64,000 bases of DNA from Streptomyces sp. NBC_00285 (GTDB taxonomy: Bacteria; Actinomycetota; Actinomycetes; Streptomycetales; Streptomycetaceae): positions 1,116,001 to 1,180,000 of the forward strand of contig NZ_CP108055.1 in NCBI RefSeq assembly GCF_036174265.1. Direction: 5' to 3'. Shown piece by piece: positions 1 to 64,000 of this stretch (position 1 is its first letter; each line of letters begins with the position of its first letter). Both the position numbers and the translations under genes were made by a program. Under the pieces are notes generated by a model. The model saw nothing but the letters and a program-made list of their open reading frames with translations, did no database searches and had not been told where the DNA came from.

Positions 1-826
1 CGGGGGTGTAGGTCCAGTCCTCGTTGCGGTGGCCGTAGAGGTGGGTGAGTTCGACCGTCGCGTCGGCGCAGTCGATGCGGATGCGGCTCACCTCGTCGGG
101 TGACAGCACGCTGTTGACGACGGTGGCGAGGGCGCCGTTCTCGAACCGGACGAGCGCCGTGGAGACGTCCTCGCTCTCGGTGTCGTGGACCAGCCGGGCC
201 GCCATGGCGCGGATCTCCGCCCACGGGCCGAGCAGGTGCAGGAGAAGGTCGTACTGGTGGATGCCGTGCCCCATCGTGGGGCCGCCGCCCTCACTGGCCC
301 AGGTGCCGCGCCACGGTACGGCGTAGTAGGCGGCGTCCCGGTGCCAGGTGGTCTGGCAGTGCGCGACCCGGGGTGCGCCGAGCTCGCCGCTCGTGAGGAG
401 GTCGCGCGCGTGGACGGCGCCGGAGCCGTAGCGGTGCTGGAAGACGACGGAGGCGTAGGCGCCGGAGGCCTCCTCGGCCGCCGCGATCTCGTCGTACTCG
501 GCGAGCGACAGCGTCAGCGGCTTCTCGCACAGCACCCAGGCACCCGCCTTGAGCGCGGCCACCGTCTGCTCGCGGTGCAGTGACGGCGGGGTGCCGATGA
601 GAACCAGGTCCGGGCGTACGGCGTCCAGCATCTCGTCCATCGACGTGTACCCGGCGACCCCGTCACCGGCGAGCTCCTGGAAGGCGTCGAGTCTGCCCTG
701 GTCCACGTCCACGGCGGCGACCAGTTCCACCCGCTCTGCATGGGCCCTGAGCGCGGGCAGATGGCTGCCGGCGACGATGGCGCCGGTGCCGACCACGGCT
801 GCGCGGCGGCGGGCTGGACGGGGCAT
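1..826 (-). CDS. Gfo/Idh/MocA-family NAD(P)-dependent oxidoreductase, C-terminus cut by window edge
   Basis: The 275 visible codons read without a stop and the gene continues beyond position 1. The N-terminus carries a Rossmann dinucleotide-binding motif (VVGTGAIVAG, residues 11-20). The family signature CEKPLTLS follows at residues 100-107, with the active-site EKP at 101-103. A C-terminal alpha/beta domain then begins. Members oxidise or reduce sugars, inositols or related polyols in the cytosol; the substrate cannot be read here. The ATG at 826 follows a GAGGA ribosome site and fits the usual family N-terminus. About 45 bp upstream is a LacI-type palindrome, so sugar-responsive repression is likely. 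Family confident, substrate unknown. Confidence 0.93.
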   Translation of the reverse strand, partial: MPRPARRRAAVVGTGAIVAGSHLPALRAHAERVELVAAVDVDQGRLDAFQELAGDGVAGYTSMDEMLDAVRPDLVLIGTPPSLHREQTVAALKAGAWVLCEKPLTLSLAEYDEIAAAEEASGAYASVVFQHRYGSGAVHARDLLTSGELGAPRVAHCQTTWHRDAAYYAVPWRGTWASEGGGPTMGHGIHQYDLLLHLLGPWAEIRAMAARLVHDTESEDVSTALVRFENGALATVVNSVLSPDEVSRIRIDCADATVELTHLYGHRNEDWTYTP

Positions 827-870
827 ACGGTCCTCCTCGGGCGTCCGGCTCAGGGACGCTGACGTGCAGG

Positions 871-882
871 GAAAGCGCTTGC
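871..882. promoter_or_regulatory. LacI-family-type operator upstream of the oxidoreductase
   Basis: The sequence GAAAGCGCTTGC is a 12-bp palindrome with one mismatched pair around a central CG, the usual LacI/GalR operator form. It lies 45-56 bp upstream of the leftward oxidoreductase start. It differs from the AACGTT-centred sites at 9.5 and 14.6 kb and the TTACGTAA-centred site at 28.0 kb, so its regulator is probably encoded outside the window. Confidence 0.5.
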
Positions 883-958
883 TCCCCGGAGGCGACCCTA
901 GATCCCCGGCGATTGTCCTAACAAGACCCCGTGCCGTTATCGGCACACCATGCATACC

Positions 959-988
959 ATTTGCTTGCTTGACTCAAGTAATGCAAAT
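959..988. promoter_or_regulatory. 30-bp near-perfect palindrome, probable MarR-type operator over a promoter
   Basis: ATTTGC (959-964) and GCAAAT (983-988) flank an inner palindrome TTGCTTGA-C-TCAAGTAA (965-981). A further half-site, ACTCAAGCAATG at 1000-1011, overlaps the ATG of the decayed gene that follows. TTGCTT (961-966) and AAATAT (985-990), 18 bp apart, are plausible -35 and -10 elements inside the dyad. Paired CTTGA/TCAAG arms are typical of MarR-family operators, but which protein binds here is not known. Confidence 0.5.
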
Positions 989-1008
989 ATGGTTGCCCAA
1001 CTCAAGCA

Positions 1009-1700
1009 ATGGGGATGACGGGACTCAGGGAGCCGGGATTCGTCCTGGTGCCGGCCGACCGCGCGCCCGGCGCGCCCGCGGGTGCGGACGCCGTGCGCGG
1101 TGTGTGGCAGGTCCTGGACGACATCGCGGAGGCCCTGGTCGTCAGCTCCTCCTCCGCACACGAGGACACCGAGGAGTCCTCCACGGGCCGCTTCCGACCG
1201 GTGCCCGACGTACGCGGCTGGGAGGCGTTCCAGGACGCCGTGCGGGCCGTACTGGACTCGGCGCGCCACGCGCAGTCGCTACGGCCGTCGGACGGCACAC
1301 CGCCGGACGACGGAGCGGCGGTGCTGGTGCAGCCGACGGTGCGGGCGGCTGCCGGCGGAGTGCTGTCCACCGCCGACCCGGTCACGGGGCACACCGACCG
1401 GATCCTGGTCACCGTCGCGAGTGGCGAGTGGCGAGCCCGAACGCCTGACCGACGGCAGCGCACAGGGCGTGCGCTACCAGCTGACCCGCTTCGCCCGGCT
1501 GGTGCGGACCGAACCGCCCGAACCGGCCGGGCAGCGGCTGCTGGCCCACCGGCGGATCATCCGGCTCGTGTCACTGGCGAAGAAGGCCGAGCGGGTCTTC
1601 GGCGGGCCGCTGGACATGGAGTTCGGCTTCGACGTCGACGGGAAACGTGGCTCCTTGAGGCGCGGCCGATCATCGCGGCGACCCCGAGACCCACGTGCGG
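1009..1700 (+). pseudogene. Decayed PEP synthase / PPDK N-terminal (ATP-grasp) domain remnant
   Basis: Read across three frame segments, this gives a recognisable pyruvate phosphate dikinase N-terminal domain. First comes an RSSA/AEDS-like stretch (VVSSSSAHEDTEESS), then VLVQPTVRAAAGGVLSTADP, then, in a second frame, RVFGGPLDMEFGFD, and finally WLLEARPI back in the first frame. The first shift coincides with a 7-bp tandem duplication GAGTGGC (1419-1425 and 1426-1432); deleting one copy restores VASGEPERLTDG. The second is best explained by loss of one base in the GGGAAA run near 1640. The swivelling histidine and PEP domains are absent and the amino end is short, so the gene is dead. Sequencing error at both shifts is possible but would not explain the missing C-terminal two thirds. 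Confidence 0.8.
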
Positions 1701-1766
1701 GATCCAGGGCGCCGGACCGGACCGGACCGCTGCCGCGGTGCCCGGCGACGGCCCGGCGAGGTCCCC

Positions 1767-2555
1767 TCACTGAGGGCGCGGCACGCCGTGGGTCACCCTG
1801 ATCTTGGACTGGCCGTGCGGGAGTTCCTCCCAGTCGTCCATGAACCTGGCCCGCAGACCGTGCCTCTCGGCGAGCGCGACGAGCGTGTCGACCCGGTAGT
1901 AGAAGTCCTCCCGGAGCACCTGATGCTCCTCGCCCTCGGTCCGGTCGAAGGTGAAGTCGAACCAGCCACCGGGGGCGAGCACCCGGCCGACGTGGGCCAG
2001 GCACTCCTCGATCACCGGGAGCGGCGAGTGCGAGAAGACACTGTGCGCGTGCACGACGTCGAAGTGGGCGTCGGGCAGGAACCGCAGCGTCAGGTCACGG
2101 ACCGGGGTCAGGTTCGGCAGCCGCTTCTCCAGCCCCATCTCGACGACCGTGTCCTGGGCGGCGAAGAGGATGTCGGGCGAGATGTCGATCCCGTGGTAGC
2201 GGCCCGGCTCCAGATGGCGGATGAACCGCCAGCCCCCGCGCAGGTTGCCGCAGCCGATCTCCAGCATCCGGTGCTCGGGGCGCAGGCCGTGGCCCAGCAG
2301 GTAGTCGAACTGCATGGCCCCCAGCGCCAGCCAGCGTTCCCGGTTGCGGCTGCCCACGGCCGCGTCAGGGTCGGCGCGGGTGTCGGAGCGCATCACGGCC
2401 CGGTAGTAGGAGACGTGGTCCGGGTGGCGGTGGCTGAGCCACAGGTCGCGGGCCGCGCGGACCAGATGGCGGGGCACCCGGTCGGGGTGGCGCAGGGCGT
2501 AGCCGACGCGGTGGCCGAGGGCGGCGCGGTTGGCGGTGAGGTTCTTGGCTGGCAT
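1767..2555 (-). CDS. Class I SAM-dependent methyltransferase
   Basis: The 262-residue protein has a Rossmann methyltransferase core. Motif I, MLEIGCGNLRGG, lies near residues 97-108, an acidic post-I loop follows (YHGIDIS), and FDVVHAHSVFSH precedes the motif III-like LAPGGWFDFTF. The N-terminal 80 residues are basic and helical, with a YYRAVMRSD stretch typical of methyltransferases near cell-wall or lipid genes. The acceptor substrate is not evident. The frame stays open far upstream, antisense to the sensor kinase, but the ATG at 2555 gives a normal N-terminus. The gene is divergent from the two-component pair across a 159-bp gap. Confidence 0.85.
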   Translation of the reverse strand: MPAKNLTANRAALGHRVGYALRHPDRVPRHLVRAARDLWLSHRHPDHVSYYRAVMRSDTRADPDAAVGSRNRERWLALGAMQFDYLLGHGLRPEHRMLEIGCGNLRGGWRFIRHLEPGRYHGIDISPDILFAAQDTVVEMGLEKRLPNLTPVRDLTLRFLPDAHFDVVHAHSVFSHSPLPVIEECLAHVGRVLAPGGWFDFTFDRTEGEEHQVLREDFYYRVDTLVALAERHGLRARFMDDWEELPHGQSKIRVTHGVPRPQ

Positions 2556-2714
2556 CCTGAGGCCTTTCGGAGGTCGTCGCTCTCCTGCCAGCCTCGGTGC
2601 CGGAGTGGGGCGTCCGGCTCGGTCGACCGGCTTGTGCCGCGAGGAGGTTCGGGTGACCGCCATGTCGGCCGATCGGTTGATGCGGCCCTTCGGCCCCGGC
2701 GTTGGACTCGGAGG

Positions 2715-3920
2715 ATGAACCACACCGATCCGGACGGGCGCTGGCTGGGCGCGATCGTGCACGGCGCGTTCTTCGTGCTGCTGGGCTCGTCGTTCGCCCG
2801 CTTCCTGACCCGCGACCGCGGCGAAGCGCACACCGGCCCGGTGGTGGCGCTGTTCGCGGTCTTCTGCCTGCTGTACGTCCTCGGGCATCTGCTGGCCCCG
2901 CCGCCCCGCCCGGGACTGCCGCCCACCTCGCGGCATCTGGTCTGGCTGGGCTCGGTCACCGCCGTCTGGGCCGTCCTGCTCGTCGTCACGCCGAGCGCCA
3001 CCTGGTGTGTGATGCCCCTGCTGTTCGCCGGGCTGCACGCACTGCCCCCGAGGATCGCGGTGCCGTCGGCGGCCGTCCTCACCGCGCTGGTCGTGATCTC
3101 CGAGATACGGGTGGCCGACGGGCCGCTCAACCCCAACATGGTCGTGGCCCCGCCCGCCGTGGCCGCGGTCGCCACCGCCGTACTCGTGCACCTCCAGCGG
3201 CAGGGCGCCCGGCAGCGCCTCCTGATCGAGGACCTGGTGAGCACCCGGCGTGAACTCGCCGCCACCGAGCGGCGGGCCGGTGTCCTGGCGGAACGTCAGC
3301 GGCTGTCCGCGGAGATCCACGACACCCTCGCCCAGGGACTCTCCAGCCAGCGGATGCTGCTCCAGGCCGCCGAGCTGGTGTGGGACGCAGACCCGGCGGC
3401 GGCCCGGGAACACGCCCTGGCGGCGGCGGAGATCACCTCGCACAGCCTCGCCGAGGCCCGCCGTTTCGTGCACGACCTGGCCCCGGCCGACCTCACGGAG
3501 CGCTCTCTGGCGGGAGCGCTCGGAGAACTCGTCCGGCGCGAGAACGGCCCGGGGCTGACCGTGGAGTTCCGGCTCGACGGGGCCCCGGGCCCGCTGCCGG
3601 ACCGGGTCGCGGCGGCGCTCCTGCGCATCGCCCAGGGCGCGCTGGCCAACGTACGGGAGCACTCGGCGGCGACCCGGGCCGCGCTCACTCTGACCTGGCT
3701 GGACGATCAGGTGTCGCTGGACGTCGCCGACAACGGGCGGGGCTTTCAGCCCAGCGGGCCCCTGCGGCCCCGGTCCGCGTCGCCGCGCGGGCACGGGCTC
3801 CCCGCCATGCGGATCCGGGCCCACCAGGCCGGCGGCACGCTCACCGTGGAGTCCACGCCGGGAGAGGGCACCGTGGTGTCGGTCGCCGTCCCGTTCACGG
3901 TCAAGGAGCCCGCCCTGTGA
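2715..3920 (+). CDS. NarL/DesK-type sensor histidine kinase
   Basis: The protein has 401 residues. The first ~160 form about six hydrophobic segments with no large extracellular domain, so the signal is probably sensed in the membrane. A short coiled-coil linker leads to the HisKA_3 dimerisation box RLSAEIHDTLAQ with the phospho-acceptor histidine at residue 202. The catalytic ATPase follows, with N box (ANVREHSAA), G1 box (DNGRGF) and G2 (GHGLPAMRIRA). The ATG at 2715 sits directly after a GAGG site; the open frame further upstream lacks membrane-protein character. Its stop overlaps the response regulator start by 4 bp, so the two are translationally coupled. Confidence 0.93.
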   Translation: MNHTDPDGRWLGAIVHGAFFVLLGSSFARFLTRDRGEAHTGPVVALFAVFCLLYVLGHLLAPPPRPGLPPTSRHLVWLGSVTAVWAVLLVVTPSATWCVMPLLFAGLHALPPRIAVPSAAVLTALVVISEIRVADGPLNPNMVVAPPAVAAVATAVLVHLQRQGARQRLLIEDLVSTRRELAATERRAGVLAERQRLSAEIHDTLAQGLSSQRMLLQAAELVWDADPAAAREHALAAAEITSHSLAEARRFVHDLAPADLTERSLAGALGELVRRENGPGLTVEFRLDGAPGPLPDRVAAALLRIAQGALANVREHSAATRAALTLTWLDDQVSLDVADNGRGFQPSGPLRPRSASPRGHGLPAMRIRAHQAGGTLTVESTPGEGTVVSVAVPFTVKEPAL

Positions 3921-4564
3921 GTACGTCCCCGCCCACCTCCCCCGTCCGGCTTCTGCTCTGCGACGACCATGCCGTCGTCCGTGCCGGTCTGCGCGCCCTG
4001 CTCTCCAGCGCCGGGGGCATCGACGTCGTCGGGGAGGCGGCCACCGGCGAGGAGGCGCTCGCCATGGCGGCCCATCTGAACCCCGACGTCGTACTGATGG
4101 ATCTTCAACTCGACGGCGGGATGGACGGGGTGACGGCCACCCGGGCACTGACCGCCGGCGGCGCGCACGGCCCTCGTGTCCTGGTGCTGACCATGTTCGA
4201 CACCGACGCCGACATCACCCGGGCCATCGAGGCGGGCGCAACCGGCTATCTCCTGAAGGCCGAACAGCCCGAGGAGTTGTTCACGGCGATCCGCGAGGCC
4301 GCGACCGGCCGCGGCACGCTCTCCGCCCCGGTGGCCGACCGGCTGCTGACCCGGCTGCGCAGCCCGCGTCCGGACCTGTCCGCACGCGAGCACGACATCC
4401 TCGCGCAGCTCGCCCTCGGCCTCGGCAACCGGGAGATCGCCCGCGCCCTGTTCATCAGCGAGGCGACCGTCAAAACCCATCTGGGGCGCATCTACGTCAA
4501 GTTGGGCGTGGAGACCCGGGCGGGCGCGGTGGCGGTCGCCAAGGAACGACGGCTGCTGGGTTGA
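3917..4564 (+). CDS. NarL/FixJ-family response regulator
   Basis: The 215-residue protein has a receiver domain (acidic pocket CDDH near residues 15-18, phospho-acceptor Asp62 in VLMDLQLDGG, conserved Lys in GYLLKAEQ) and a C-terminal LuxR-type helix-turn-helix (LSAREHDILAQLALGLGNRE to VKTHLGRIYVKLGV). It starts with GTG overlapping the kinase stop as GTGA and is the cognate partner of that kinase. Targets cannot be read. A 160-bp gap follows before the next gene, with no clear terminator. Confidence 0.95.
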   Translation: MSTSPPTSPVRLLLCDDHAVVRAGLRALLSSAGGIDVVGEAATGEEALAMAAHLNPDVVLMDLQLDGGMDGVTATRALTAGGAHGPRVLVLTMFDTDADITRAIEAGATGYLLKAEQPEELFTAIREAATGRGTLSAPVADRLLTRLRSPRPDLSAREHDILAQLALGLGNREIARALFISEATVKTHLGRIYVKLGVETRAGAVAVAKERRLLG

Positions 4565-4724
4565 CCGGCATCGGGAACCAGCGGTAGACGATCCGCACTC
4601 TTCCGTTACGGCAGACCCCCTTGACAGCATGCGTACTGGTTGGCGACGTTTGGTCCTTGCCGACATTTCGCTCGGCAGGACGCGGACGCCGCGTCGTGGG
4701 GGGAATTGGGGGGAGCGGTCGCCC

Positions 4725-5864
4725 ATGCGATCCATGAGCAGTGACACGGACATATCGATCCACAGACCCGAAGAGCTCAGCACCTCGCTCCGCACGGCCT
4801 GGCACCGGGCGATGGACGAGTCGCCCGACTACGCCAACCCGTTCCTGGCACCGGAGTTCGCGGCCGGCATCGGCAGACACCGCGGCGGCGCCCGGGTGGC
4901 GGTCCTGCACCAGCGTGGCGAGGCCGTGGGCTTCCTCCCGTACGAACGCACCTCCTTCGGGGTCGGCCGGGCCATCGGGCTCGGACTCTCCGACTGCCAG
5001 GGCCTCGTGCACCGTCCCGGGTTCACCTGGGAGACGCGCGCCCTGCTCAGGGCCTGCCGGCTCTCGGTCTTCGAGTTCGACCACCTCGTCGAGGAGCAGC
5101 AGCCGTTCGCGCCGTATGTCACGGGGACGTTCGCCTCTCCGGTGATCGATCTGAAGGTCGGCAGCGACGACTACCCGGAGTGGCTGCGCGGCGCGTACCC
5201 GGGGCTGGCCAAGACGACGCTCAAGAAGGAACGCCGGCTCGCCCGCGACCTCGGCGAGATGCGGTTCGTGTTCGACGAGCGGGACCCGCGGGTGCTGCGC
5301 ACCCTGATGCAGTGGAAGTCGGGCCAGTACCGCAGGACGGGTCGCATGGACCGGTTCGCACGGCCGTGGATCGTGGGCCTGGTGGAGGACCTGTTCCAGG
5401 TCCGCGAGGAGCACTTCACCGGTCTGCTTTCGGTCCTGTACGCGGGCGACCGGCCGGTCGCCGCCCACTTCGGACCCACCTCGCGCACGGTGTTCGCGCC
5501 CTGGTTCACCGCGTACGACCCCGAGTTGAGCTACTACTCCCCCGGCCTGATCATGCACCTGCGGATGGCCGAGGCGGCGGGCCGGCGCGGGGCGCGGCTC
5601 ATGGACATGGGGCGCGGCGACAAGGAGTGGAAGGACTGGCTCAAGACCCGTGAGCTGCGCGTGGCGGAAGGATTCGCCTCCCGTCCCCACCCGGTCGCCA
5701 CGGCGCACCGCCTGTGGCGCCGCCCGGTGCGGGGCCTGCGCAACACGGTCAACGCCCACCCGGCCCTGCGCGAGCCCGCCGACCGCCTCCTGAGGACCGT
5801 CGGCACGCTGCGCACGTCCGCACACTCCTCGGACTCCGGCAAGGCGGGCCCGATGGCGAGCTGA
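4725..5864 (+). CDS. BioF2/FemAB-like GNAT-fold acetyltransferase
   Basis: The 379-residue protein resembles the GNAT_acetyltransferase 6 (BioF2-like, CelD-type) family that acylates cell-surface polysaccharide precursors. The family shows here as the central TTLKKERRLARDLG block, where a basic helix follows the first subdomain. The second lobe runs HFTGLLSVLYAGDRPVAAHFG to DMGRGDKEWKDWLK, the typical end of the acyl-CoA-binding half. There is no signal peptide. The ATG at 4725 is chosen because a GGGGGAG site lies about 9 bp upstream; an ATG at 4734 is also possible. The DegT-type aminotransferase downstream is same-strand, suggesting joint work on an amino sugar or surface polymer. Substrate not determined. 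Confidence 0.8.
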   Translation: MRSMSSDTDISIHRPEELSTSLRTAWHRAMDESPDYANPFLAPEFAAGIGRHRGGARVAVLHQRGEAVGFLPYERTSFGVGRAIGLGLSDCQGLVHRPGFTWETRALLRACRLSVFEFDHLVEEQQPFAPYVTGTFASPVIDLKVGSDDYPEWLRGAYPGLAKTTLKKERRLARDLGEMRFVFDERDPRVLRTLMQWKSGQYRRTGRMDRFARPWIVGLVEDLFQVREEHFTGLLSVLYAGDRPVAAHFGPTSRTVFAPWFTAYDPELSYYSPGLIMHLRMAEAAGRRGARLMDMGRGDKEWKDWLKTRELRVAEGFASRPHPVATAHRLWRRPVRGLRNTVNAHPALREPADRLLRTVGTLRTSAHSSDSGKAGPMAS

Positions 5865-6050
5865 GCGCACCTGCCCGACCCACCTGCGGGGCGCCTTCGC
5901 ATCGCCCTGCCGGTTCGTCCGCGACGCCCTGGAACCGCTCTGACGGTGCGCCCGAAGCGCCCCCTCGCCCTGCGGGGACGCGGGTGTGCCGCGCTGCCCT
6001 GCACAGCCCTTCTCCGGACTTCCTCCGGACCATCGACACAAGGGGTGCCG

Positions 6051-7280
6051 ATGCCCTACGGCTCACGGCTGGCCGCGACGATGACACGGCGACTGGGACG
6101 CGAGTGCGTGTACACGCCCTCGGCCCGGCTGGCCCTCTACCTGGCGTTCAGGCGCTGGTGCCGGCCGGGCGGGCGCGTGCTGATGTCACCGGTGACCGAC
6201 GACGTGATCCTGTTCGTGGTCCTCGCGGCCGGCCTGCGTCCCGTGCTGGCCCCCGTGTCCGCGTGGGACGGCAACATCGATCCGGCCGCCGTACCGGAGG
6301 CGACCTGGCGCGACGTGGACGCCGTCCTGACCAGCAACCTCTACGGCGTGCCCGACCGGGTCGTCGAACTGCGGCGCCGCTGCTCGCAGTTGGGGATCCC
6401 GCTGTTCGAGGACGCGGCGCACGCGATCGGCAGCCATGTGGACGGGCAGCCCATCGGGACCTTCGGCAGGGCGGCGGTGTTCAGCCTGTCCAAGCACGTG
6501 GCGGGAATGGCCGGCGGATTCCTCGCCGTCGAGGACGCGCGCACGCGCCGGGAGCTGGAACTGCTGCGGGACGATCTCCTGACCCCCGGCCGGCTGAGCG
6601 AGGACATCACCACGACGCTGCGCCCGCTGGCCCGGTCCGCCGTCCGGTCGCTCCATCTGGTGCGCCCGGTGTGGCGGGCCATGGAACGGCTGGGGCTGCT
6701 GGAGCGGGACGCGTTCCGGATGCCCCTGCACGCACCGCGGCTCACCGCGTCGGCGCGACAGGCGCCGAGCCTGACGGCGTACGAGCCGTGGGTCCGGGTC
6801 GACCTGCACGGCTATCGCTCCCGGCACGGCGCGCTGGTGCGCGGGCAGCTGAAGCTGCGGATGGCCCGTCTGGACGAGGACCTCACCCGGCGCAGGGCCG
6901 GTGTCACCCTGCTGGCGGGCACCCCGTGGGCGTCACCGGCGCTGCGGGAGCGGACCGTGCACGACGGCCCCCTGCCGCTCTTCCGGGTGCCGCTGCTGGT
7001 CGACGACCGCGACGCCCTGGTCCAACGGCTGGTGCGGCACGACGTGGTCTGCGGCTACCTCTACGATCCGCCGCTGGACGACTACGCGGGCGCGGAGTTC
7101 GTCGAGCCCTCCCCCGATCCGGCCGCCGCCCGCTGGTTCGCGGCGCACGCCCTTCCGGCGGATCCGCTCCTGGCCCGCAGGATCGTCACCGCGTTCACGA
7201 AGGAGCGGGTGGCCGACGCGCACCCTTCGCTGCTGCGGCCGGTTCCGGACGCCGCACCGCCCCGGCTCCTTGGCCCGTGA
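6051..7280 (+). CDS. DegT/DnrJ/EryC1/StrS-family PLP aminotransferase
   Basis: The protein has 409 residues. The cofactor site is visible: FEDAAHAIGSHVDG (Asp121 region) followed by the internal-aldimine lysine in FSLSKHVAG (Lys148), spaced as in sugar aminotransferases of this family. Known members transaminate keto-sugars in amino-sugar or antibiotic pathways; some are dehydratases. The middle part, residues ~160-260, is less conserved and contains several Arg-rich helices, so the precise reaction is uncertain. The ATG at 6051 follows an AGGGG site. It lies 186 bp after the acetyltransferase and 76 bp before GAPDH, all on the same strand. Confidence 0.85.
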   Translation: MPYGSRLAATMTRRLGRECVYTPSARLALYLAFRRWCRPGGRVLMSPVTDDVILFVVLAAGLRPVLAPVSAWDGNIDPAAVPEATWRDVDAVLTSNLYGVPDRVVELRRRCSQLGIPLFEDAAHAIGSHVDGQPIGTFGRAAVFSLSKHVAGMAGGFLAVEDARTRRELELLRDDLLTPGRLSEDITTTLRPLARSAVRSLHLVRPVWRAMERLGLLERDAFRMPLHAPRLTASARQAPSLTAYEPWVRVDLHGYRSRHGALVRGQLKLRMARLDEDLTRRRAGVTLLAGTPWASPALRERTVHDGPLPLFRVPLLVDDRDALVQRLVRHDVVCGYLYDPPLDDYAGAEFVEPSPDPAAARWFAAHALPADPLLARRIVTAFTKERVADAHPSLLRPVPDAAPPRLLGP

Positions 7281-7325
7281 GCTGCGACACCCCACCGATC
7301 GATCAAAACACAAGAGGGTTACCAT

Positions 7326-7340
7326 ATGAGCGCTGCCTAG
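7326..7340 (+). other. Four-codon upstream reading frame before GAPDH
   Basis: ATG AGC GCT GCC TAG is preceded by AAGAGGG (7312-7318) at an ideal 7-bp spacing and ends 16 bp before the GAPDH GTG. The frame would encode MSAA. It may be a translated leader that couples or attenuates translation of the next gene, or a chance match. Confidence 0.35.
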
Positions 7341-7356
7341 CTCGAAAGAGAATTCT

Positions 7357-8808
7357 GTGACTGTCAAGGACGACTCGTTCACCGACTGGAAGAACCGCGA
7401 GGAGATCGCGGAATCGATGATCCCGATGATCGGGAGGCTGCACCGGGAGCGGGACGTCACTGTTCTGCTGCACAGCCGCTCCCTGGTGAACAAGTCGGTG
7501 GTCAGCATCCTCAAGACCCACCGGTTCGCCCGGCAGATCGCCGGTGAGGAGCTCTCCGTCACCGACACCCTGCCGTTCGTCCAGGCGCTCACCGCGCTGG
7601 ACCTGGGCCCCTCGCAGATCGACATCGGCAGGCTCGCCGAGATCTACCAGACCGACGACCGCGGCCTGTCGGTGGCCGAGTTCACCGCCGACGCCGTGGC
7701 CGGCGCGACGGGTGGCAACAAGATCGAGCGCCGGGAGCCGCGGGACGTCGTCCTGTACGGCTTCGGCCGCATCGGCCGCCTGGTGGCCCGGCTGCTGATC
7801 GAGAAGGCGGGCTCCGGCAACGGTCTGCGGCTGCGTGCCATCGTCGTCCGGGGTGGCGGCGGGCGGGCCGGCGAGGATCTCGTCAAGCGGGCCTCGCTGC
7901 TGCGCCGGGACTCCATCCACGGCCAGTTCCAGGGCACGATCACCGTCGACGAGTCCGAGGGCGCGATCATCGCCAACGGCAACACCATCAAGGTGATCCA
8001 CGCGAACGACCCCTCCGAGGTCGACTACACGGCGTACGGCATCAAGGACGCCATCCTCATCGACAACACCGGCAAGTGGCGCGACCGTGAGGGCCTGGCC
8101 CAGCATCTGCGCCCCGGTATCGACAAGGTCGTGCTGACCGCGCCGGGCAAGGGCGACGTCCCCAACATCGTGCACGGCGTCAACCACGACACGATCAAGC
8201 CGGACGAGCAGATCCTGTCCTGCGCGTCCTGCACCACCAACGCGATCGTGCCGCCGCTGAAGGCGATGGCCGACGAGTACGGCGTGCTGCGCGGCCACGT
8301 CGAGACGGTCCACTCGTTCACCAACGACCAGAACCTGCTGGACAACCACCACAAGGCAGACCGCCGCGGCCGCTCGGCGGCGCTCAACATGGTCATCACG
8401 GAGACCGGCGCCGCCTCCGCCGTCGCCAAGGCACTGCCCGACCTCGCAGCGCCGATCACCGGCAGCTCGATCCGGGTTCCGGTGCCGGACGTCTCCATCG
8501 CGATCCTGAGTCTGCGCCTGGGCCGCGAGACCACCCGCGAGGAGGTCCTGGACCACCTCCGGAACGTCTCCCTGACCTCGCCGCTCAAGCGCCAGATCGA
8601 CTTCACCACGGCCCCCGACGCGGTCTCCAGCGACTTCATCGGCTCCCGCCACGCCTCGATCGTCGACGCCGGCGCCACCAAGGTCGACGGCGACAACGCG
8701 ATCCTCTACCTCTGGTACGACAACGAGTTCGGCTACTCCTGCCAGGTCATCCGCGTCGTCCAGCACGTTTCCGGCGTCGAGTACCCGACGTACCCGGCGG
8801 CGGTCTGA
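7357..8808 (+). CDS. gap: Glyceraldehyde-3-phosphate dehydrogenase, long (~480-residue) form
   Basis: The 483-residue protein converts glyceraldehyde-3-phosphate and NAD(P) to 1,3-bisphosphoglycerate. About 125 extra N-terminal residues precede the Rossmann motif YGFGRIGRLVARLL. The catalytic cysteine is Cys292 in SCASCTTNAI, and the conserved C-terminal LWYDNEFGYSCQV closes the catalytic domain. This long form is a distinct GAPDH subfamily known from actinobacteria and some gamma-proteobacteria, often a second copy beside a standard ~335-residue enzyme. The GTG start follows an AAAGAG site. A four-codon reading frame sits just upstream. A strong hairpin about 180 bp downstream probably terminates the message. 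Cofactor preference cannot be read. Confidence 0.95.
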   Translation: MTVKDDSFTDWKNREEIAESMIPMIGRLHRERDVTVLLHSRSLVNKSVVSILKTHRFARQIAGEELSVTDTLPFVQALTALDLGPSQIDIGRLAEIYQTDDRGLSVAEFTADAVAGATGGNKIERREPRDVVLYGFGRIGRLVARLLIEKAGSGNGLRLRAIVVRGGGGRAGEDLVKRASLLRRDSIHGQFQGTITVDESEGAIIANGNTIKVIHANDPSEVDYTAYGIKDAILIDNTGKWRDREGLAQHLRPGIDKVVLTAPGKGDVPNIVHGVNHDTIKPDEQILSCASCTTNAIVPPLKAMADEYGVLRGHVETVHSFTNDQNLLDNHHKADRRGRSAALNMVITETGAASAVAKALPDLAAPITGSSIRVPVPDVSIAILSLRLGRETTREEVLDHLRNVSLTSPLKRQIDFTTAPDAVSSDFIGSRHASIVDAGATKVDGDNAILYLWYDNEFGYSCQVIRVVQHVSGVEYPTYPAAV

Positions 8809-8811
8809 CCT

Positions 8812-8985
8812 CGGCGTAGGTGCCGCGCGTACCCAGCTCGCGCGGCAGGGTGATCTCGGCTCCGTGGCGCGGTACTTCCTGGTCGACCCACCACACGATG
8901 TCCGGGAACGGCTCCTCGCGGTCGCTGCTGTGCGGGCAGGTGTCGGCCGGTCCGGCGCCACCCGGAGGCGCGGGCGGCCCTTCTG
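8812..8985 (-). pseudogene. Possible gene remnant antisense to the GAPDH tail region
   Basis: Between GAPDH and the terminator hairpin, one leftward frame reads as protein-like sequence with natural composition (DREEPFPDIVWWVDQEVPRH, then GAEITLPRELGTRGTYAEV). It has no start codon or ribosome site and runs into the antisense of GAPDH. I read it as the leftover end of a displaced gene. It may equally be fortuitous in GC-rich DNA, and no family was recognised. Confidence 0.25.
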
Positions 8986-8990
8986 ACCGT

Positions 8991-9030
8991 CGACGGGCCC
9001 CGGATCCAAGGGTGGATCCGGGGCCCGTCG
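8991..9030. terminator. 17-bp-stem hairpin, bidirectional terminator
   Basis: A perfect inverted repeat with a 17-bp stem (CGACGGGCCCCGGATCC and its complement) closes a 6-base AAGGGT loop. It lies between the convergent ends of GAPDH (rightward) and the small double-glycine peptide gene (leftward). There is no T-tract, as is common for Streptomyces terminators. Confidence 0.75.
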
Positions 9031-9046
9031 GACGCGGTGTGCCGGT

Positions 9047-9244
9047 TCAGGCGACGAAGGCGGACGCCTTCGCGTTCGCCGCGACACCCTCAAGGGAGAC
9101 GAACGCGTCGGCGTCGGCGCACACGGCGAGCGGTCCGGCCTCGATGTGCAGACCGACGGCGGCCGCGACGGCCACGCCACCGGAGATGCTGTCGAGGTCC
9201 GTGTCGTGGATCTCGGTGGTGTCGATGCGGGGGGCGGAGTTCAT
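9047..9244 (-). CDS. Small double-glycine-leader peptide, candidate bacteriocin/RiPP precursor
   Basis: The 65-residue product has an acidic leader ending in DTDLDSISGG (about residues 15-24), the LDxISGG form recognised by peptidase-containing ABC transporters in class II bacteriocins and many RiPP precursors. The predicted core of about 41 residues is Ala/Val/Gly-rich with one cysteine (GPLAVCADADAF) and little charge. The ATG at 9244 has AAAGGAA about 9 bp upstream. No modification enzyme, peptidase or dedicated exporter lies within several kilobases, so it is an orphan here. The leader assignment rests on the motif; activity and processing are inference. Confidence 0.65.
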   Translation of the reverse strand: MNSAPRIDTTEIHDTDLDSISGGVAVAAAVGLHIEAGPLAVCADADAFVSLEGVAANAKASAFVA

Positions 9245-9544
9245 GTCGCGCGGTTCCTTTCGAGGAAGCGATGTCGAGGACGGCCCCCGGATCGAAGCAT
9301 GAGCGGGGCGGCCCTGCCAGTCACCCGCCACCGGCCGCCACGAGTGGCTTCACCGGCATCGCAATCCGCTCACCGGTCGCACCTTTTCCTTCACGCGCAG
9401 CGGCGTCGCGGCGGCACACAAAGGGCGTGGGGCGGTACAACCACGACCACGACCGGGACTTACCCCGCCCGGACGGTGAACGGTGTGCAGGTTCACCGGT
9501 TTTTCGATGACGGCCCGCCCGGAGCCGGTTCCTCTGCCTCACTC

Positions 9545-9558
9545 AAAAAACGTTCCAC
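9545..9558. promoter_or_regulatory. LacI operator, autoregulatory copy
   Basis: The sequence AAAAAACGTTCCAC matches in reverse complement (GTGGAACGTTTTTT) the sites at 14620 and 14724. It lies about 70 bp upstream of the LacI-family gene, just before a possible -10 element TAGACT (9571-9576). The whole gap 9245-9613 holds no gene beyond this control region and the promoter of the small leftward peptide. Confidence 0.7.
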
Positions 9559-9613
9559 ATGCCGCGAGGGTAGACTTGCGCCGCTCGGTCGAACGGCTGC
9601 ACCAACAAGGGGG

Positions 9614-10639
9614 GTGGACGCCATTTCGGATCGTCCCGCCCGTATCCAGGAGGTCGCGGCAGCCGCCGGAGTCTCCGTCTCGACCGTGTCGAACGTCCTG
9701 AACCGGCCCGAGCGGGTCAACGCGCGCACGGCCGAGCGGGTCCGCGACGCTGTCGCCGCACTCGACTACGTCCCTCATCCGGGAGCCGCCGGTCTGCGCA
9801 CCGGACACTCCTCGTCGATCGGTCTGGTGCTGCCGGACGTGGCCAACTCGTTCTACTCGCGCATCGCGCGCGGCGCCGCCGACGCCGCGTACGAACACGG
9901 CTACTCACTCGTCCTGTGCGACAGCGGGGACGCGCCGGAGCGGGAACAGGGCTACTTCAGCATGCTCGTCGAACAGCGGGCCGTGGGCGCGGTGGTGGTC
10001 CCGCTCAGTGCCGACCCCACCCGGCTGACACGACTGCGCGAGCGGGGCATCCCGCTGGTCCTGGCCGACCGGGCGATGCCCGCCCAGGAAGGCTGTTCGG
10101 TCTCCGTGGACGACATCGCGGGCGGCCGCATCGCCGTGCAGCACCTGCTGGACCGCGGGGCGCGCGACATCCTCGTCGTGAACGGCGAGCGCACGATCCG
10201 CCAGTGCGCCGACCGCTACCAGGGCGCCCGCCAGGCCGTGCGTACCCGGCGCGAGGCACGCCTGGGCCAGGTCGTCGCCGAGGAGATGACGGTGGCATAC
10301 GGCGCCGAGATCGCCCGCGGTCTCGACGAACTGCCCGACGGGGTCTTCTGCACCAACGACTTCCTCGCGGCGGGGCTGTGCCGCACGCTGGGCGAGCGCG
10401 GCGTGAAGGTCCCGGGTGACGTACAGGTGGTCGGCTACGGCGACCTGGACATAGCGAGCTTCGTCGGTACGACCCTGACCACGGTCCGTCAGCCGGTCGA
10501 GGAACTCGGCAGGGCGGCCGTGGAGATGCTGCTGGACGAGGTGGAGGCCCGCTCGGAACACGCCCACGAGGCGCGGGTGTTCGCACCGGGGCTGGTCCTG
10601 CGGGACTCCACGCGGGCACCCTCAGACGGGCCTTTCTAG
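9614..10639 (+). CDS. LacI-family transcriptional regulator of the glycoside-hydrolase locus
   Basis: The 341-residue protein has an N-terminal LacI helix-turn-helix (ARIQEVAAAAGVSVSTVSNV, residues ~8-27) with hinge helix (VPHPGAAGLRTG), then a two-lobed periplasmic-binding-like sensor domain (IGLVLPDVANSFYSRIARG; QVVGYGDLDIASF). It probably represses when no sugar ligand is bound. The GTG at 9614 follows AAGGGG closely; a slightly different start is possible. The gene ends inside the tail of the hydrolase gene on the other strand (18-bp overlap). Matching AACGTT-centred operators occur before this gene, before the hydrolase and before the transporter, so it probably controls all three units. 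Confidence 0.93.
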   Translation: MDAISDRPARIQEVAAAAGVSVSTVSNVLNRPERVNARTAERVRDAVAALDYVPHPGAAGLRTGHSSSIGLVLPDVANSFYSRIARGAADAAYEHGYSLVLCDSGDAPEREQGYFSMLVEQRAVGAVVVPLSADPTRLTRLRERGIPLVLADRAMPAQEGCSVSVDDIAGGRIAVQHLLDRGARDILVVNGERTIRQCADRYQGARQAVRTRREARLGQVVAEEMTVAYGAEIARGLDELPDGVFCTNDFLAAGLCRTLGERGVKVPGDVQVVGYGDLDIASFVGTTLTTVRQPVEELGRAAVEMLLDEVEARSEHAHEARVFAPGLVLRDSTRAPSDGPF

Positions 10640-13600
10640 CGTCACCGGTCCCAGCAGCCCGGACGGCAGCTGGGAGGGGAAGGCCCAGGCGGTCGGTGTC
10701 GCTTCGGCGAGATACGGGGCCAGGGTGTTGTGGACGGTCACGTCGAGACGGACGGTCCGCCCGGCGGTGCCGCGCAGCGCGAAGCGGTACGGTCCGCAGA
10801 AGGCCTCGCCGACGAGTTCCCCGTCGACGCGCACCGCGACGCTGCCCCGCACCCGCCCCAGGTCCAGCACCGGGTCCGACCCGGCCGGCACCTCCAGCGT
10901 CCGCGCATAGGTCACGCCACCGCTCCAGCCGCCCAGCCCCACCTCCGCCCACTCCCCCGGTCGCATCGGAGCCGCAACGGTGCGCACCCGCACCGGCCCG
11001 CGCCAGGCGGAGCCACCGCGCAGAACGGCCGTGGGGGCGGTGAGCACCTCGAACTCCGTTGCCGTGTCGAGAAGTTGATGCAACGTCATGTGCCCGTTTT
11101 CGAGGGGCAGTTCAGGGCCGCCGTCGATCCTCACGCGCGCGGGAAGCTCCAACGGCAGGTCCAGCGACACGGTCCCCGCCGGCACGGTGAACCGGAAGCG
11201 CTGCTCGGCCTCCCGGACGTCATCGGTGGACCGCAGGGGCAGTACGGCGAGGCCGAGCACCGGAGCTCCGGCGAGCCAGTCGGCCGCGGGCAGGGGGTGC
11301 GGCCGTACCGCGGCAGCGCAGTGCTGCAACTCCCCCCAGCGGCCCTCGTGTTCGACCGTCAGCCCGTTCCACTCCCCCGTGCGGGCCTCCCACCCCGGGC
11401 CGCTGACCAGGGCGGTCGTGTCCGCCACGAGGTCGACGTAGATCCCGTCCCGCGCGTCGATGCTGTCGGCCACCACGTCGAGGACGTGATCGCCACCGCC
11501 CGGGGTCAGTTCGTGCCGGAAGAACATCGGCACCGCGCCCCAGTCGGACTCGTAGTACTCCACCTTCTCCTGCCGCGCCACGACGGCTCCGTCGAGCAGA
11601 ACAGTCACGCCCACCGCGGCCCCCACGACGAGGACCGCCGCCGCACCCTGTCCAGGAAGTTCGAACCGGCCCCGGTAGGTCACGCCGCCGTCCGGCCGTA
11701 CGTCGTCGGGGACCCTCATGAAGAGCGGGCGCGTCGCGAATCCGTCCGGGCGGGACAGGCAGAAGTAGCTGCCCAGGGGGGTCTTCTCGGCACCCGAAAT
11801 GGTCTGCGGCCGGTCCTGGGCGTCGGACAACTCGTACTCGAGCACATTGCGGGCGTCCTGGACGTCGACCCGGGCGGACGCCAGATAGCCGCCGCCGGTA
11901 TCCACCCTTGTGCTGTTCCACCACACGCGTTTGGTCGCCGCCGCACCGATGTGCAGGTCGGCCGGCCCGCGGTGGTCGGTCTCCACAACAGCCCTGACCC
12001 GTGCGGCGGTTCCGCTCCCGGGCACCGGGACGCGCACGAACTCCTCCGGCACCAGGCCCTTGTTGCCGAGCAGTCCGTGCGGGTCGGGAATGCCGCGACT
12101 CGACGAGTACAGCGAGACATCCCACTCCGGGGACGCCAACTCCTTCTCCCCGGACAGGACTTGTTGGACGGCGGCGGCGTCCAGAGGAGCCGGGGCCTGC
12201 ACGAAGGGCACGGGCGGCAGGACCCGGACCCGGTTGCCGTAGGTCACCCGGACCGGTCGCCAGGGGCCTTCGTTCTCGGTCCACCGCATGGTCCAGATCT
12301 GCGGTTCGGCGACGGACGCTCCGGCGGGCAGCGCCAGATCACCCCAGGTGTTGTCCATCGTGGGAGCGAGACGGCCCTCCCAGCCGGCCGACAGGTCGAT
12401 CGTCTCGGACCGTTCCGGAGGCGCCGGGGGCGTGCCGCCCGCCGGAGGGCCCTCGCGCCATACGACCAGTGCGGCCGGGGCGCCCTCCAGGGGCACCTCG
12501 ATGACAGAGACGCCGCCGGTGACGGTGACGCGTCCGGGGCGGCGTTCGCCGGTCGCCGGGTTCCAGATCTCGGCCTCGGCGACCGGGCCGCGCACGCTGA
12601 CCGAGGAGGTACGGGCGTAGCGCGCCGGGTCGATCTCGTGGCGGTCCCCCGGTGGGTGCGTACGGGCGTCGGGAAACGCCCCCGTGACCAGTGCGACTGC
12701 CATGTCGCCCTTGCGCCTGACGAGCAGCGGCACCTCGCCCGTCGCGTATCCGGCGGCGTCGGCGACCGCCGCCGCACCGGCCTCGGCGTCGGGCACCCGT
12801 TCAAGGCGCGGATGGTCCAGCAGCGCGGCTACGACGGAGTCGTCACCGGCCAGCCCCGCGGCCTGCGCCGGAGGCCGGCCCACGACCACGACCCGGCCGC
12901 CCGCGTCGAGGAGGTCGACCAGTCCCCGGGCCGTCCCGTCCTCCAGGACACTCGCCGAGGGCAGCAGGACCACGCTGTACGCCTGCTCCCTGATACGCAG
13001 GGCACCGTCGCCGGCCTTGGCGCCCTGCACCGAGGCGTCGTCGATGACGTCGAAGGAGATCCGGTGGCGGTCGAGGGCGCCCACGTCGGGCCGGAGCCAG
13101 TTGTTCGTTCCGCACAGCCCCAGGTAATGGCGCTGGGTCTCGTCGACGTCGGCGTGGGCGTCGCCGAGGCGGCCGTCCCCGAAGTGCTGGACGGGAGCGT
13201 CCAGCGGGATGAGGGACTGCATGGTGGCGGAAGGGTGCAGGACCGCGACATCGGCGCTGTAGGTGCCCCAGGACAGGATCGAGCAGATCCGGGCGACGGC
13301 CCGGGAGAAGGCGGGGTACTGCTGCCAGTAGGGCTGACGCCAGTCGGTGGACGGCGGCGCCCACTCGAACCAGCCGCCCGCGGTGCCGAAGTAACTGGCG
13401 TGCGGGTTGTACAGGTTGGCGCCGCTGCGCAGGAACGGCAGCAGCCAGTCATAGGTCTCCTCCAGGGTGCCGCCCCAGCCGGAGGAGTGGAACGACTCGA
13501 TCCAGACGCGCTCGTGGCCGTAGAGGTGGGCCATGGATGAGTGCACCTTGGCGTCGCCGTGGTGGTCGCTGCCGGCGGCGCTGTACCAGCGGTGGGTGCG

Positions 13601-14578
13601 GAAGTAGTCCGTGTAGAGCTGCGTCGACTGGGCCGGGAAGCCGGAGCGGGCGGGATGGCTCTGGTCGCAGCCCAGGAGGAGGCCGCGCTCGTCGTGCCAG
13701 GCGGCGAGGGGCCGGAACAGGGCCTCTTCGGTGAGTTCGGCGCGCACGGCGTAGTAGTCGGCGCGGATCTTGCGTGCCCGGGTGGTGTCGCCAGCGCTCT
13801 CGCCGAACAGCGCGGGCAGGTGGTCGAGGAGGTCGTAGCCGCGCCGGGTCCGGAACTCCTCGGGGAAGCGGCCGGTCCAGGAGTTGGTGGCGGGCAACTC
13901 GTCCTGGAAGCTGCCCGCGATGACGTTGCCCAGGTACTCGGGGACCCGGCGGTCGTATTCGTGATGGATGGCATCGAACAGGAGACCGACGGCAGCGGGG
14001 TCGAGGTAGTCGAAGGCCGTGGGGACCGCGAGGACCAGGCGCACCTCGGTGCCGTCGGCGGCCTCGATCCGCGGCGGCCCTTCCTGGCCGGCACGGACAG
14101 CCTGCCCGGTGAACGGCAGCCGTCCGCCCCCGCTGTCGTACGCCCCCAGCAGGGTCTCCGCGCCCCTCAGCTCGACCGTGCCGCCGGAGACAACCGCCCG
14201 GCGCGAACGCAGGGCCCGGCCCGCGGACCCGGGGTGCCGTCGGGTGATGCTCCCCTGGACGTTGGCGCCGGAGAAGCCGATCTGGTCGTAGAACCACAGA
14301 CGTGTGCCCAGCTCCCCGGCGATCTCGCAGGCGTCCGTGAAGCGGGCCCACCACTCCTCGCCGAACCACACCGGGTCGTCGGTGCGGGCGCCGAAGGTGG
14401 GTCCGGCCGGGGCCAGGTTGATCACCACGAGGTTGTGGACGCCGCCGTCGGCGAACCGGCGCAGTTGCCAGTCCAGGCGCTCGCGGGTGACCTTCGCGCC
14501 GGACCACCACCACAGCGGGGTGGGGCCGAAGTCCCGGGGCGGCTCGTCGAACAGTTGTCGCAGGGCTGGAGAGATCAC
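10622..14578 (-). CDS. Large multidomain glycoside hydrolase, GH106 (alpha-L-rhamnosidase)-like
   Basis: The protein has 1318 residues. The N-terminus resembles GH106-type hydrolases: PTPLWWWSGAKVTRERLDWQ, then GVHNLVVINLAP, WWARFTDACEIAGELGTRLW and FYDQIGFSGANVQG. FQDELPATNSWTG and WIESFHSSGWGGTLEETYDW lie in the catalytic TIM-barrel part. The C-terminal half contains beta-sandwich, galactose-binding-like modules and ends in a jelly-roll-like segment. There is no signal peptide, so it would act in the cytosol on imported oligosaccharides. The isomerase and transporter across the shared control region fit L-sugar use. An AACGTT-centred LacI operator lies 42-56 bp upstream. The family call is by eye; rhamnosidase activity is likely but not certain. 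Confidence 0.8.
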   Translation of the reverse strand: MISPALRQLFDEPPRDFGPTPLWWWSGAKVTRERLDWQLRRFADGGVHNLVVINLAPAGPTFGARTDDPVWFGEEWWARFTDACEIAGELGTRLWFYDQIGFSGANVQGSITRRHPGSAGRALRSRRAVVSGGTVELRGAETLLGAYDSGGGRLPFTGQAVRAGQEGPPRIEAADGTEVRLVLAVPTAFDYLDPAAVGLLFDAIHHEYDRRVPEYLGNVIAGSFQDELPATNSWTGRFPEEFRTRRGYDLLDHLPALFGESAGDTTRARKIRADYYAVRAELTEEALFRPLAAWHDERGLLLGCDQSHPARSGFPAQSTQLYTDYFRTHRWYSAAGSDHHGDAKVHSSMAHLYGHERVWIESFHSSGWGGTLEETYDWLLPFLRSGANLYNPHASYFGTAGGWFEWAPPSTDWRQPYWQQYPAFSRAVARICSILSWGTYSADVAVLHPSATMQSLIPLDAPVQHFGDGRLGDAHADVDETQRHYLGLCGTNNWLRPDVGALDRHRISFDVIDDASVQGAKAGDGALRIREQAYSVVLLPSASVLEDGTARGLVDLLDAGGRVVVVGRPPAQAAGLAGDDSVVAALLDHPRLERVPDAEAGAAAVADAAGYATGEVPLLVRRKGDMAVALVTGAFPDARTHPPGDRHEIDPARYARTSSVSVRGPVAEAEIWNPATGERRPGRVTVTGGVSVIEVPLEGAPAALVVWREGPPAGGTPPAPPERSETIDLSAGWEGRLAPTMDNTWGDLALPAGASVAEPQIWTMRWTENEGPWRPVRVTYGNRVRVLPPVPFVQAPAPLDAAAVQQVLSGEKELASPEWDVSLYSSSRGIPDPHGLLGNKGLVPEEFVRVPVPGSGTAARVRAVVETDHRGPADLHIGAAATKRVWWNSTRVDTGGGYLASARVDVQDARNVLEYELSDAQDRPQTISGAEKTPLGSYFCLSRPDGFATRPLFMRVPDDVRPDGGVTYRGRFELPGQGAAAVLVVGAAVGVTVLLDGAVVARQEKVEYYESDWGAVPMFFRHELTPGGGDHVLDVVADSIDARDGIYVDLVADTTALVSGPGWEARTGEWNGLTVEHEGRWGELQHCAAAVRPHPLPAADWLAGAPVLGLAVLPLRSTDDVREAEQRFRFTVPAGTVSLDLPLELPARVRIDGGPELPLENGHMTLHQLLDTATEFEVLTAPTAVLRGGSAWRGPVRVRTVAAPMRPGEWAEVGLGGWSGGVTYARTLEVPAGSDPVLDLGRVRGSVAVRVDGELVGEAFCGPYRFALRGTAGRTVRLDVTVHNTLAPYLAEATPTAWAFPSQLPSGLLGPVTLERPV

Positions 14579-14619
14579 GGATAGGTCCTTCCGAGTACGG
14601 CCCGGACACTCTCACGGAT

Positions 14620-14634
14620 CAAAAACGTTTTACG
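14620..14634. promoter_or_regulatory. LacI operator upstream of the glycoside hydrolase
   Basis: CAAAAACGTTTTACG carries the core AAAACGTTTT shared with the sites at 9545 and 14724. It is positioned for repression of the leftward hydrolase gene, whose start is at 14578. Confidence 0.72.
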
Positions 14635-14723
14635 TCAGCCTCACCGTAGGACACCCCCGGGGCACCCACCAGAGCTGCGGGGCCGTCAGGCCGTTTCCAC
14701 GGATGGCCGCATGACGTCTTGTT

Positions 14724-14737
14724 GGAACGTTTTTACC
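14724..14737. promoter_or_regulatory. LacI operator upstream of the sugar transporter
   Basis: GGAACGTTTTTACC shares the GGAACGTTTTT core with the reverse complement of the 9545 site. It precedes the rightward transporter-isomerase unit by about 85 bp. Together with 14620 it makes a two-operator divergent control region, with centres about 104 bp apart. Confidence 0.72.
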
Positions 14738-14818
14738 CTCCTATAGTCGCCAGACATCGGCCGAGAACAGCGACGTCCCCCTCCGCTCGGACCCACTCTC
14801 CCCAGACGGAGCCGCATC

Positions 14819-16117
14819 ATGGCCCGAACCTCGCCTGCCCCGAACCAGCCGGAACCACCCATCGAGAAGCGCCTCTGGAAGGTCGCGACCCTCTCCGGCA
14901 TGGCGTCCTACCTCGATGCCGCGCTCATCGTGAGCATCGGCGTCAACCTGGCCATCTATCGCGACGCCTACGACATGGGCGTCTGGATGGCCGGTGCGAT
15001 CAGCGCGATCGTCACCATCTGCATCGCGGTCGGCTCCCTGGTCGGCGGACGCCTCGCCGACGTCTTCGGTCGACGCCGCCTCTACAACCTGGACATCCTC
15101 TGCTACGCCCTCGGGGCAATCGTCATCACACTGGCGCCCGACGACATCACCCTTCTGGCGGGTGTCCTGCTCGCCGGTCTCGCGGCCGGTGCCGACCTGC
15201 CGACGTCGCTGGCCGTGGTCTCGGACGCGGCCCCCGACCACGCCCGGGGGCGGCTCATCGCGTTCACGCAGGTCATGTGGATGCTGGGCATCATCGTCGT
15301 GGTCTTCGCCGGGTTCGCCCTGTCGGACACCGGCATGCTCGGGGCCCGACTCATCACCGCCCATCTGGCCGTCGCCGCCCTGGTCACCTGGCATCTGCGC
15401 GCCAAGCTGGAACTGGCCACCGGGCCCGATCCGGAGATGGACCTGGTCTCGGTGGACAAACCGGCCGAGCAGCAGGGAGTCGCGCTGAAGAACGTCTGGA
15501 CCCGTGCCGCGCTGGTGCCCATGCTCGCGACCTTCGCCTTCTACGCGACCTGGGGCCTGGGCGCCAACACCATGGGCCAGTTCACGACGTATCTGCTGGT
15601 CACCGTCAGTGGTGCCACGCAGAGCGTGGCCACCGGCATCAACCTCGCCTGTCTTCCGATCGGCCTGCTGCTGACGCTCGCCTTCGTCCGCATCGCCGAC
15701 GGCCCGCGCCGCGACCGGATGTTCTACGTCGCCACGGTCGTACAGATCGCGGCCTTCGCGATCGGCACGCTCACGCTGGGATCCATCGTCGGCTTCCTCG
15801 TCTTCTACGTCCTCTACCAGCTGACCTATCCGTTCGCGGGCGAGGCCAACTACAAGGTGTGGTCGCAGTTGACGCTGCCCGCGGACACCCGGGGCACCAC
15901 GCAGGGGATCACCTACGCCGTCTCGCGCGGGGTCTTCGCGGGCGTCGCGTTCGTCACGCCCGCCCTGCTCGACCGGAGCCCCAGTCTGTTGCTCTGGGTG
16001 ATCACCGGCTGCATGGCGCTGTCGGCGTTCGCGGGCCTGTACATCGTCCGCGTCCTGGTTCCCCGCGCGACCCCGGCCGCCACCGCACAGACGGATCTGA
16101 AGGTCGCGCAAACCTGA
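14819..16117 (+). CDS. MFS sugar transporter (sugar-porter-like)
   Basis: The 432-residue protein has about twelve membrane segments. The loop 2-3 signature is clear (GSLVGGRLADVFGRRRLYN), and a second family motif region follows (AAPDHARGRLIAFTQVMWM). The N-terminus is cytosolic and hydrophilic. Sugar porters of this type take up mono- or oligosaccharides with protons. It starts 82 bp after a LacI operator and is followed within 26 bp by the arabinose-isomerase-like gene, so the two form one unit. The substrate is probably the sugar released or taken in by the divergent hydrolase system. Confidence 0.85.
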   Translation: MARTSPAPNQPEPPIEKRLWKVATLSGMASYLDAALIVSIGVNLAIYRDAYDMGVWMAGAISAIVTICIAVGSLVGGRLADVFGRRRLYNLDILCYALGAIVITLAPDDITLLAGVLLAGLAAGADLPTSLAVVSDAAPDHARGRLIAFTQVMWMLGIIVVVFAGFALSDTGMLGARLITAHLAVAALVTWHLRAKLELATGPDPEMDLVSVDKPAEQQGVALKNVWTRAALVPMLATFAFYATWGLGANTMGQFTTYLLVTVSGATQSVATGINLACLPIGLLLTLAFVRIADGPRRDRMFYVATVVQIAAFAIGTLTLGSIVGFLVFYVLYQLTYPFAGEANYKVWSQLTLPADTRGTTQGITYAVSRGVFAGVAFVTPALLDRSPSLLLWVITGCMALSAFAGLYIVRVLVPRATPAATAQTDLKVAQT

Positions 16118-16142
16118 ACCGACCCTCGAAGGAGCGCCGCCC

Positions 16143-17615
16143 ATGGCGACGACCGAATCCACCACGACCCGCACCGGTGAACGGGACGCCGACCTGGCCG
16201 AGTTGCTGCCGCCCGTGACCCGCCGTAGGCCGCGGATCGGGCTGGTCTCCGGCGGGCTCGGCACGTACTGGCCGCAGTTCCCGGGGCTGCTGCCCCAGTT
16301 GAAGGAATCGGCGGGGTATGTCGCCGAACGGCTGGGGCAGTTGGACGCCGAGGTGACGGACGCGGGCTTCGTCTCCGACGCACAGGAGGGCGCGGCCGCC
16401 GCCGAGCGGCTGCGCCGGGCCGACTGCGATCTGATCGTGCTGTTCCTGACGACCTATCTGACCTCGTCGATGGTCCTGCCGATCGCCCAGCGCACGCACA
16501 CCCCGGTGCTTGTCGTCGACCTCCAGCCCTCCGAGCGGATGGACCACGCCTCCTTCGACACGGGCGCCTGGCTGGCGTACTGCTCGCAGTGCTCCGTGCC
16601 GGAGGTCGGCAACGTCTTCCGCCGGGCCGGGATCCCCTTCCGGTCGGTGTCGGGCTGGCTGCGGCAGGAGTCGGCGTGGCGGCGCATCGAGCGGTGGGTG
16701 CGTGCCGCGCATGTCCGGGCCGCGCTCCGGCACGCCCGGCACGGGCTGATGGGGCACGTGTATCCGGGCATGCTGGATGTGCAGACCGATCCGACGCTGC
16801 TGTCTGCGACGTTTGGCTCGCATGTCGAGGTGCTGGAGTTCGACGATCTGCGGCACCGGGTGCAGAAGGTGACGGAGGCGGAGACCCGGGAGCGGGTGGA
16901 GCTCGCCCGGCGGATCTTCACCGTCGACGAGAGTGTCGTGGACGAGGACTTCGCGTGGGGGGCGACCGTGTCGGTGGCCCTCGACCAGCTGGTGGCGGAC
17001 TTCGGCCTCGACACCCTCGCCTACTACCACCGGGGGCTCGACGGTGAGCTGCACGAGCGGCTCGGCGCCGGGATGATCCTGGGCGCCTCGCTGCTCACGG
17101 CCCGGGGTGTGCCGGCGGCCGGTGAGTTCGAACTGCGCACCAGTGTCGCCCAGTTGGCCTCGCAGAGCGTCGGCGCCGGGGGCTCCTTCACGGAGATCCA
17201 GGCGCTGAACTTCGAGGACGGGGTGGTGGAGATGGGCCACGACGGGCCCGCCCACCTCGCGCTCAGCGCCCGGGACCCGCTGCTGCGCGGTCTCGGTGTC
17301 TACCACGGCAAGCGGGGCTGGGGGGTCAGTGTGGAGTTCGACGTCCGGCAGGGACCCGTCACCCTGCTCGGCCTCGGCCAGGACGCCGACGGCAGCCTGT
17401 CGTTCATCACCTCCGAGGGCACCGTCGTGCCGGGACCTCTGCTGGAGATCGGCAACACCACCAGCAGGGTCGACTTCGGGCGGGACCCCGGCGAATGGGT
17501 CGACGCGTGGAGCGCCACGGGGGTCGGGCACCACTGGTCCCTGGCGGTGGGTCACCACGGCCCCGACTTCGGGGCGGCGGCGAGTCTGCTGGGAATCGAC
17601 CACCGGGAGGTGTGA
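16143..17615 (+). CDS. L-arabinose/L-fucose isomerase-family protein
   Basis: The 490-residue length matches L-arabinose isomerase. The N-terminal domain begins RPRIGLVSGGLGTYWPQFPG, followed by CDLIVLFLTTYLTSSMVLPI, and the middle region carries GHVYPGMLDVQTDPT. The C-terminal domain (GAGGSFTEIQALNFEDGVVE) matches the metal-site region of the arabinose/fucose isomerase fold. It would interconvert an aldose and a ketose in the cytosol before kinase steps that are not encoded here. The ATG follows GAAGGAG. Several actinobacterial relatives diverge from true AraA, so the exact sugar is open. Confidence 0.8.
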   Translation: MATTESTTTRTGERDADLAELLPPVTRRRPRIGLVSGGLGTYWPQFPGLLPQLKESAGYVAERLGQLDAEVTDAGFVSDAQEGAAAAERLRRADCDLIVLFLTTYLTSSMVLPIAQRTHTPVLVVDLQPSERMDHASFDTGAWLAYCSQCSVPEVGNVFRRAGIPFRSVSGWLRQESAWRRIERWVRAAHVRAALRHARHGLMGHVYPGMLDVQTDPTLLSATFGSHVEVLEFDDLRHRVQKVTEAETRERVELARRIFTVDESVVDEDFAWGATVSVALDQLVADFGLDTLAYYHRGLDGELHERLGAGMILGASLLTARGVPAAGEFELRTSVAQLASQSVGAGGSFTEIQALNFEDGVVEMGHDGPAHLALSARDPLLRGLGVYHGKRGWGVSVEFDVRQGPVTLLGLGQDADGSLSFITSEGTVVPGPLLEIGNTTSRVDFGRDPGEWVDAWSATGVGHHWSLAVGHHGPDFGAAASLLGIDHREV

Positions 17616-17778
17616 CCGCGCTACCGGGAGGCGCGGCGCCCACCTACCGGACGGCGCGACCGGGCAACCGGGCGGCATGGCCGACCGATCGGGAGACGTG
17701 GCCGAGCGACCGGGCCACCGGACGACGCGGCGGGACTGCTGGACGCCGTGACCGGGCTGCCGGACGGCGTGACCGGCT
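17612..17778. repeat. Degenerate 21-bp tandem repeats between convergent genes
   Basis: About seven head-to-tail units of 21 bp, two with small insertions, fit a consensus near GTGACCGGGCTACCGGGCGGC. Examples begin at 17612 (GTGACCGCGCTACCGGGAGGC without its last bases) and near 17750 (GTGACCGGGCTGCCGGACGG). The array starts on the stop codon of the isomerase gene and runs to the stop of the GntR gene. A 21-bp unit equals seven codons or two helical turns. There is no ribosome site for a protein here, and the function is unknown. Confidence 0.6.
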
Positions 17779-18630
17779 TCAGGAAGGCCCGGTGCCCCGT
17801 ACCCGGGACAGGACGTCCCGGATCATCTCGGCGCTGATCATGAAGTGTTCGCGGGCGATCTCCTCCGCCTGCCCGGGCTCGCCGGCGGCGACGGCCTCGT
17901 AGAGTGCCGCGTGCCCATGACCGGCCCTTTCGTGGTGGGACCGCTCGCCCCTGCCCCAGGGCTCGACCGGGAAGCCGAGACTGATCCGGGTCAGCAGGTC
18001 CCGGCTGAGGTGCGCGATCTGCGGATTGTGGGTGGCCGCGCAGATCGCCCGGTGGAAGGCGCTGTCGGCGGCCTGCTCCTCCCGGGGTGTGCGCGCGGCG
18101 AGGTGCGCGGCCAGTGCCTCGCGCATCGGTGCCAGGTCCTCGGGGCGCCGGCGCCGGGCGGCCGTCGCGGCCACCATGCCCTCCACCAGCCCCCGCAGGT
18201 CGAAGAGCTGCTCGAACTCCTCCCAGCGGGGCAGCAGCGTACGGCGGACCGCGGCCCCGGAGGACTCGGTCCAGCTGTCGCGGACGAAGGCGCCGCCGCT
18301 GCGGCCCCGACGGATCTCGACGACACCCAGTGTCTGCAGGCGTGCCACGGCCTCGCGCACGGTGGGGCGGCTGACGTGCAGCAGTGCGGTGAGTTCGCGC
18401 TCGGCCGGCAGCCGTTCGCCGGGCAGGAAGTCACCGACCGCGATCACGGTGAGCAGCCTGTCGGTGACCTCGTCGACAGCGGAGGTCACCCTGACGGGGC
18501 GCAGCGAGGACGACGGGCCGCCGCCGAGCAGAACGCGGTCGAGGACACGGGAGAACTCGTCACCGGGTTCGGATTCGGATGTCAGTTGTCCTCCTGCAAG
18601 TCGCTGCTTCTGTAAACACGCGCGGGCCAC
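17779..18630 (-). CDS. GntR-family (FadR subfamily) transcriptional regulator
   Basis: As drawn the protein has 283 residues, with a winged helix (LPAERELTALLHVSRPTVRE, then LQTLGVVEIRRGRSGGAFV) and an all-helical FCD effector domain (FDLRGLVEGMVAATAARR; AFHRAICAATHNPQIAHLSR). The two FCD histidines that usually bind metal or ligand contacts are present. The GTG at 18630 has only a weak ribosome site. A CTG at 18585 has AGGAGG 4 bp upstream and would give a 268-residue protein, and may be the true start. The gene is divergent from the peptidase-transporter operon across a perfect 11-bp inverted repeat, its probable target. Confidence 0.9.
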   Translation of the reverse strand: MARACLQKQRLAGGQLTSESEPGDEFSRVLDRVLLGGGPSSSLRPVRVTSAVDEVTDRLLTVIAVGDFLPGERLPAERELTALLHVSRPTVREAVARLQTLGVVEIRRGRSGGAFVRDSWTESSGAAVRRTLLPRWEEFEQLFDLRGLVEGMVAATAARRRRPEDLAPMREALAAHLAARTPREEQAADSAFHRAICAATHNPQIAHLSRDLLTRISLGFPVEPWGRGERSHHERAGHGHAALYEAVAAGEPGQAEEIAREHFMISAEMIRDVLSRVRGTGPS

Positions 18631-18662
18631 GTGAACCCGCCGTTACGTCTTTCCCTCGCCAC

Positions 18663-18693
18663 GCTAAAAGGTCTTGTGGGCTGACCTTTTAGC
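18663..18693. promoter_or_regulatory. Perfect 11-bp inverted repeat, probable GntR operator
   Basis: GCTAAAAGGTC (18663-18673) and GACCTTTTAGC (18683-18693) are exact complements separated by 9 bp. They lie between the divergent starts of the GntR regulator and the peptidase-dpp operon. The site is well placed to control both directions. Confidence 0.7.
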
Positions 18694-18777
18694 ACCCCAC
18701 TATCTCACTCATCCGTCACACCCCACCTAGTTTCAGACAGCGGCCGGCTGGTTCCGGCCGGTCTGGGAGGCTCACCC

Positions 18778-19674
18778 GTGGCGATCCCCGAACCGAACCA
18801 CACCGGAACCGTCGACTTCAACGGCTGTTCCACCTGGTACCGGATCACGGGCGAACCGGGCAGGACACCCCTGGTGGTCCTGCACGGCGGCCCCGGCGCC
18901 GGTCACCACTACACCCTCAGCATCGCGGGCATCTCCCGGCAGGGCCGCTCCGTGATCCACTACGACCAGCTCGGCACCGGGTCCTCCACCCATCTGCCCG
19001 ACAAGGGTGCCGACTTCTGGACCGTCCAGCTCTTCCTCGACGAACTGGACAACCTGCTCACGGAGTTGGGCATCGCCGACGGCTACCACATCCTCGGCCA
19101 GTCCTGGGGCGGCATGCTCGCCGCCGAGCACGCGGTGCGCCGCCCGCCAGGGCTGCGCGGCCTGGTGATCGCCAACTCCCCCGCGTCCATGGGGCTGTGG
19201 CTCCAGGCGGCCGCCGAACTGCGCGCCGGTCTCCCCGAGGAGGTCCAGCACGTCCTGCACACCCACGAGGCGGCGGGGACCACCGACCACCCCGACTACC
19301 GGGCCGCGGAACAGGTCTTCAACGAGCGCCATGTCTGCCGCCTCACGCCCAACCCGCCCGAGGTGCAGGCCACCTGGGACAACATCGAGGCCGACCCGAC
19401 CGTGTACCACACGATGAACGGCCCGAACGAGTTCCATGTCGTCGGCACCCTCAAGGACTGGTCCGTCATCGACCGGCTGCACCTCGTCGAGGCGCCCACG
19501 CTCCTGGTGTCCGGCCGTTTCGACGAGGCCACTCCCGAGACCGTCCGACCCTTCGCCGACCACATCCCCGATGTGCGCTGGCACATGTTCGAGCACTCGA
19601 GCCACATGCCGCACGTCGAGGAGGAGGAGCTCTACCTCCGGATCGTCGGCGAGTTCCTCGACTCCACCGACTGA
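18778..19674 (+). CDS. Proline iminopeptidase-like alpha/beta hydrolase (peptidase family S33)
   Basis: The 298-residue hydrolase has the oxyanion loop LHGGPGAGHHY near residue 36, the nucleophile elbow GQSWGG with Ser109, a helical cap in the middle, and the catalytic acid and base near LVSGRFDEATPE and FEHSSHMPHVEE. It follows the proline iminopeptidase pattern HGGPG plus GQSWGG. Members remove N-terminal proline or hydrolyse amino-acid amides and esters in the cytosol. It is the first gene of an operon with a complete oligopeptide-type ABC transporter, so it probably processes the imported compound. The GTG start follows GGGAGG. Close relatives include amidases and lactonases, so the bond cleaved is not certain. 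Confidence 0.85.
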   Translation: MAIPEPNHTGTVDFNGCSTWYRITGEPGRTPLVVLHGGPGAGHHYTLSIAGISRQGRSVIHYDQLGTGSSTHLPDKGADFWTVQLFLDELDNLLTELGIADGYHILGQSWGGMLAAEHAVRRPPGLRGLVIANSPASMGLWLQAAAELRAGLPEEVQHVLHTHEAAGTTDHPDYRAAEQVFNERHVCRLTPNPPEVQATWDNIEADPTVYHTMNGPNEFHVVGTLKDWSVIDRLHLVEAPTLLVSGRFDEATPETVRPFADHIPDVRWHMFEHSSHMPHVEEEELYLRIVGEFLDSTD

Positions 19675-19691
19675 CCCGGGAGTTCTCTGCC

Positions 19692-21410
19692 ATGTCCCCT
19701 ACCACCAGACGGGGCGCGATCGCCGCCGCCACTGTCGCCCTCACGCTCACCGCCGCCTGTTCGTCGTCGTCCGGCTCGGGCTCCGCCTCCGACCCGGGCG
19801 CTTCCACCTCCGGCTCCACCGCCTTCCAGGCCCAGCACAAGGGCGGCACCCTGAACCTCGTCGCCCACGCGGCCGCGGGCAGCTTCGACCCCCAGGTCAA
19901 CTACACGCTCCAGTACTGGCAGTTGTTCCAGTCGATGTATGACGGGCTGCTCTCGTTCAAGAAGGTCGGCGGGCAGGAGTCCTTCACCGTCGTCCCCGAC
20001 CTGGCCACCGCCCTGCCGAAGGTGACCAACGGCGGAAAGACCTACACCTTCACCCTCCGCAAGGGCGTCACCTTCTCCAACGGCAAGCCCCTGACCACCG
20101 CCGACGTGGTGGCGTCCTTCCAGCGCATCTTCAAGGTCTCCAGCCCCACCGCGGGCACCTTCTACAACGGCATCGTCGGCGCCGAGGCCTGTCTGAAGAC
20201 CCCGGCCTCCTGCACCCTGGCCAAGGGCGTGACCGGTGACGCGGCGACCAACACCGTCACCATCAACCTCACCGCCGCGGACCCCGAGTTCGAGTACAAA
20301 CTGGCCGTTCCGCACGCCGTCGTCGTACCGAAGGACTCGCCGACGAAGGACGCCGGGACCAAGCCGCTGCCGTCGACCGGCCCGTACACGGCGGCGTCGT
20401 ACGACCCGAACCGGGCCCTCAAGCTGGTGCGCAACCCGCACTTCAAGGAATGGTCGCGGCAGGCCGAGCCGCAGGGCTACCCGGACGTCATCAACTACGC
20501 CTTCGGGCAGACCGTCGAGTCCGAGGTGACCGCCGTCGAGAACGGCCAGGCGGACTGGATGTTCGACGCGCCGCCGGCAGACCGGCTGGGCGAGATCGGC
20601 ACCAAGTACGCCTCCCAGGCGCATGTGAACCCGCTGACGGCGTTCTGGTACGCGACGCTCAACGTCAATACGGCCCCGTTCAACAACAAGGCGGCCCGCC
20701 AGGCGATCAACTGGGCCGTCGACCGGTCCGCCGTGGTGCGCCTGTACGGGGGCACCAACCTCGCCTCCCCCGCCTGCACGGTCCTGCCGCCCGGCTTCCC
20801 GGGGCACGTCGGCTCCTGCGACTACACCAAGGGCGGCGGTCCGACCTGGAAGGCCGCGGATCTCGCCAAGGCGAAGGCCCTGGTGAAGCAGTCCGGTACG
20901 GCGGGGCAGGAGGTCGGCATCGTCACGCAGGACGACGACGTCAACAAGTCGATCGGGCAGTACCTGCAGAGCCTGCTCACCCAGCTCGGATACAAGGCGA
21001 CGCTCAAGCCGCTGTCGGGGAACATCCAGTTCACCTACATCCAGAACACCAAGAACAAGGTGCAGCTGGCCCTGACGTCCTGGTACCAGGACTATCCGGC
21101 GGCCTCCGACTTCCTCAACGTGCTGCTGTCCTGCGCCAGTTACCATCCCGGCAGCGACTCCAGCATCAACATCTCCGGCTTCTGCGACAAGGGCGTCGAC
21201 GCGCAGATGCAGGCGGCGATGAAGACCTCGCTGACCGACAAGGCGAGCGCCGACAAGCAGTGGGGTGCCGTCGACCAGGCGGTCATGGCCCAGTCGCCGG
21301 TGGTGCCGCTGATCAACCCCAAGATGATCGACTTCACGTCGAAGCGGGTCGGGAACTACCGGTTCAGCAAGCAGTTCTACATGCTGGTCGGTCAGCTGTG
21401 GGTGAAGTGA
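19692..21410 (+). CDS. Peptide/nickel-type ABC transporter substrate-binding lipoprotein
   Basis: The 572-residue protein has a short lipoprotein signal (TVALTLTAAC, lipid-modified Cys23) and a Ser/Gly linker. The SBP family 5 fold follows: VVPDLATALPKVTNGGKTYT, then FTLRKGVTFSNGKPLTTADV and PLPSTGPYTAASYDP. It would be anchored outside the membrane and deliver peptides or peptide-like compounds to the two permeases. The ATG at 19692 lies 17 bp after the hydrolase stop. Its stop overlaps the first permease start by 4 bp. Four cysteines in the mature part may form disulfides. Confidence 0.93.
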   Translation: MSPTTRRGAIAAATVALTLTAACSSSSGSGSASDPGASTSGSTAFQAQHKGGTLNLVAHAAAGSFDPQVNYTLQYWQLFQSMYDGLLSFKKVGGQESFTVVPDLATALPKVTNGGKTYTFTLRKGVTFSNGKPLTTADVVASFQRIFKVSSPTAGTFYNGIVGAEACLKTPASCTLAKGVTGDAATNTVTINLTAADPEFEYKLAVPHAVVVPKDSPTKDAGTKPLPSTGPYTAASYDPNRALKLVRNPHFKEWSRQAEPQGYPDVINYAFGQTVESEVTAVENGQADWMFDAPPADRLGEIGTKYASQAHVNPLTAFWYATLNVNTAPFNNKAARQAINWAVDRSAVVRLYGGTNLASPACTVLPPGFPGHVGSCDYTKGGGPTWKAADLAKAKALVKQSGTAGQEVGIVTQDDDVNKSIGQYLQSLLTQLGYKATLKPLSGNIQFTYIQNTKNKVQLALTSWYQDYPAASDFLNVLLSCASYHPGSDSSINISGFCDKGVDAQMQAAMKTSLTDKASADKQWGAVDQAVMAQSPVVPLINPKMIDFTSKRVGNYRFSKQFYMLVGQLWVK

Positions 21411-22423
21411 CCCTCGCCCCGGCTGCAGGGGCCCGGCGCTCGCCGGGCCCCTGGCGGACCGCCGCCGGCGACCTGCTGCGCAACAGACCGGCGCTGGCCG
21501 CCGCGGCGGTCCTGCTCCTCGTCGTGCTCGCGACCCTGTGCGCTCCGCTCTACGCGCACCACATCGCGCACACCGACCCCTTCCAGTCCCATGTCTCCGG
21601 CACCACGGTCGTCGGCGGGAAGACCGTGCCGGTGCTCACACCGAGCAGCACGGGACTCGGCCTCGGTGTCACCCCGATCGGCCCGACCTGGGACCCCGCC
21701 CACTACTTCCTCGGCGCCGACAACCAGGGGCGCGATGTCATGGCGCGGCTGTTGTACGGCGGCCGGACGAGCCTGTTCATCGGGTTCACCGCGGCGCTGC
21801 TCACCTGCGCCGCCGGAACGGCCGTGGGGGTTGTCGCCGGGTACATGGGAGGCCTCGTGGACGCCGTCATCTCCCGCGTCCTGGACGTGATCTGGGCGTT
21901 CCCGGTGTACCTGCTGGCGATCTGTCTGTCGGTGGTGCTGCTCACCAACGGCCTCGAACTGGGCCCCGTCACCGTCGACGCGGGAAGTCTCTGGCTGCCC
22001 GTGACGATCATCGCGGCGATCTATGTGCCGTACATCGCACGGCCGTTGCGCGGTCAGGTGCTGGTACTGCGCAACAAGGAGTACATCCAGGCGGCCGTCG
22101 GCTCCGGCGCCCCCACCCTGCGCATCCTGCGCCGGGAGGTGCTCCCGAACGTGGTGCCGACGGCGATCGTGTTCGTGCCGTTGATGACCGCGCTGGCCAT
22201 GCTCACCGAGTCGGCGCTGTCCTTCCTGTCCGTCGGCGTCCAGCCGCCCGACGCCAGCTGGGGGACGATCATCGAGGACGGGCTGGGACTCCTGTACACC
22301 CGGCCCACCGTGACGATCGCGCCCGGCCTGCTGATCGCGCTGACCACGGCCACGCTCAACGTCCTCGGCGACGGGGTGCGCGACGCACTCGACCCGGGCG
22401 CCCGGCTGCGCGGAGGGATGTGA
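21407..22423 (+). CDS. ABC transporter permease, DppC/OppC type
   Basis: The 338-residue permease starts with GTG overlapping the binding-protein stop. It has an N-terminal cytoplasmic tail, a first membrane helix (ALAAAAVLLLVVLATLCAPL), a large extracellular loop, and a C-terminal five-helix BPD_transp_1 domain. The EAA coupling loop reads YIQAAVGSGAPTLRILRREV. It pairs with the DppB-type permease downstream. The C-type gene precedes the B-type gene here, the reverse of the usual dpp order. Confidence 0.92.
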   Translation: MTLAPAAGARRSPGPWRTAAGDLLRNRPALAAAAVLLLVVLATLCAPLYAHHIAHTDPFQSHVSGTTVVGGKTVPVLTPSSTGLGLGVTPIGPTWDPAHYFLGADNQGRDVMARLLYGGRTSLFIGFTAALLTCAAGTAVGVVAGYMGGLVDAVISRVLDVIWAFPVYLLAICLSVVLLTNGLELGPVTVDAGSLWLPVTIIAAIYVPYIARPLRGQVLVLRNKEYIQAAVGSGAPTLRILRREVLPNVVPTAIVFVPLMTALAMLTESALSFLSVGVQPPDASWGTIIEDGLGLLYTRPTVTIAPGLLIALTTATLNVLGDGVRDALDPGARLRGGM

Positions 22424-22425
22424 CC

Positions 22426-23394
22426 ATGCTCGCCTTCGCCCTCAAGCGCTTCGCTTCCGCCCTGCTGGTGATGTTCGCCATCAGCGTGCTGGTGTTCCTG
22501 ATCTTCTTCGCCACCCCGGGCGTCGACCCGGCGGCCCGGATCGCCGGCCGCAACGCCGATCCGGCCACGCTCGCCCAGGTGCGGCACTCCTTCGGGCTCG
22601 ACCGGCCGATGCCGGTCCGCTATCTGCTGATGATGCGTCATCTGCTCATCGACCGGGACCTGGAGTCCTTCGTCAACCGGGGTTCACGGGTCATCCCGCA
22701 GATCCTGCAGGCCACCCCGGTGACCCTGTCCCTGGTCATCGGCGCGGCCGTCATCTGGATGACGGCCGGCATCGTCATGGGCACGGCCGCGGCGGCCCTG
22801 CGCGGCAGGGCAGCCGACCCGCTGATCATGCTGGTGGGCGTGGTCGGCGTCTCGCTCCCGGCCTACTGGCTCGGCGAGGTCGTCAACCTCCTCACCCAGA
22901 AGCAGCTGCACGACTCACTCTTCTCCTGGGTCCCCCCGCCCGGCTACGTCGGCCTCGGCCACAACCCGGGCCAGTGGGCGCTGCACATGCTCTTCCCGTG
23001 GCTGACCCTGGCCCTGCTGTACGCCGGGATCTACGCCCGGCTGCTGCGCGGCGAGGTCGTCTCGGCGCTGAACGAGGACTACGTCCGCACCGCTCGCGCC
23101 AAAGGACTGTCCGAGCGGCGGATCCTGCTCCGGCACGCCCTGCGCTGTTCGCTGATCCCGATCGTGTCGCTGTTCGGCCTGGACTTCGGCGCCCTGGTGG
23201 GCGGTGCCGCGCTGCTGACCGAGGTGGTCTTCGGCCTGCCAGGCATCGGCAAGCTCACCTTCGACGCCCTCCAGAACCTGGACCTGCCGGTGATCATGGG
23301 GACCGTCCTGTACGCGGCGTTCTTCGTGGTCCTCGCCAACGCCCTGGTGGACATCCTGTACGCGCGACTCGACCCGAGGGCCCGCCATGCCTGA
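22426..23394 (+). CDS. ABC transporter permease, DppB/OppB type
   Basis: The 322-residue permease has about six membrane helices, the N-terminal FALKRFASALLVMFAISVLV signature and the EAA loop DYVRTARAKGLSERRILLRH. The ATG at 22426 has GGAGGG 8 bp upstream; a GTG at 22420 is a weaker option. Its stop overlaps the following ATPase gene by 8 bp. It forms the membrane channel with the DppC-type partner. Confidence 0.92.
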   Translation: MLAFALKRFASALLVMFAISVLVFLIFFATPGVDPAARIAGRNADPATLAQVRHSFGLDRPMPVRYLLMMRHLLIDRDLESFVNRGSRVIPQILQATPVTLSLVIGAAVIWMTAGIVMGTAAAALRGRAADPLIMLVGVVGVSLPAYWLGEVVNLLTQKQLHDSLFSWVPPPGYVGLGHNPGQWALHMLFPWLTLALLYAGIYARLLRGEVVSALNEDYVRTARAKGLSERRILLRHALRCSLIPIVSLFGLDFGALVGGAALLTEVVFGLPGIGKLTFDALQNLDLPVIMGTVLYAAFFVVLANALVDILYARLDPRARHA

Positions 23395-24421
23395 CGAACC
23401 CCTTCTGGACGTACGCGACTTGAGAGTGCGCTTCCGCACCCGGCAGGGCTCTGTCACCGCTGTCGACGGACTCTCCTTCTCCGTCGACCCCGGCGAGGTC
23501 CTGGGCGTGGTGGGCGAGTCGGGCTCCGGCAAGAGCGTGTCGATGCTGGCCGTGCTGCGGTTGCTGACCAACCCGAACGTGACCGTGTCGGGCGAGGTCC
23601 TCTTCCGTGGCCGTGACCTGCTCGGCCTGTCCGGCAAGGAGATGCGGGCGGTGCGCGGACGGCAGATCGCGATGGTCTTCCAGGACCCGATGACCGCGCT
23701 GACCCCCGTGTACACCGTGGGCTGGCAGATCGCCGAAGCGATCCGGGCGCACGAACAGGTCTCCCGCAAGGAAGCACACGCGTGTGCCGTCCGGCTGCTC
23801 TCGGACGTCGGCATCCCCGACGCGGCCTCGCGGGTGAACGCCTATCCGCACGAGTTCTCCGGCGGGATGCGCCAGCGCGCGGTCATCGCGATGGCGCTCT
23901 CCTGCAGCCCCGCGCTGCTCATCGCCGACGAGCCGACGACGGCGCTGGACGTCACGGTCCAGGCCCAGATCCTCGATCTGATGCGGGAACTCAACGGGCA
24001 GGGTTCCGCGATGGTGATCATCACGCACGACATGGGTGTGGTCTCCCAGATCGCCGACCGGGTCCTGGTCATGTACGGCGGCCGGGCAGCCGAGGAGGGT
24101 CCGCGGCGGGCCGTGTTCCACGGTCCGCGGCACCCGTACACCTGGGGGCTGCTGGACTCGGTGCCGCGTGTGGGCGGTGCCCGGCTGCGGCGGCTGCCCA
24201 CCATCGCGGGCCTGCCCGTCTCGCCCGGCTCCGTCCCGGAGGGGTGCGCGTTCGCACCGCGCTGCCGACTGCGGCACGACCGGTGCGAAGAGCGTCCCGC
24301 GCTGTCGGGTGAGGCACACCGCGACGCCTGCTGGCTGCCGCCGGACGACCGTGCAGGACTGCGGACGACGGCACGTACGGCGGGCGAGGGACGGGACCTG
24401 GACACGGAGGTGGCGTCGTGA
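23387..24421 (+). CDS. ABC transporter ATP-binding protein, DppD/OppD type
   Basis: The 344-residue ATPase has Walker A (GESGSGKS, residues 43-50), ABC signature (FSGGMRQRAV), Walker B (LLIADEPTTALD) and H-loop (ITHDMG). A C-terminal oligopeptide-transporter extension contains cysteines in CAFAPRCRLRHDRCEERP, the CxxxRC-type cluster of DppD/OppD. It overlaps the next ATPase by 4 bp. It powers the same importer with its DppF-type partner. Confidence 0.94.
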   Translation: MPDEPLLDVRDLRVRFRTRQGSVTAVDGLSFSVDPGEVLGVVGESGSGKSVSMLAVLRLLTNPNVTVSGEVLFRGRDLLGLSGKEMRAVRGRQIAMVFQDPMTALTPVYTVGWQIAEAIRAHEQVSRKEAHACAVRLLSDVGIPDAASRVNAYPHEFSGGMRQRAVIAMALSCSPALLIADEPTTALDVTVQAQILDLMRELNGQGSAMVIITHDMGVVSQIADRVLVMYGGRAAEEGPRRAVFHGPRHPYTWGLLDSVPRVGGARLRRLPTIAGLPVSPGSVPEGCAFAPRCRLRHDRCEERPALSGEAHRDACWLPPDDRAGLRTTARTAGEGRDLDTEVAS

Positions 24422-25437
24422 CGGCGCGGGAGAGCATGACAGTGGACATGGCAGCACCTTCCGGTGAGGTGCTGCTGCGGGCGACGGACGTCACCAAGCA
24501 CTACCCCGTGCGCGGAAGGCGCCAGGTACTCCGGGCCGTCGACGGGGTCTCGCTCGACGTGCGCGGCGGAGAGACGGTCGGCATCGTCGGCGAGTCCGGC
24601 TGCGGCAAGTCCACGCTGGGCCGCTGTCTGGTCCGGCTCACTGAACTGACCGGTGGGCGCGTGGAGTTCGACGGGCAGGACATCTCGACGCTGTCCACGC
24701 GCCGGCTACGGCCCGTGCGGCCGGGCATGCAGCTGGTCTTCCAGGATCCGCAGGCCTCGCTCAACCCCCGGCGCCGTGCCGGGGACATCGTGGCCGAGCC
24801 GCTGCTCGTGCACCAGTACGGTGACGCGGCCGCGGTCCGCCGCAGGGTCGGGGATCTCTTCGATGTCGTAGGGCTGGCGGCGGCCCATCTGGACCGGTAC
24901 CCGCACGAGTTCTCCGGCGGCCAGCGTCAACGCATCGGCATCGCGCGCGCCTTGGCGACGAATCCGAAGCTGATCGTGGCCGACGAGCCGGTCTCCGCGC
25001 TCGATGTGTCGATCCAGGCCCAGGTGCTGAACCTGTTCGCCGACCTCCAGGAGGAGTTCGGCCTCACCTATGTCTTCATCGCGCACGACCTCGGTGTGGT
25101 CCGTCATGTGTCGGACCGGATCGCCGTCATGTATCTCGGCGAGATCGTCGAGCTCGCGGAGACGGAGGCGCTGTACTCGGACCCCGCTCATCCGTACACG
25201 CAGGCCCTGCTGTCGGCGGTCCCGGACATCGACGACGGGACGCCCCTCGGGGAGGGACCGCCCCGGGAGCGCATCGTGCTGACCGGTGAGGTGCCCAGTC
25301 CTGCGGACAAGCCGACGGGGTGTCCGTTCCGTACGCGCTGCCCGTACGCACAGGAGTTGTGTGCCGTGGAACGTCCGCGGCTCACGTCGACACCTTCGGG
25401 CCGCCAGGTCGCCTGCCACTACCCGCTGGCCGGCTGA
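24418..25437 (+). CDS. ABC transporter ATP-binding protein, DppF/OppF type
   Basis: The 339-residue ATPase has Walker A (GESGCGKSTLGR), signature (FSGGQRQRIGIARAL), Walker B (LIVADEPVSALD) and the OppF C-terminal cysteine cluster (GCPFRTRCPYAQELC). The GTG start overlaps the upstream stop as GTGA; internal ATGs at codons 6 and 10 are alternatives. It is the last gene of the peptidase-transporter operon and is followed by a long hairpin. Confidence 0.94.
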   Translation: MTARESMTVDMAAPSGEVLLRATDVTKHYPVRGRRQVLRAVDGVSLDVRGGETVGIVGESGCGKSTLGRCLVRLTELTGGRVEFDGQDISTLSTRRLRPVRPGMQLVFQDPQASLNPRRRAGDIVAEPLLVHQYGDAAAVRRRVGDLFDVVGLAAAHLDRYPHEFSGGQRQRIGIARALATNPKLIVADEPVSALDVSIQAQVLNLFADLQEEFGLTYVFIAHDLGVVRHVSDRIAVMYLGEIVELAETEALYSDPAHPYTQALLSAVPDIDDGTPLGEGPPRERIVLTGEVPSPADKPTGCPFRTRCPYAQELCAVERPRLTSTPSGRQVACHYPLAG

Positions 25438-25487
25438 GCGACCGTGGTCGGGCCCGGGGTCTGCAGCCCCGGTCCGGCCAGTCGCTC
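25436..25487. terminator. Long imperfect hairpin ending the peptide-transporter operon
   Basis: Outer arms GAGCGAC (25436-25442) and GTCGCTC (25481-25487) enclose an inner stem CCGGGG/CCCCGG (25454-25459 and 25467-25472) with a 7-base loop. The hairpin fills the gap between convergent genes and may stop transcription from both sides. Confidence 0.6.
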
Positions 25488-25494
25488 GTCGGGC

Positions 25495-25965
25495 TCAGCC
25501 GAACTGGCCGACCACGTAGTCACCGGCCGGCTGCCGGGTCATGACGTTCAGCCGGTTGAAGGCGTTGATGACGGCGATCAGGGAGACCAGGGCGAGGAGC
25601 TGATCCTCGTCGTAGTGCTTGGCGGCGTTCTCCCAGACCTCGTCCGAGACTCCGGTCCCGTCGGCGACGCGGGTGCCCTGCTCCGTCAGTTCCAGCGCGG
25701 CGCGCTCGGCCTCGGTGAAGACCTTGGCCTCACGCCATGCGGCGACCATGTGGAGTCGCTGCGCGGTCTCTCCCGCGGCGGCGGCCTCCTTGGTGTGCAT
25801 GTCGAGGCAGAACCCGCAGCCGTTGATCTGGCTCGCGCGGATCTTCACCAGTTCCTGGGTCGTCATCGGCAGTCCCGAGTCCGTGACCACCTTGCCCGCC
25901 GCGGCGAAGTGCTTCATCAGCTTGCCGGCGAGCGGGCCGGCGAGGACGTTCAGTCGGGCTTCCAT
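25495..25965 (-). CDS. AhpD-like / carboxymuconolactone decarboxylase-family protein
   Basis: The 156-residue all-helical protein carries the AhpD-type redox signature INGCGFCLDMHTKEA, with Cys50, Cys53 and His57 in CxxC-xxx-H spacing. Such proteins act as alkylhydroperoxidase-type disulfide reductases in peroxide defence; many are uncharacterised CMD-domain proteins. The ATG at 25965 follows a strong AGAAGGAG site. It stands alone between a convergent operon and a nuclease-like gene. Confidence 0.9.
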   Translation of the reverse strand: MEARLNVLAGPLAGKLMKHFAAAGKVVTDSGLPMTTQELVKIRASQINGCGFCLDMHTKEAAAAGETAQRLHMVAAWREAKVFTEAERAALELTEQGTRVADGTGVSDEVWENAAKHYDEDQLLALVSLIAVINAFNRLNVMTRQPAGDYVVGQFG

Positions 25966-26055
25966 GGTGTGCTCCTTCTGCCGTTGTCGTTGGCTACACA
26001 CCTATGACTGGACCGCCCGCCGGATTGTGACAGGCGCGGATGTGACCCGCGTCTC

Positions 26056-26757
26056 CTAGCCTCCGTACGCCTGCTTCCAGCGGGCCCGGTGCCGCGCGTC
26101 GCCCTGGCCCCGGCCGTTCACCCCGCTCAGTGACGTCAGCGAGGCCCCGTTGTTCCACAGGCCGAGGAGGTCGCGGTGCACGGCGAGGATGTCGTGCTGC
26201 ACGGCGAACTTCTCGGAGGGGCCGGTGAAGCGGGAGGTGGTCACGAACACGGCCACTTCGGCGCGGAAGTGCACCTGGGCACCGAGCAGATCACGCAGCT
26301 CGCGGTTGGGGATCGCCCTGCTCGGTGCGTAGCGTTTGCACTGAACGACCATCGTGCGGCCGTCCGGCAGCCGCCCGAGGACGTCGGCGCCGTTGTCGCC
26401 CGCGCCGCCCACCCGGCGGACCTCGGTGCAGCCGTCCCGTCGGCACAGTCCCGCGACCAGTTCCTCGAACTCGGTGCCCGTCATGACGTCCACCTCGCCG
26501 AGAGTCCGCCGGCCGGCCTGCACCGCGTCCTCCTCGCGCCAACGACGGTCCCGGCCACGCAGCAGCCGGTCCGTGCGCCACAGCCGACGGCCCGTCTCCA
26601 CGGCGACGCCGACCAGTAGGAAACCCAACAGATAGGGCCACACGCTCGCCCAGAACACCACCAGGAGGACCAGCGCCGCCGCGCCGCCTCCCGTGCCCCA
26701 CTTGATCCGCAGTGCCCGCCGTCTGCGGGCGGCCGTACTCCTTCGACGCCTGGCCAC
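26056..26757 (-). CDS. Membrane-anchored Mrr-type restriction endonuclease-like protein
   Basis: The 233-residue protein begins with a very basic tail (MARRRRSTAARRRRALRIKW) and one or two membrane helices (residues ~22-55, AALVLLVVFWASVWPYLLGF). A PD-(D/E)xK nuclease domain of the Mrr_cat type follows: TEFEELVAGLCRRDG, then GDNGADVLGRLPDGRTMVVQ, with the Asp and QCK active-site elements in place. Mrr-like enzymes cut modified DNA or serve as stress nucleases. The membrane anchor is a common actinobacterial variant of unknown role. No methyltransferase partner is adjacent. Confidence 0.85.
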   Translation of the reverse strand: MARRRRSTAARRRRALRIKWGTGGGAAALVLLVVFWASVWPYLLGFLLVGVAVETGRRLWRTDRLLRGRDRRWREEDAVQAGRRTLGEVDVMTGTEFEELVAGLCRRDGCTEVRRVGGAGDNGADVLGRLPDGRTMVVQCKRYAPSRAIPNRELRDLLGAQVHFRAEVAVFVTTSRFTGPSEKFAVQHDILAVHRDLLGLWNNGASLTSLSGVNGRGQGDARHRARWKQAYGG

Positions 26758-26862
26758 GTCGGCCTCCCCCTCGATGCTCCTCCCCAGAAGTCTGGGCAGC
26801 TCAAGGAGGTGTGAGAAGGGCGCGAGTCGGCCATGTCCGAATATCCGCCGTGGACGCCGGCC

Positions 26863-26891
26863 GGCCGCGGCGCCGAAACGGCGCCGCGGCC
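26863..26891 (-). terminator. 13-bp-stem hairpin terminating the GH5 gene
   Basis: GGCCGCGGCGCCG (26863-26875) pairs perfectly with CGGCGCCGCGGCC (26879-26891) around an AAA loop. It begins 15 bp beyond the GH5 stop codon on the leftward message. Confidence 0.8.
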
Positions 26892-26905
26892 CTCCATGGA
26901 GCGGG

Positions 26906-27964
26906 TCAGCCCTTGACGGGCTTGCCGCGTCCCCAGGCCCAGGCCAGCCGGTCGGCGCCGGACTGGTTGGTGGTCTGCAGCCACGGGTGGTCGGCGGGGC
27001 CGACGAGCTTCTGCACCGAGTAGATGTCGTCGGTGCGCAGGCCCGGCCAGTACACCGAGCCCATCTTCAGCTCGCGGAAGGTGTCGGTGACGGCCTGGAT
27101 GAAGTTGACGAAGTTGTCGTCCGGGGTCTTCACGTTGTAGTTCAGGCCGGTCGTCATCGGCGCGCCGAACTCGTCCGCCACGGTGCGGCTCGCGCAGTCG
27201 CCGATGCGTACCTTCAGGTCGGCGACCCACTCGTCGTAGGTGGCGTACGACTTCCAGAAGCCGTAGTGGTGCAGCGACAGGTAGGTGCCCTTCAGGCGCG
27301 GGTCGGCGCAGACCGTCGTGACGTGGTCGTTGTAGCCGGCGCCGCTGACGAAGACGCGGTTGCGGGGTACCGACTTGTAGGTGTTCAGCCACTTCGCGGC
27401 GATGTCGGCCCACTGGGCGTCGGTGTAGCCGTGCGGTTCGTTCATCGGCTCGAAGTAGACCCGGGAGTTGCCCTTGTAGGCCTTGACCACGGTGTTCCAC
27501 ATGGGCCAGTAGGTGGCCTCGTCGTCGATGAAACCGTCCTTGCGGTCACCGGTGCCCTCCCAGTAGGACACGATGACCTTGAAGCCCTGCGCCGCCGCCG
27601 CGTCTATGACGCCTCGGTACGACTTCCAGTACGAACTGTTGACGGTGTACGGGTTGATGGGCAGCCGGACGGTGTTGGCGCCGAGGTTCGCGCGGAACGC
27701 CGCGATGATGCGGGTCGACTTGGCATACGTGCGGGCGTAGGTGTCGGTGGTCGACAGGCCCGACAGCTGGAGCGCGTCGTCGGCGAAGTTGTCGCGCGGG
27801 TCCGCCCAGTTCACGCCCTTGAACTGGGTCGTGTCGTGGGCGGGCGCGGCGGCGGTGGCGGGGCTGCCGGTGAGGGTGGCGCCGCTGATCGCGGCGAGCG
27901 TGACCGCGACGAGCGAGGCACGCAGCCTGGGGGCACGACGGGCGCTGGTGGGGGTCTTGCGCAT
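26906..27964 (-). CDS. Secreted GH5 endoglucanase (cellulase family)
   Basis: The 352-residue protein has a cleavable signal with basic N-region and AxA-type site near residues 37-41. A single GH5 TIM barrel follows: ANTVRLPINP for strand 2, YFEPMNEPHG with acid/base Glu176, SLHHYGFW for the substrate histidine, and VADEFGAP with nucleophile Glu265. It cleaves beta-1,4-glucan or related mannan outside the cell. There is no carbohydrate-binding module. It is divergent from a LacI-type regulator, with a 16-bp operator palindrome 27-42 bp upstream of its start. Confidence 0.93.
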   Translation of the reverse strand: MRKTPTSARRAPRLRASLVAVTLAAISGATLTGSPATAAAPAHDTTQFKGVNWADPRDNFADDALQLSGLSTTDTYARTYAKSTRIIAAFRANLGANTVRLPINPYTVNSSYWKSYRGVIDAAAAQGFKVIVSYWEGTGDRKDGFIDDEATYWPMWNTVVKAYKGNSRVYFEPMNEPHGYTDAQWADIAAKWLNTYKSVPRNRVFVSGAGYNDHVTTVCADPRLKGTYLSLHHYGFWKSYATYDEWVADLKVRIGDCASRTVADEFGAPMTTGLNYNVKTPDDNFVNFIQAVTDTFRELKMGSVYWPGLRTDDIYSVQKLVGPADHPWLQTTNQSGADRLAWAWGRGKPVKG

Positions 27965-27990
27965 CGACCAATCCCTTTCGGAATGACAGC

Positions 27991-28006
27991 ATGTTTACGT
28001 AACCAT
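27991..28006. promoter_or_regulatory. LacI-type operator between GH5 gene and its regulator
   Basis: ATGTTTACGTAACCAT is a 16-bp palindrome with one mismatched pair around a central CG. It lies just upstream of the GH5 start, in the divergent region shared with the LacI-family gene. Its sequence differs from the AACGTT-centred operators near 9.5 and 14.6 kb. Confidence 0.65.
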
Positions 28007-28095
28007 GACGGCGCCGGAATCGTGGCACTCACCCCGGCGACCGTCAAGGTCTTCGACACGTAACATCCGGTGCGACACGCGACAGGCGCGTTCGT

Positions 28096-28139
28096 CCGAA
28101 GCTCGGCCGAAATCCGGCACATGTTCGACCGAAGTCCGG
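28096..28139. repeat. Three 11-bp repeats spaced by whole helical turns
   Basis: CCGAAGCTCGG (28096-28106), CCGAAATCCGG (28107-28117) and CCGAAGTCCGG (28129-28139) begin 0, 11 and 33 bp apart, so they lie on one DNA face. They sit 27-70 bp upstream of the LacI-family start. They may be regulator-binding iterons; no binding protein can be named. Confidence 0.45.
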
Positions 28140-28165
28140 TCGACGCACGGTTGAAGGAGGCAGCA

Positions 28166-29212
28166 GTGGTGGAGCGGGGAGGTTCCGGTGTCCCCGGTGG
28201 GCGGCGCAAGCAGCGTGTGTCCATGGCCGACGTCGCCGAACTCGCGGGCGTCTCCTCGCAGACGGTCTCGCGGGTCTCCAACGGCCATCCCGGGGTGATC
28301 ACTTCCACGCGCGAGAAGGTCCTGGCGGCGATGCGGGAACTGGGCTACCGGCCCAACAGCGCAGCACGGGCCCTGCGGTACGGGCAGTTCAACACCATCG
28401 GTGTGATCCTGTTCAGCCTGTCGTCGACCGGCAACAGCCGCACGGTGGAGGCGATCGCCACGCACGCGGCGGCCGAGGGGTACGCGATCACCCTGATCCC
28501 CATCGACGTCCCGACGCAGGACAACGTCCTGGGGGCCTTCACGCGGATGGGCGAGCTGGCGGTCGACGCGGTCATCGTCATCATGGAGATCCATCTGCTC
28601 GACACCGGCACAGTGCAGCTGCCGCCCGGTGTGCATGTCGTAGTCGTGGACTCCGACGCCGGCGACCGCTACAGCGTGGTCGACACCGACCAGGCGGACG
28701 GCGCCCGCAGGGCCGTACGGCATCTGCTCGACCTGGGCCATCGGACCGTGTGGCACGTGACGGGGCCGCAGGCGTCCTTCGCGGGGCAGCGGCGGGCCCA
28801 GGCCTGGCGGGCGGTGCTGCAGGAGGCGGGCCGCCCGGTGCCGCCCGCGCTGTACGGGGACTGGTCGGCCGAGTCCGGTTACGCGGCCGGGCTGGTGCTC
28901 GCCGAACCGCCGGACTGCACGGCTGTGTTCGCCGCGAACGACCAGATGGCGCTCGGGCTGCTGCGCGCGTTCCACGAGCGGGGGCTGTCCGTGCCGCATG
29001 ACGTCAGTGTGGTCGGTTTCGACGACATCCCCGACGCCGGGTTCTTCGTGCCGCCGCTCACCACCGTCCACCAGGACTTCGCGGAGGTGGGCGACCGCTG
29101 TGTCCAAAAGGCCCTCCAGCAGATCCGCGGGCAGACCGGCACAGAGCCCGGCACCGACCTCGTGCCGACCCGCCTGGTGGTGAGGGGCAGCACGGCCCCG
29201 CCGCCCGGCTGA
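28166..29212 (+). CDS. LacI-family transcriptional regulator, divergent from GH5 glucanase
   Basis: The ~348-residue regulator has a LacI helix-turn-helix (VSMADVAELAGVSSQTVSRV), hinge (RPNSAARALRYG) and sugar-binding-protein-like core (SVVGFDDIPDAGFFVPPLTT). It is probably the repressor of the neighbouring glucanase gene, with a cello-oligosaccharide or similar ligand. Start choice rests on AAGGAGG at 28154-28160. GTG codons at 28166 and 28169 are both possible, whereas an open frame reaching to 28070 lacks a ribosome site. Confidence 0.93.
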   Translation: MVERGGSGVPGGRRKQRVSMADVAELAGVSSQTVSRVSNGHPGVITSTREKVLAAMRELGYRPNSAARALRYGQFNTIGVILFSLSSTGNSRTVEAIATHAAAEGYAITLIPIDVPTQDNVLGAFTRMGELAVDAVIVIMEIHLLDTGTVQLPPGVHVVVVDSDAGDRYSVVDTDQADGARRAVRHLLDLGHRTVWHVTGPQASFAGQRRAQAWRAVLQEAGRPVPPALYGDWSAESGYAAGLVLAEPPDCTAVFAANDQMALGLLRAFHERGLSVPHDVSVVGFDDIPDAGFFVPPLTTVHQDFAEVGDRCVQKALQQIRGQTGTEPGTDLVPTRLVVRGSTAPPPG

Positions 29213-29271
29213 GACGGGTTCCGGCATGATCGGAGGGGTCGGGGTGGGACGCGAAAAGCAGGAGGCAGGCT

Positions 29272-29802
29272 GTGATCGTCTGGGTCAACGGCGCGTTCGG
29301 CAGCGGAAAGACCACGCTCGTGGAGGAACTGCGGCCGCGGTGGCCCGAGGCGCTGGTCTTCGACCCGGAGATGGTCGGGTACGTGCTCCAGGAGATCGTG
29401 GACGTGCCGACCGGCGACTTCCAGGACCTCCCGCTGTGGCGGCGGCAGGTCGCGAGTCTGGCCGCAGGGCTGGCCGAGGAGTACCGGCGTCCGCTGCTGG
29501 TCCCCATGACACTGGTCAACCCCGGCTATCTGGATGAGGTCTTCGGCGCCCTGGGCAACGCGGGCCTCGTCGTCCACCACTTCTTCCTCAAGGTCCCTCC
29601 GGAGGTTCTGGTGCGGCGGATCGAGGGGCGGGTCTCCTTCCCCGACGACCCGGCCAGGGAAGAGCGGGTGCGGGCGTGGTGCAAGGCGCGGATCGAGGTG
29701 TGCACCGGCGCGGTCGACACCCTGCCCGGTGACACGGTGTTCCTCGACGGCACCTCGCCCGTACGGGAGTTGGCCGACCAGGTGCTCGCCCACGTCGGTT
29801 GA
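29272..29802 (+). CDS. TmrB-like P-loop nucleotide-binding protein
   Basis: The 176-residue protein has Walker A (GAFGSGKTTL, residues 7-16) at the very N-terminus and resembles the TmrB (tunicamycin resistance)/small kinase group: FDPEMVGYVLQEIV, and a late LxxRIEGRV lid. TmrB-type proteins bind nucleotides or drugs and confer resistance; others are phosphotransferases. It lies 33 bp before an MFS exporter on the same strand, which fits a two-gene resistance or efflux unit. The GTG at 29272 follows GGAGGCAG. The substrate is unknown. Confidence 0.8.
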   Translation: MIVWVNGAFGSGKTTLVEELRPRWPEALVFDPEMVGYVLQEIVDVPTGDFQDLPLWRRQVASLAAGLAEEYRRPLLVPMTLVNPGYLDEVFGALGNAGLVVHHFFLKVPPEVLVRRIEGRVSFPDDPAREERVRAWCKARIEVCTGAVDTLPGDTVFLDGTSPVRELADQVLAHVG

Positions 29803-29835
29803 CCTTGCCCCAGGGGAAGCCCGCAGCATCGGTCC

Positions 29836-31080
29836 ATGGTGCGAGGCGGGCGGGTACTGGTCGACGTTCGGCCACTGCGGGTGGAGGCGTTCCGGAGGCT
29901 GTGGGCGGCCGGGACCGTGACCGCCCTGGGGGCTCAACTCACGGCGGTCGTGGTTCCGTTGCAGATCTACGACATCACCGGATCGTCGGCCTGGGTCGGG
30001 CTTGCCGGACTCGTGGGCTTCGGCCCGATGGCCGTGGCGGCGCTCTGGGGCGGGGTGCTGGCCGATGTACGGGACCGGCGGCGGGTGCTGCTGGTGACCA
30101 CCGTCGGCATCGGTGTGACGTCGCTGTTGCTGTGGGCGCAGGCGTGGGCCGGTATGCGGTCGGCTGGATTGCTGCTCGTGCTGGTGGGTGTGCAGCAGGC
30201 ACTGTTCGGCGCCAACACGGCGGTGAGCAGGGCCGTTCCGCCCCGCCTGGTGCGGCCGGAGTTGCTGCCCGCCGCCAACGCGCTGCAGTCGACGGTCGTC
30301 CTGTCGGCCGGGATCGGTGGTCCGCTGCTGGCCGGCGTGCTGTTGCCGGTGGTGGGCGCGGAGACGCTCTATCTCACGGATGCCGTCGCCGTCTGCGCGA
30401 TGGTGTGGGCCGTGTGGCGACTGCCGTCCCTTCCGCCTGCGGGCATCGGTGGACAGCGGCCTGGGGTGCGGCAAATCGCTGACGGCGTGCGACTTGTGAT
30501 CCACCGTCAGATACTGCTCGTGGTCTACCTCTGCGACTTCGCCGCCCTCTCCCTCGGTCTGCCCAGCGCGCTCTTCCCGCAGTTGGCGAGGGAGACCTTC
30601 CATCCCTCGGACATCGGGGTGTTGTACGCCGCGGTCTCGGCCGGTGGCGTACTGGCGGGGCTGTTGTCCGGGGCCTTTACGCGCGTCGGCAGGCACGGCG
30701 TCGCGGTGGCGGTCTCGGCGGGCCTGTGGGGTCTGGCCGTCGCGGGGTTCGGACTGGCCGACTCCCTGATTTTCGCCGTGGGTTGGCTGCTCCTCGCCGG
30801 TGGTGCGCTCCTCGCCCTGGGCGTCTTCCGGAAGACGGTCCTGCAGACCGCCGTACCGGACGGCATGCGGGGCCGGCTCCAGGGGATCGACACCGTGGTG
30901 GCCGTGGGAGGACCGCGGTTGGGCGACCTTCTGCACGGCACGGTCGGTGCCGCCGTCGGTACCACGTGGACCATCACGGGCGGCGGGGTACTGACCGTGG
31001 CCGCCGCGCTCGCGCTGCTCCTGCTGTTCCCCGGCTTCCGGGGCCATCGCGCACCGGACACCGTGGTCGCCGGCCGGTAG
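29836..31080 (+). CDS. MFS transporter, drug-efflux / EntS-like
   Basis: The 414-residue protein has about twelve membrane segments. It has the MFS_3/EntS pattern: FRRLWAAGTVTALGAQLTAV, the loop 2-3 motif GGVLADVRDRRRVLLV, and LQSTVVLSAGIGGPLLAGVL near helix 5. Members export siderophores or macrolide-like drugs. Proximity to the TmrB-like gene supports a resistance role; no substrate can be named. Confidence 0.88.
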   Translation: MVRGGRVLVDVRPLRVEAFRRLWAAGTVTALGAQLTAVVVPLQIYDITGSSAWVGLAGLVGFGPMAVAALWGGVLADVRDRRRVLLVTTVGIGVTSLLLWAQAWAGMRSAGLLLVLVGVQQALFGANTAVSRAVPPRLVRPELLPAANALQSTVVLSAGIGGPLLAGVLLPVVGAETLYLTDAVAVCAMVWAVWRLPSLPPAGIGGQRPGVRQIADGVRLVIHRQILLVVYLCDFAALSLGLPSALFPQLARETFHPSDIGVLYAAVSAGGVLAGLLSGAFTRVGRHGVAVAVSAGLWGLAVAGFGLADSLIFAVGWLLLAGGALLALGVFRKTVLQTAVPDGMRGRLQGIDTVVAVGGPRLGDLLHGTVGAAVGTTWTITGGGVLTVAAALALLLLFPGFRGHRAPDTVVAGR

Positions 31081-31138
31081 GGGCGGAACGGGCGCTGGGG
31101 CCGTGCCTGTTCGCGCGCGGACCGTGGCCCCCACCGGC
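31073..31138. terminator. GC-rich inverted repeats between convergent genes
   Basis: GCCGGT (31073-31078) pairs with ACCGGC (31133-31138). Inside, GGGGCC near 31097 can pair with GGCCCC near 31126. The structure lies between the ends of the MFS gene and the leftward MetX gene and could terminate both messages. Confidence 0.4.
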
Positions 31139-31146
31139 AGGTCGCC

Positions 31147-32319
31147 TCACGCCTCGCCACGGCTCCCGACCGGGAACGGCAGGCAGGTGCGCCGTGTGGA
31201 GTCGAGCGTGTTCGCGACGGCCTCCAGGTAGCCCGGGACCCGGAGCAGGAAGGCGTCGTGGCCGGCTTCCGAGGTGTGGTCGCGGTAGTGGGTGGGCGCG
31301 AGGCCGAGTGAGGTCAGGCGGGCCGACAGGTACGCGGTGTCCGACGCCCGGAAGAGCCGGTCGGAGTCGAAGCTGAAGAGGTGCACCTCGGGGGTGCGGG
31401 TGGCCGTCGGTACGGGGGCCGGCCGGCGGGCGAAGGCGTCGTAGCGGTCCATGGCGGCCGTCAGGCGCAGATAGCTGTTGGCGTCGAAGCGGGCGACGAA
31501 GCTGCGGGCCTGGTGTTCGAGGTAGCGCTCCACGGCGTAGGGGCCGTGGGCCGCGCCGCCCGGGCCGGCGGAGGGCTGGTGTCTGCGGCCGAACTTGGTC
31601 TCCAGGGAGCCCGGGGACATGTAGGTGAGGTGGGCGATCATGCGCGCGACGCCGAGGCCGTCGACGGGACCCGGGGCGCCGGGTTCGTCGGCGTAGTGGC
31701 CGTCGGCGAAGCGCGGGTCGGAGCGGATGGCGGCCCGGCCCGCGGCGTGGGCGGCGAGGGAGTCGGCGGACAGCCGGGCCCCGGTCGCGATGAGCAGGAA
31801 GCGCTCCGCGTCGCCGGGATGGCGCAGCAGCCACTCCAGTGCCTGCATGCCGCCGAGGGAGCCGCCCACCACCGCCCGCAGTGCGGGGCTGCCCAGGTGG
31901 CGCAGCAGGCCTCGGTGGACGGCCACCATGTCGCCCACGGTGATGTCGGGGAAGTCGGCGCCGAGGGGCCGGCCGGCCGGCGCCGGGCTCCAGGGTCCGG
32001 TGGTGCCCGCGCAACCGCCGAGGACGTTGGCGCAGACGACGTGCAGACGGTCCGTGTCGAGGGGGCGGCCGGGACCCACCATCTCCTCCCACCAGCCGGG
32101 GATGTCATCCGAACTGTGCCGGGTGACATGGGAGTTGCCGGTGAGGGCGTGACAGACGAAGACCGTGTTCGGCCGTTCCGGGTCGGGACGGCCGTACTCC
32201 TCGTAGGCGACCCGGACACCGGAGAGGATGCCGCCCGTCTCCAGCCGCAGGGGGCGCTCCGGAGGGAAGAGGACGGCGGTGCGCTGGTGGCGGCCGGCCG
32301 GGGCGGGGAATCCGTTCAT
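31147..32319 (-). CDS. metX: Homoserine O-acetyltransferase
   Basis: The 390-residue alpha/beta hydrolase transfers acetyl from acetyl-CoA to L-homoserine. Markers are VCHALTGNSHVT near residue 55, the nucleophile elbow VGGSLGGMQALEW with Ser154, and the C-terminal catalytic histidine in EAGHDAFLL. The ATG follows GGAGGAG and overlaps the C26 amidase stop by 4 bp. It is the last gene of the long leftward operon. Grouped with MetY (two genes upstream) it would make and use O-acetylhomoserine. That could serve plain homocysteine synthesis, but its place in a biosynthetic operon suggests supply of a product building block. Confidence 0.93.
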   Translation of the reverse strand: MNGFPAPAGRHQRTAVLFPPERPLRLETGGILSGVRVAYEEYGRPDPERPNTVFVCHALTGNSHVTRHSSDDIPGWWEEMVGPGRPLDTDRLHVVCANVLGGCAGTTGPWSPAPAGRPLGADFPDITVGDMVAVHRGLLRHLGSPALRAVVGGSLGGMQALEWLLRHPGDAERFLLIATGARLSADSLAAHAAGRAAIRSDPRFADGHYADEPGAPGPVDGLGVARMIAHLTYMSPGSLETKFGRRHQPSAGPGGAAHGPYAVERYLEHQARSFVARFDANSYLRLTAAMDRYDAFARRPAPVPTATRTPEVHLFSFDSDRLFRASDTAYLSARLTSLGLAPTHYRDHTSEAGHDAFLLRVPGYLEAVANTLDSTRRTCLPFPVGSRGEA

Positions 32320-33092
32320 CGCGCTCCTCCCCCGTGGCCCACGAGGTGGTTCGTCCACTGTTCGGCGCGCCCGCTCGCCCGGCGTGCCGCCGCCGCGCCG
32401 AAGCTCTCGAAGAGGCGACGGCAGACGGGGTCGGTGGCCGCGTACCACTCGGGGTGCCACTGCACGCCGAGCGCGAAGGTCCGGGCCCCGACGACGGACA
32501 GGGCCTCGATCACGCCGTCGGGGGCGGTGGCCTCGCTGCGGAGGCCTGGCGCGAGGGTGCCGACCGCCTGTCCGTGCAGGGAGTTGACCCGGGCCCGGTC
32601 GGCGCCGTCCAGCAGCCGTCGAAGCAGGCCGTCGTGGGCGAGGGTGACCTCGTGCGCGGGCCGGTACTGCTCGTCTCTGGACAGGGTGGGGTCCTCACGG
32701 TGGTCCGCGCAGTCGAGGGCGCGGAGGGTGCCGCCGTAGGCCACGTTGATCTCCTGGAGGCCGCGGCAGATGCCGAGCAGGGGCAGCCCTACGGCCACGG
32801 CCCGGCGGACCGCCGGGAGGGCGAGGGCGTCTCGGTCGGGGTCGAAGGGGCCGGGGCAGGGGGCCCCGCCGTAGCGTTCCGGGGCCACGTTGCTCTCGTG
32901 TCCGCCGAGGACGAGTCCGTCGCAGCGGGCGAGCAGTTCGTCGGGGAGTGGGCCGGGGCCCGGGAGCAGCACCACCGAGCAGTGGGCGACCTCTTCGAGC
33001 GCCGTGATGTAGGCGCGGCGGACGGCGGCGTGCGGGACGCCGTCCCAGGTCTCGGTCGCGCAGGCGAGTGCGACCAGCGGCCGGTTCGTCAT
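32316..33092 (-). CDS. Class I glutamine-amidotransferase-like gamma-glutamyl hydrolase (peptidase C26)
   Basis: The 258-residue protein has the C26 triad: nucleophile Cys109 in LLGICRGLQEINVAYGG, and the His-Glu pair in GVQWHPEW near the C-terminus. It resembles PuuD-type gamma-glutamyl-GABA hydrolases, with the extra loop (SNVAPERYGG) typical of the group. It would cleave a gamma-glutamyl amide in the cytosol. Lying between MetX and MetY with 4-bp overlaps on both sides, it may remove a gamma-glutamyl protecting group from a pathway intermediate; that role is inference. Confidence 0.88.
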   Translation of the reverse strand: MTNRPLVALACATETWDGVPHAAVRRAYITALEEVAHCSVVLLPGPGPLPDELLARCDGLVLGGHESNVAPERYGGAPCPGPFDPDRDALALPAVRRAVAVGLPLLGICRGLQEINVAYGGTLRALDCADHREDPTLSRDEQYRPAHEVTLAHDGLLRRLLDGADRARVNSLHGQAVGTLAPGLRSEATAPDGVIEALSVVGARTFALGVQWHPEWYAATDPVCRRLFESFGAAAARRASGRAEQWTNHLVGHGGGAR

Positions 33093-34468
33093 GCGTCCCG
33101 TGCTCCTTCGCCGAGTACTCCTTCGTATGGTGCTCCTTCGCCGAGTGCTCCCTCGATGTCGGCGAGCAGGTCGTCGATGTCCTCGATGCCGACGGCCAGG
33201 CGGATGGAGCCCTGGGTGACGCCGGCGGCCAGCTGGTCGGCCTCGGGGAGCTGGGCGTGGGTGGTGGAGGCGGGGTGGGTGGCCAGCGATCTGACGTCTC
33301 CGATGTTGGTGACGTGGGAGACCAGCCGGAGTGACTCGATGAAGCGGCAGCCCGCCTCCCGACCGCCCTCCAGCTCGAACTGCACGAGTGGGCCGCCGTT
33401 GTCCCCCATGTAGCGCTCGGTCAGCCGCGCCTCCTCGCCGTCGGCGAGCCCGGGATAGCGGACGGAGGCGACCCGCGGGTGCGCCTGGAGGTACTCGGCA
33501 ACCCGGCGGGCGTTCTCCCCGTGCGCCCGCATCCGCAGCGGCAACGTCTCCAGCCCCTGGAGCAGCAGCCAGGCGTTGAAGGGGCTGAGGCAGGGACCGA
33601 GGTCCCTGAGCAGGGTCTCGCGGGCCTTGAGGAGATAGGGCGAGCGGCCGAGCGGACTGTCGAGCTCCAGGCCGGTACGGGTCCAGACGACTCCCCCGTG
33701 CGCCGGGTCCGGTGTGGTGAGCAGGGGGTGGCGCTCGGCGTGCGCCTCCCAGTCGAAGCGACCTGAGTCCATGATCAGCCCGCCGAGCGTCGAGCCGTGG
33801 CCGCCGATGTACTTGGTCGCCGAGTAGACGACGATGTGGGCCCCGTACTCCATCGGCCGGCAGGTGTACGGCAGCATCGTGTTGTCCAGCACCAACGGCA
33901 CCCCGCACGCCTCGGCGAGTGCGGCGACCTCCTCGATCGGGAAGATCCGCAGCCGGGGGTTGGGCAGGGTCTCGCCGAACCAGCAGCGGGTGTTCTCGTC
34001 GCTCGCCTCGGCGAAGTTCTTCGGGTTGCCGGGGCTGACGTGGCGGACCTCGATGCCGAACCGGGCGAAGGTGTTGGCGAACAGGTTCCACGTGCCGCCG
34101 TACAACTCGTCGGAACTGACGATGTTGTCGCCCGCCTGGCACAGGTTCAGCAGCGCCAGCGCGATGGCGGCCTGTCCGGAGGCGACGGCGAGTCCGGCCG
34201 CCGCGCCGTCCACCGCGGCCATGCGCTCCTCCAGCACGTCGCAGGTCGGGTTGTTGAGACGGGTGTAGGCGTGGCCGTCCTGCTGGAGGTCGAAGATTCC
34301 GGCCGCCGCGGCGGTGCTGGGCAGTTCGAAGGCGGCGGTCTGGAAGATCGGGGTGACGACGGGTGGGGTGATGCCGAGGCGCCATTCGTAGCCGCCGTGG
34401 ATGGTGGCGGAGCGGGCCGTGCGGAACGCCTTGCGGGTGGTGGGGGCGGGAGCGTCGTGGTCCGGCAT
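33089..34468 (-). CDS. metY: O-acetylhomoserine sulfhydrylase-type PLP enzyme
   Basis: The 459-residue Cys/Met-metabolism PLP enzyme has YTRLNNPTCDVLEERMAAVDG, the cofactor-stacking ELYGGTW, the aspartate in VLDNTMLPY, and the aldimine lysine Lys219 in SATKYIGGHGST. It catalyses gamma-replacement of O-acetyl-L-homoserine, with sulfide in the standard reaction. Relatives in natural-product pathways accept carbon or nitrogen nucleophiles instead. The last ~20 residues contain an imperfect duplicated GEGAP/GEGAR stretch from a 30-bp DNA duplication (33101-33160) and look like a non-essential tail. The ATG at 34468 shares one base with the upstream stop. Confidence 0.93.
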   Translation of the reverse strand: MPDHDAPAPTTRKAFRTARSATIHGGYEWRLGITPPVVTPIFQTAAFELPSTAAAAGIFDLQQDGHAYTRLNNPTCDVLEERMAAVDGAAAGLAVASGQAAIALALLNLCQAGDNIVSSDELYGGTWNLFANTFARFGIEVRHVSPGNPKNFAEASDENTRCWFGETLPNPRLRIFPIEEVAALAEACGVPLVLDNTMLPYTCRPMEYGAHIVVYSATKYIGGHGSTLGGLIMDSGRFDWEAHAERHPLLTTPDPAHGGVVWTRTGLELDSPLGRSPYLLKARETLLRDLGPCLSPFNAWLLLQGLETLPLRMRAHGENARRVAEYLQAHPRVASVRYPGLADGEEARLTERYMGDNGGPLVQFELEGGREAGCRFIESLRLVSHVTNIGDVRSLATHPASTTHAQLPEADQLAAGVTQGSIRLAVGIEDIDDLLADIEGALGEGAPYEGVLGEGARDA

Positions 34469-35784
34469 CAGCGGTCTCCTCCGGAGGGGTCGGTACGTGG
34501 GCGCCGTGCCGTTCTGCCGAGCAGGGCAGCGAGCAGGGCGGTCAGCAGCAGGGCGGCGGGTATCGGGGCGAGCCCGGTCGACGACAGGTGCGGGGCCAGG
34601 ACCAGTACGGCGGCGGCCCACCAGACGGCGAGGTCGTCGCCGAGGACGAAGTCACGGAGCACTCGGCTGGGCGAGGGGCAGGCTTGGGGGTCTACCGGTG
34701 GGCGAGGGTGGCGTGGGCGGGGTACGCGCGCGTGAGGCAGGTCTCGGCGCGGCACGCGCGCGTGGATCAGGCGTCCATATGCGGTGAGGGCGAGCAGTAC
34801 GGTCACGCCGAGCAGGGTCGCGAGGGGGACACCGACCGCGTCCGAGGTGACGGCGGCGGCGCCTTGGGCTGTGAGCAGGACGGCGATCGCGGCTTTGACG
34901 GGGCGTTCGGGCAGCACGGTCAGAGGGCGGCGGGGTGCCGGACCTACGTCGGTGCGACGCGTCGGCGGGACGGTCTCGGGACCGAGCCCGGCAAGCCCGT
35001 TCGCGGGACCCCACCCCACCGGCCCGCCCTCAGAACCCGACCCTCGACCGGTCACCGGACGCTCCCCGAACGCACCCGGCGCAGGGCGGCACTCCGCCGA
35101 GCCGCCCGAACCGTCCCTCACCCGATCAGCCACCGGCCGACGCCCAGGCACACCGGCCCCGGTGCGGTCGCCCGCCGAACCGGCCTCCGAGCTCTGCCCC
35201 GCCCGACCGGCCCCTGGCCGAAGCCCAGGCACGCCGGTCGCAGCGCGGTGTCCCGCAAGGACAGTCTCGAACGGCCGTCCACCCAGGATCGACCCGGGGC
35301 GACGTCCCGTCAGGCCGGGCGTGATCGCCGCGGTCACCAGGAGCAGGGCCAGCGGCGGCAGCCACAGTGGCCGGGCGCCGGCCAGCGCCACGACCGCGGT
35401 CGCCAGGACCAGCGTCTCCATACCCGCTCGCAGGAGTGCGGCGCCGACCGCCGCACCTTCCCCGCGGACGGCGTCGTACACCGACGGCTCGTCCCGTGGC
35501 GGCACCGTCCCCAGCTCCCGGCGCGCGGCCCACACCAGCCACTGAAGGCCGGCCACGAGCACCACGATCCCGCCTGCCCTGACCGCCCAGCCGCCGGGCA
35601 GAACCGCGAGGACACCCAGCGCTCCCCCGGCCGACGCCACCAACGCCAGGCCCGGTAACAGCGCCGCCCTGACCGCCGTACCCCTTCCCGTCGAGGCGAC
35701 GGCGGCCACCGTGGTGCGCGCCTCCCTCGCCTCGACGGCGGCCAGCAGAGCGACGGCGACCAGCGCGGGCCAGACCGACGTCAC
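34468..35784 (-). CDS. Integral membrane protein, COG4280/GDT1-like, with hydrophilic insert
   Basis: The 438-residue protein starts VTSVWPALVAVALLAAVEAR, reminiscent of the GDT1/COG4280 membrane family, with paired hydrophobic segments through residue ~155. About 130 low-complexity hydrophilic residues rich in Gly, Pro and Arg follow (roughly positions 34905-35310), then four more membrane segments. GDT1-type proteins move cations; whether this one does is not shown, since the usual ExGD motif is not clear. Codon 43 is TTA (35656-35658), a rare bldA-dependent codon. Start GTG overlaps the upstream SDR stop by 4 bp. Confidence 0.6.
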   Translation of the reverse strand: MTSVWPALVAVALLAAVEAREARTTVAAVASTGRGTAVRAALLPGLALVASAGGALGVLAVLPGGWAVRAGGIVVLVAGLQWLVWAARRELGTVPPRDEPSVYDAVRGEGAAVGAALLRAGMETLVLATAVVALAGARPLWLPPLALLLVTAAITPGLTGRRPGSILGGRPFETVLAGHRAATGVPGLRPGAGRAGQSSEAGSAGDRTGAGVPGRRPVADRVRDGSGGSAECRPAPGAFGERPVTGRGSGSEGGPVGWGPANGLAGLGPETVPPTRRTDVGPAPRRPLTVLPERPVKAAIAVLLTAQGAAAVTSDAVGVPLATLLGVTVLLALTAYGRLIHARVPRRDLPHARVPRPRHPRPPVDPQACPSPSRVLRDFVLGDDLAVWWAAAVLVLAPHLSSTGLAPIPAALLLTALLAALLGRTARRPRTDPSGGDR

Positions 35785-36878
35785 CCCGCGTCGCCCGTCC
35801 GCGCGAGCGCCCGGGGCCGCCGGCCGGCGCGTTGCGCGAACCAGTGGGCCACCGCCGCGTCCAGGTACTCCGACCAGGGCGGACAGACGGTGACGGTTCC
35901 TGTCGGCGGCAGCACCCGGTCGTCCTCGAAGTAGGGCCGGTACACGCCGATCAGCCGGTCGAGGAGCGCCCGGTCGGGCATCGGGATGCCGCGCACCTGC
36001 CAGGCGTCCAGCGAGCGGCGCAGGAACTCCCAGCGGCGGAACGGCACGAGGGTGAGCTCGGGCAGTGGGGCGCGCCCGGCGGCCGCCCGCGCCCGGTCCA
36101 GCGCCTCGACGGCCCCGGTGACCAGTTCCCCCAGCCGGGGTGCGGCCGTTCCGGACGCCGCCACGACGTCGGTGACCGGGTCGCCGTTCGCCACCCGCCG
36201 CAGCAGAGCGGCCAGTTCGCCGGCGACCCAGTCGACGGGCACGATGTCGATCCGGCGGTCGCGGCCGCCCGGCAGCAGGGGTGGCTCGTGGCGTTCGATG
36301 AGCCCGAGCAGCGGATAGATGCCGTGGAAGCGGCTGATGGCCCCGGTGCGGCTGTGCCCGACGACGAGGCTGCACGAGAACACCACCGGGCACAGGTCCG
36401 CGTACTCGGACCGCAGCAGGCGTTCGGCCTCCGCCTTGGTGGCTTCGTAGGTGTTGCGGTACTCCCAGCCGTCGGTCGCCGTATAGGCGGAGGAGACGTA
36501 GACGAAGCGGGTGTCGGCGCTCAGCGCGCGGGCCAGTTCGGCGACGTTCCGGGTGACCTGGACGTTGCCGAGCCGGGCCGCCTGCAGGGACGCGGTCCAG
36601 CTGACGTTGGCCGCCGCGTGGACGACCACGGTCCGCCGCGCGGGGGTGAGTTCGCGTGCGAGGGCCTGGGTCGCCGGGCCGTCGGTGAGGTCACGGACGA
36701 CCGGACGGACGCGCGCCCGGACCGCCTCGGGGGCCCTGGCCAGGAAGGCGTCACGGGAGCGTTCGCCACTGAACACCCCGACCACCTCGGCCCAGGGCTC
36801 CCCGGCCGCGAGGAACTCGGCGAGTCCGCTGCCGACGGCGCCGCCGATGCCGGTGACCAGCAGTCGCGCGCCCGTCAC
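35781..36878 (-). CDS. SDR of the male-sterility/thioester-reductase type (NAD_binding_4)
   Basis: The 365-residue protein has the extended SDR nucleotide motif TGIGGAVGSG near residue 9 and HAAANVSWTASL. The catalytic pair is Tyr144 and Lys148 in NTYEATKAEAE, with SSAYTATDGWEY before it. The family reduces acyl-CoA or carrier-bound acyl thioesters to aldehydes or alcohols, or acts as an epimerase-like dehydrogenase. No carrier protein was seen in the operon, so the acyl donor is unknown. With the class III aminotransferase one gene away it could supply an aldehyde for transamination; this pairing is inference. GTG start at 36878 overlaps the SRPBCC stop. Confidence 0.8.
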   Translation of the reverse strand: MTGARLLVTGIGGAVGSGLAEFLAAGEPWAEVVGVFSGERSRDAFLARAPEAVRARVRPVVRDLTDGPATQALARELTPARRTVVVHAAANVSWTASLQAARLGNVQVTRNVAELARALSADTRFVYVSSAYTATDGWEYRNTYEATKAEAERLLRSEYADLCPVVFSCSLVVGHSRTGAISRFHGIYPLLGLIERHEPPLLPGGRDRRIDIVPVDWVAGELAALLRRVANGDPVTDVVAASGTAAPRLGELVTGAVEALDRARAAAGRAPLPELTLVPFRRWEFLRRSLDAWQVRGIPMPDRALLDRLIGVYRPYFEDDRVLPPTGTVTVCPPWSEYLDAAVAHWFAQRAGRRPRALARTGDAG

Positions 36879-37321
36879 GGCGACACCGGGGCGGGGCGGC
36901 GGTCGCGGATGGCGGCGAGCATGCTGCGGGAGTTGGACTCGATGGCCTGGACACCGATGGGGTCCAGGACCGCGGCGAGGGAGGGGATGCCGATGTCGAA
37001 CTCGATCTCCAGCACGACCCGCACACCGGTGGGCGTCTCGACGAGTTCCCAGAACCCGCGGAAGACCTCCAGATCACCCTCTGTCTGGTCGAAGTCGATC
37101 CGCCGCATGCTCGTGAACACATCGCGCTCGTCCCAGGTCAGCTCACTGCCGTTGAGCAGGACCCGCCACGAACTGAGCGCGGTGCCCTCGCCGCGTTCCA
37201 GGAAGCGGATGCCGAGGACGTCGTCCATGTAGCCCGCGTGCGCCTCGAAATCGCACAGTACGGTCCACACGTGCTCCAGTGGGGTGTCGTCGATGTCGAC
37301 CTCGGTACGGACTACGGGCAC
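36875..37321 (-). CDS. SRPBCC (polyketide cyclase/START-like) protein
   Basis: The 148-residue protein has the helix-grip pattern: a starting strand VVRTEVDIDDTPLEHVWTVL, a central antiparallel sheet with GFWELVETPTGVRVVLEIEF, and a long C-terminal helix (LDPIGVQAIESNSRSMLAAI). Such proteins bind hydrophobic ligands and include aromatase/cyclases and lyases; catalytic residues cannot be assigned. Its GTG start overlaps the aminotransferase stop by 10 bp and its stop overlaps the SDR start by 4 bp, so all three are tightly coupled. Confidence 0.8.
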   Translation of the reverse strand: MPVVRTEVDIDDTPLEHVWTVLCDFEAHAGYMDDVLGIRFLERGEGTALSSWRVLLNGSELTWDERDVFTSMRRIDFDQTEGDLEVFRGFWELVETPTGVRVVLEIEFDIGIPSLAAVLDPIGVQAIESNSRSMLAAIRDRRPAPVSP

Positions 37322-38562
37322 GGTGCGGCCTCTCTGTCGGCGGGTACGGCAAGCGTTTCCGGTACGGCGGTGACGGCGGCGGCGATCGCGTCGAGCCCCT
37401 CGTCGAGGTCGTCCTGGCCGATCACAGCGGGCGGGTAGACCCTCAGGACCCGCGGGTTGCTGAGGCAGAAGCTGAGCAGCACGCCGTGCTTGGCCGCCTC
37501 CAGGACGAGCTGTCCGGCCACGCCGGGCGAGGCGGTGTCGACGCCGATCATGAGTCCCTCGCCGCGCACTTCGCGGATGCGCGGGTCGTCGCGCAGCAGC
37601 TCGCCGAGCCGCTTGCGGGCGGACTCGCCGAGGCGCCGTACCTCGTCCAGGAACCCGTCCTGTCGTACGACGTCCACGACCGCGCACCCGACCCGCCCGG
37701 CCAGCGCGCCGCCCGCGAAGGAGGAGGCCAGCACCACCGGGTCGCCTGCCGCGCCGCCGATCCGGGTGCCGGAGTACATGACGGCGGCCATCGGGACCAG
37801 GCCGCCGCCGAGCACCTTGCCGGCCAGGAGCAGGTCGGGCGGGCAGTCCGAGGCCGAGCGCCAGAGGGTGCCGCAGCGGCCGAGGCCGGTCTGGATCTCG
37901 TCGAGGGCGAAGAGGGTGCCGGTCTCCTGGCACAGCGCGCGCAGGGCGGCGAGACGGTCCGGGTCGATGGGCAGCACTCCGCCCTCGCCCCGGACCGGTT
38001 CGGCGAAGAGGGCCGCGACCGTTCCGCCGGCGAGCACCTGCCTGGCCTGGTCCAGGTCTTCCGGGTCCAGGAAGTGGACCTTCGCCGCCAGGGGCAGCGG
38101 GGAGCGCACCGCGTAGGTGTCGGAAAGGTGCAGGGCGCCCGCGGTCTTGCCGTGGTAGGAGCCGCGCAGGGCGGCGAACTCGGTGCGGCCGGTGGACAGG
38201 GCGGCCATCTTCATCGCCATCTCGACCGCTTCCGCACCGCTGTTGGCGAAGGCGACCTGGTCGAGGCCGGCCGGGGCGATGCCGATCAGCGCCTCGGCGC
38301 ACCGGGTCGCCTCCGCGTTGCCGAGGACCTTCCCGGACAGGCCCATCAGGTCCAGCTGGTCCCGAGCGGCTGCGACGACCTCGGGGTGGCGGTGACCGAC
38401 CAGGTGGACGCCGAAGGAGCCGAGGTCCAGCCAGCGGCGGCCGGTGGTGTCGGTGATCCAGGCGCCCTGGGCCTCCTGTTCGCCGGCCAGCAGACCCGAC
38501 ATACGCAGCAGCAGGGCCTTGGAGCGGCCGAAGGCGGCGCCGTAACGCTCGACGAACCCCAT
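37312..38562 (-). CDS. Class III PLP aminotransferase
   Basis: The 416-residue aminotransferase has ANSGAEAVEMAMKMA for phosphate binding, RGSYHGKTAGAL, the Asp-Glu pair DEIQTGLGR (Asp221, Glu222) that holds the pyridine nitrogen, and Lys249 in LAGKVLGGG. It transfers amino groups to aldehydes or ketones, often at a terminal (omega) position, or handles gamma-amino acids such as ornithine. It lies directly before the SRPBCC and SDR genes, and with the SDR may install a primary amine. The ATG lies 3 bp after the upstream stop. Confidence 0.92.
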   Translation of the reverse strand: MGFVERYGAAFGRSKALLLRMSGLLAGEQEAQGAWITDTTGRRWLDLGSFGVHLVGHRHPEVVAAARDQLDLMGLSGKVLGNAEATRCAEALIGIAPAGLDQVAFANSGAEAVEMAMKMAALSTGRTEFAALRGSYHGKTAGALHLSDTYAVRSPLPLAAKVHFLDPEDLDQARQVLAGGTVAALFAEPVRGEGGVLPIDPDRLAALRALCQETGTLFALDEIQTGLGRCGTLWRSASDCPPDLLLAGKVLGGGLVPMAAVMYSGTRIGGAAGDPVVLASSFAGGALAGRVGCAVVDVVRQDGFLDEVRRLGESARKRLGELLRDDPRIREVRGEGLMIGVDTASPGVAGQLVLEAAKHGVLLSFCLSNPRVLRVYPPAVIGQDDLDEGLDAIAAAVTAVPETLAVPADREAAPCP

Positions 38563-38565
38563 GGC

Positions 38566-39096
38566 TCAGGCGTCCTTGAGGAAGGGTTCGAGGAACGCCG
38601 CGTCGGTGCCGGCGGCGGTGCACAGCTTGGACCAGTTGCGCAGGGCCCGCAGCACCTCGCTCTGGCCGCTCGCCACCAGGGGGTCGGGGATCTGTCCCGG
38701 GAAGGCCTCGCAGAGCGCGTTCCACAGGTCCCGCACTCCGGCGTCGTCGGCCAGTTCGCCGCCGAACTCCTGCTCCAGGTCGAAGAGTTGGACCAGCTCC
38801 GGGCCGGTCGCCGAGCAGACCTCGTGCAGTCCGTACTCCAGGGCGAGGGCCAGCTGGTGTCCCTCCCCCGCGGGTTCGGCGCCGGTCAGCCGGGTGTCGA
38901 TCTCGGAGAACAGCTCCAGCAGCCGGAGTTTGACGACCTGGCGCAGCTGCGGCTGGTCCGCGCCGCCGTCCAGGTCCTCGACGTAGGCCCGGCCGTCGAC
39001 GGACATCAGCCAGGCCGTGGTGGCCCAGGCCCGGACGGCGGTCTCGGGGGGCAGACCACGGCCGGCCCGCACGCCGGGGAAGAGGGCGAGTTCCAT
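38566..39096 (-). CDS. Unrecognised helical protein of the biosynthetic operon
   Basis: The 176-residue acidic, mostly helical protein matches no family known to me. Visible features are a hydrophobic N-terminus (MELALFPGVRAGRG), AVRAWATTAWLMSVDGRAYV, a long leucine-rich helix (VVKLRLLELFSEIDTRL), and a C-terminal half with regularly spaced leucines. There is no signal peptide or membrane segment. A heme-oxygenase-like or scaffold fold is possible but unproven. The ATG at 39096 follows AAGGAG at good spacing; an upstream TTG is less likely. Its position inside a coupled operon supports a pathway role. Confidence 0.75.
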   Translation of the reverse strand: MELALFPGVRAGRGLPPETAVRAWATTAWLMSVDGRAYVEDLDGGADQPQLRQVVKLRLLELFSEIDTRLTGAEPAGEGHQLALALEYGLHEVCSATGPELVQLFDLEQEFGGELADDAGVRDLWNALCEAFPGQIPDPLVASGQSEVLRALRNWSKLCTAAGTDAAFLEPFLKDA

Positions 39097-39125
39097 CAAA
39101 CTCCTTCAGCAGGTGGGGGTTCCGG

Positions 39126-40142
39126 TCAGGCCGGTAGCAGGGTCACCGCGCCGACGCGGGCGGCGCGCAGCAGGTCGGCGGGGGCCGCAGGGAGGTCGGT
39201 GAGGCTCAACTCCCCGCTGGGCAGCGGTTCCTGGCCGAGGAAGGCGGTGCTCGCGCCCAGCAGCATGTCGGCGCCGGGCAGGAAGCGCTGCCGTACGGGA
39301 TCACCGACGGGCTCCACGGTGAGCGACGGCGTCCGGCCCTCGCCGACGTCGGTGTGAACCTCGGCGAGCAGGTCGGTGAAGAGCGGGGCCAGGGGGCCCT
39401 CGTCCTTGCCCGCAAGGGCCTCGGAGACGGGGGCACGCAGGGCGTCCACGGCCGCCACCAGGGGATCAGCCGCTCCCTGTTGATCGCGGAAACGGGTCCA
39501 ACGCAGCAGGAACCACTTGCGGTTGGAGTACACGTCGAGGTGGTGCGAGAGCACGGCGTCCATCAGATACAGCAGTGCGTTGACCGCGTAGCCCACGCGT
39601 CCGCGCCGCTCCCCCGCCGCCTCGGCCAGTGACAGGAAGAGGACCTGTTCGGTGGCGGTGTGCAGGGAGGACCACTTCCACAGCCGGGCCAGTTCGGGCA
39701 GGCGGTCGAGATAGGGCAGGGTGCGGTCCAGAGCGACACCGTTGACCAGCCGCTCCAGGTACTTGCGGCGCACCTCGTGCCGCTTGTCCCAGCCGCGGTA
39801 AGCGGACACGGCCTGGCGCGGATCGACGTCCGCCAGTGCGCGCAGGTCGGCGAGGGCCGCGTCGACCTCCTCCTGCGAGAAGGAGATGGACTCCAAGTGG
39901 TTGGGGCCTTCGAAGAGTTGGGTCGCCATGCGGGCGCCCGCCATCGGTTCGGACTGGATCCTGATGAAGTCCACGTCGCTGGTGGCGTTGGCGAGCCCCT
40001 GCGCCGGGGAGCTGGTGAGCAGGAAGTGCCGGGCCTTTCCGGTACGGCCGCTCAGCAGCACGTCCAGTCCGTCTGGGGTGAGTCCGCGCGCGGCCAGGAA
40101 GGTGTCGACGTGGCCGAGACGGGTCTCGGGTGTGATGGCCAT
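39126..40142 (-). CDS. Nucleotidyltransferase-like protein, function unknown
   Basis: In this 338-residue protein the N-terminal segment FLLTSSPAQGLANATSDVDF (residues ~40-59) fits the GS-x(n)-SDxD pattern of the polymerase-beta nucleotidyltransferase fold, with the first glycine replaced. The rest is helical (YLERLVNGVALDRTLPYLDR; AVNALLYLMDAVLSHHLDVY), like the helical domain attached to some minimal nucleotidyltransferases. It could nucleotidylate a small molecule or protein. The assignment rests on one motif and is tentative. Its ATG overlaps the desaturase stop as TGATG. Confidence 0.5.
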   Translation of the reverse strand: MAITPETRLGHVDTFLAARGLTPDGLDVLLSGRTGKARHFLLTSSPAQGLANATSDVDFIRIQSEPMAGARMATQLFEGPNHLESISFSQEEVDAALADLRALADVDPRQAVSAYRGWDKRHEVRRKYLERLVNGVALDRTLPYLDRLPELARLWKWSSLHTATEQVLFLSLAEAAGERRGRVGYAVNALLYLMDAVLSHHLDVYSNRKWFLLRWTRFRDQQGAADPLVAAVDALRAPVSEALAGKDEGPLAPLFTDLLAEVHTDVGEGRTPSLTVEPVGDPVRQRFLPGADMLLGASTAFLGQEPLPSGELSLTDLPAAPADLLRAARVGAVTLLPA

Positions 40143-41125
40143 CAGGCTCCTTGTTCCGTGGGGGCGGTACCGGTAGCGGGGCGCAGGGCGCGTGCCTCGG
40201 CGACGTGCCGGAGCACGCTGGAACGGCCGAAGAGGTAGGAGTGCGAGATCCGGGCCCGGTCGCGGACGGCCTGGTTCTCCATGAGCCGGCGGTGCAGGGC
40301 GGCCAGGTTGTAGCAGGGCACGCTGGGGTAAAGGTGGTGCGCCAGGTGGTAGTTGATCCTGCACGGGGAGAACAAGGCCCGCTCCAGTGCTCCGGCGAGC
40401 ACCGAGCGGGTGCCGCCGATTCCGGCGTCCTGGTCGCAGCCCACGTGTTCGGCCATGTCGCGCAGCCGCAGGATCATGCTCAGTGCGGTGATCATCGGCA
40501 CGATCCAGAGCAGCAGATAAGGCAGCCACCACCCGGTCACCACCAGCACGGTCGCGAGTGCCACGAGGCCTGAGAGGAACAGGGCACACCGGGCCCGGCC
40601 CATGGCGCGGGCCACGCTGCGGTCGCCGCGCAGCACCGGGAGCAGCGAGAACTGGTCCAGGGTGCCCACGGTCTTGACGATGTTCAGGGCGACCGCGTCG
40701 GCGGCGAACAGGCGGACCCAGTCACGGATGGTGTGGTCGATCGCCGTGGGGTCGAAGTCGGGGTCGCGGTCGGTGTTGAGGTAGCGGTGGTGTTCGAGGT
40801 GGTGGCGTCGGTACAGGGTGGTGCTGATGAACAGGGGGAAGGCCAGCAGCAGATCGCTGACCAGGTCGTTGACCCTGCGGTCGCCGAACAGCAGCCGGTG
40901 CGCTCCGTCGTGCATCAGGACCGCGAGCGCGTGCTGACGGGTCGCGATGACCACGATCGCCGCCACGTAGCCGTACCAGCGGTCCCAGTACACCGCCCCG
41001 GCCGCGGCCGCGAGGATGACGGTCCACTGCCGGGCGATGGCGAGGGCTGCCCGAGCGGGTCTGCGCCGGGACAGTTCGCGCAGTTCGTCGATGCCGATGA
41101 AACGTTCGCCGGTTCCTGACGTCAT
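40142..41125 (-). CDS. Membrane fatty-acid-desaturase-type di-iron enzyme
   Basis: The 327-residue protein has four or so membrane helices and the three histidine boxes of the desaturase/hydroxylase superfamily: HDGAH (72-76), HHLEHH (108-113) and HLAHH (260-264, in NYHLAHHLYPSVPC). These ligate two irons that activate oxygen to insert a double bond, triple bond or hydroxyl group into a lipid or other hydrophobic chain. No acyl carrier is nearby, so the substrate may be free, CoA-linked or a non-lipid amino acid. It sits between the nucleotidyltransferase-like and second deaminase-like genes with no gap. Confidence 0.9.
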   Translation of the reverse strand: MTSGTGERFIGIDELRELSRRRPARAALAIARQWTVILAAAAGAVYWDRWYGYVAAIVVIATRQHALAVLMHDGAHRLLFGDRRVNDLVSDLLLAFPLFISTTLYRRHHLEHHRYLNTDRDPDFDPTAIDHTIRDWVRLFAADAVALNIVKTVGTLDQFSLLPVLRGDRSVARAMGRARCALFLSGLVALATVLVVTGWWLPYLLLWIVPMITALSMILRLRDMAEHVGCDQDAGIGGTRSVLAGALERALFSPCRINYHLAHHLYPSVPCYNLAALHRRLMENQAVRDRARISHSYLFGRSSVLRHVAEARALRPATGTAPTEQGA

Positions 41126-41126
41126 G

Positions 41127-41669
41127 TCACGCGCCCTTGCGGGAGGGGACCGTGGTCAGGTCCTCGCTGAGCCGGGAGGCGACGGCGGCGGTCGAGCCGG
41201 TGTACTTGCCGTCGTACAGGAGCGGTTGGCCCTGCATGGCCCAGAAGGCCAGCTTGCCGATGACCATGCCCGGATAGAGGCGGACCGGATTGGCGACGGT
41301 GATCTCCAGGGTCCAGGGGAAGACCGCGCCGCTGTGGCCGAGGGGGGCGGAGAACTGGATCCAGACGCCGAGGGTGGAAACCGAACGGCAGGCGTAGAGG
41401 GTGGCCGCGTAGTGCGGGCTGCCCATGGCCTCCATGGTGCTGCCGAGGTAGAACCTGCCCGGTTCCAGGACCCGCCCGGCGGCGCCCATGGTGAGAAGGC
41501 GGGAGGTGGGGGCGCGCTGGCTGTCCAGGGTCTGACGGTCGTAGACGAGGAGGTCGGGGGCCAGGCGGAAGCCGTAGGAGTTGGGCTCGAGGCGGGCCGG
41601 GTCGAAGTCGTCGATGTGGATGTCGCCCGTTGCCACGGCCTGGGCCATCTCGGGGCCGGTGAGGATCAC
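41127..41669 (-). CDS. dCTP deaminase-like protein with altered RSSxARxG motif
   Basis: The 180-residue protein is a dCTP deaminase/dUTPase-fold member: PNSYGFRLAPDLLVY, EPGRFYLGSTMEAMG and LYPGMVIGKLAFW match Dcd throughout. The family motif RSSxARxG is here CRSVSTLG (residues 94-101), so the second serine and the arginine are lost, while the catalytic glutamate is kept as Glu122 in WTLEITVAN. The gene-41-kb protein therefore probably does not deaminate dCTP alone. The GTG at 41669 is chosen because it overlaps the kinase stop as GTGA and gives the same MILTG start as the fusion protein at 46.3-48.8 kb. Confidence 0.85.
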   Translation of the reverse strand: MILTGPEMAQAVATGDIHIDDFDPARLEPNSYGFRLAPDLLVYDRQTLDSQRAPTSRLLTMGAAGRVLEPGRFYLGSTMEAMGSPHYAATLYACRSVSTLGVWIQFSAPLGHSGAVFPWTLEITVANPVRLYPGMVIGKLAFWAMQGQPLLYDGKYTGSTAAVASRLSEDLTTVPSRKGA

Positions 41670-42232
41670 GGCTGGCAACTCCCTTGCAGGGAAAGGACGG
41701 TGGCGTGGATCGCGGTGCGGTAGGCGGCGAGGTCGCCACTGTTGTCGATCACGGTGTCCGGCTCGATCAGGTCCAGGCCGCGGGTCGATCCGTCGGCGCG
41801 GGTGAGGTCGGCGCGGTCGGCGAGACGGCTGAGGCGCAGTTCCTCCTCACAGGTGATCCGGAGGATCCGGAAGCCCAGTGCGCGCAGTGCCGGGGTGTCG
41901 ACGAAGGGGTCGCGGAGGTCGTCGTTGACCACCAGTCCGGCCGTGCAGTCGGCGAGCCGGGCGGCGAAGTCGTCAGCCAGGGCACGGGGGTTGAGGCGAC
42001 GGAGGTGGCCCGCGAGGTCCTCCATCAGGACCTGGTCCTGGGCGCCCGGGCGCAGGGGGGCGCCGGCGGCGGCGTAGACGCGGTCCTGGAGTTCGTACAG
42101 CGGGCGGGCCAGCGGGATGCGGGCGAAGCCGAGGCCGGCCTCGACGGCGTACTCCCGCAGGGTGACCGCGCAGGTCGACTTGCCGCTGCCGGAGTGTCCG
42201 ATCACCGCGATCCGCAGCTGACCTGGGCTCAT
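41666..42232 (-). CDS. Small P-loop kinase (nucleotide/CoA-kinase-like)
   Basis: The 188-residue protein has Walker A GHSGSGKST (residues 12-20), an arginine-rich lid region, and a late IDNSGDLAAYRTAIHATVLS like the dephospho-CoA kinase and deoxynucleotide kinase group (D-N-x-G-x-L). It probably phosphorylates a small molecule or nucleotide in the cytosol. No specific family was recognised. The ATG overlaps the HPr-kinase-like stop by 4 bp, and the gene precedes the second deaminase-like gene. Confidence 0.8.
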   Translation of the reverse strand: MSPGQLRIAVIGHSGSGKSTCAVTLREYAVEAGLGFARIPLARPLYELQDRVYAAAGAPLRPGAQDQVLMEDLAGHLRRLNPRALADDFAARLADCTAGLVVNDDLRDPFVDTPALRALGFRILRITCEEELRLSRLADRADLTRADGSTRGLDLIEPDTVIDNSGDLAAYRTAIHATVLSLQGSCQP

Positions 42233-43269
42233 GAGGCGGCCAGTGCCGCGTCGAGGTCGACGTCCAGGGTGCCCGTGAGGCGGAGCATCGCCAGGTCGGC
42301 CAAGTAGGGGCGCATCGCGGAGAGGGTGGCGTAAAAGGCCGCGTAGTCCGGGACCAGGTAGTGCTGCCAGCCGAAGAACGTGGTGTCGACCGCGCGGTCG
42401 ACGATCCGGTTGAGCTCCATCCAGCGCGCGGGCTCCTCCTCGACCCGCTCGACGGCGAACGGTTCGCCGGGTCGGACCTCGGGGAGCAGGATTCCGGCGA
42501 GGCGGAGCGGTTCGGGGCTGAACTCCGAGCCGAGCCAGGCCTCGAAGGCGTCTGCGTCGAGCAACAGCTTCCTGCGGTCGGGAAGTTCGGCCGGGTCGAC
42601 GCCCGCGTGGGTGCGTACCCAGTCGACCAGCTCCGGGTGTTCGCGCAGGGTGCCGGCGCCGACGTACGGGTAGTCGCGCCAGGGGGTGGCGGTGATGCCG
42701 CCGTCCTCGATGCGGCAGAACAGCTTGTCGCCGGTGAAGTACTGCCAGCCGGGGCGGCTGAGCACCGAGACCAGGGTGGTGGTCTTGCCCGCGCCCTTCG
42801 GTCCGGCGATGGCGTAGGCGCGCCCGTCGCGGCGGACACCGGAGGCGTGCAGGACGACGGTGCCGCGGGTCTCCTCGGTGCGGATGATCAAGTCGCGGAT
42901 GAAGTCCATCAGTTGGCACACCGAGCCGTCGGTGATGCCGACGTCGAAGCGCTGGTCCGTCGTCGCGTCCACGGGGACGTCGAGCCGGGTGTGCTCGTTG
43001 GCGTAGACGCGGCGGTCGCCGTGCCGGGACAGAAGGGCGTGGAAGGTGAACTCCGGTGCCGTGCTCTGCCGGATCACCGCCGGCCGGCCGGCCGGGGGCC
43101 GGGCCACCGGGTCGTAGGGGACGAGGGTCAGGTGGAAGGCGGGGTCGTTGGCGGGCTGGTCGGCGAGGGTGTGCCGGAAGAACCTGGCGACGGGCTGGAA
43201 GGCCTTCTCCGCCTCGGCGTCGATGTCGAAGTGCAGGGTGGTGTCGAGGAAGTTCAGGTAGCGGTGCAC
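42229..43269 (-). CDS. HPr-kinase-like P-loop ATPase
   Basis: In this 346-residue protein the second half begins VVLHASGVRRDGRAYAIAGP, and Walker A GPKGAGKTTTL follows at residues 156-166. The LHAS-G-x(n)-AGxxGxGKT layout is that of HPr-kinase-related proteins found in actinobacterial and RiPP gene clusters, some of which phosphorylate peptides or small substrates. The N-terminal 130 residues are distinct. No HPr target is present. Start is GTG at 43269 within the tail of the phosphodiesterase gene (16-bp overlap). Confidence 0.8.
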   Translation of the reverse strand: MHRYLNFLDTTLHFDIDAEAEKAFQPVARFFRHTLADQPANDPAFHLTLVPYDPVARPPAGRPAVIRQSTAPEFTFHALLSRHGDRRVYANEHTRLDVPVDATTDQRFDVGITDGSVCQLMDFIRDLIIRTEETRGTVVLHASGVRRDGRAYAIAGPKGAGKTTTLVSVLSRPGWQYFTGDKLFCRIEDGGITATPWRDYPYVGAGTLREHPELVDWVRTHAGVDPAELPDRRKLLLDADAFEAWLGSEFSPEPLRLAGILLPEVRPGEPFAVERVEEEPARWMELNRIVDRAVDTTFFGWQHYLVPDYAAFYATLSAMRPYLADLAMLRLTGTLDVDLDAALAAS

Positions 43270-45104
43270 GCACGCCTCGCAAGGGGTTCGGGTCGGGAAC
43301 GGCCGGTCGGGGTCAGTCCGAGCTGGCGCAGGGCGATCTGGGCCGGAAGGGTGTTGTCGACGGTTCCGAGGTCGGTGCCGGACGGCAGGCCGGGACCGCG
43401 GGCGGCGAACACCGCGTGCAGCCTGGGGTCGCCGTTGTTGGTGATGTGCGCGCCCGGCTTGTGGGCGGGGACGACGACGGCGCGGTCGGGTCGGAGGGTG
43501 GCCGTCGGGAGGCAGTCGGGGTCGAACAGGACGTGGCGGACGAGGGTGGGGTCACAGCCGGGGGAACCGGAGAAACCGCTGATCAGGGGGCGGCCGGCAG
43601 GTTCGGTGAGGCCTTTCAGCGCGGCCTCGGCCCGGTTCAGGAGGTCTTCCGTGTCCGCACGGGGCACCAGCCCTCCGGGCAGGTCCTCGTGGTTGATCCA
43701 CAGGGAGCCGTTGTCCGCCGGGTGGTAGATCACCGAGGAGCGCCCGGGGTCGAGGGCCCCGTCGGGTGCGCGGGCCGCGAGTCCGGCCGCGATCAGTGCC
43801 TCGTTGGGGTGGACCACCCAAGCGGTGCCGGCGATCCCGTGGTCGGCACCGAGCAGCACCGAGTCCTGTGCGCCGGCGTGGTCGAGGACTTCACCGAGGA
43901 GTCGGTCGGCCCAGCCGTAGCAGGTGCGGACGCGCTGCCAGATCTGTTCGTCGACGTCCGGACGGTGGGCGGCGCCTTTGGGGTCGCACCAGCCGATCAG
44001 TTCGTGGCCGAGGTCGTCGGTGGTGGGCAGGTACATCACGACGAGGTCGGCGCTGTGCCGTCGTAGGACTGTGCGGGCCGGGGCCTCGAAGGAGCGCTGC
44101 ACGCAGGCCAGCGACGACAGGAACAGGTCCTCGGCGGTGCCGTCGCCGCCGTCCACCAGACGGGGGCCGAGCAGTCCGGCGCGATAGGTGGGGCCGATGC
44201 CCTCGCCGGCGAAGACAGGCAGACACTCGTCTTCGGTGAGTGCGTGGGTGAGGGCGGGGTCGTGGCCGACGACCCGTGGACGCCAGGCACCGGTGCGCAG
44301 CAGGACGCGTCGCCCCTCGGTCTCGATCAGCCGCAGCCATACACCGGTGTCCGTGCCGAGCCGGAGGGGGTGCCAGTCGGTGTCCCCCGCCCCCAGCGTC
44401 ACGGAGTGCTCGCCGCAGGTGACGCGGATTCGATGGCAAGCCGCCTGTGCCACAGCGGGACCGCGCCCCGGCGCGTGGCCGACACCACCGGCCGCCGGCT
44501 CCACATCAGGGCCGCCCACCGGCGCGACGCCGACACCACCCGTCGGCCGCACATCAGGACTGCCCAGCGTCGCCGCATCGGGCGCGCCCGTCGACGTCAC
44601 ATCGGCACCGCCCACCGGCGTCACGTCAAGCACGTACGTCCCGACGGAGAACCTCTCCTGCCCCCCGGCGAGCACCAGCGCCGCCTGGCGGTCGATGCGG
44701 TCGCCGTACGCCTCCACCGCGACGTCGAGCCCCGGCTCCGCCTGGCCGTCCGCGCCGATCGTCCATGGGACGTACACGGCGGCGGTGCGCAGCCCCGCAT
44801 CGGCGGCCGTGTGCCACACGGTCGGTGCCGCGCAGCGGCCCGGGGCGAAGGCCGCCGCGGACTCCTCCACCGGGCCGCCGGTGCCGGGGATCCGGAAGCC
44901 GGTGATGCCGTGCCGTTCCGGCCAGGTGCCGGTGAAGAGTGTGGCCAGGGAGGGCGGGGTCTGACAGTTGGGGGCCGGTGGGCGGGCCGCGGCGCTGACC
45001 CCGGCGGCCCGCAGCCGTGCCGTGTTCGGCAGCGCGCCCTCCGCGGTGAGCCGGTCCACGATCCAGTGCGCCGCCGCGTCCCAGACCAGCCAGTAGACCG
45101 TCAC
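43254..45104 (-). CDS. Alkaline-phosphatase-superfamily phosphodiesterase/nucleotide pyrophosphatase
   Basis: In this 616-residue protein the metal-site pattern of the type I phosphodiesterase family is visible: VYWLVWDAAAHW with the first Asp, the nucleophile Thr region NCQTPPSLATLFTG, YLPTTDDLGHELIG with Asp and His, and LGADHGIAG. It hydrolyses phosphodiester or pyrophosphate bonds, or transfers phospho groups. There is no signal peptide, so it is cytosolic, unlike most relatives. A ~55-residue low-complexity insert of repeated PDV/GGVG units lies near 44470-44640. GTG at 45104 overlaps the upstream stop by 4 bp. Confidence 0.85.
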   Translation of the reverse strand: MTVYWLVWDAAAHWIVDRLTAEGALPNTARLRAAGVSAAARPPAPNCQTPPSLATLFTGTWPERHGITGFRIPGTGGPVEESAAAFAPGRCAAPTVWHTAADAGLRTAAVYVPWTIGADGQAEPGLDVAVEAYGDRIDRQAALVLAGGQERFSVGTYVLDVTPVGGADVTSTGAPDAATLGSPDVRPTGGVGVAPVGGPDVEPAAGGVGHAPGRGPAVAQAACHRIRVTCGEHSVTLGAGDTDWHPLRLGTDTGVWLRLIETEGRRVLLRTGAWRPRVVGHDPALTHALTEDECLPVFAGEGIGPTYRAGLLGPRLVDGGDGTAEDLFLSSLACVQRSFEAPARTVLRRHSADLVVMYLPTTDDLGHELIGWCDPKGAAHRPDVDEQIWQRVRTCYGWADRLLGEVLDHAGAQDSVLLGADHGIAGTAWVVHPNEALIAAGLAARAPDGALDPGRSSVIYHPADNGSLWINHEDLPGGLVPRADTEDLLNRAEAALKGLTEPAGRPLISGFSGSPGCDPTLVRHVLFDPDCLPTATLRPDRAVVVPAHKPGAHITNNGDPRLHAVFAARGPGLPSGTDLGTVDNTLPAQIALRQLGLTPTGRSRPEPLARRACTAT

Positions 45105-46306
45105 CGGCCTGGCTCCAGTTCGGGCCGGGCGGCGACGACGTCCCGCAGGAAGCTGCGCTTGGAGTAGAAGGAGCGCTCCTTGGCCCAGCCGCGCTCGGCG
45201 AGGAACTCCCGCACCCACGCGTCGACCCGGTCCATCTCCGCGACGACCTCGCCCTCCTCGTGCGGGACGAGGTTGCGGGACCGCAGGTACTCGACCTCGC
45301 ACTGGGACAGCACCACGTCGGGTGCGTCCAGCAGGCGGCAGTGGTCGAAGAAGATGCCATAGATGTGCCCGGTCCGCACGGACTCGCACTGGACGTCGTA
45401 ACGGACCCGCCGAAAGGGGGGCAACGCCCGCACGGTCAGGCCGAGTTCATCCTTGAGGTAGTCGGCGTAGCCCTCTGGGGGCACGTCCACCTTGTGGGTC
45501 AGTTCCTCCCTGCGGGCGAAGGCGTCCTCGGCGAACCACTTCCGCTTGAGGATGTTCTTGCCGTCGGTGGAGGGGATGAAGGAGGCGTAGCCGCGTTCGG
45601 ACTCGGGACCGAGGACGTCGTGGAGGTGGTTGTCGTAGTACCAGATCTGGAAGTCCTCGCGGTACTCCGGCCGGCAGCCCGGCAGTTCGCCCGCCCTGAG
45701 CGCCCGCAGGACCTCCAGGCCGGCCTCCCAGATGTCCGGGGCCGGATCGAGGGTGTACTTGTACTCCAGCTCGGTGCCCTTGAAGTGGTTGCGGAAGTAG
45801 AGGTGGTGGTTGCCGACCATCAGTTCGTGATGCTGATGTGCCGTCAGCATCGGTTTCAGCCAGCGGAGTTCGTCCACCGGTCCATGGCCGACCGGCGCCT
45901 CGGTACTGCGCACGAAGCACGCGTCCTCGATGTGGGCGCGGATCTGCGCATAGGCGTGGTAGCCGCCGCCGGGGTGTTCGGAGAGGTAGCACAGGGGCAC
46001 CAGGGCCGAGCCGGCGGATCCGACCAGGGGCCGCAGTGCGGGACCCGCGAAGCCGTCCTGGAAGAGGTCCGCGCCCTCGACGGGAGCGCGGCCCAGCGGG
46101 TGTCCGTCGCTGGTGAGGGCGACCGCCTCGCAGGTGCCGAGGTCCGCCCAGTCGACGACCACGGTGGTGCTGGGCCGGGCCTCCTCCAGCGGGTCCACCC
46201 GGACCAGGACCAGCGGGTCGGCGTCCGCCCACGGCTTGCTGCCGTTCAGCAGGTGGACTCCCCCGAGTACGACCCAGGCCTGGCCGTCCCGTCGTTCAGC
46301 GCTCAT
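45101..46306 (-). CDS. CYTH-like (triphosphate tunnel) protein, function unknown
   Basis: The 401-residue protein has an N-terminal third (WVVLGGVHLLNGSKPWADAD) with no recognised family. From residue ~175, FKGTELEYKYTLDPAP carries the ExExK signature (Glu179, Glu181, Lys183) of the CYTH superfamily, which binds triphosphates with divalent metals in a beta tunnel. Later strands (FRRVRYDVQCESVRTGHIYG) fit the tunnel pattern. CYTH enzymes include adenylyl cyclases, thiamine-triphosphatases and polyphosphatases. Which applies is unknown. Its start overlaps the fusion-protein stop by 11 bp. Confidence 0.6.
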   Translation of the reverse strand: MSAERRDGQAWVVLGGVHLLNGSKPWADADPLVLVRVDPLEEARPSTTVVVDWADLGTCEAVALTSDGHPLGRAPVEGADLFQDGFAGPALRPLVGSAGSALVPLCYLSEHPGGGYHAYAQIRAHIEDACFVRSTEAPVGHGPVDELRWLKPMLTAHQHHELMVGNHHLYFRNHFKGTELEYKYTLDPAPDIWEAGLEVLRALRAGELPGCRPEYREDFQIWYYDNHLHDVLGPESERGYASFIPSTDGKNILKRKWFAEDAFARREELTHKVDVPPEGYADYLKDELGLTVRALPPFRRVRYDVQCESVRTGHIYGIFFDHCRLLDAPDVVLSQCEVEYLRSRNLVPHEEGEVVAEMDRVDAWVREFLAERGWAKERSFYSKRSFLRDVVAARPELEPGR

Positions 46307-48791
46307 CGTCGGTGCTCCTTCCGGCGGCGGTTCCGGCCACCGTGATGACCCCGTCGCTGATGACGGCCTCGCCGCCGTCGACCAGGGGTGCCAGGTCGTC
46401 CGCGACCAGGGCGGGGACCTTGGCCTCGCGCAGCAGGATGGCGAGGTGGCAGAGGACCGAACCCTCCTCGAAGACGAAGCCGGCCACCGAACCGATGAGG
46501 ACGGAGAGCACCGCGTAGGGGCGGCTCACCCGCACCACCGGCGGGGCGGGCATGGCCTGGATCTTCTCCAACAGGCGGGTGATCTCGGTGTGTTCGACGA
46601 CGTCCTTGCTGCGGTCCACGCTCACCGCGGGCCCCACCGAGAGCCGCCTCAACAGGTCGTCGTCGGCCAGCTTGAGCAGCGGTCCGCTCGCAGATCCTGC
46701 GGAGACCAGCGTGCCGCGCTCCCCCGACAGCACGTCCCCGGTCAGGAGCGAGTAGTCCACGAAGTAGGGCTCGCCGTCGGCGAACACCCACTCCACCGTG
46801 GCATCGCCGTACCGGTCGTGCATACGGCCGGTGAAGGCGGCCATGCGTGCCAGGTGCGGGACCAGCTCGGCCGGAGCGCCGTCCACGGCCTCCGCGCGGT
46901 CCTCCCCGCCCGCGTTCCGGACGAAGGAACGGGCGCCCGCCGTGCCGCGGTTGAGGGCGAGCAGTCCGTCGGGCGTGTACTCGACGAGCAGGTCGGTCCC
47001 GGACCGGCGGGTGATCAGGCCGAGTTCGCCGCGGATGAAGTCCCGTACGACGACGGCCTGTCGGCGGTCGGGCTGCGCGTCGGCGCGGGTGATCTCGCCG
47101 AGCCGGTCGGGCACCTGCTCCTTGGGGACGACGATCTGCCGCAGCGTGGCGCCGAGATCCAGGACGCATTCGCTGCCGGGGCCGGTGGCCAGCAGCGCGC
47201 GTACGTGGTCCCGGCCCTCGGCGGCGGCCAGGTCCCGGGCAGTGAAGCCGATCAGCCAGCCCGCGCCGACGGAGAGTCCCAGCTCCTCCGCCAGCCGGTG
47301 CGCGGGTCCTCGTTTGGCGGTGTATCCGGCGTACACCTCGGCGATGTCACCGAGCTGGGCACCGGCGGGCGGATCCTCGAAGTACAGCCGGCTCGACCAG
47401 ATCCCGGCTGCGGCGGGGCCTTCGTCGACGAGCCTGCGGGCGGTCACGGGACGTACCTGGACGAGGTGCAGCCCGGCCTCGTCGGCGGCCCACTCCACGT
47501 CCACGTCGCAGCCGCGCTCCTGTCGCAACTGGCGGCAGGTGTCGGCCAGTTCCGCCAGGAGCGGGTCGTCGATCCGCCCTCCGGGCGCGGCCGAGACGCG
47601 CCGGGGCACCGCCACTCCGGCGACCAGCTCTTCGGCCAGACCCTCGGTGTACTCGATCTCGACGGAGCCCTGACTCCCGTCGAGCCCGGTGAAGGCCACG
47701 CCGGCAAGCGTGGGCCGCACCAGCCGCTGGACGATCACCGCGAGCCGGGGCTCGGGGTCGAAGTCGCCCGCGCGCACCCGGGCCGCCACCGCCGAGCTCG
47801 CATAGTGGGAGCGCCAGCACTCCGCCACGGCCGCGATCACCCCGTCGGCCCCGCGCACGCCGAGCACACTGCGATGGACGCCGGCCAGGCTGCTGGTGCC
47901 GCTGTCCTCGGCGAGCCCGGAGGAACGGACCGCGAACTCGCCCTCCTCCGGGTCTCCGAACATGTCCTGCAGCCGGGCGGTGAGCAGCTCGCGCAGGTCC
48001 TGCGGCACGGTCAGCCCGGCCACCGCCGCCTCGATCCCGGCGGTGAGTTCGGTGAAGAAGGCACCGACCGTGGCCCGCATCTCCTCGAACAGGGCGCCGA
48101 GTTCGCCGCGTGCCTCACGATCGAGCGCCTGGGCCAGCTCCCCCGCGGGGACGGCGAAGGCGAGCGGCACCCGGTAGGTCCGTGAGGTCAGGGCGAGCGA
48201 GGCGAACTTGTGGCCGACCTCCGCCGGGTTCGCGACGGTGCCGAGGCCCGGCAGCCGTTGCCGGGACAGCTGACGGTCGAAGTCCTTGTGGATGTCGCTG
48301 GCCCGGGGTCCGACAGCGCCCTGGTATTTGCCGTCGTACAGCTCGATCTCGCCCTGCGGGCGCCACCACATCATCTGGCCGATGGTCATGCCCGGGTACA
48401 CCCGAACCTGGTTGACCGTGTAGAGCTGGAGGGTCCACTGACCCTCGTAGCCGATGTCCCCGAGGCTGGCGGAGAGATTGATGAACAGGCCGAGTCTCGC
48501 CACGGAGGAGCGGGCGGCGAAGGTCGGCGCGTAGTGGCGGCTGCCGAGCACCTCCTGGGTGTGCGCGAGGTAGAGCCGGCCGGGCTCCAGGACATAGCCC
48601 TCGTCGCCCATCTCGATGTCGACGCAGACGTTCTCGCGGCGCGGGTCGAGGGGCATCTCGGAGTAGACCCTGAGGCGGCTGCCGAGCCGGAAGTTGTAGC
48701 TGTTCGGATTGACCTGCTCGGGAGTGAACGGCTCGATGGTGATGCGGTCGTTCGTGCGTTCCCGCGCGATCTCGCTTCCGGTCAGGATCAT
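46296..48791 (-). CDS. Fusion of a dCTP-deaminase-like domain with a PEP-synthase/rifampin-phosphotransferase-like dikinase
   Basis: In this 831-residue protein, residues 1-~175 are dCTP-deaminase-like (PNSYNFRLGSRLRVY; ARSSVARLG at 93-101; VYPGMTIGQMMWW), but the catalytic glutamate position is glutamine (Gln122, WTLQLYTVN). Residues ~200-455 form a PPDK/ATP-grasp domain (FAVRSSGLAEDSG at 286-298; RPTLAGVAFTGLDGSQGSVE; LVQVRPVT). A middle region follows, then a C-terminal swivelling phosphohistidine domain with His782 in EGSVLCHLAILLREAKVPAL. There is no TIM-barrel PEP domain, so the layout matches rifampin phosphotransferase: ATP to a histidine, then to a substrate. ATG at 48791 has AAGGAG at 5 bp. 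Confidence 0.88.
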   Translation of the reverse strand: MILTGSEIARERTNDRITIEPFTPEQVNPNSYNFRLGSRLRVYSEMPLDPRRENVCVDIEMGDEGYVLEPGRLYLAHTQEVLGSRHYAPTFAARSSVARLGLFINLSASLGDIGYEGQWTLQLYTVNQVRVYPGMTIGQMMWWRPQGEIELYDGKYQGAVGPRASDIHKDFDRQLSRQRLPGLGTVANPAEVGHKFASLALTSRTYRVPLAFAVPAGELAQALDREARGELGALFEEMRATVGAFFTELTAGIEAAVAGLTVPQDLRELLTARLQDMFGDPEEGEFAVRSSGLAEDSGTSSLAGVHRSVLGVRGADGVIAAVAECWRSHYASSAVAARVRAGDFDPEPRLAVIVQRLVRPTLAGVAFTGLDGSQGSVEIEYTEGLAEELVAGVAVPRRVSAAPGGRIDDPLLAELADTCRQLRQERGCDVDVEWAADEAGLHLVQVRPVTARRLVDEGPAAAGIWSSRLYFEDPPAGAQLGDIAEVYAGYTAKRGPAHRLAEELGLSVGAGWLIGFTARDLAAAEGRDHVRALLATGPGSECVLDLGATLRQIVVPKEQVPDRLGEITRADAQPDRRQAVVVRDFIRGELGLITRRSGTDLLVEYTPDGLLALNRGTAGARSFVRNAGGEDRAEAVDGAPAELVPHLARMAAFTGRMHDRYGDATVEWVFADGEPYFVDYSLLTGDVLSGERGTLVSAGSASGPLLKLADDDLLRRLSVGPAVSVDRSKDVVEHTEITRLLEKIQAMPAPPVVRVSRPYAVLSVLIGSVAGFVFEEGSVLCHLAILLREAKVPALVADDLAPLVDGGEAVISDGVITVAGTAAGRSTDDER

Positions 48792-48881
48792 CAGCACTCC
48801 TTGCGGGAGGTGGGGGGTTCGGCGACGGCCCGATCGGCAGAGGGACGCGGCCGTGGAGAAGGAGGGGGTGGCGAGGTCGGG

Positions 48882-49040
48882 TCAGAGGGGGAAGTACCGC
48901 TGGGCCCTCGGGAGTTCGGTGGCCGGGCGGGCTTCGGCGATCTCGCCGTCGACGGGGACGGTGCCCTCCAGGATCCGGGCGGTCAACAAGACGATCGACT
49001 CAGGGTGGTGACGTTCCTGCTCGTGAGCGGTCAGTCGCAT
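48882..49040 (-). CDS. 52-residue protein heading the biosynthetic operon
   Basis: The product starts MRLTAHEQERHHPESIVLLT, continues through an acidic centre, and ends LPRAQRYFPL. It has good Streptomyces codon bias and lies 90 bp before the fusion gene and 31 bp after a predicted transcription start. No family was recognised. It could be a peptide substrate of the operon's enzymes, a small adaptor, or an enzyme subunit. The ribosome site is weak (GGGG about 10 bp upstream); a TTG at 49109 would overlap the -35 element and is rejected. Confidence 0.65.
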   Translation of the reverse strand: MRLTAHEQERHHPESIVLLTARILEGTVPVDGEIAEARPATELPRAQRYFPL

Positions 49041-49079
49041 GGATGCACGCCCCGTTCCGATCAGGAGTACTTCCTTCAG

Positions 49080-49109
49080 AAAGTATTTGGGTTCGGGAAT
49101 TGATGTCAA
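49080..49109 (-). promoter_or_regulatory. Promoter of the leftward biosynthetic operon
   Basis: On the minus strand TTGACA (49109-49104) is followed after 18 bp by TACTTT (49085-49080), a good match to the housekeeping sigma consensus. Transcription should start near 49073, inside the inverted-repeat arm GTACTTCCT. Confidence 0.7.
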
Positions 49110-49159
49110 CGATTCAACGGCATGCTCAGCAAATGTAACTTCGCGGAAACTTGGGCTAG

Positions 49160-49189
49160 TTGACAGCTACTCACCGACCGGAAAATAGT
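49160..49189 (+). promoter_or_regulatory. Promoter of the ATP-grasp-exporter pair
   Basis: TTGACA (49160-49165) is followed after 18 bp by AATAGT (49184-49189), giving a predicted start near 49196 and a 74-base leader before the ATG at 49270. Confidence 0.65.
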
Positions 49190-49269
49190 TCATCCAGGAA
49201 GTACCTAACTCCCCCGCACCTGACTCCCCGCACCGGCCTGCCCAGGTCCGGCGCAAGCGAGAGGTACAC

Positions 49270-50508
49270 ATGGCGCACATCGCGTTCCTGGAGACCAACA
49301 CCACCGGCAGCGGCTACGAGGCGATCGCCGCCGCCAAGCGTGCCGGCCACCGCGTCACCTTCGTCACCCGTGACATCGAGGCGTATCTGCTGCCGGGCCA
49401 ACTCCAGCTGGACACAAGCCTGCTGGACGATGTCGTAGGCACCGAGACCAACGATCCGGACCAGGTGGTCGCCGCGCTACGGCCCTTGCTGCCCGGCCTC
49501 GACGCGCTCATCTCGATCGGCGAGTGGCACATGATCAGCGGCGCGGAGTCGGCGCACCGTCTCGGCCTGCCGGGGCAGGCGCCCGACTCGGTGCGCGCCG
49601 CCCGGATCAAGTCCCTGCAGCGCCGGGCCTGTGCCGAGGCGGGCGTCCCGATCCCGGACTTCGCCGTGGCCCGCACCCCCGAGGAGGCGGCCGAGGCAGC
49701 CGTCGCCCAGGGCTTCCCGTGCATCGTCAAACCCGTTGATTACGGCGGCAGTTACGGCGTGCGGCTGTGTCACAGTGCCGACGAGGTGGCGGAGCAGGGC
49801 GTCTTCCTGCACTCGGTCACCCACAACCAGCGCGACCAGCGGATGTCCGAGGAGATCCTCGTCGAGGAGTATCTGGAGGGCCCCGAGATCAGTCTGGAGA
49901 CCCTCACCTACGACGGCGTCACCCGCTTCCTCGCCATCACCCAGAAGCTCACGGTGCCGCCGCCCTCGTTCTACGAGACCGGGCACGCGCTGCCCGCCGA
50001 CCTCGACCCCGAGCTCGAACTGGAATGCCGCCGGATCACCGTCGACGCCCTGAACGCCATCGGCTACGTCTTCGGCGCCGGGCACATAGAACTCAAGCTC
50101 ACCCCCGACGGGCCCAAACTGATCGAGGTCAACTGCCGTCCCGCGGGCGACCGGATCACCCATCTCCTCAACCGTGCGCTCGATGTCGACCCGACCGAGC
50201 TGCTGATCGAGATGTACCTGGGCACCCCGCCCGACCGGATTCCGGAGCCGGCACGGGGTGCGGCCATCGTCTTCCTGCCGAGCCCGGGCGGCCGGGTGGT
50301 CGCCGTCGAGGGGATCGAACGGGCGCACGCCGTGCCCGGGGTGGAGGAGGTCTCGCTGTACGTCGGCCCGGGCGACGTCCTGGCGCCGCCGACCAACAAC
50401 AACGACCGCCTGGGCTACGTCACCGCGACCGGCCCCGACAGCACCGCCGCGCTGGCGGCGGCCACCACCGCGGCCGGGTCGATCCTGGTCAAGCTGGAAG
50501 CGGAGTGA
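49270..50508 (+). CDS. ATP-grasp carboxylate-amine ligase
   Basis: The 412-residue ligase has a pre-ATP-grasp domain (IAFLETNTTGSGYEAIAAAK), the lysines FPCIVKPVDYGGSYGVRL, EEILVEEYLEGPEISLETLT, and the metal site IELKLTPDGPKLIEVNCRPA. It joins an acyl phosphate to an amine, typically making a dipeptide or amino-acid amide in the cytosol. The closest pattern is the carnosine-synthase/L-amino-acid-ligase group in small-molecule pathways. It is coupled by a 4-bp overlap to an MFS exporter, so the amide product may be the exported compound. The ATG follows a GAGAGG site. Confidence 0.92.
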   Translation: MAHIAFLETNTTGSGYEAIAAAKRAGHRVTFVTRDIEAYLLPGQLQLDTSLLDDVVGTETNDPDQVVAALRPLLPGLDALISIGEWHMISGAESAHRLGLPGQAPDSVRAARIKSLQRRACAEAGVPIPDFAVARTPEEAAEAAVAQGFPCIVKPVDYGGSYGVRLCHSADEVAEQGVFLHSVTHNQRDQRMSEEILVEEYLEGPEISLETLTYDGVTRFLAITQKLTVPPPSFYETGHALPADLDPELELECRRITVDALNAIGYVFGAGHIELKLTPDGPKLIEVNCRPAGDRITHLLNRALDVDPTELLIEMYLGTPPDRIPEPARGAAIVFLPSPGGRVVAVEGIERAHAVPGVEEVSLYVGPGDVLAPPTNNNDRLGYVTATGPDSTAALAAATTAAGSILVKLEAE

Positions 50509-51755
50509 GGCTTCGCCAGTACACCGACGGGATGACCAAGCCCATCGCCCTGGTGTGCCTCGGCATCTTCGTCAGTCGGCTCGGCGGCTTCTTCGTCCTC
50601 TTCCTGACCCTCGTCCTGGCCGAACGCGGCTACGGCACCCGGCAGATCACACTCGCCCTGATCGTGGTCGCGACCGCGGGCGTGCTCGGCGCCGCGGCGG
50701 CCGGCCCGGTGGCCGCCCGGGTCGGAGTGCGTACGGCCCTGCTGCTCACGGGCTCGGTCACCGCGGCGGGCGCGTTCCTGTGCGCCGCGCTCCAGGACTT
50801 CGCGCCCACCGTCGCCCTGGCCGCCGTGGTCTCCGCCGGTGTGCAGGCGTACTCCCCGCTGGCCCAGACCGTGGTGGGCACCTCGGCGACGGCCGAGCGC
50901 CGGGTGGCCATGTTCGCCGTGTACCGGCTGTGCCTGAACGTGGGCGCGAGCGTGGGCCCGGTCCTCGGCGCCCTGCTGCTGTCCTGGTCCCCGGCGGCCG
51001 TCCTGGTCGGCAACGGCCTGGCCGCCACCGTGGCGACCCTGCTCGTCCTGCCGCTGCCTCGCGCGACCCCCCGTTCCGTCCCGGGACCGGACCGGAGCCC
51101 GGTGGCGCAACGCTCAAGGGTGAGCGGCGAGTTCGCGGCGGCCGCCGTGGTGCTGAGCGTGGCCTCGCTGGTCTACGCCCAGCAGACCGGAGTGCTCGCC
51201 CTGGCGGTCCGTGAAGCGGACTATTCCACCGATGTCTACGGCTGGCTGCTCACCCTCAACGCTGTGGTGGTGATCCTGGTCGAGGTGCCCCTGTCGCGTT
51301 ACACAGGGCGCTGGCAACGGCGCACCCCGCTGATCCTCGGCACGGTCTTCGTCTGCGCCGGGTACGCGGTCAACCTCGCCGGGATCTCCCTGCCCGTCCT
51401 CATCATCGGGGTGCTGAGCTGGACCCTGGGCGAGGTGCTGATGACGCCGGTGGCCGCCGCCTTCGCGACCGAGGCGGCCCCGCCCTCCCAGGAGTCCGTA
51501 TACCTGTCCTTCCTCAGCATGTGCCAGACCGTCGGCTACGCGGTCGGCCCGGCCGCCGGGGTGTACGCCTACGGTCAGCACGCCGCGCTGCCCTGGCTGA
51601 TGTGCGCCGGCCTCATGGTGGTCAGTGCGCCCGCTTTGTACTACCTGCTCCCCCGGGCCCAGTGGCGGGCTCAGACCTCCGAGGATTGTCAAGTGGTCTG
51701 TACCGGTCTAGGCTCCGTCGACGCGGGAGATCCTCAGCAAGGGCGCCGGGGTTGA
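50505..51755 (+). CDS. MFS exporter coupled to the ATP-grasp ligase
   Basis: The 416-residue protein has about twelve membrane segments, with SRLGGFFVLFLTLVLAERGY at helix 1 and a long loop of ~25 residues between helices 6 and 7. Such transporters export antibiotics or small peptides. Start GTG at 50505 overlaps the ligase stop as GTGA. The last ~30 residues are hydrophilic and their codons contain the promoter of the next gene. Confidence 0.85.
   Translation: MRLRQYTDGMTKPIALVCLGIFVSRLGGFFVLFLTLVLAERGYGTRQITLALIVVATAGVLGAAAAGPVAARVGVRTALLLTGSVTAAGAFLCAALQDFAPTVALAAVVSAGVQAYSPLAQTVVGTSATAERRVAMFAVYRLCLNVGASVGPVLGALLLSWSPAAVLVGNGLAATVATLLVLPLPRATPRSVPGPDRSPVAQRSRVSGEFAAAAVVLSVASLVYAQQTGVLALAVREADYSTDVYGWLLTLNAVVVILVEVPLSRYTGRWQRRTPLILGTVFVCAGYAVNLAGISLPVLIIGVLSWTLGEVLMTPVAAAFATEAAPPSQESVYLSFLSMCQTVGYAVGPAAGVYAYGQHAALPWLMCAGLMVVSAPALYYLLPRAQWRAQTSEDCQVVCTGLGSVDAGDPQQGRRG
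51686..51714 (+). promoter_or_regulatory. Promoter with DasR-like site for the AmiC-like gene
   Basis: TTGTCA (51686-51691) and TAGGCT (51709-51714) are 17 bp apart. The spacer holds AGTGGTCTGTACCGGT (51692-51707), which matches the published DasR site AGTGGTCTAGACCACT at 12 of 16 positions. The promoter lies inside the last codons of the upstream MFS gene. GntR-type repression by DasR or a relative is possible. Confidence 0.5.
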
Positions 51756-51792
51756 ACTCCACGTACACCGCGGAATCCCCCGGAGGTGCCCT

Positions 51793-52875
51793 GTGCACTC
51801 GACGGCAGCACACCTGTGTTCGGACCGACGGGACATCCTCCTCGTCGCACTCGTGATCCCTCTGCACGGCCCGGCCGGCATCGTCGGCCCGTCCTGCGAG
51901 TTCTCCGCGCAGTTGGCCGCGGAGGAGCTCAACGCCGCGGGCGGCATCCTGGACCGGGAGGTACGGCTGGTCGTCGTGGACGGCGGCGCCGAACCCCACC
52001 AGGTCGCGGACGAGGTGGCGGGCCTGGTCGCCCTCGGGGCGGTCGACGCGGTCGTCGGCTGGCACACCTCGGCGGTGCGCCAGGCCCTGGCGCCGCGGAT
52101 CGCACACCGGGTGCCGTACATCTACACCGCGCAGTACGAGGGCGGCGAGGTGACGCCCGGGGTGTTCCTCACCGGGGAGACGGACATCCAGCAACTCGCC
52201 CCCGCCATGCGCCTGTTGACCGAAGCGACGGGCGCCCGCCGCTGGTGCACGGTGGGCAGCGACTACGTCTGGCCGCGGGTCACCGCCCGCACCGCCCGCC
52301 GGTTCGCCGCGGAGTCCCGCAGCAGCGTCGTGGACGAGGTGTTCGTTCCCCTCAACACCGAGGAGTTCGGCCCCGCGCTGCGAAGGATCGAGGCCAGCGG
52401 GGCGGACGCGGTGCTGATGCTGCTGCTCGGCGACGACGCGGTGCGCTTCAACCGGGCGTTCACGGCGGCGGGGCTGCACCAGCACTGCATACGACTGAGC
52501 ACGCACATGGACGAGAACCTGTTGTTCGCGACGGGCGCGGAGGCCTCGGAGGGGCTGTGGGCGGCCGCCGGGTACTTCGACTCCCTGATGACCTCGGAGA
52601 GCCTGTCCTTCGGCCACCGTTACGCCAGGCGGTTCGGGGACGAGGCGCCGGTCGCCGGGAGCCTCGGCGAGTCCTGCTTCGAGGGCATCCTGCTGCTCGG
52701 CGCACTGGCCGACCACCGCAGGTCGTTAACCGTGCCGGCCCCGCCAGGACCTGAGGAGACGATCTCCTACGAGGGCCCGCGGGGCGCGCTGAGGCTGCGC
52801 GGCAACCACCTCGAACAGCGGCTCTACCTGGCCCGGGCGGACGCCCTGGACTTCGAGATCACCGCTCAGCTCTGA
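51793..52875 (+). CDS. AmiC/UrtA-like substrate-binding protein without signal peptide
   Basis: The 360-residue type I periplasmic-binding fold of the branched-chain amino acid/amide/urea group has LVALVIPLHGPAGIVGPSCE, AAEELNAAGGILDREVRLVV and PYIYTAQYEGGEVTPGVFLT, similar to the UrtA encoded 1.5 kb downstream. It lacks any signal peptide or lipobox, so it should stay in the cytosol, like AmiC, the amide-sensing partner of antiterminator AmiR. No AmiR-like gene is adjacent. Codon 312 is TTA (52726-52728), so translation should depend on the bldA tRNA. GTG start follows GGAGGTG. Confidence 0.85.
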   Translation: MHSTAAHLCSDRRDILLVALVIPLHGPAGIVGPSCEFSAQLAAEELNAAGGILDREVRLVVVDGGAEPHQVADEVAGLVALGAVDAVVGWHTSAVRQALAPRIAHRVPYIYTAQYEGGEVTPGVFLTGETDIQQLAPAMRLLTEATGARRWCTVGSDYVWPRVTARTARRFAAESRSSVVDEVFVPLNTEEFGPALRRIEASGADAVLMLLLGDDAVRFNRAFTAAGLHQHCIRLSTHMDENLLFATGAEASEGLWAAAGYFDSLMTSESLSFGHRYARRFGDEAPVAGSLGESCFEGILLLGALADHRRSLTVPAPPGPEETISYEGPRGALRLRGNHLEQRLYLARADALDFEITAQL

Positions 52876-52879
52876 GAGC

Positions 52880-53329
52880 TCACCGCTCAGATCCGGCCTG
52901 CTGCGGGGCGCGCTCCAGGAGGGACTCCAGGCGCGCCAGCCCGGACACCAGCTCCCGTACCTCGGGCAGTTCGGCGAGCACCTGCTCCTGCGCCCGCCGG
53001 GCCAGGGCGGCGACAGCGCGGTGCCGGGTCCGGCCGCGCTGGGAGAGGTAGACCAGGACGCGCCGGCCGTCCCCCGGGTCCTTGCGGCGGTAGACCAGCG
53101 CCGCCGAGACCATCCGGTCGACCAGCTTGGTGAGGCTGGGCGCGGGCATCAGGGCGTATTCGGCGACGTCGGACATGGTGTGGCCGCGGTCGTCGGCAAG
53201 GAACGCCAGCACGCGCCACTCCTCGACGGAACAGCTCTCGGCGTCCAGGGCCACGCTCAGGCGCCTGGTCATCAACCGCTCGGCACTGCTGAGCAGTCGG
53301 GGGAGATCGCGGGGCAGCTCCGACGACAC
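52880..53329 (-). CDS. MarR-family regulator (first of two paralogues)
   Basis: The 149-residue winged helix has CSVEEWRVLAFLADDRGHTM, recognition helix PAPSLTKLVDRMVSAALVYR and wing DPGDGRRVLVYLSQRG. It shares at least half of its residues by eye with the neighbour at 53513-53986, including the CSVExWRVL and PSLTKLxDxxV segments, so the two arose by duplication. Its stop lies 4 bp beyond the AmiC-like gene. The probable targets are the control regions of the AmiC-like gene or the urt operon. Confidence 0.9.
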   Translation of the reverse strand: MSSELPRDLPRLLSSAERLMTRRLSVALDAESCSVEEWRVLAFLADDRGHTMSDVAEYALMPAPSLTKLVDRMVSAALVYRRKDPGDGRRVLVYLSQRGRTRHRAVAALARRAQEQVLAELPEVRELVSGLARLESLLERAPQQAGSER

Positions 53330-53512
53330 GTCAACCCCTCCTCAGCAGGTCCGCGGGCAACCGGCTCACAGCGCCGACCCTACCTCCCCGCCGCGGTACT
53401 TTCCAGGGGAAGAACCTGCTCACGGGGGCGCACACCGATTCCGCCGACGCCGGCTCCCCCGAGCCGCACCCTGTGCCCCATCCGAGCTCCTTTCCGACAG
53501 AAGCAACCGGAG

Positions 53513-53986
53513 TCAGCGCACCCGCCCTGCCGCTGCCCCGCGCCCCGACGCGACCGTGCCGGCACTCCCGTCGAGCACGTCGGCGAACCGGGCCAGCAAG
53601 GCGTGCAGCTCCTCCACCTCGTCCTGCGCGAGCCCCGCGGGCAACTCGGCCCAGTCCGCCTGCACTCGACGACTCAGCCGATGCCAGTACTGCTGCCCGC
53701 GCGGGGTCAGTCGGGCGAGGATGCGACGGCGGTCGGTGGGGTCCACACGCCGGTACACGTGGTTCTGCTCGACGAGTTGGTCCATCAGCTTGGTCAGGCT
53801 GGGCGGCGGCAGGAAGGCACAGTCGGCGATGGCCGTCATGTTGTGCCCCCGGCCGTCGGAGAGCAGGTCCAGCACCCGCCACGCCTCCACCGAGCAGCCG
53901 AACTCGTCGAGGACGCCGTGCAGTCGGCGCGCGGCGAGGCGTTCGGTCCTGGTCAGCAGCTGGAGCAGTTCCTGGGGCCGGCTCAC
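53513..53986 (-). CDS. MarR-family regulator (second paralogue), divergent from urt operon
   Basis: The 157-residue winged helix has the same core as the neighbouring paralogue (CSVEAWRVLDLLSDGRGHNM; PSLTKLMDQLVEQNHVYRR; DPTDRRRILARLTPRG). The GTG at 53986 is preferred because GAGGAG lies 7 bp upstream; an ATG at 54001 has no ribosome site, and a longer frame to 54082 overlaps promoter-like sequence. It is divergent from urtA across a 401-bp region with several dyads, its likely binding sites. Confidence 0.88.
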   Translation of the reverse strand: MSRPQELLQLLTRTERLAARRLHGVLDEFGCSVEAWRVLDLLSDGRGHNMTAIADCAFLPPPSLTKLMDQLVEQNHVYRRVDPTDRRRILARLTPRGQQYWHRLSRRVQADWAELPAGLAQDEVEELHALLARFADVLDGSAGTVASGRGAAAGRVR

Positions 53987-54049
53987 CGTCACACTCCTCA
54001 TGCCACATGGTCGCGTCGGGACTTCAGCCTTGGCGTCGATCACCTCGGC

Positions 54050-54107
54050 TTGACAAGGGTAACGGGAGACCGGAAACTTCACACAGGAAGCAATAATTGC
54101 CGTTACC
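54050..54107. promoter_or_regulatory. Promoter-like elements and dyads upstream of the urt operon
   Basis: Rightward TTGACA (54050-54055) and AAACTT (54074-54079) are 18 bp apart. GGTAACGG (54058-54065) and CCGTTACC (54100-54107) form an 8-bp inverted repeat spanning them, and GCAATAATTGC (54090-54100) is a perfect 11-bp palindrome. MarR-type binding is likely. The rest of the 53987-54387 gap is leader sequence with one attenuator-like hairpin; I see no known riboswitch pattern and no gene. Confidence 0.45.
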
Positions 54108-54115
54108 GAGATTCC

Positions 54116-54152
54116 GTCACCCAGGTCTCTCCGGTGGCGGCTTTCTCTTTTT
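54116..54152 (+). terminator. Attenuator-like hairpin in the urtA leader
   Basis: GTCACC (54116-54121) can pair with GGTGGC (54133-54138), followed within 3 bp by a T-rich run TTTCTCTTTTT (54142-54152), unusual in this GC-rich DNA. It lies about 235 bp upstream of urtA and could be a weak intrinsic terminator. Confidence 0.35.
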
Positions 54153-54387
54153 GGCCCCGAGATTTACTTCCAACAGAAACTATTCATCAACCGCGCCGAA
54201 ACACCGGGGAAACAGCATCGGCGCAGTCTGTGACCGCACTTCAGTCCACCAGCCCGGACGCCACCGCACCGAACGGCTGGGAATTCGCGCGCCACCCCAG
54301 CCGCACTTCACGCGCTGAGTGCCCGCAGGTTCACGTCCCTGAACTCTTCCTCTCTTTCCCATGCCCCTCGGGGCAAGGAGGTATTGC

Positions 54388-55641
54388 ATGTCCGGGCTCA
54401 GCATCAGCCGTCGCGGTCTCCTGGCGAGCGCCTCTGCCATCGGCGCCTCCGCGGCTCTCACCGCGTGCGGTGCCAAGACCGGCAGCGACACGTCGTCCGA
54501 CTCCGCCGCCAAGGCCGACACCTCCGGCAGCACCGTCAAGGTGGGTCTGCTCAACTCCCTGTCGGGCACCATGGCGATCAGCGAGGTGACCGTCCACAAC
54601 TCGCTGCTGCTCGCCGTCAAGGAGATCAACGCCGCCGGCGGAGTACTGGGCAAGAAGCTCAAGCCCGTCAGCCAGGACGGCGCCTCCGACTGGCCGACCT
54701 TCGCGGAGAAGGCCGAGGCACTGATCACGGACGACAAGGTCGTGGCCACCTTCGGCTGCTGGACCTCGGCGAGCCGCAAGGCCGTCAAGCCGGTCTTCGA
54801 GCGGTACAAGTCGCTCCTCTTCTACCCCGTGCAGTACGAGGGCCTGGAGGAGTCGCCGTACATCTTCTACATAGGCGCGACCACCAACCAGCAGATCGTC
54901 CCCGCCCTCGACTACCTCAAGAAGCAGGGCCTGACGAAGCTCTACCTGGTCGGCAGCGACTACGTCTTCCCGCGCACCGCCAACAAGATCATCAAAGCGT
55001 ACGCCAAGGCGAACGGCATGACCGTGGTCGGCGAGGACTACGCGCCGCTGGGCTCCACGGAGTTCAGCACCATCGTCAACAAGGTCAAGGACTCCGGCGC
55101 CGACGCGGTGTTCAACACCCTCAACGGCGACAGCAACGTGGCCTTCTTCAAGGAGTACAAGTCCTCGGGGCTCACCGCGAAGAAGATGCCGGTGCTGTCG
55201 GTCTCCATCGCCGAGGAGGAGGTCAAGAGCATCGGCACGCAGTACCTGGAGGACCAGCTGACGGCGTGGAACTACTACGAGACCACACCGGGCGCGGCCA
55301 ACACCAAGTTCGTGAAGGCCTACCAGGCGGAGTACGGCAAGGACAAGCCGACCAGTGACCCGATGGAGGCCGCGTACATCTCGGTCTACCTGTGGAAGGA
55401 GATGGTCGAGAAGGCCGGCTCCTTCGACGTCGCCAAGGTGAAGGCGGCCTCCGACGGCATCGAACTGGACGCCCCCGAGGGCAAGGTGACCGTCGACGGC
55501 GCCTCCCAGCACGTGTACAAGACGGCCCGCATCGGCAAGGTCGGCTCGGACGGCCTCATCAAGGAGGTCTGGAACTCGAGCAAGCCGATCAAGCCGGACC
55601 CGTACCTGAAGAGCTACTCCTGGGCCGCCGGTCTCTCCTGA
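54388..55641 (+). CDS. urtA: Urea/short-amide ABC transporter substrate-binding lipoprotein
   Basis: The 417-residue lipoprotein has [20 protein letters not shown] followed by the lipid-anchor Cys27. Twin arginines suggest Tat or basic Sec export. The core is UrtA-like: [39 protein letters not shown] and [20 protein letters not shown]. It captures urea or short amides outside the membrane for the UrtBC-DE importer. AAGGAGG lies 6 bp before the ATG at 54388. A hairpin separates it from urtB, favouring higher expression of the binding protein. Confidence 0.95.
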
Positions 55642-55649
55642 ACCGCCCC

Positions 55650-55675
55650 GCCCGGCCTCGCACTTGAGGCCGGGC
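55650..55675 (+). terminator. Hairpin between urtA and urtB
   Basis: GCCCGGCCTC (55650-55659) pairs perfectly with GAGGCCGGGC (55666-55675) around a 6-base loop, 8 bp after the urtA stop. No T-run follows. It probably acts as a partial terminator or 3'-end stabiliser that raises urtA message over urtB-E. Confidence 0.65.
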
Positions 55676-55718
55676 CCTTGGACAGCCCGCACGCCCGTCC
55701 CCGACCCGGAGCCGCTTC

Positions 55719-56606
55719 ATGACGGTCATCCTCAACCAGACCTTCACCGGCATCAGCATCGGTGCCGTCCTCCTGCTCATCGCCCTCGGACTGACCCTGA
55801 CGTTCGGTCAGATGGGCGTGATCAACATGGCGCACGGCGAGTTCATCATGGCCGGCGCCTACACGACATACGTCCTCCAGAAGTCCATCAGCAGCGCCGG
55901 TGTCTCCCTGTTGGTCGCCCTGCCACTGGCGTTCCTCGTCGCGGGCAGCCTCGGCGCGCTGCTGGAGTGGCTGCTGATCAAGCGCCTGTACACCCGGCCG
56001 CTGGACACCCTGCTGGTGACCTGGGGTGTCTCGCTGATGCTCCAGCAGCTGGCCCGAGACATCTTCGGCGCCCCCAACGTGCAGACCCACGCCCCGGATC
56101 TGCTGACCGGCAACATCCCGGTCGGCGGCGGCATCACGCTGGCCAACAACCGGCTGTTCATCCTGGGCCTCGCCCTGCTGTGCGTCCTCGGGCTCACGCT
56201 CGTGCTGCGCATGACGCCCCTGGGCCGCCGGATCCGCGCGGTCGTGCAGAACCGGGATCTCGCCGAGGTGTCGGGCATCGCCACCGAGCGGGTGGACCGT
56301 ACGACCTTCTTCATCGGTTCGGGCCTCGCGGGCGTGGCCGGGGTCGCACTCACCCTGGTCGGCCCGATCGGCCCGACGATGGGCACCAACTACATCGTCG
56401 ACGCCTTCCTGGTCGTGGTCGTCGGCGGCATCGGGCAGCTCAAGGGGAGCGTGATCACCGCGTTCGTACTCGGCGTGCTCCAGGCGGTGTTGGAGTACTC
56501 GACGACGATCAGCGTCGCGAAGGTCGTCGTCCTGGTGGCGATCGTCGCCTTCCTCCAGTGGCGACCCCAGGGCTTGTACACACTGCGCACCCGGAGCCTG
56601 GCATGA
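55719..56606 (+). CDS. urtB: Urea ABC transporter permease, LivH type
   Basis: The 295-residue permease of the branched-chain/urea family has the N-terminal ISIGAVLLLIALGLTLTFGQ, GVINMAHGEFIMAGAYTTYV, and the EAA-like QNRDLAEVSGIATERVDR. It has about eight membrane helices. Its stop overlaps the urtC start by 4 bp. With UrtC it makes the channel. Confidence 0.95.
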   Translation: MTVILNQTFTGISIGAVLLLIALGLTLTFGQMGVINMAHGEFIMAGAYTTYVLQKSISSAGVSLLVALPLAFLVAGSLGALLEWLLIKRLYTRPLDTLLVTWGVSLMLQQLARDIFGAPNVQTHAPDLLTGNIPVGGGITLANNRLFILGLALLCVLGLTLVLRMTPLGRRIRAVVQNRDLAEVSGIATERVDRTTFFIGSGLAGVAGVALTLVGPIGPTMGTNYIVDAFLVVVVGGIGQLKGSVITAFVLGVLQAVLEYSTTISVAKVVVLVAIVAFLQWRPQGLYTLRTRSLA

Positions 56607-57709
56607 CGACGATCACCGAACGCTTCCGCGTCCCCGGCGCCTTCCTCGTCGGGGCCGTCCTCCTCCTGGGTGTCGCCCCGGTCGCTCTCTCCGACTTCCG
56701 GCTCTCCCTGCTCGCGAAGTACCTCTGCTACGCCATCGTCGCGGTCGGGGTCAGCCTCGCCTGGGGCCGTGGCGGTCTGATGGTCCTCGGCCAGGGCGTC
56801 TTCTTCGGCCTCGGCGGCTACGCCATGGCCATGCATCTGAAGCTCACCGATGCCGCGGCGACCGGCGAGAAACTCCCCGACTTCATGCAGCTGTACGGCA
56901 CTTCGGACACGCTGCCGTGGTGGTGGGAACCGTTCGCCAACCCGGCGTTCGCGCTCGCCATGACGATGCTCCTGCCCATGGCGGTCGCCGCGCTGCTCGG
57001 CATCCTGGTGTTCCGCCGCCGGGTGAAGGGCGCGTACTTCGCGATCCTCAGCCAGGCGCTCGCGGTCGCCCTGTCCATCTGGCTGGTCGGCCAGCAGGCC
57101 ACCACCGGCGGCACCAACGGACTCACCGACATCCAGGGCTTCTTCGGCTACTCGCTGGACGACCCCGTCAACCAGCGGATGGTGTACTTCATCATCGCCG
57201 CCGTACTTCTCCTGCTGATGGCCCTGGCCCGGCAGCTGTTCGTCAGCCGCTACGGCGAACTCCTCATCGCCGTACGGGACTCGGAGGAGCGGGTGCGCTT
57301 CCTCGGGTACGACCCGGCGAACGTCAAGCTCGTCGCGTACGTCCTGGCGGCCGGCATGGCGGGCCTGGCCGGTGCGCTGTTCGTGCCGGCCGTCGGCATC
57401 ATCTCCCCGGCACTGATCGGGGTCGTGCCGTCCATCGGCTTCGTCATCGGCGCGGCGGTCGGCGGCCGGGCCTCGCTGGTGGGCTCGGTACTCGGCGCGG
57501 TCACCGTGGCCTGGGCGCAGAGCACGCTGTCCGACGAGTTCCCGGCCGCGTGGACGTATCTGCAGGGCCTGCTGTTCGTGCTGGCGGTCGGCTTCCTGCC
57601 GGGCGGCCTGGCGTCGCTGACGGTGTATCTGCGCAGGCGGCGCGAGCGGCCTCGTACGACGACACCTGTGGAGGAACCGGTTCCGGTGACGGTGGGAGAG
57701 ACGGTATGA
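56603..57709 (+). CDS. urtC: Urea ABC transporter permease, LivM type
   Basis: The 368-residue permease has GRGGLMVLGQGVFFGLGGYA, GGTNGLTDIQGFFGYSLDDP and the coupling segment IAVRDSEERVRFLGYDPANV, typical of UrtC/LivM. The ATG overlaps the urtB stop as ATGA, and its own stop overlaps urtD. A short charged C-terminal tail follows the last helix. Confidence 0.95.
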   Translation: MTTITERFRVPGAFLVGAVLLLGVAPVALSDFRLSLLAKYLCYAIVAVGVSLAWGRGGLMVLGQGVFFGLGGYAMAMHLKLTDAAATGEKLPDFMQLYGTSDTLPWWWEPFANPAFALAMTMLLPMAVAALLGILVFRRRVKGAYFAILSQALAVALSIWLVGQQATTGGTNGLTDIQGFFGYSLDDPVNQRMVYFIIAAVLLLLMALARQLFVSRYGELLIAVRDSEERVRFLGYDPANVKLVAYVLAAGMAGLAGALFVPAVGIISPALIGVVPSIGFVIGAAVGGRASLVGSVLGAVTVAWAQSTLSDEFPAAWTYLQGLLFVLAVGFLPGGLASLTVYLRRRRERPRTTTPVEEPVPVTVGETV

Positions 57710-58479
57710 GCGGCGAAGGACTGACCGTCCGCGATCTCAGGGTCACTTTCGACGGCTTCACCGCGGTCGACGGCGTGGACCTGGAGATCCGTCCCGGCGA
57801 CCTGCGCTTCCTGATCGGTCCGAACGGCGCGGGCAAGACCACCCTGGTCGACGCCGTCACCGGTCTGGTCAGGGCCACGGGGTCCGCGCGCTTCGGCGAC
57901 CAGGAACTGCTGGGCAAGCCGGTGCAGAAGATCGCCCGGACGGGCATCGGACGCACCTTCCAAACTGCCACCGTCTTCGAGGAGTTGACGGTCCTTCAGA
58001 ACCTGGACATCGCGGCCGGCGCGGGCCGTGGCGTGTGGACCATGCTGCGGCGCCGCAAGGACATCCCGGAGCCGGTCGAGCAGGCGCTGGAGACGATCGG
58101 GTTGACCGGGCTGCGCGACCGCCAGGCCGGGGTGCTCGCGCACGGTCAGAAGCAGTGGCTGGAGATCGGCATGCTGCTCGTGCAGGACGTCCGGCTGCTG
58201 ATGCTCGACGAGCCGGTCGCCGGTATGAGCCACGACGAACGCCAGGCCACCGGCGAGCTGTTGCAGCGCATCAGCGAGGAGCGGACGGTCGTCGTCATCG
58301 AGCACGACATGGACTTCATGCGTGCCTTCGCCCGCAGCGTCAGCGTGCTGCACGCCGGAAAGATGCTCAGTGAGGGCACGGTCGCCGAGGTGCAGGCCGA
58401 CGCCAAGGTCCAGGAGGTCTACCTGGGGCGCGCGACCGAGCCCGCCGTCGAGACCGTCGTAGAGACGCAGGAGGCCTGA
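57706..58479 (+). CDS. urtD: Urea ABC transporter ATP-binding protein, LivG type
   Basis: The 257-residue ATPase has Walker A (GPNGAGKTT, residues 38-46), the UrtD-type signature LAHGQKQWLEIGMLL in place of LSGGQ, Walker B (LLMLDEPVAGMSHDE) and EHDMDF. The LAHGQKQWLEIGM form separates UrtD from amino-acid LivG proteins and supports the urea assignment. ATG overlaps the urtC stop. Confidence 0.95.
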   Translation: MSGEGLTVRDLRVTFDGFTAVDGVDLEIRPGDLRFLIGPNGAGKTTLVDAVTGLVRATGSARFGDQELLGKPVQKIARTGIGRTFQTATVFEELTVLQNLDIAAGAGRGVWTMLRRRKDIPEPVEQALETIGLTGLRDRQAGVLAHGQKQWLEIGMLLVQDVRLLMLDEPVAGMSHDERQATGELLQRISEERTVVVIEHDMDFMRAFARSVSVLHAGKMLSEGTVAEVQADAKVQEVYLGRATEPAVETVVETQEA

Positions 58480-58483
58480 CGCC

Positions 58484-59176
58484 ATGCTGGAGATCAAGAA
58501 CGTCCGGGCCGGCTACGACCGCTCCTACGTCCTGCACGACGTCACCGTGTCCGTCCCGAAGGACGGGGTCGCCGCGGTGCTCGGCCACAACGGTGCAGGC
58601 AAGAGCACCCTGCTGCGGGTCGCGATGGGTCTGCTCAAGCCGAAGGGCGGCCAGGTGCTGCTGGACGGCGAGGACATCACCCGCCTCGCCCCGCACCAGC
58701 GGGTGGCCCGCGGGATGGCGTACGTCCCGCAGGGCCAGCAGTCCTTCCCGCACCTCACCACCGCCGAGAACCTCCAACTGGTGGCGGACGGCCGCAGCGG
58801 GGGCAAGGAGGCGATCGCACAGGCGCTGGACCTCTTCCCGGTGCTGCGCGAGCTGTCCGTCCGCCGCGCGGGTCTGCTCTCGGGCGGCCAGCGTCAGCAA
58901 CTGGCCATCGCCCGGGCCCTGATCACCGCTCCCCGGCTGCTGCTGCTCGACGAGCCGACCGAGGGCATCCAGCCCTCCGTCGTCGCCGAGATCGAGGAGA
59001 CGATCCTCGCGCTGACCCGCCAGGGCGGTCTGTCCGTCCTCCTCGTCGAGCAGCATGTCGGCTTCGCCATGCGCGCCGCCGAGCGGTACTACGTCCTGGA
59101 GGCGGGCCGCGTGACCTCCTCCGGCGAGGGCGGCACCGCCTCCGAGCAGACCGTGCGCGAGGCGCTCAGCGTGTGA
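58484..59176 (+). CDS. urtE: Urea ABC transporter ATP-binding protein, LivF type
   Basis: The 230-residue ATPase has Walker A (GHNGAGKST), signature (LSGGQRQQLAIARAL), Walker B (LLLLDEPTEGIQPSVV) and EQHVGF. EGIQPSVVAEIEE is characteristic of UrtE. It ends the operon 4 bp after urtD and overlaps the convergent P450 tail by 11 bp, with no separate terminator between them. Confidence 0.95.
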   Translation: MLEIKNVRAGYDRSYVLHDVTVSVPKDGVAAVLGHNGAGKSTLLRVAMGLLKPKGGQVLLDGEDITRLAPHQRVARGMAYVPQGQQSFPHLTTAENLQLVADGRSGGKEAIAQALDLFPVLRELSVRRAGLLSGGQRQQLAIARALITAPRLLLLDEPTEGIQPSVVAEIEETILALTRQGGLSVLLVEQHVGFAMRAAERYYVLEAGRVTSSGEGGTASEQTVREALSV

Positions 59177-60389
59177 CCTTGAGGGGCAACGCGCTGAGGC
59201 CGTTGAGGAAGTTGGAGTAGACCGGCCGTGCCTGGCCGGTCTGTTCCATGTCCGCCACCTGGTCGCGCAGTCCTTCCAGTACGGCTCCGATCTCCGCGCG
59301 GGCGAGGTAGGCGCCGAGGCAGAAGTGGGGGCCGTAGGCGAAGGTGCAGTGCTTGTTGGGGGTGCGGTCCAGACGAAGCTTGTCCGGGTTCTCGAAGACC
59401 TGCTCGTCATAGTTGGCGGAGGCGTTCCACACGGTCACGATGTCACCGGCGCGGATCGCCCGGCCTGCGATCTCGGTGTCGGTCGTGGCCGTGCGGCCCG
59501 AGTGCAGCGCGGGGGTCGTCCAGCGCAGGATCTCCTCGACGGCCGTGTCGGTACCCGTGTCGCCCTGCTTGAGCGACTGCCACTGGTCGGGGTGTTCCAC
59601 CAGGGCGAGGGCGGCGCCGACCATGGACAGACGGGCCGTCTCGTCGCCGCCGAGGATCAGGCTGTAGCAGTTGAGCATGATCTCGTCGTCGTCCAGCGGA
59701 AGGCCGTCCACCTTGCTGCCGGCCAGGAGCGCGATGACGTCCGCGTGGCCGCTGCCGCGGCGGTCGCGGGCGAGGTCGGCGAAGTAGAGCAGGATCTCGC
59801 TCTTGGCGATCCAGGTGTCCGCCGCGGTGCCGTCCGCGTCGTGCGAGCCCAGGGCGGAGGAGGTCAGGCTGAGCAGATGGGCCCGGTCGCTCTCGGGCAC
59901 GCCGAGCAGGTCACAGATCGCGCCGAGGGGAATCCCCGCGGCCACGTCGGCGGCGAAGTCGCAGCTGCCCTTGTCGAGGGCTTCGCGCAGCAGCCGGTCG
60001 ACGGTGCGCCGCACGCTCGCCACGACCGGCTGCAGGGCGCGCGGCGTGAACGCCGACATCAGGATGCGCCGCAGCCCGGTGTGCCGGGCCCCGTCGGTGA
60101 TGGCGAGCATGCGTCCGGCCGCGGAGTCACCGCCGGCGAGGAGGGTCTCCAGGACGTTGCCGCCCTCGGAGGTGAAGCGGGTGCTGTCTCGGTAGACGGC
60201 GGTGACGTCGGCGTGCCGGGTCACCACCCAGAACCCCGGCCGGGTGCCGGTCGCCGGGTTCCAGTGGACCGGTTCCTCCTGCCGCAGCCGGCGCCACACG
60301 GCGGACAGGTCGCTCTCGGCGTGCAGCCGTGGATCGGCCAGGTCGAGCGTGTCCAGTTCTTCGGCTGCGATCGTCCGCCGCGCGCTCAT
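59166..60389 (-). CDS. Cytochrome P450 of the NRPS locus
   Basis: The 407-residue bacterial class I P450 has the I-helix oxygen-binding LILGGDETARL (acid-alcohol-type Glu-Thr), ExxR in the K-helix, and the heme loop FAYGPHFCLGAYLARAE with Cys357. It needs ferredoxin and reductase partners that are not adjacent. It follows MbtH and the NRPS on the same strand and probably hydroxylates or couples the amino-acid building block or peptide. An ATG start at 60389 follows AAGGTGGG. Confidence 0.93.
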   Translation of the reverse strand: MSARRTIAAEELDTLDLADPRLHAESDLSAVWRRLRQEEPVHWNPATGTRPGFWVVTRHADVTAVYRDSTRFTSEGGNVLETLLAGGDSAAGRMLAITDGARHTGLRRILMSAFTPRALQPVVASVRRTVDRLLREALDKGSCDFAADVAAGIPLGAICDLLGVPESDRAHLLSLTSSALGSHDADGTAADTWIAKSEILLYFADLARDRRGSGHADVIALLAGSKVDGLPLDDDEIMLNCYSLILGGDETARLSMVGAALALVEHPDQWQSLKQGDTGTDTAVEEILRWTTPALHSGRTATTDTEIAGRAIRAGDIVTVWNASANYDEQVFENPDKLRLDRTPNKHCTFAYGPHFCLGAYLARAEIGAVLEGLRDQVADMEQTGQARPVYSNFLNGLSALPLKVTR

Positions 60390-60425
60390 CTACGTCCCAC
60401 CTTCCAAGTCCCTTGCGTGAAAGCC

Positions 60426-60638
60426 CTATTCGCCCATGGCCGTGATCAGGCTCTTGGGGCGCATGTCCGTCCAGTTCTGTTCGACGTGGTCCAGGCACTC
60501 CTGGCGGCCCGCCGGACCGTGGGCGACCGTCCAGCCGGCCGGGACCTCGGCGAAGGCGGGCCACAGCGAGTGCTGTCCCTCGTCGTTGACCAGGACGAAG
60601 TGCTCAAGGGTGTCGTCGTCGAACGGGTTGGCGCTCAT
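60426..60638 (-). CDS. mbtH: MbtH-like NRPS chaperone
   Basis: The 70-residue protein has the MbtH pattern with conserved tryptophans: [19 protein letters not shown], then the late [18 protein letters not shown]. It binds and activates the adenylation domain of the NRPS whose stop overlaps its ATG by 4 bp. GGAGG lies upstream of the start. Confidence 0.97.
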
Positions 60639-63600
60639 GCGGGGTTCCTCCGGTGGGTTGCGGTGTTCAGTGCGGGGCCGATCCGCTCCAGCGGGCCCGG
60701 CCGGGTCATCTCCCCGTGGACGCAGGGGATGTCGTGGTTGTCGACGCGTCCGTCGACGTACGGCTGCCAGGCGCGGTGCCGTTCCGGGTGCGTGTCCGGA
60801 TCTTGTGCGGCCGTGAAGAACAGCAGGTCACCGTGGTACGACGTGGGGGCGAACTCCTCCATCAGACGCCGGTTCCCGGCGGTGACCTCGACCAGTGCTG
60901 CGAGTTCGGTGTCGTCGAGGCTCGCGGTCATGTCGGGTGTCTCGCGTACGAGTTCGGCGAAGCGGGCGTCGGTGAGGGGTTCCGTTGCGTCGGGCTGCGG
61001 GCGGCCCAGGATGCTGAGGAGGCTGCGCAGGAGGGTCGGCCGGTCCGCCGCGCGGGCGCCCCGGGTGATCCAGACGCCGGGGTAGGCGTCGAGCATCGCC
61101 AGCAGGGCGACCTCGTGGCCTTGCTTCTGGAGGGTCACCGCGACGTCGTAGGCCACCAGGCCGCCCATGGAGTAGCCGAGCAGGTGGTAGGGGCCTTCGG
61201 TCTGGATCTCCCGGATGCGTGTGATGTGGTCGGCGACCGTCTCCCGCAGGCTGCCCGAGCGCGGGTCGCCTGGGGTCAGCCCCTTCGACTGGAGCCCGTA
61301 CAGGGGCCTTTCGGGGTCGAGATGACGGGCGAGTCCGGCGAAGCCCCAGGCGAGTCCGGAGGCGGGCGGGAGGCAGAAGAGCGGTTCCTTGGCGCCGCGG
61401 GTGCGCAGTGGCAGTACGGCGTCCAGGGGTGCCGCACCCGACGCGCCGCCCCGCAGCCGCTCTGCCAGCCCGGCGACGCTCGGGGTCTCGAACACGGCAC
61501 GCAGGGGCAGTTCGGCGCCGAGGTCGGTGCGGATGCGGGCGGTCAGACGCGGGGTCAGCAGGGAGTGGCCGCCGAGGTCGAAGAAGCTGTCGTGGACGCC
61601 GACGCGGGTGGCGTCCAGCCCGAGGACGTCGGCGACGATCGTGCGCAGACGCTCCTCCTGCGGGGTCCGCGGAGCGCTGTCGGTCGCGGCGGGCGCGGCG
61701 GGGTCGGGCAGGGCCGTGCGGTCGGTCTTGCCGCTGGCGGTGCACGGGAGGGCGGCGAGCGGCACGATCGTGGCGGGGACCATGTGGGCGGGAAGCGTAC
61801 GGGACAGGTGCGCGCGCAGTTCGGCGAGCAGCGTGTCCGTGCCGGTGCTCGTGGGGGGCGTACCGGCGACGGCGTACGGCACGACGTAGGCCACCAACTG
61901 CTTTTCACCCCGCCCGTCCTGACGTACCGTCACGGCCGCTCGCGCCACGGCGGGGTGTGCCGTCAGTACGGCCTCGATCTCGCCGAGTTCGACGCGGAAG
62001 CCGCGGATCTTGACCTGGTGGTCGGCGCGTCCGACGAACCGCAGCCGTCCGTCGCGGTCACGGACCGCGAGGTCTCCGGTCCGGTACATCCGCTCTCCCG
62101 GCGCCCCGAACGGGTCGGCGACGAACCGGCCGGCGGTGAGACCCGGGCGGCCGAGATAGCCACGCGCGGGGCCGCCTCCGCCGAGGTGGATCTCGCCGAC
62201 GATCCCGTCGGGGACGGGCCGCAGGGCCTGGTCGAGGAGGTAGAGGCAGTTGCGGGCGAGTGGTTCACCGAGGGGCGGTGAGCCCTCCGCGGGGTCGTCG
62301 TCGGAACGCCAGGCGGTGGCGTAGATCGTGGCCTCGGTGGGCCCGTAGAAGTTGACCAGCCTGGCTCCGGGGAAGGCGGCTTCGAGCTCCGCGCGCAGTT
62401 GTGCGGTGATGGGCTCGCCGCCCAGGGCCACGGTGTGCGGTGTGGCGTCGGGGCGTTCGGAGACCACTCCGGCCATCACCGACGGCACGCCGCTGATGAG
62501 TCCGGCGTCGGTGCCGGAGGCGGTGAGGGACAGCAGGCTGTCGACGAGTTCGATGCGTCCGCCGCACAGCAGGGGGGCGAAGATCTCGAACACCGAGACG
62601 TCGAAGTTGAGGGAGGTCGAGAAGAGGACTTTTTGCAGCGCGTCGGGGCCGAGGGCACGGTGAGTCCACTCGACGAACTCGACCGCGTTGCGGTGGGTGG
62701 CGAGGACTCCCTTGGGGCGGCCGGTGGATCCGGACGTGTAGGTGATGTAGGCGAGGTTGCCGGGGAGCGGACTCTTCAGCGAGGTCTGATGATCCGTCAC
62801 CTCCGTCTCGATCAGGACGAGTTCGGTGTCCTCGGGAAGCACTCCTGCCGTTTCGGCCGTGGCCAGGACCGCCACCGGTCGGGCGTCCTCGACGATGTAG
62901 GCGAGCCGATCCTTCGGGTACGCGGGGTCGAGCGGCAGATAGGCCGCCCCCGCCTTCAGTACGGCGAGGACGGCGACGACCAGGTCGGGCGTACGCGGGA
63001 GGGCGATGCCGACGACCTGTTCCGGTCCGGCGCCCAGCGCGGTGAGTCTCCGTGCCAACAGTTCGGCCCGCGCGTCGAGTTCGGCGTACGAAAGACTCGT
63101 GCCGGCTGCCTTGATCGCCTCCGCGTCGGGGATGGCGCTCACCTGGGCCGTCCACAGGCCGATGAGGGTGTGGGTGGTGGGCGCCGGTTCGGTGGCCGGG
63201 TCGGGGCGGGGGTCGCTCCCGGGGTCGAGGAGTCCGAGGCGGCCGAGCGGGAGTTCCGGGTGGGCGGCGATGGTCTCCAGGATGTGCACGAGGTGGGCGA
63301 GTTGGGCGTCGGCCCACCCGTCCTCGAAGAGGTCGGCCCGGTGGGCGAGCCGGAAGCGCAGGCGTGGTCCGGGGAAGGCGACGAGGGTCACGGGATAGTG
63401 GGTGGCGTCGCGGCCGCTCGTCCCGGTGATGCGAAGACCGCCGGCGTCCGCCCTGGTGGCCTCCTCCATCGGGTAGTTCTCGAACACGACGAGGGTGTCG
63501 AAGAGTTCGGGCAGGCCGGTGGTGCGCTGGATGTCGGCCAGGCCGAGGTGGTGGTGGTCGAGGAGGCCGACGAATCCGCCCTGGACGTCGCGGAGCAGTG

Positions 63601-64000
63601 CGCTCAGCGCGCGGTCGGGGCGCAGCCGTACCCGAACCGGCACGGTGTTCACGAAGAGTCCGACCATCGACTCGACGCCGGGCAGGGCGGCGGGGCGGCC
63701 GGAGACGGTGGCGCCGAACAGCACGTCGTTGCGGCCGGTCGTCCGGCTGAGCAGGATCGACCAGGCGGTCTGCACCAGGGTGTTGGCGGTTATGCCGAGC
63801 TTGCGGGCAAGGGCGGTGAGGGCGGCCCCGGTGGCTTCCGGCAGTTCGGCGCGGGCCTGGGCGAGCGGGCCGGGGCCGGGGTGGGGCGGGGCCAGGCGGG
63901 TCGGTTCGGTCACCCCGTCCAGGGCGGTCCGCCAGGCGGTCTCCGCGGCGGTGCGGTCCTGGCGGGTGAGCCATTCGAGGAAGGTGCGGTAGGCGGGGGC
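60635..64000 (-). CDS. NRPS terminal module: C (partial)-A-PCP-TE, continues past right edge
   Basis: 1121 residues are in the window and the gene extends upstream. Domains in order: the C-terminal half of a condensation domain ([20 protein letters not shown]), an adenylation domain ([55 protein letters not shown]), a carrier domain ([12 protein letters not shown], phosphopantetheine Ser at 61564-61562), and a type I thioesterase ([13 protein letters not shown], Ser at 61171-61169, His near the end). By eye the binding pocket reads D-V-F-S-A-G-F-I-Y-K (GrsA positions 235-331 plus Lys517). I do not assign a substrate. Terminal release by the TE gives the peptide or macrocycle. Confidence 0.97.

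Follow-up and report, generated by a model that had tools for sequence, protein, structure and literature searches.

We describe a locus in Streptomyces sp. NBC_00285 (GCF_036174265.1, NZ_CP108055.1, positions 1,116,001 to 1,180,000) whose product is probably a small amino-acid compound that is exported and contains a phosphorus-nitrogen (P-N) bond, a rare kind of linkage. All coordinates are given within this 64,000-nt stretch, which we call the window. As judged by annotation and gene order, many core genes of the locus have counterparts in the Pht cluster of the Pseudomonas syringae group, which makes the plant toxin phaseolotoxin. A literature search limited to the top matches returned no published account of this locus, in agreement with a preliminary description that had called it undescribed.

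Results

Gene calling from open frames and codon-position GC gave 16 leftward genes, A to P (31147-48791, minus strand), and two rightward genes divergent from them, Q and R (49270-51755, plus strand). The preliminary description had counted seventeen leftward genes, mostly overlapping; the overlap stands, at 11 of 15 leftward junctions with the starts used (12 if L starts at an in-frame ATG 15 bases upstream), but the number is 16. It had also joined these genes to the divergent ligase-exporter pair as one unit spanning 31147..51755. That unit is conserved in three other genomes, and its core is as drawn, but the right end lies about 1.6 kb further on, at 53329, with a UrtA-like gene (51814-52875) and a MarR gene (52880-53329) that adjoin R in all three close relatives. 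Genes A to R and these two additional genes are a single biosynthetic-type locus. The membrane protein gene D (34468-35784) was missed by codon-position GC but is matched at 48-63% identity in 3/3 close relatives; its product has eight hydrophobic segments and matched no family above a curated cut-off in Pfam and NCBIfam searches. The enzyme families previously read from this DNA were all recovered: seven proteins with phosphate- or nucleotide-related folds (P, O, N, M, L, K, and I, by domain matches and predicted folds) and, by profile, the membrane di-iron-type enzyme, class III aminotransferase, SDR, and SRPBCC protein, the MetX-amidase-MetY genes, the ligase, and the exporter detailed below. 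As had been stated, a Pfam scan of the 18 proteins A to R at E up to 0.05 matched no domain for PKS, NRPS, terpene synthase, radical SAM, or PEP mutase, and PEP mutase, the mark of a phosphonate pathway, had no match in any of the 20 proteins scanned.

The P protein (46296-48791) consists of a Gln-type dCTP-deaminase-fold domain, P1 (PF22769, E 1.3e-36), fused to a PPDK-type ATP-grasp and phosphohistidine swivel part, P2 (PF01326, E 1.3e-33; PF00391, E 2.5e-6). The swivel His782 is invariant in 21/21 aligned sequences, and the swivel His is retained in 44 of 47 frames by pattern and in the remaining three by eye, one of the 47 being a duplicate. Identity between P2 and the Pseudomonas-group PPDKs is only 30-31%. 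A second dCTP-deaminase-fold protein, K (41127-41669; PF22769, E 7.5e-24), carries a WTLE motif whose Glu is present in 41/41 K-type members of the fetched loci, while the Gln of P1 is found in 30/30 fused and 12/14 separate proteins (5 of these 12 by eye). Adjacent Glu- and Gln-type genes are also part of other clusters, seen on a Rhizobium and a Streptomyces plasmid. Structure prediction gives O (45101-46306), which has no Pfam family, a C-terminal CYTH/triphosphate-tunnel domain with an ExExK motif, and gives the DUF6001 protein I (39126-40142) a nucleotidyltransferase-type fold with an invariant SS...G...SDxD pattern. N (43254-45104) is a member of the type I phosphodiesterase/nucleotide pyrophosphatase superfamily (PF01663, E 4.2e-21) with conserved PNCQTPPS and DHG blocks, and N and I lie in one reading frame, as a fusion, in five loci. 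M (42229-43269) is an HPr-kinase-related P-loop protein (TIGR04355, 36 bits, below the cut-off of 200) with a conserved KGAGKTTT motif, and L (41666-42232, with an in-frame ATG at 42232) is a small P-loop kinase-like protein with a conserved Walker A motif and AAA/CoaE-like matches under their cut-offs.

These genes travel together well beyond Streptomyces. A search baited with a P alignment, both of its scan patterns lying within the PPDK part, retrieved 44 loci; neighbors were counted in flanks of up to 10 kb, some of them cut by contig ends. L and P1 were each present at 42 loci, O at 40, and K at 39, followed by N (32), M (30), I and H (25 each), and F (23); K, P1, P2, O, and L were all present at 38/44. 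When DUF6001 served as a second bait, H and other cluster genes lay within about 4 kb at 10/10 distinct places in nine genomes, some of which also underlie the 44 loci. Within the genus, DUF6001 was found in only 7 of 392 genomes.

A second group of genes comprises E to H and J. E (35781-36878) is an SDR with an acyl/thioester-reductase-type NAD_binding_4 domain (PF07993, E 5.9e-26), F (36875-37321) an SRPBCC/polyketide-cyclase-fold protein (PF03364, E 2.1e-17), and H (38566-39096) a DUF6031 protein (PF19496, E 2.1e-77). G (37312-38562) is a class III aminotransferase of the ArgD/ornithine type (PF00202, E 6.1e-78), its best NCBIfam models being ArgD-type and under their cut-offs. J (40142-41125) is a membrane desaturase/hydroxylase-type (di-iron) enzyme (PF00487, E 3.5e-42; NF041365 GntB, 137 bits, below the cut-off of 380) with conserved His clusters. 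J was not seen at 34/44 loci; the 10 loci that bear it all have G, H, and I, and also E and F once two of them (L012 and L048) were extended.

The left end of the locus holds a MetX-C26-MetY module, which is the window's own addition to the shared core. A (31147-32319) is MetX, a homoserine O-acyltransferase (NF001209, 384 bits, above the cut-off of 331; TIGR01392, 363 bits, below the cut-off of 500), and is the sole MetX-family match in the genome at E up to 1e-20. C (33089-34468) is MetY, a PLP enzyme of the O-acetylhomoserine sulfhydrylase family and the genome's only above-cut-off match to TIGR01326 (514 bits; cut-off 495). Between them, B (32316-33092) is a peptidase C26/gamma-glutamyl hydrolase-like amidase resembling PuuD (PF07722, E 2.6e-51; NF008471, 169 bits, below the cut-off of 266). 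The module recurs in part: B and C were found within the flanks of 1/44 loci, that of Roseobacter sp. H9, where they adjoin J at the core.

The divergent control region (48792-49269) contains two promoter-like sites of the TTGACA type in a back-to-back arrangement, compared with a mean of 0.1 in shuffles, and the arms of an inverted repeat (49067-49088 and 49183-49204, 77% complementary) overlap their second hexamers; comparable TTGAC cores were recognized by eye in three relatives. To its right lie Q (49270-50508), an ATP-grasp L-amino acid ligase (LAL_C2; PF18603, E 7.6e-24; PF13535, E 6.5e-19) with 90-91% identity in three close relatives, and R (50505-51755), an MFS exporter (PF07690, E 2.6e-31) with 84-87%. 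The UrtA-like ligand-binding protein (plus strand; PF13458, E 2.6e-71), 88-90% identical beside R in 3/3 close relatives, has no leader peptide apparent on reading its sequence and is probably a sensor. The MarR-family regulator (minus strand; PF12802, E 2.9e-14) is 73-79% identical in 3/3 close relatives.

Discussion

The preliminary description knew of no characterized pathway with this set of genes. This no longer holds for the core, much of which is listed for the Pht cluster, although we know of no characterized counterpart for the MetX-C26-MetY addition or for the product. The kinship is a putative one, judged on published gene annotation and gene order. The published Pht gene table has entries for a class III aminotransferase and desaturases, for two consecutive dCTP deaminases, for a PPDK/PEP protein, and for a kinase and an L-amino acid ligase. 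Common to Pht and the window are a PPDK-type phosphohistidine protein with its catalytic His (PhtL; P, His782), two dCTP-deaminase-fold proteins (phtJ and phtK; K and P1 as a Glu/Gln pair), a class III aminotransferase (G), and a kinase. The Pht table has two desaturases and the window one (J); two ATP-grasp ligases are reported for Pht (PMC4530439), compared to Q alone. The order I-H-G-F-E-J-K-P1-P2-O is found at seven proteobacterial loci, of which three are from Variovorax, two from Pseudomonas, and one each from Albitalea and a Rhodobacteraceae MAG; it largely matches the Pht table (hypothetical, hypothetical, aminotransferase, hypothetical, "desaturase," desaturase, dCTP deaminase, dCTP deaminase, PPDK, hypothetical). 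The one mismatch is phtH, annotated as a desaturase where these loci have the SDR E, and 4 of the 10 Pht genes compared are "hypothetical" (PhtD, E, G, and M, by order the counterparts of I, H, F, and O). In the window itself the block is J-I-H-G-F-E, K and L separate J from M-N-O-P, and only the I-H-G-F-E and P1-P2-O runs are as in Pht. Of the two clusters, only that of the window has the deaminase-PPDK fusion, MetX-C26-MetY, the UrtA-like gene, and MarR. PhtL has been proposed as the maker of the P-N bonds of phaseolotoxin; deletion of phtL abolished the toxin while a peptide by-product was still made, and PhtL was called homologous to agnD1/agnD2 of the agrocin 84 agn cluster, a second phosphoramidate pathway (PMC4530439).

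On this basis, it seems rather probable to us that the locus encodes a Pht-like pathway whose exported product is a small antimetabolite, either an amino acid or a dipeptide, with a P-N (phosphoramidate) bond and a side chain derived from homoserine. Our analysis shows gene content, folds predicted for O and I, conserved motifs, co-occurrence, the N-I fusion, and gene order; every chemical step and the identity of the product are inferred. The glutamine kinase of Campylobacter has a PPDK-like layout, and our opening step is modeled on the glutamine N-phosphorylation that opens the Campylobacter phosphoramidate pathway and on the PhtL proposal: P2 would move phosphate from ATP via the swivel His to nitrogen. 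The P-N unit may then be carried as a nucleotide conjugate, with I adding the nucleotidyl group, the K/P1 pair binding or trimming nucleotides, O putatively handling tri- or polyphosphate, L and M as putative phosphorylating enzymes, and N later cutting the phosphodiester. G, E, and J, with F, would shape an amine or side chain common to phaseolotoxin-type loci, A and C would build a C4 unit through gamma-substitution of O-acylhomoserine, and B would take off a gamma-glutamyl group. Finally, Q would link the warhead to an amino acid for export by R, under regulation by the UrtA-like protein and MarR. The steps from the side chain onward would be lineage specific, given that J is missing from view at most loci and B and C are seen at a single one. 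The Campylobacter jejuni O-methyl phosphoramidate pathway likewise uses amide N-phosphorylation and nucleotide-bound phosphoramidate intermediates (PMC6429109), as our proposed route would; in contrast, B falls far under the cut-off for gamma-glutamyl-CDP-amidate hydrolase (NF045546, 28 versus 250 bits), and the window unit has no capsule genes. A more elaborate logic is conceivable but doubtful, in which an obligate dCTP-deaminase-fold pair (catalytic Glu; noncatalytic Gln fused to the phosphohistidine enzyme) holds the P-N unit on a nucleotide carrier, the phosphodiesterase frees it, and the MetY-type PLP enzyme then attaches it to O-acylhomoserine at the gamma carbon; the result would be an undescribed P-N-linked C4 amino acid.

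Other products were considered. The known phosphosulfoximine compound is a tripeptide, and we think it unlikely that the locus makes an N-phosphono methionine sulfoximine peptide of this type, for which MetX/MetY would supply the methionine skeleton, J would oxidize sulfur, the P-N core would add the N-phosphate, and Q would add an amino acid. The window has a single ligase, no gene indicates a sulfoximine in particular, and J, G, and E also occur at loci that showed no MetX/MetY, so that J has no fixed link to sulfur. In its favor, the cluster MetX and MetY are the only such matches in the genome, as given above, and a Streptomyces sp. is a known source of these P-N compounds (PMC6429109). 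Sulphostin, like them a P-N amino-acid compound of this genus, had a biosynthesis described as unexplained in 2021 (PMC9113183), and a limited literature search found no gene cluster for either. Also quite unlikely, in our view, is a phosphosulfamate built on ornithine, like that of phaseolotoxin or sulphostin, for which MetX/MetY would serve only in sulfur supply, although it would suit the Pht-like order of the proteobacterial relatives. A phaseolotoxin-type sulfamate is unsupported because no APS kinase, sulfotransferase, or HAD domain (phtP in Pht) was matched in the 20 proteins scanned, among them L, a P-loop kinase of unclear type; amidinotransferase (amtA) and OTCase (argK) domains likewise had no match there or in the full set of 30 proteins scanned.

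The several nucleotide-type folds, together with the Glu/Gln gene pairs of other clusters, could instead point to a nucleoside or nucleotide antibiotic that keeps in its structure a pyrimidine on which the deaminase-fold pair, kinases, and nucleotidyltransferase act. However, the deaminase-fold proteins aside, the 20 proteins scanned included no match to a glycosyltransferase, a nucleoside phosphorylase, or a base-modifying enzyme, and Pht also lists two dCTP deaminases, yet its product contains no nucleoside, which makes this outcome very unlikely in our estimation. Anti-phage systems include nucleotidyltransferases and dCTP deaminases as well, but a defense or housekeeping island with no metabolite pathway would be a most surprising outcome: when 10 of the 18 proteins were scanned with PADLOC, the single match was weak (mad8, 14 bits, E 0.0059, on L), and the exporter, ligase, PLP enzymes, and scarcity of DUF6001 in the genus are a better fit to specialized biosynthesis.

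In 2015, P-N bond formation in phaseolotoxin was called poorly understood (PMC4530439). Our analysis connects P-N chemistry of the phaseolotoxin kind with a Streptomyces locus and its 44 relatives, proposes a nucleotidyltransferase-type fold for DUF6001 and a CYTH fold for O, and names a compact set of enzymes whose activities can be tested in vitro. In the lineage singled out here, the amino acid part of such a compound has probably been rebuilt from homoserine.

Organization and conservation of the cluster

Between 48791 and 31147, this 10.3-Mb genome carries 16 leftward genes, A to P, which overlap, with the start codons used, by 4 to 16 bases at 11 of 15 junctions; the preliminary description had counted 17 such genes but was right that most overlap. 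It had also correctly recognized a divergent ligase-exporter pair; these two genes, Q (ATP-grasp amino acid ligase) and R (MFS exporter), read rightward at 49270-51755. The 478-base gap between P and Q holds two back-to-back TTGACA-type promoter-like sites, the second hexamers of which are both overlain by inverted-repeat arms, and TTGAC cores of a similar kind are visible in three relatives. All of A to R are present in Streptomyces prunicolor, Streptomyces sp. AC550_RSS872, and Actinobacteria bacterium OK074 at 71-95% identity, except for membrane protein D, which is more variable (48-63%). Past R, the genes for a UrtA-like protein and a MarR regulator are likewise kept in all three close relatives, and we therefore place the unit at 31147-53329, retaining the start first proposed and moving its end from 51755. 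Within 51814-59176, these two genes are followed by another MarR gene along with a urea-type ABC transport operon; the MarR proteins are 46% identical, and the UrtA-like protein is 29% identical to the second binding protein. This operon sits instead on the MetX side of the cluster in AC550. An Mrr-type restriction endonuclease gene lies outside the cluster at 26059-26673.

An alignment of P, a Gln-type dCTP-deaminase-fold domain (P1) fused to a PPDK-type phosphohistidine enzyme (P2), served as bait in a single scan of a species-genome collection with two peptide patterns, yielding 44 loci as a lower bound (for homologues of P, the best 120 of 167 proteins were listed). Of these 44 loci, 34 are actinobacterial, among them that of the same-genus relative Streptomyces rhizosphaerihabitans (L019); the remainder are from Variovorax, Albitalea, Roseobacter, other proteobacteria, Paenibacillus, and a Chloroflexi MAG. 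With contig ends cutting some loci, neighbors were small P-loop kinase-like L (42), P1 (42), CYTH-fold O (40), Glu-type deaminase-fold K (39), phosphodiesterase N (32), HPr-kinase-related M (30), DUF6001 protein I (25), DUF6031 protein H (25), SRPBCC protein F (23), Q (20), aminotransferase G (12, two weak), di-iron enzyme J (10), SDR E (8), R (4), amidase B (1), MetY C (1), and MetX A (0); the three close relatives are counted here, although in them A, B, and C fall outside the 10-kb flank and were found once it was extended. K, P1, P2, O, and L occur together in 38 of the 44 loci. The scattered contexts that would, according to the preliminary description, speak against a unit were not seen for the core. 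With DUF6001 as a second bait, all 10 distinct places (9 genomes, several overlapping the P-bait set) had H, along with more of the cluster genes, no more than about 4 kb away. N and I form one reading frame of 901-1020 aa in five loci (L007, L010, L014, L018, and L019), which links the phosphodiesterase with the predicted nucleotidyltransferase.

Glu-type and Gln-type deaminase-fold genes also stand side by side in other clusters, on plasmids of Rhizobium etli Mim1 and Streptomyces sp. NBC_00239 (L077, 12004-13033; L078, 11444-12525), next to genes of phosphodiesterase, NUDIX, methyltransferase, or tRNA-ligase-like type; such pairing may represent a module of more general use.

Proposed relationship to the phaseolotoxin cluster

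The order I-H-G-F-E-J-K-P1-P2-O is found in seven proteobacterial loci (three Variovorax, one Albitalea, one Rhodobacteraceae MAG, and two Pseudomonas), with M, L, and N following O in varying order. In the gene table published for the phaseolotoxin (Pht) cluster, the order is phtD and phtE (hypothetical), phtF (ornithine aminotransferase), phtG (hypothetical), phtH and desI (desaturases), phtJ and phtK (dCTP deaminases), phtL (PPDK), phtM and phtN/O (hypothetical), phtP (HAD), amtA, phtQ, phtS (adenylylsulfate kinase), phtT, and phtU (L-amino acid ligase) (PMC3927611). Set against this table, the seven relatives largely follow the Pht order, with five named functions at corresponding places. 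The earlier statement that no characterized pathway with this set was known holds only in part. Four of the compared Pht genes are annotated as hypothetical and would correspond by position, and phtH is a mismatch, being annotated as a desaturase at the place that SDR E takes in these loci. In the window, the I-H-G-F-E and P1-P2-O runs are kept; J, however, precedes I, and K follows the kinase. We infer homology of the locus to Pht from annotation and gene order.

According to one report, phtL deletion abolishes phaseolotoxin while a peptide by-product is still made, phosphosulfamate ornithine persists on phtQ deletion, and PhtL is described as similar to agnD1/agnD2 of the second phosphoramidate, agrocin 84 (PMC4530439); another gives PhtB a low-confidence CYTH-like model (PMC5453526). 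The loci L064-L067, from two Pseudomonas genomes, are Pht-like clusters with an I-H-G-F-E-J-K-P1-P2-O-O-M-L-N set. An ornithine/arginine decarboxylase-type gene lies beside them, and no match to a Q-type ligase was found in the 35-37 kb covered there. Two PPDK relatives, >90% identical, represent 154 and 59 sequences with the source label Pseudomonas syringae.

The MetX-amidase-MetY addition and the proposed product

The window's particular addition is A (homoserine O-acyltransferase), B (C26 amidase), and C (MetY). Of 61 genomes from the genus, the window's own included, 20 have a MetX-family match, which is no more than partial in 3 of them. A is the only MetX match in the window's genome and C the only above-cut-off MetY, and in OK074 another MetX with a higher score lies outside the cluster. 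This fits a dedicated role for the cluster copies, which may also serve methionine synthesis in this strain. B and C adjoin J at the core in the distant Roseobacter sp. H9. In a second family locus of OK074 (L012, L060), the place taken in the window by D, MetY, the amidase, and MetX is occupied by a PhyH-type oxygenase, an uncharacterized 447-aa protein, and a separate MFS gene; none of A to C was seen there.

Our literature search, in which coverage of subscription papers was mostly missing, found among the papers listed no account of this locus and no paper with DUF6001 or DUF6031. No gene among those seen supports a phaseolotoxin-type sulfamate. Reasoning from the observed gene anatomy to each reaction, we infer that the product is most likely a P-N amino acid or dipeptide antimetabolite. 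Phosphate would be transferred to nitrogen via phosphohistidine, with the intermediate presumably carried on a nucleotide and the side chain drawn from homoserine, and the product would then be ligated and exported.
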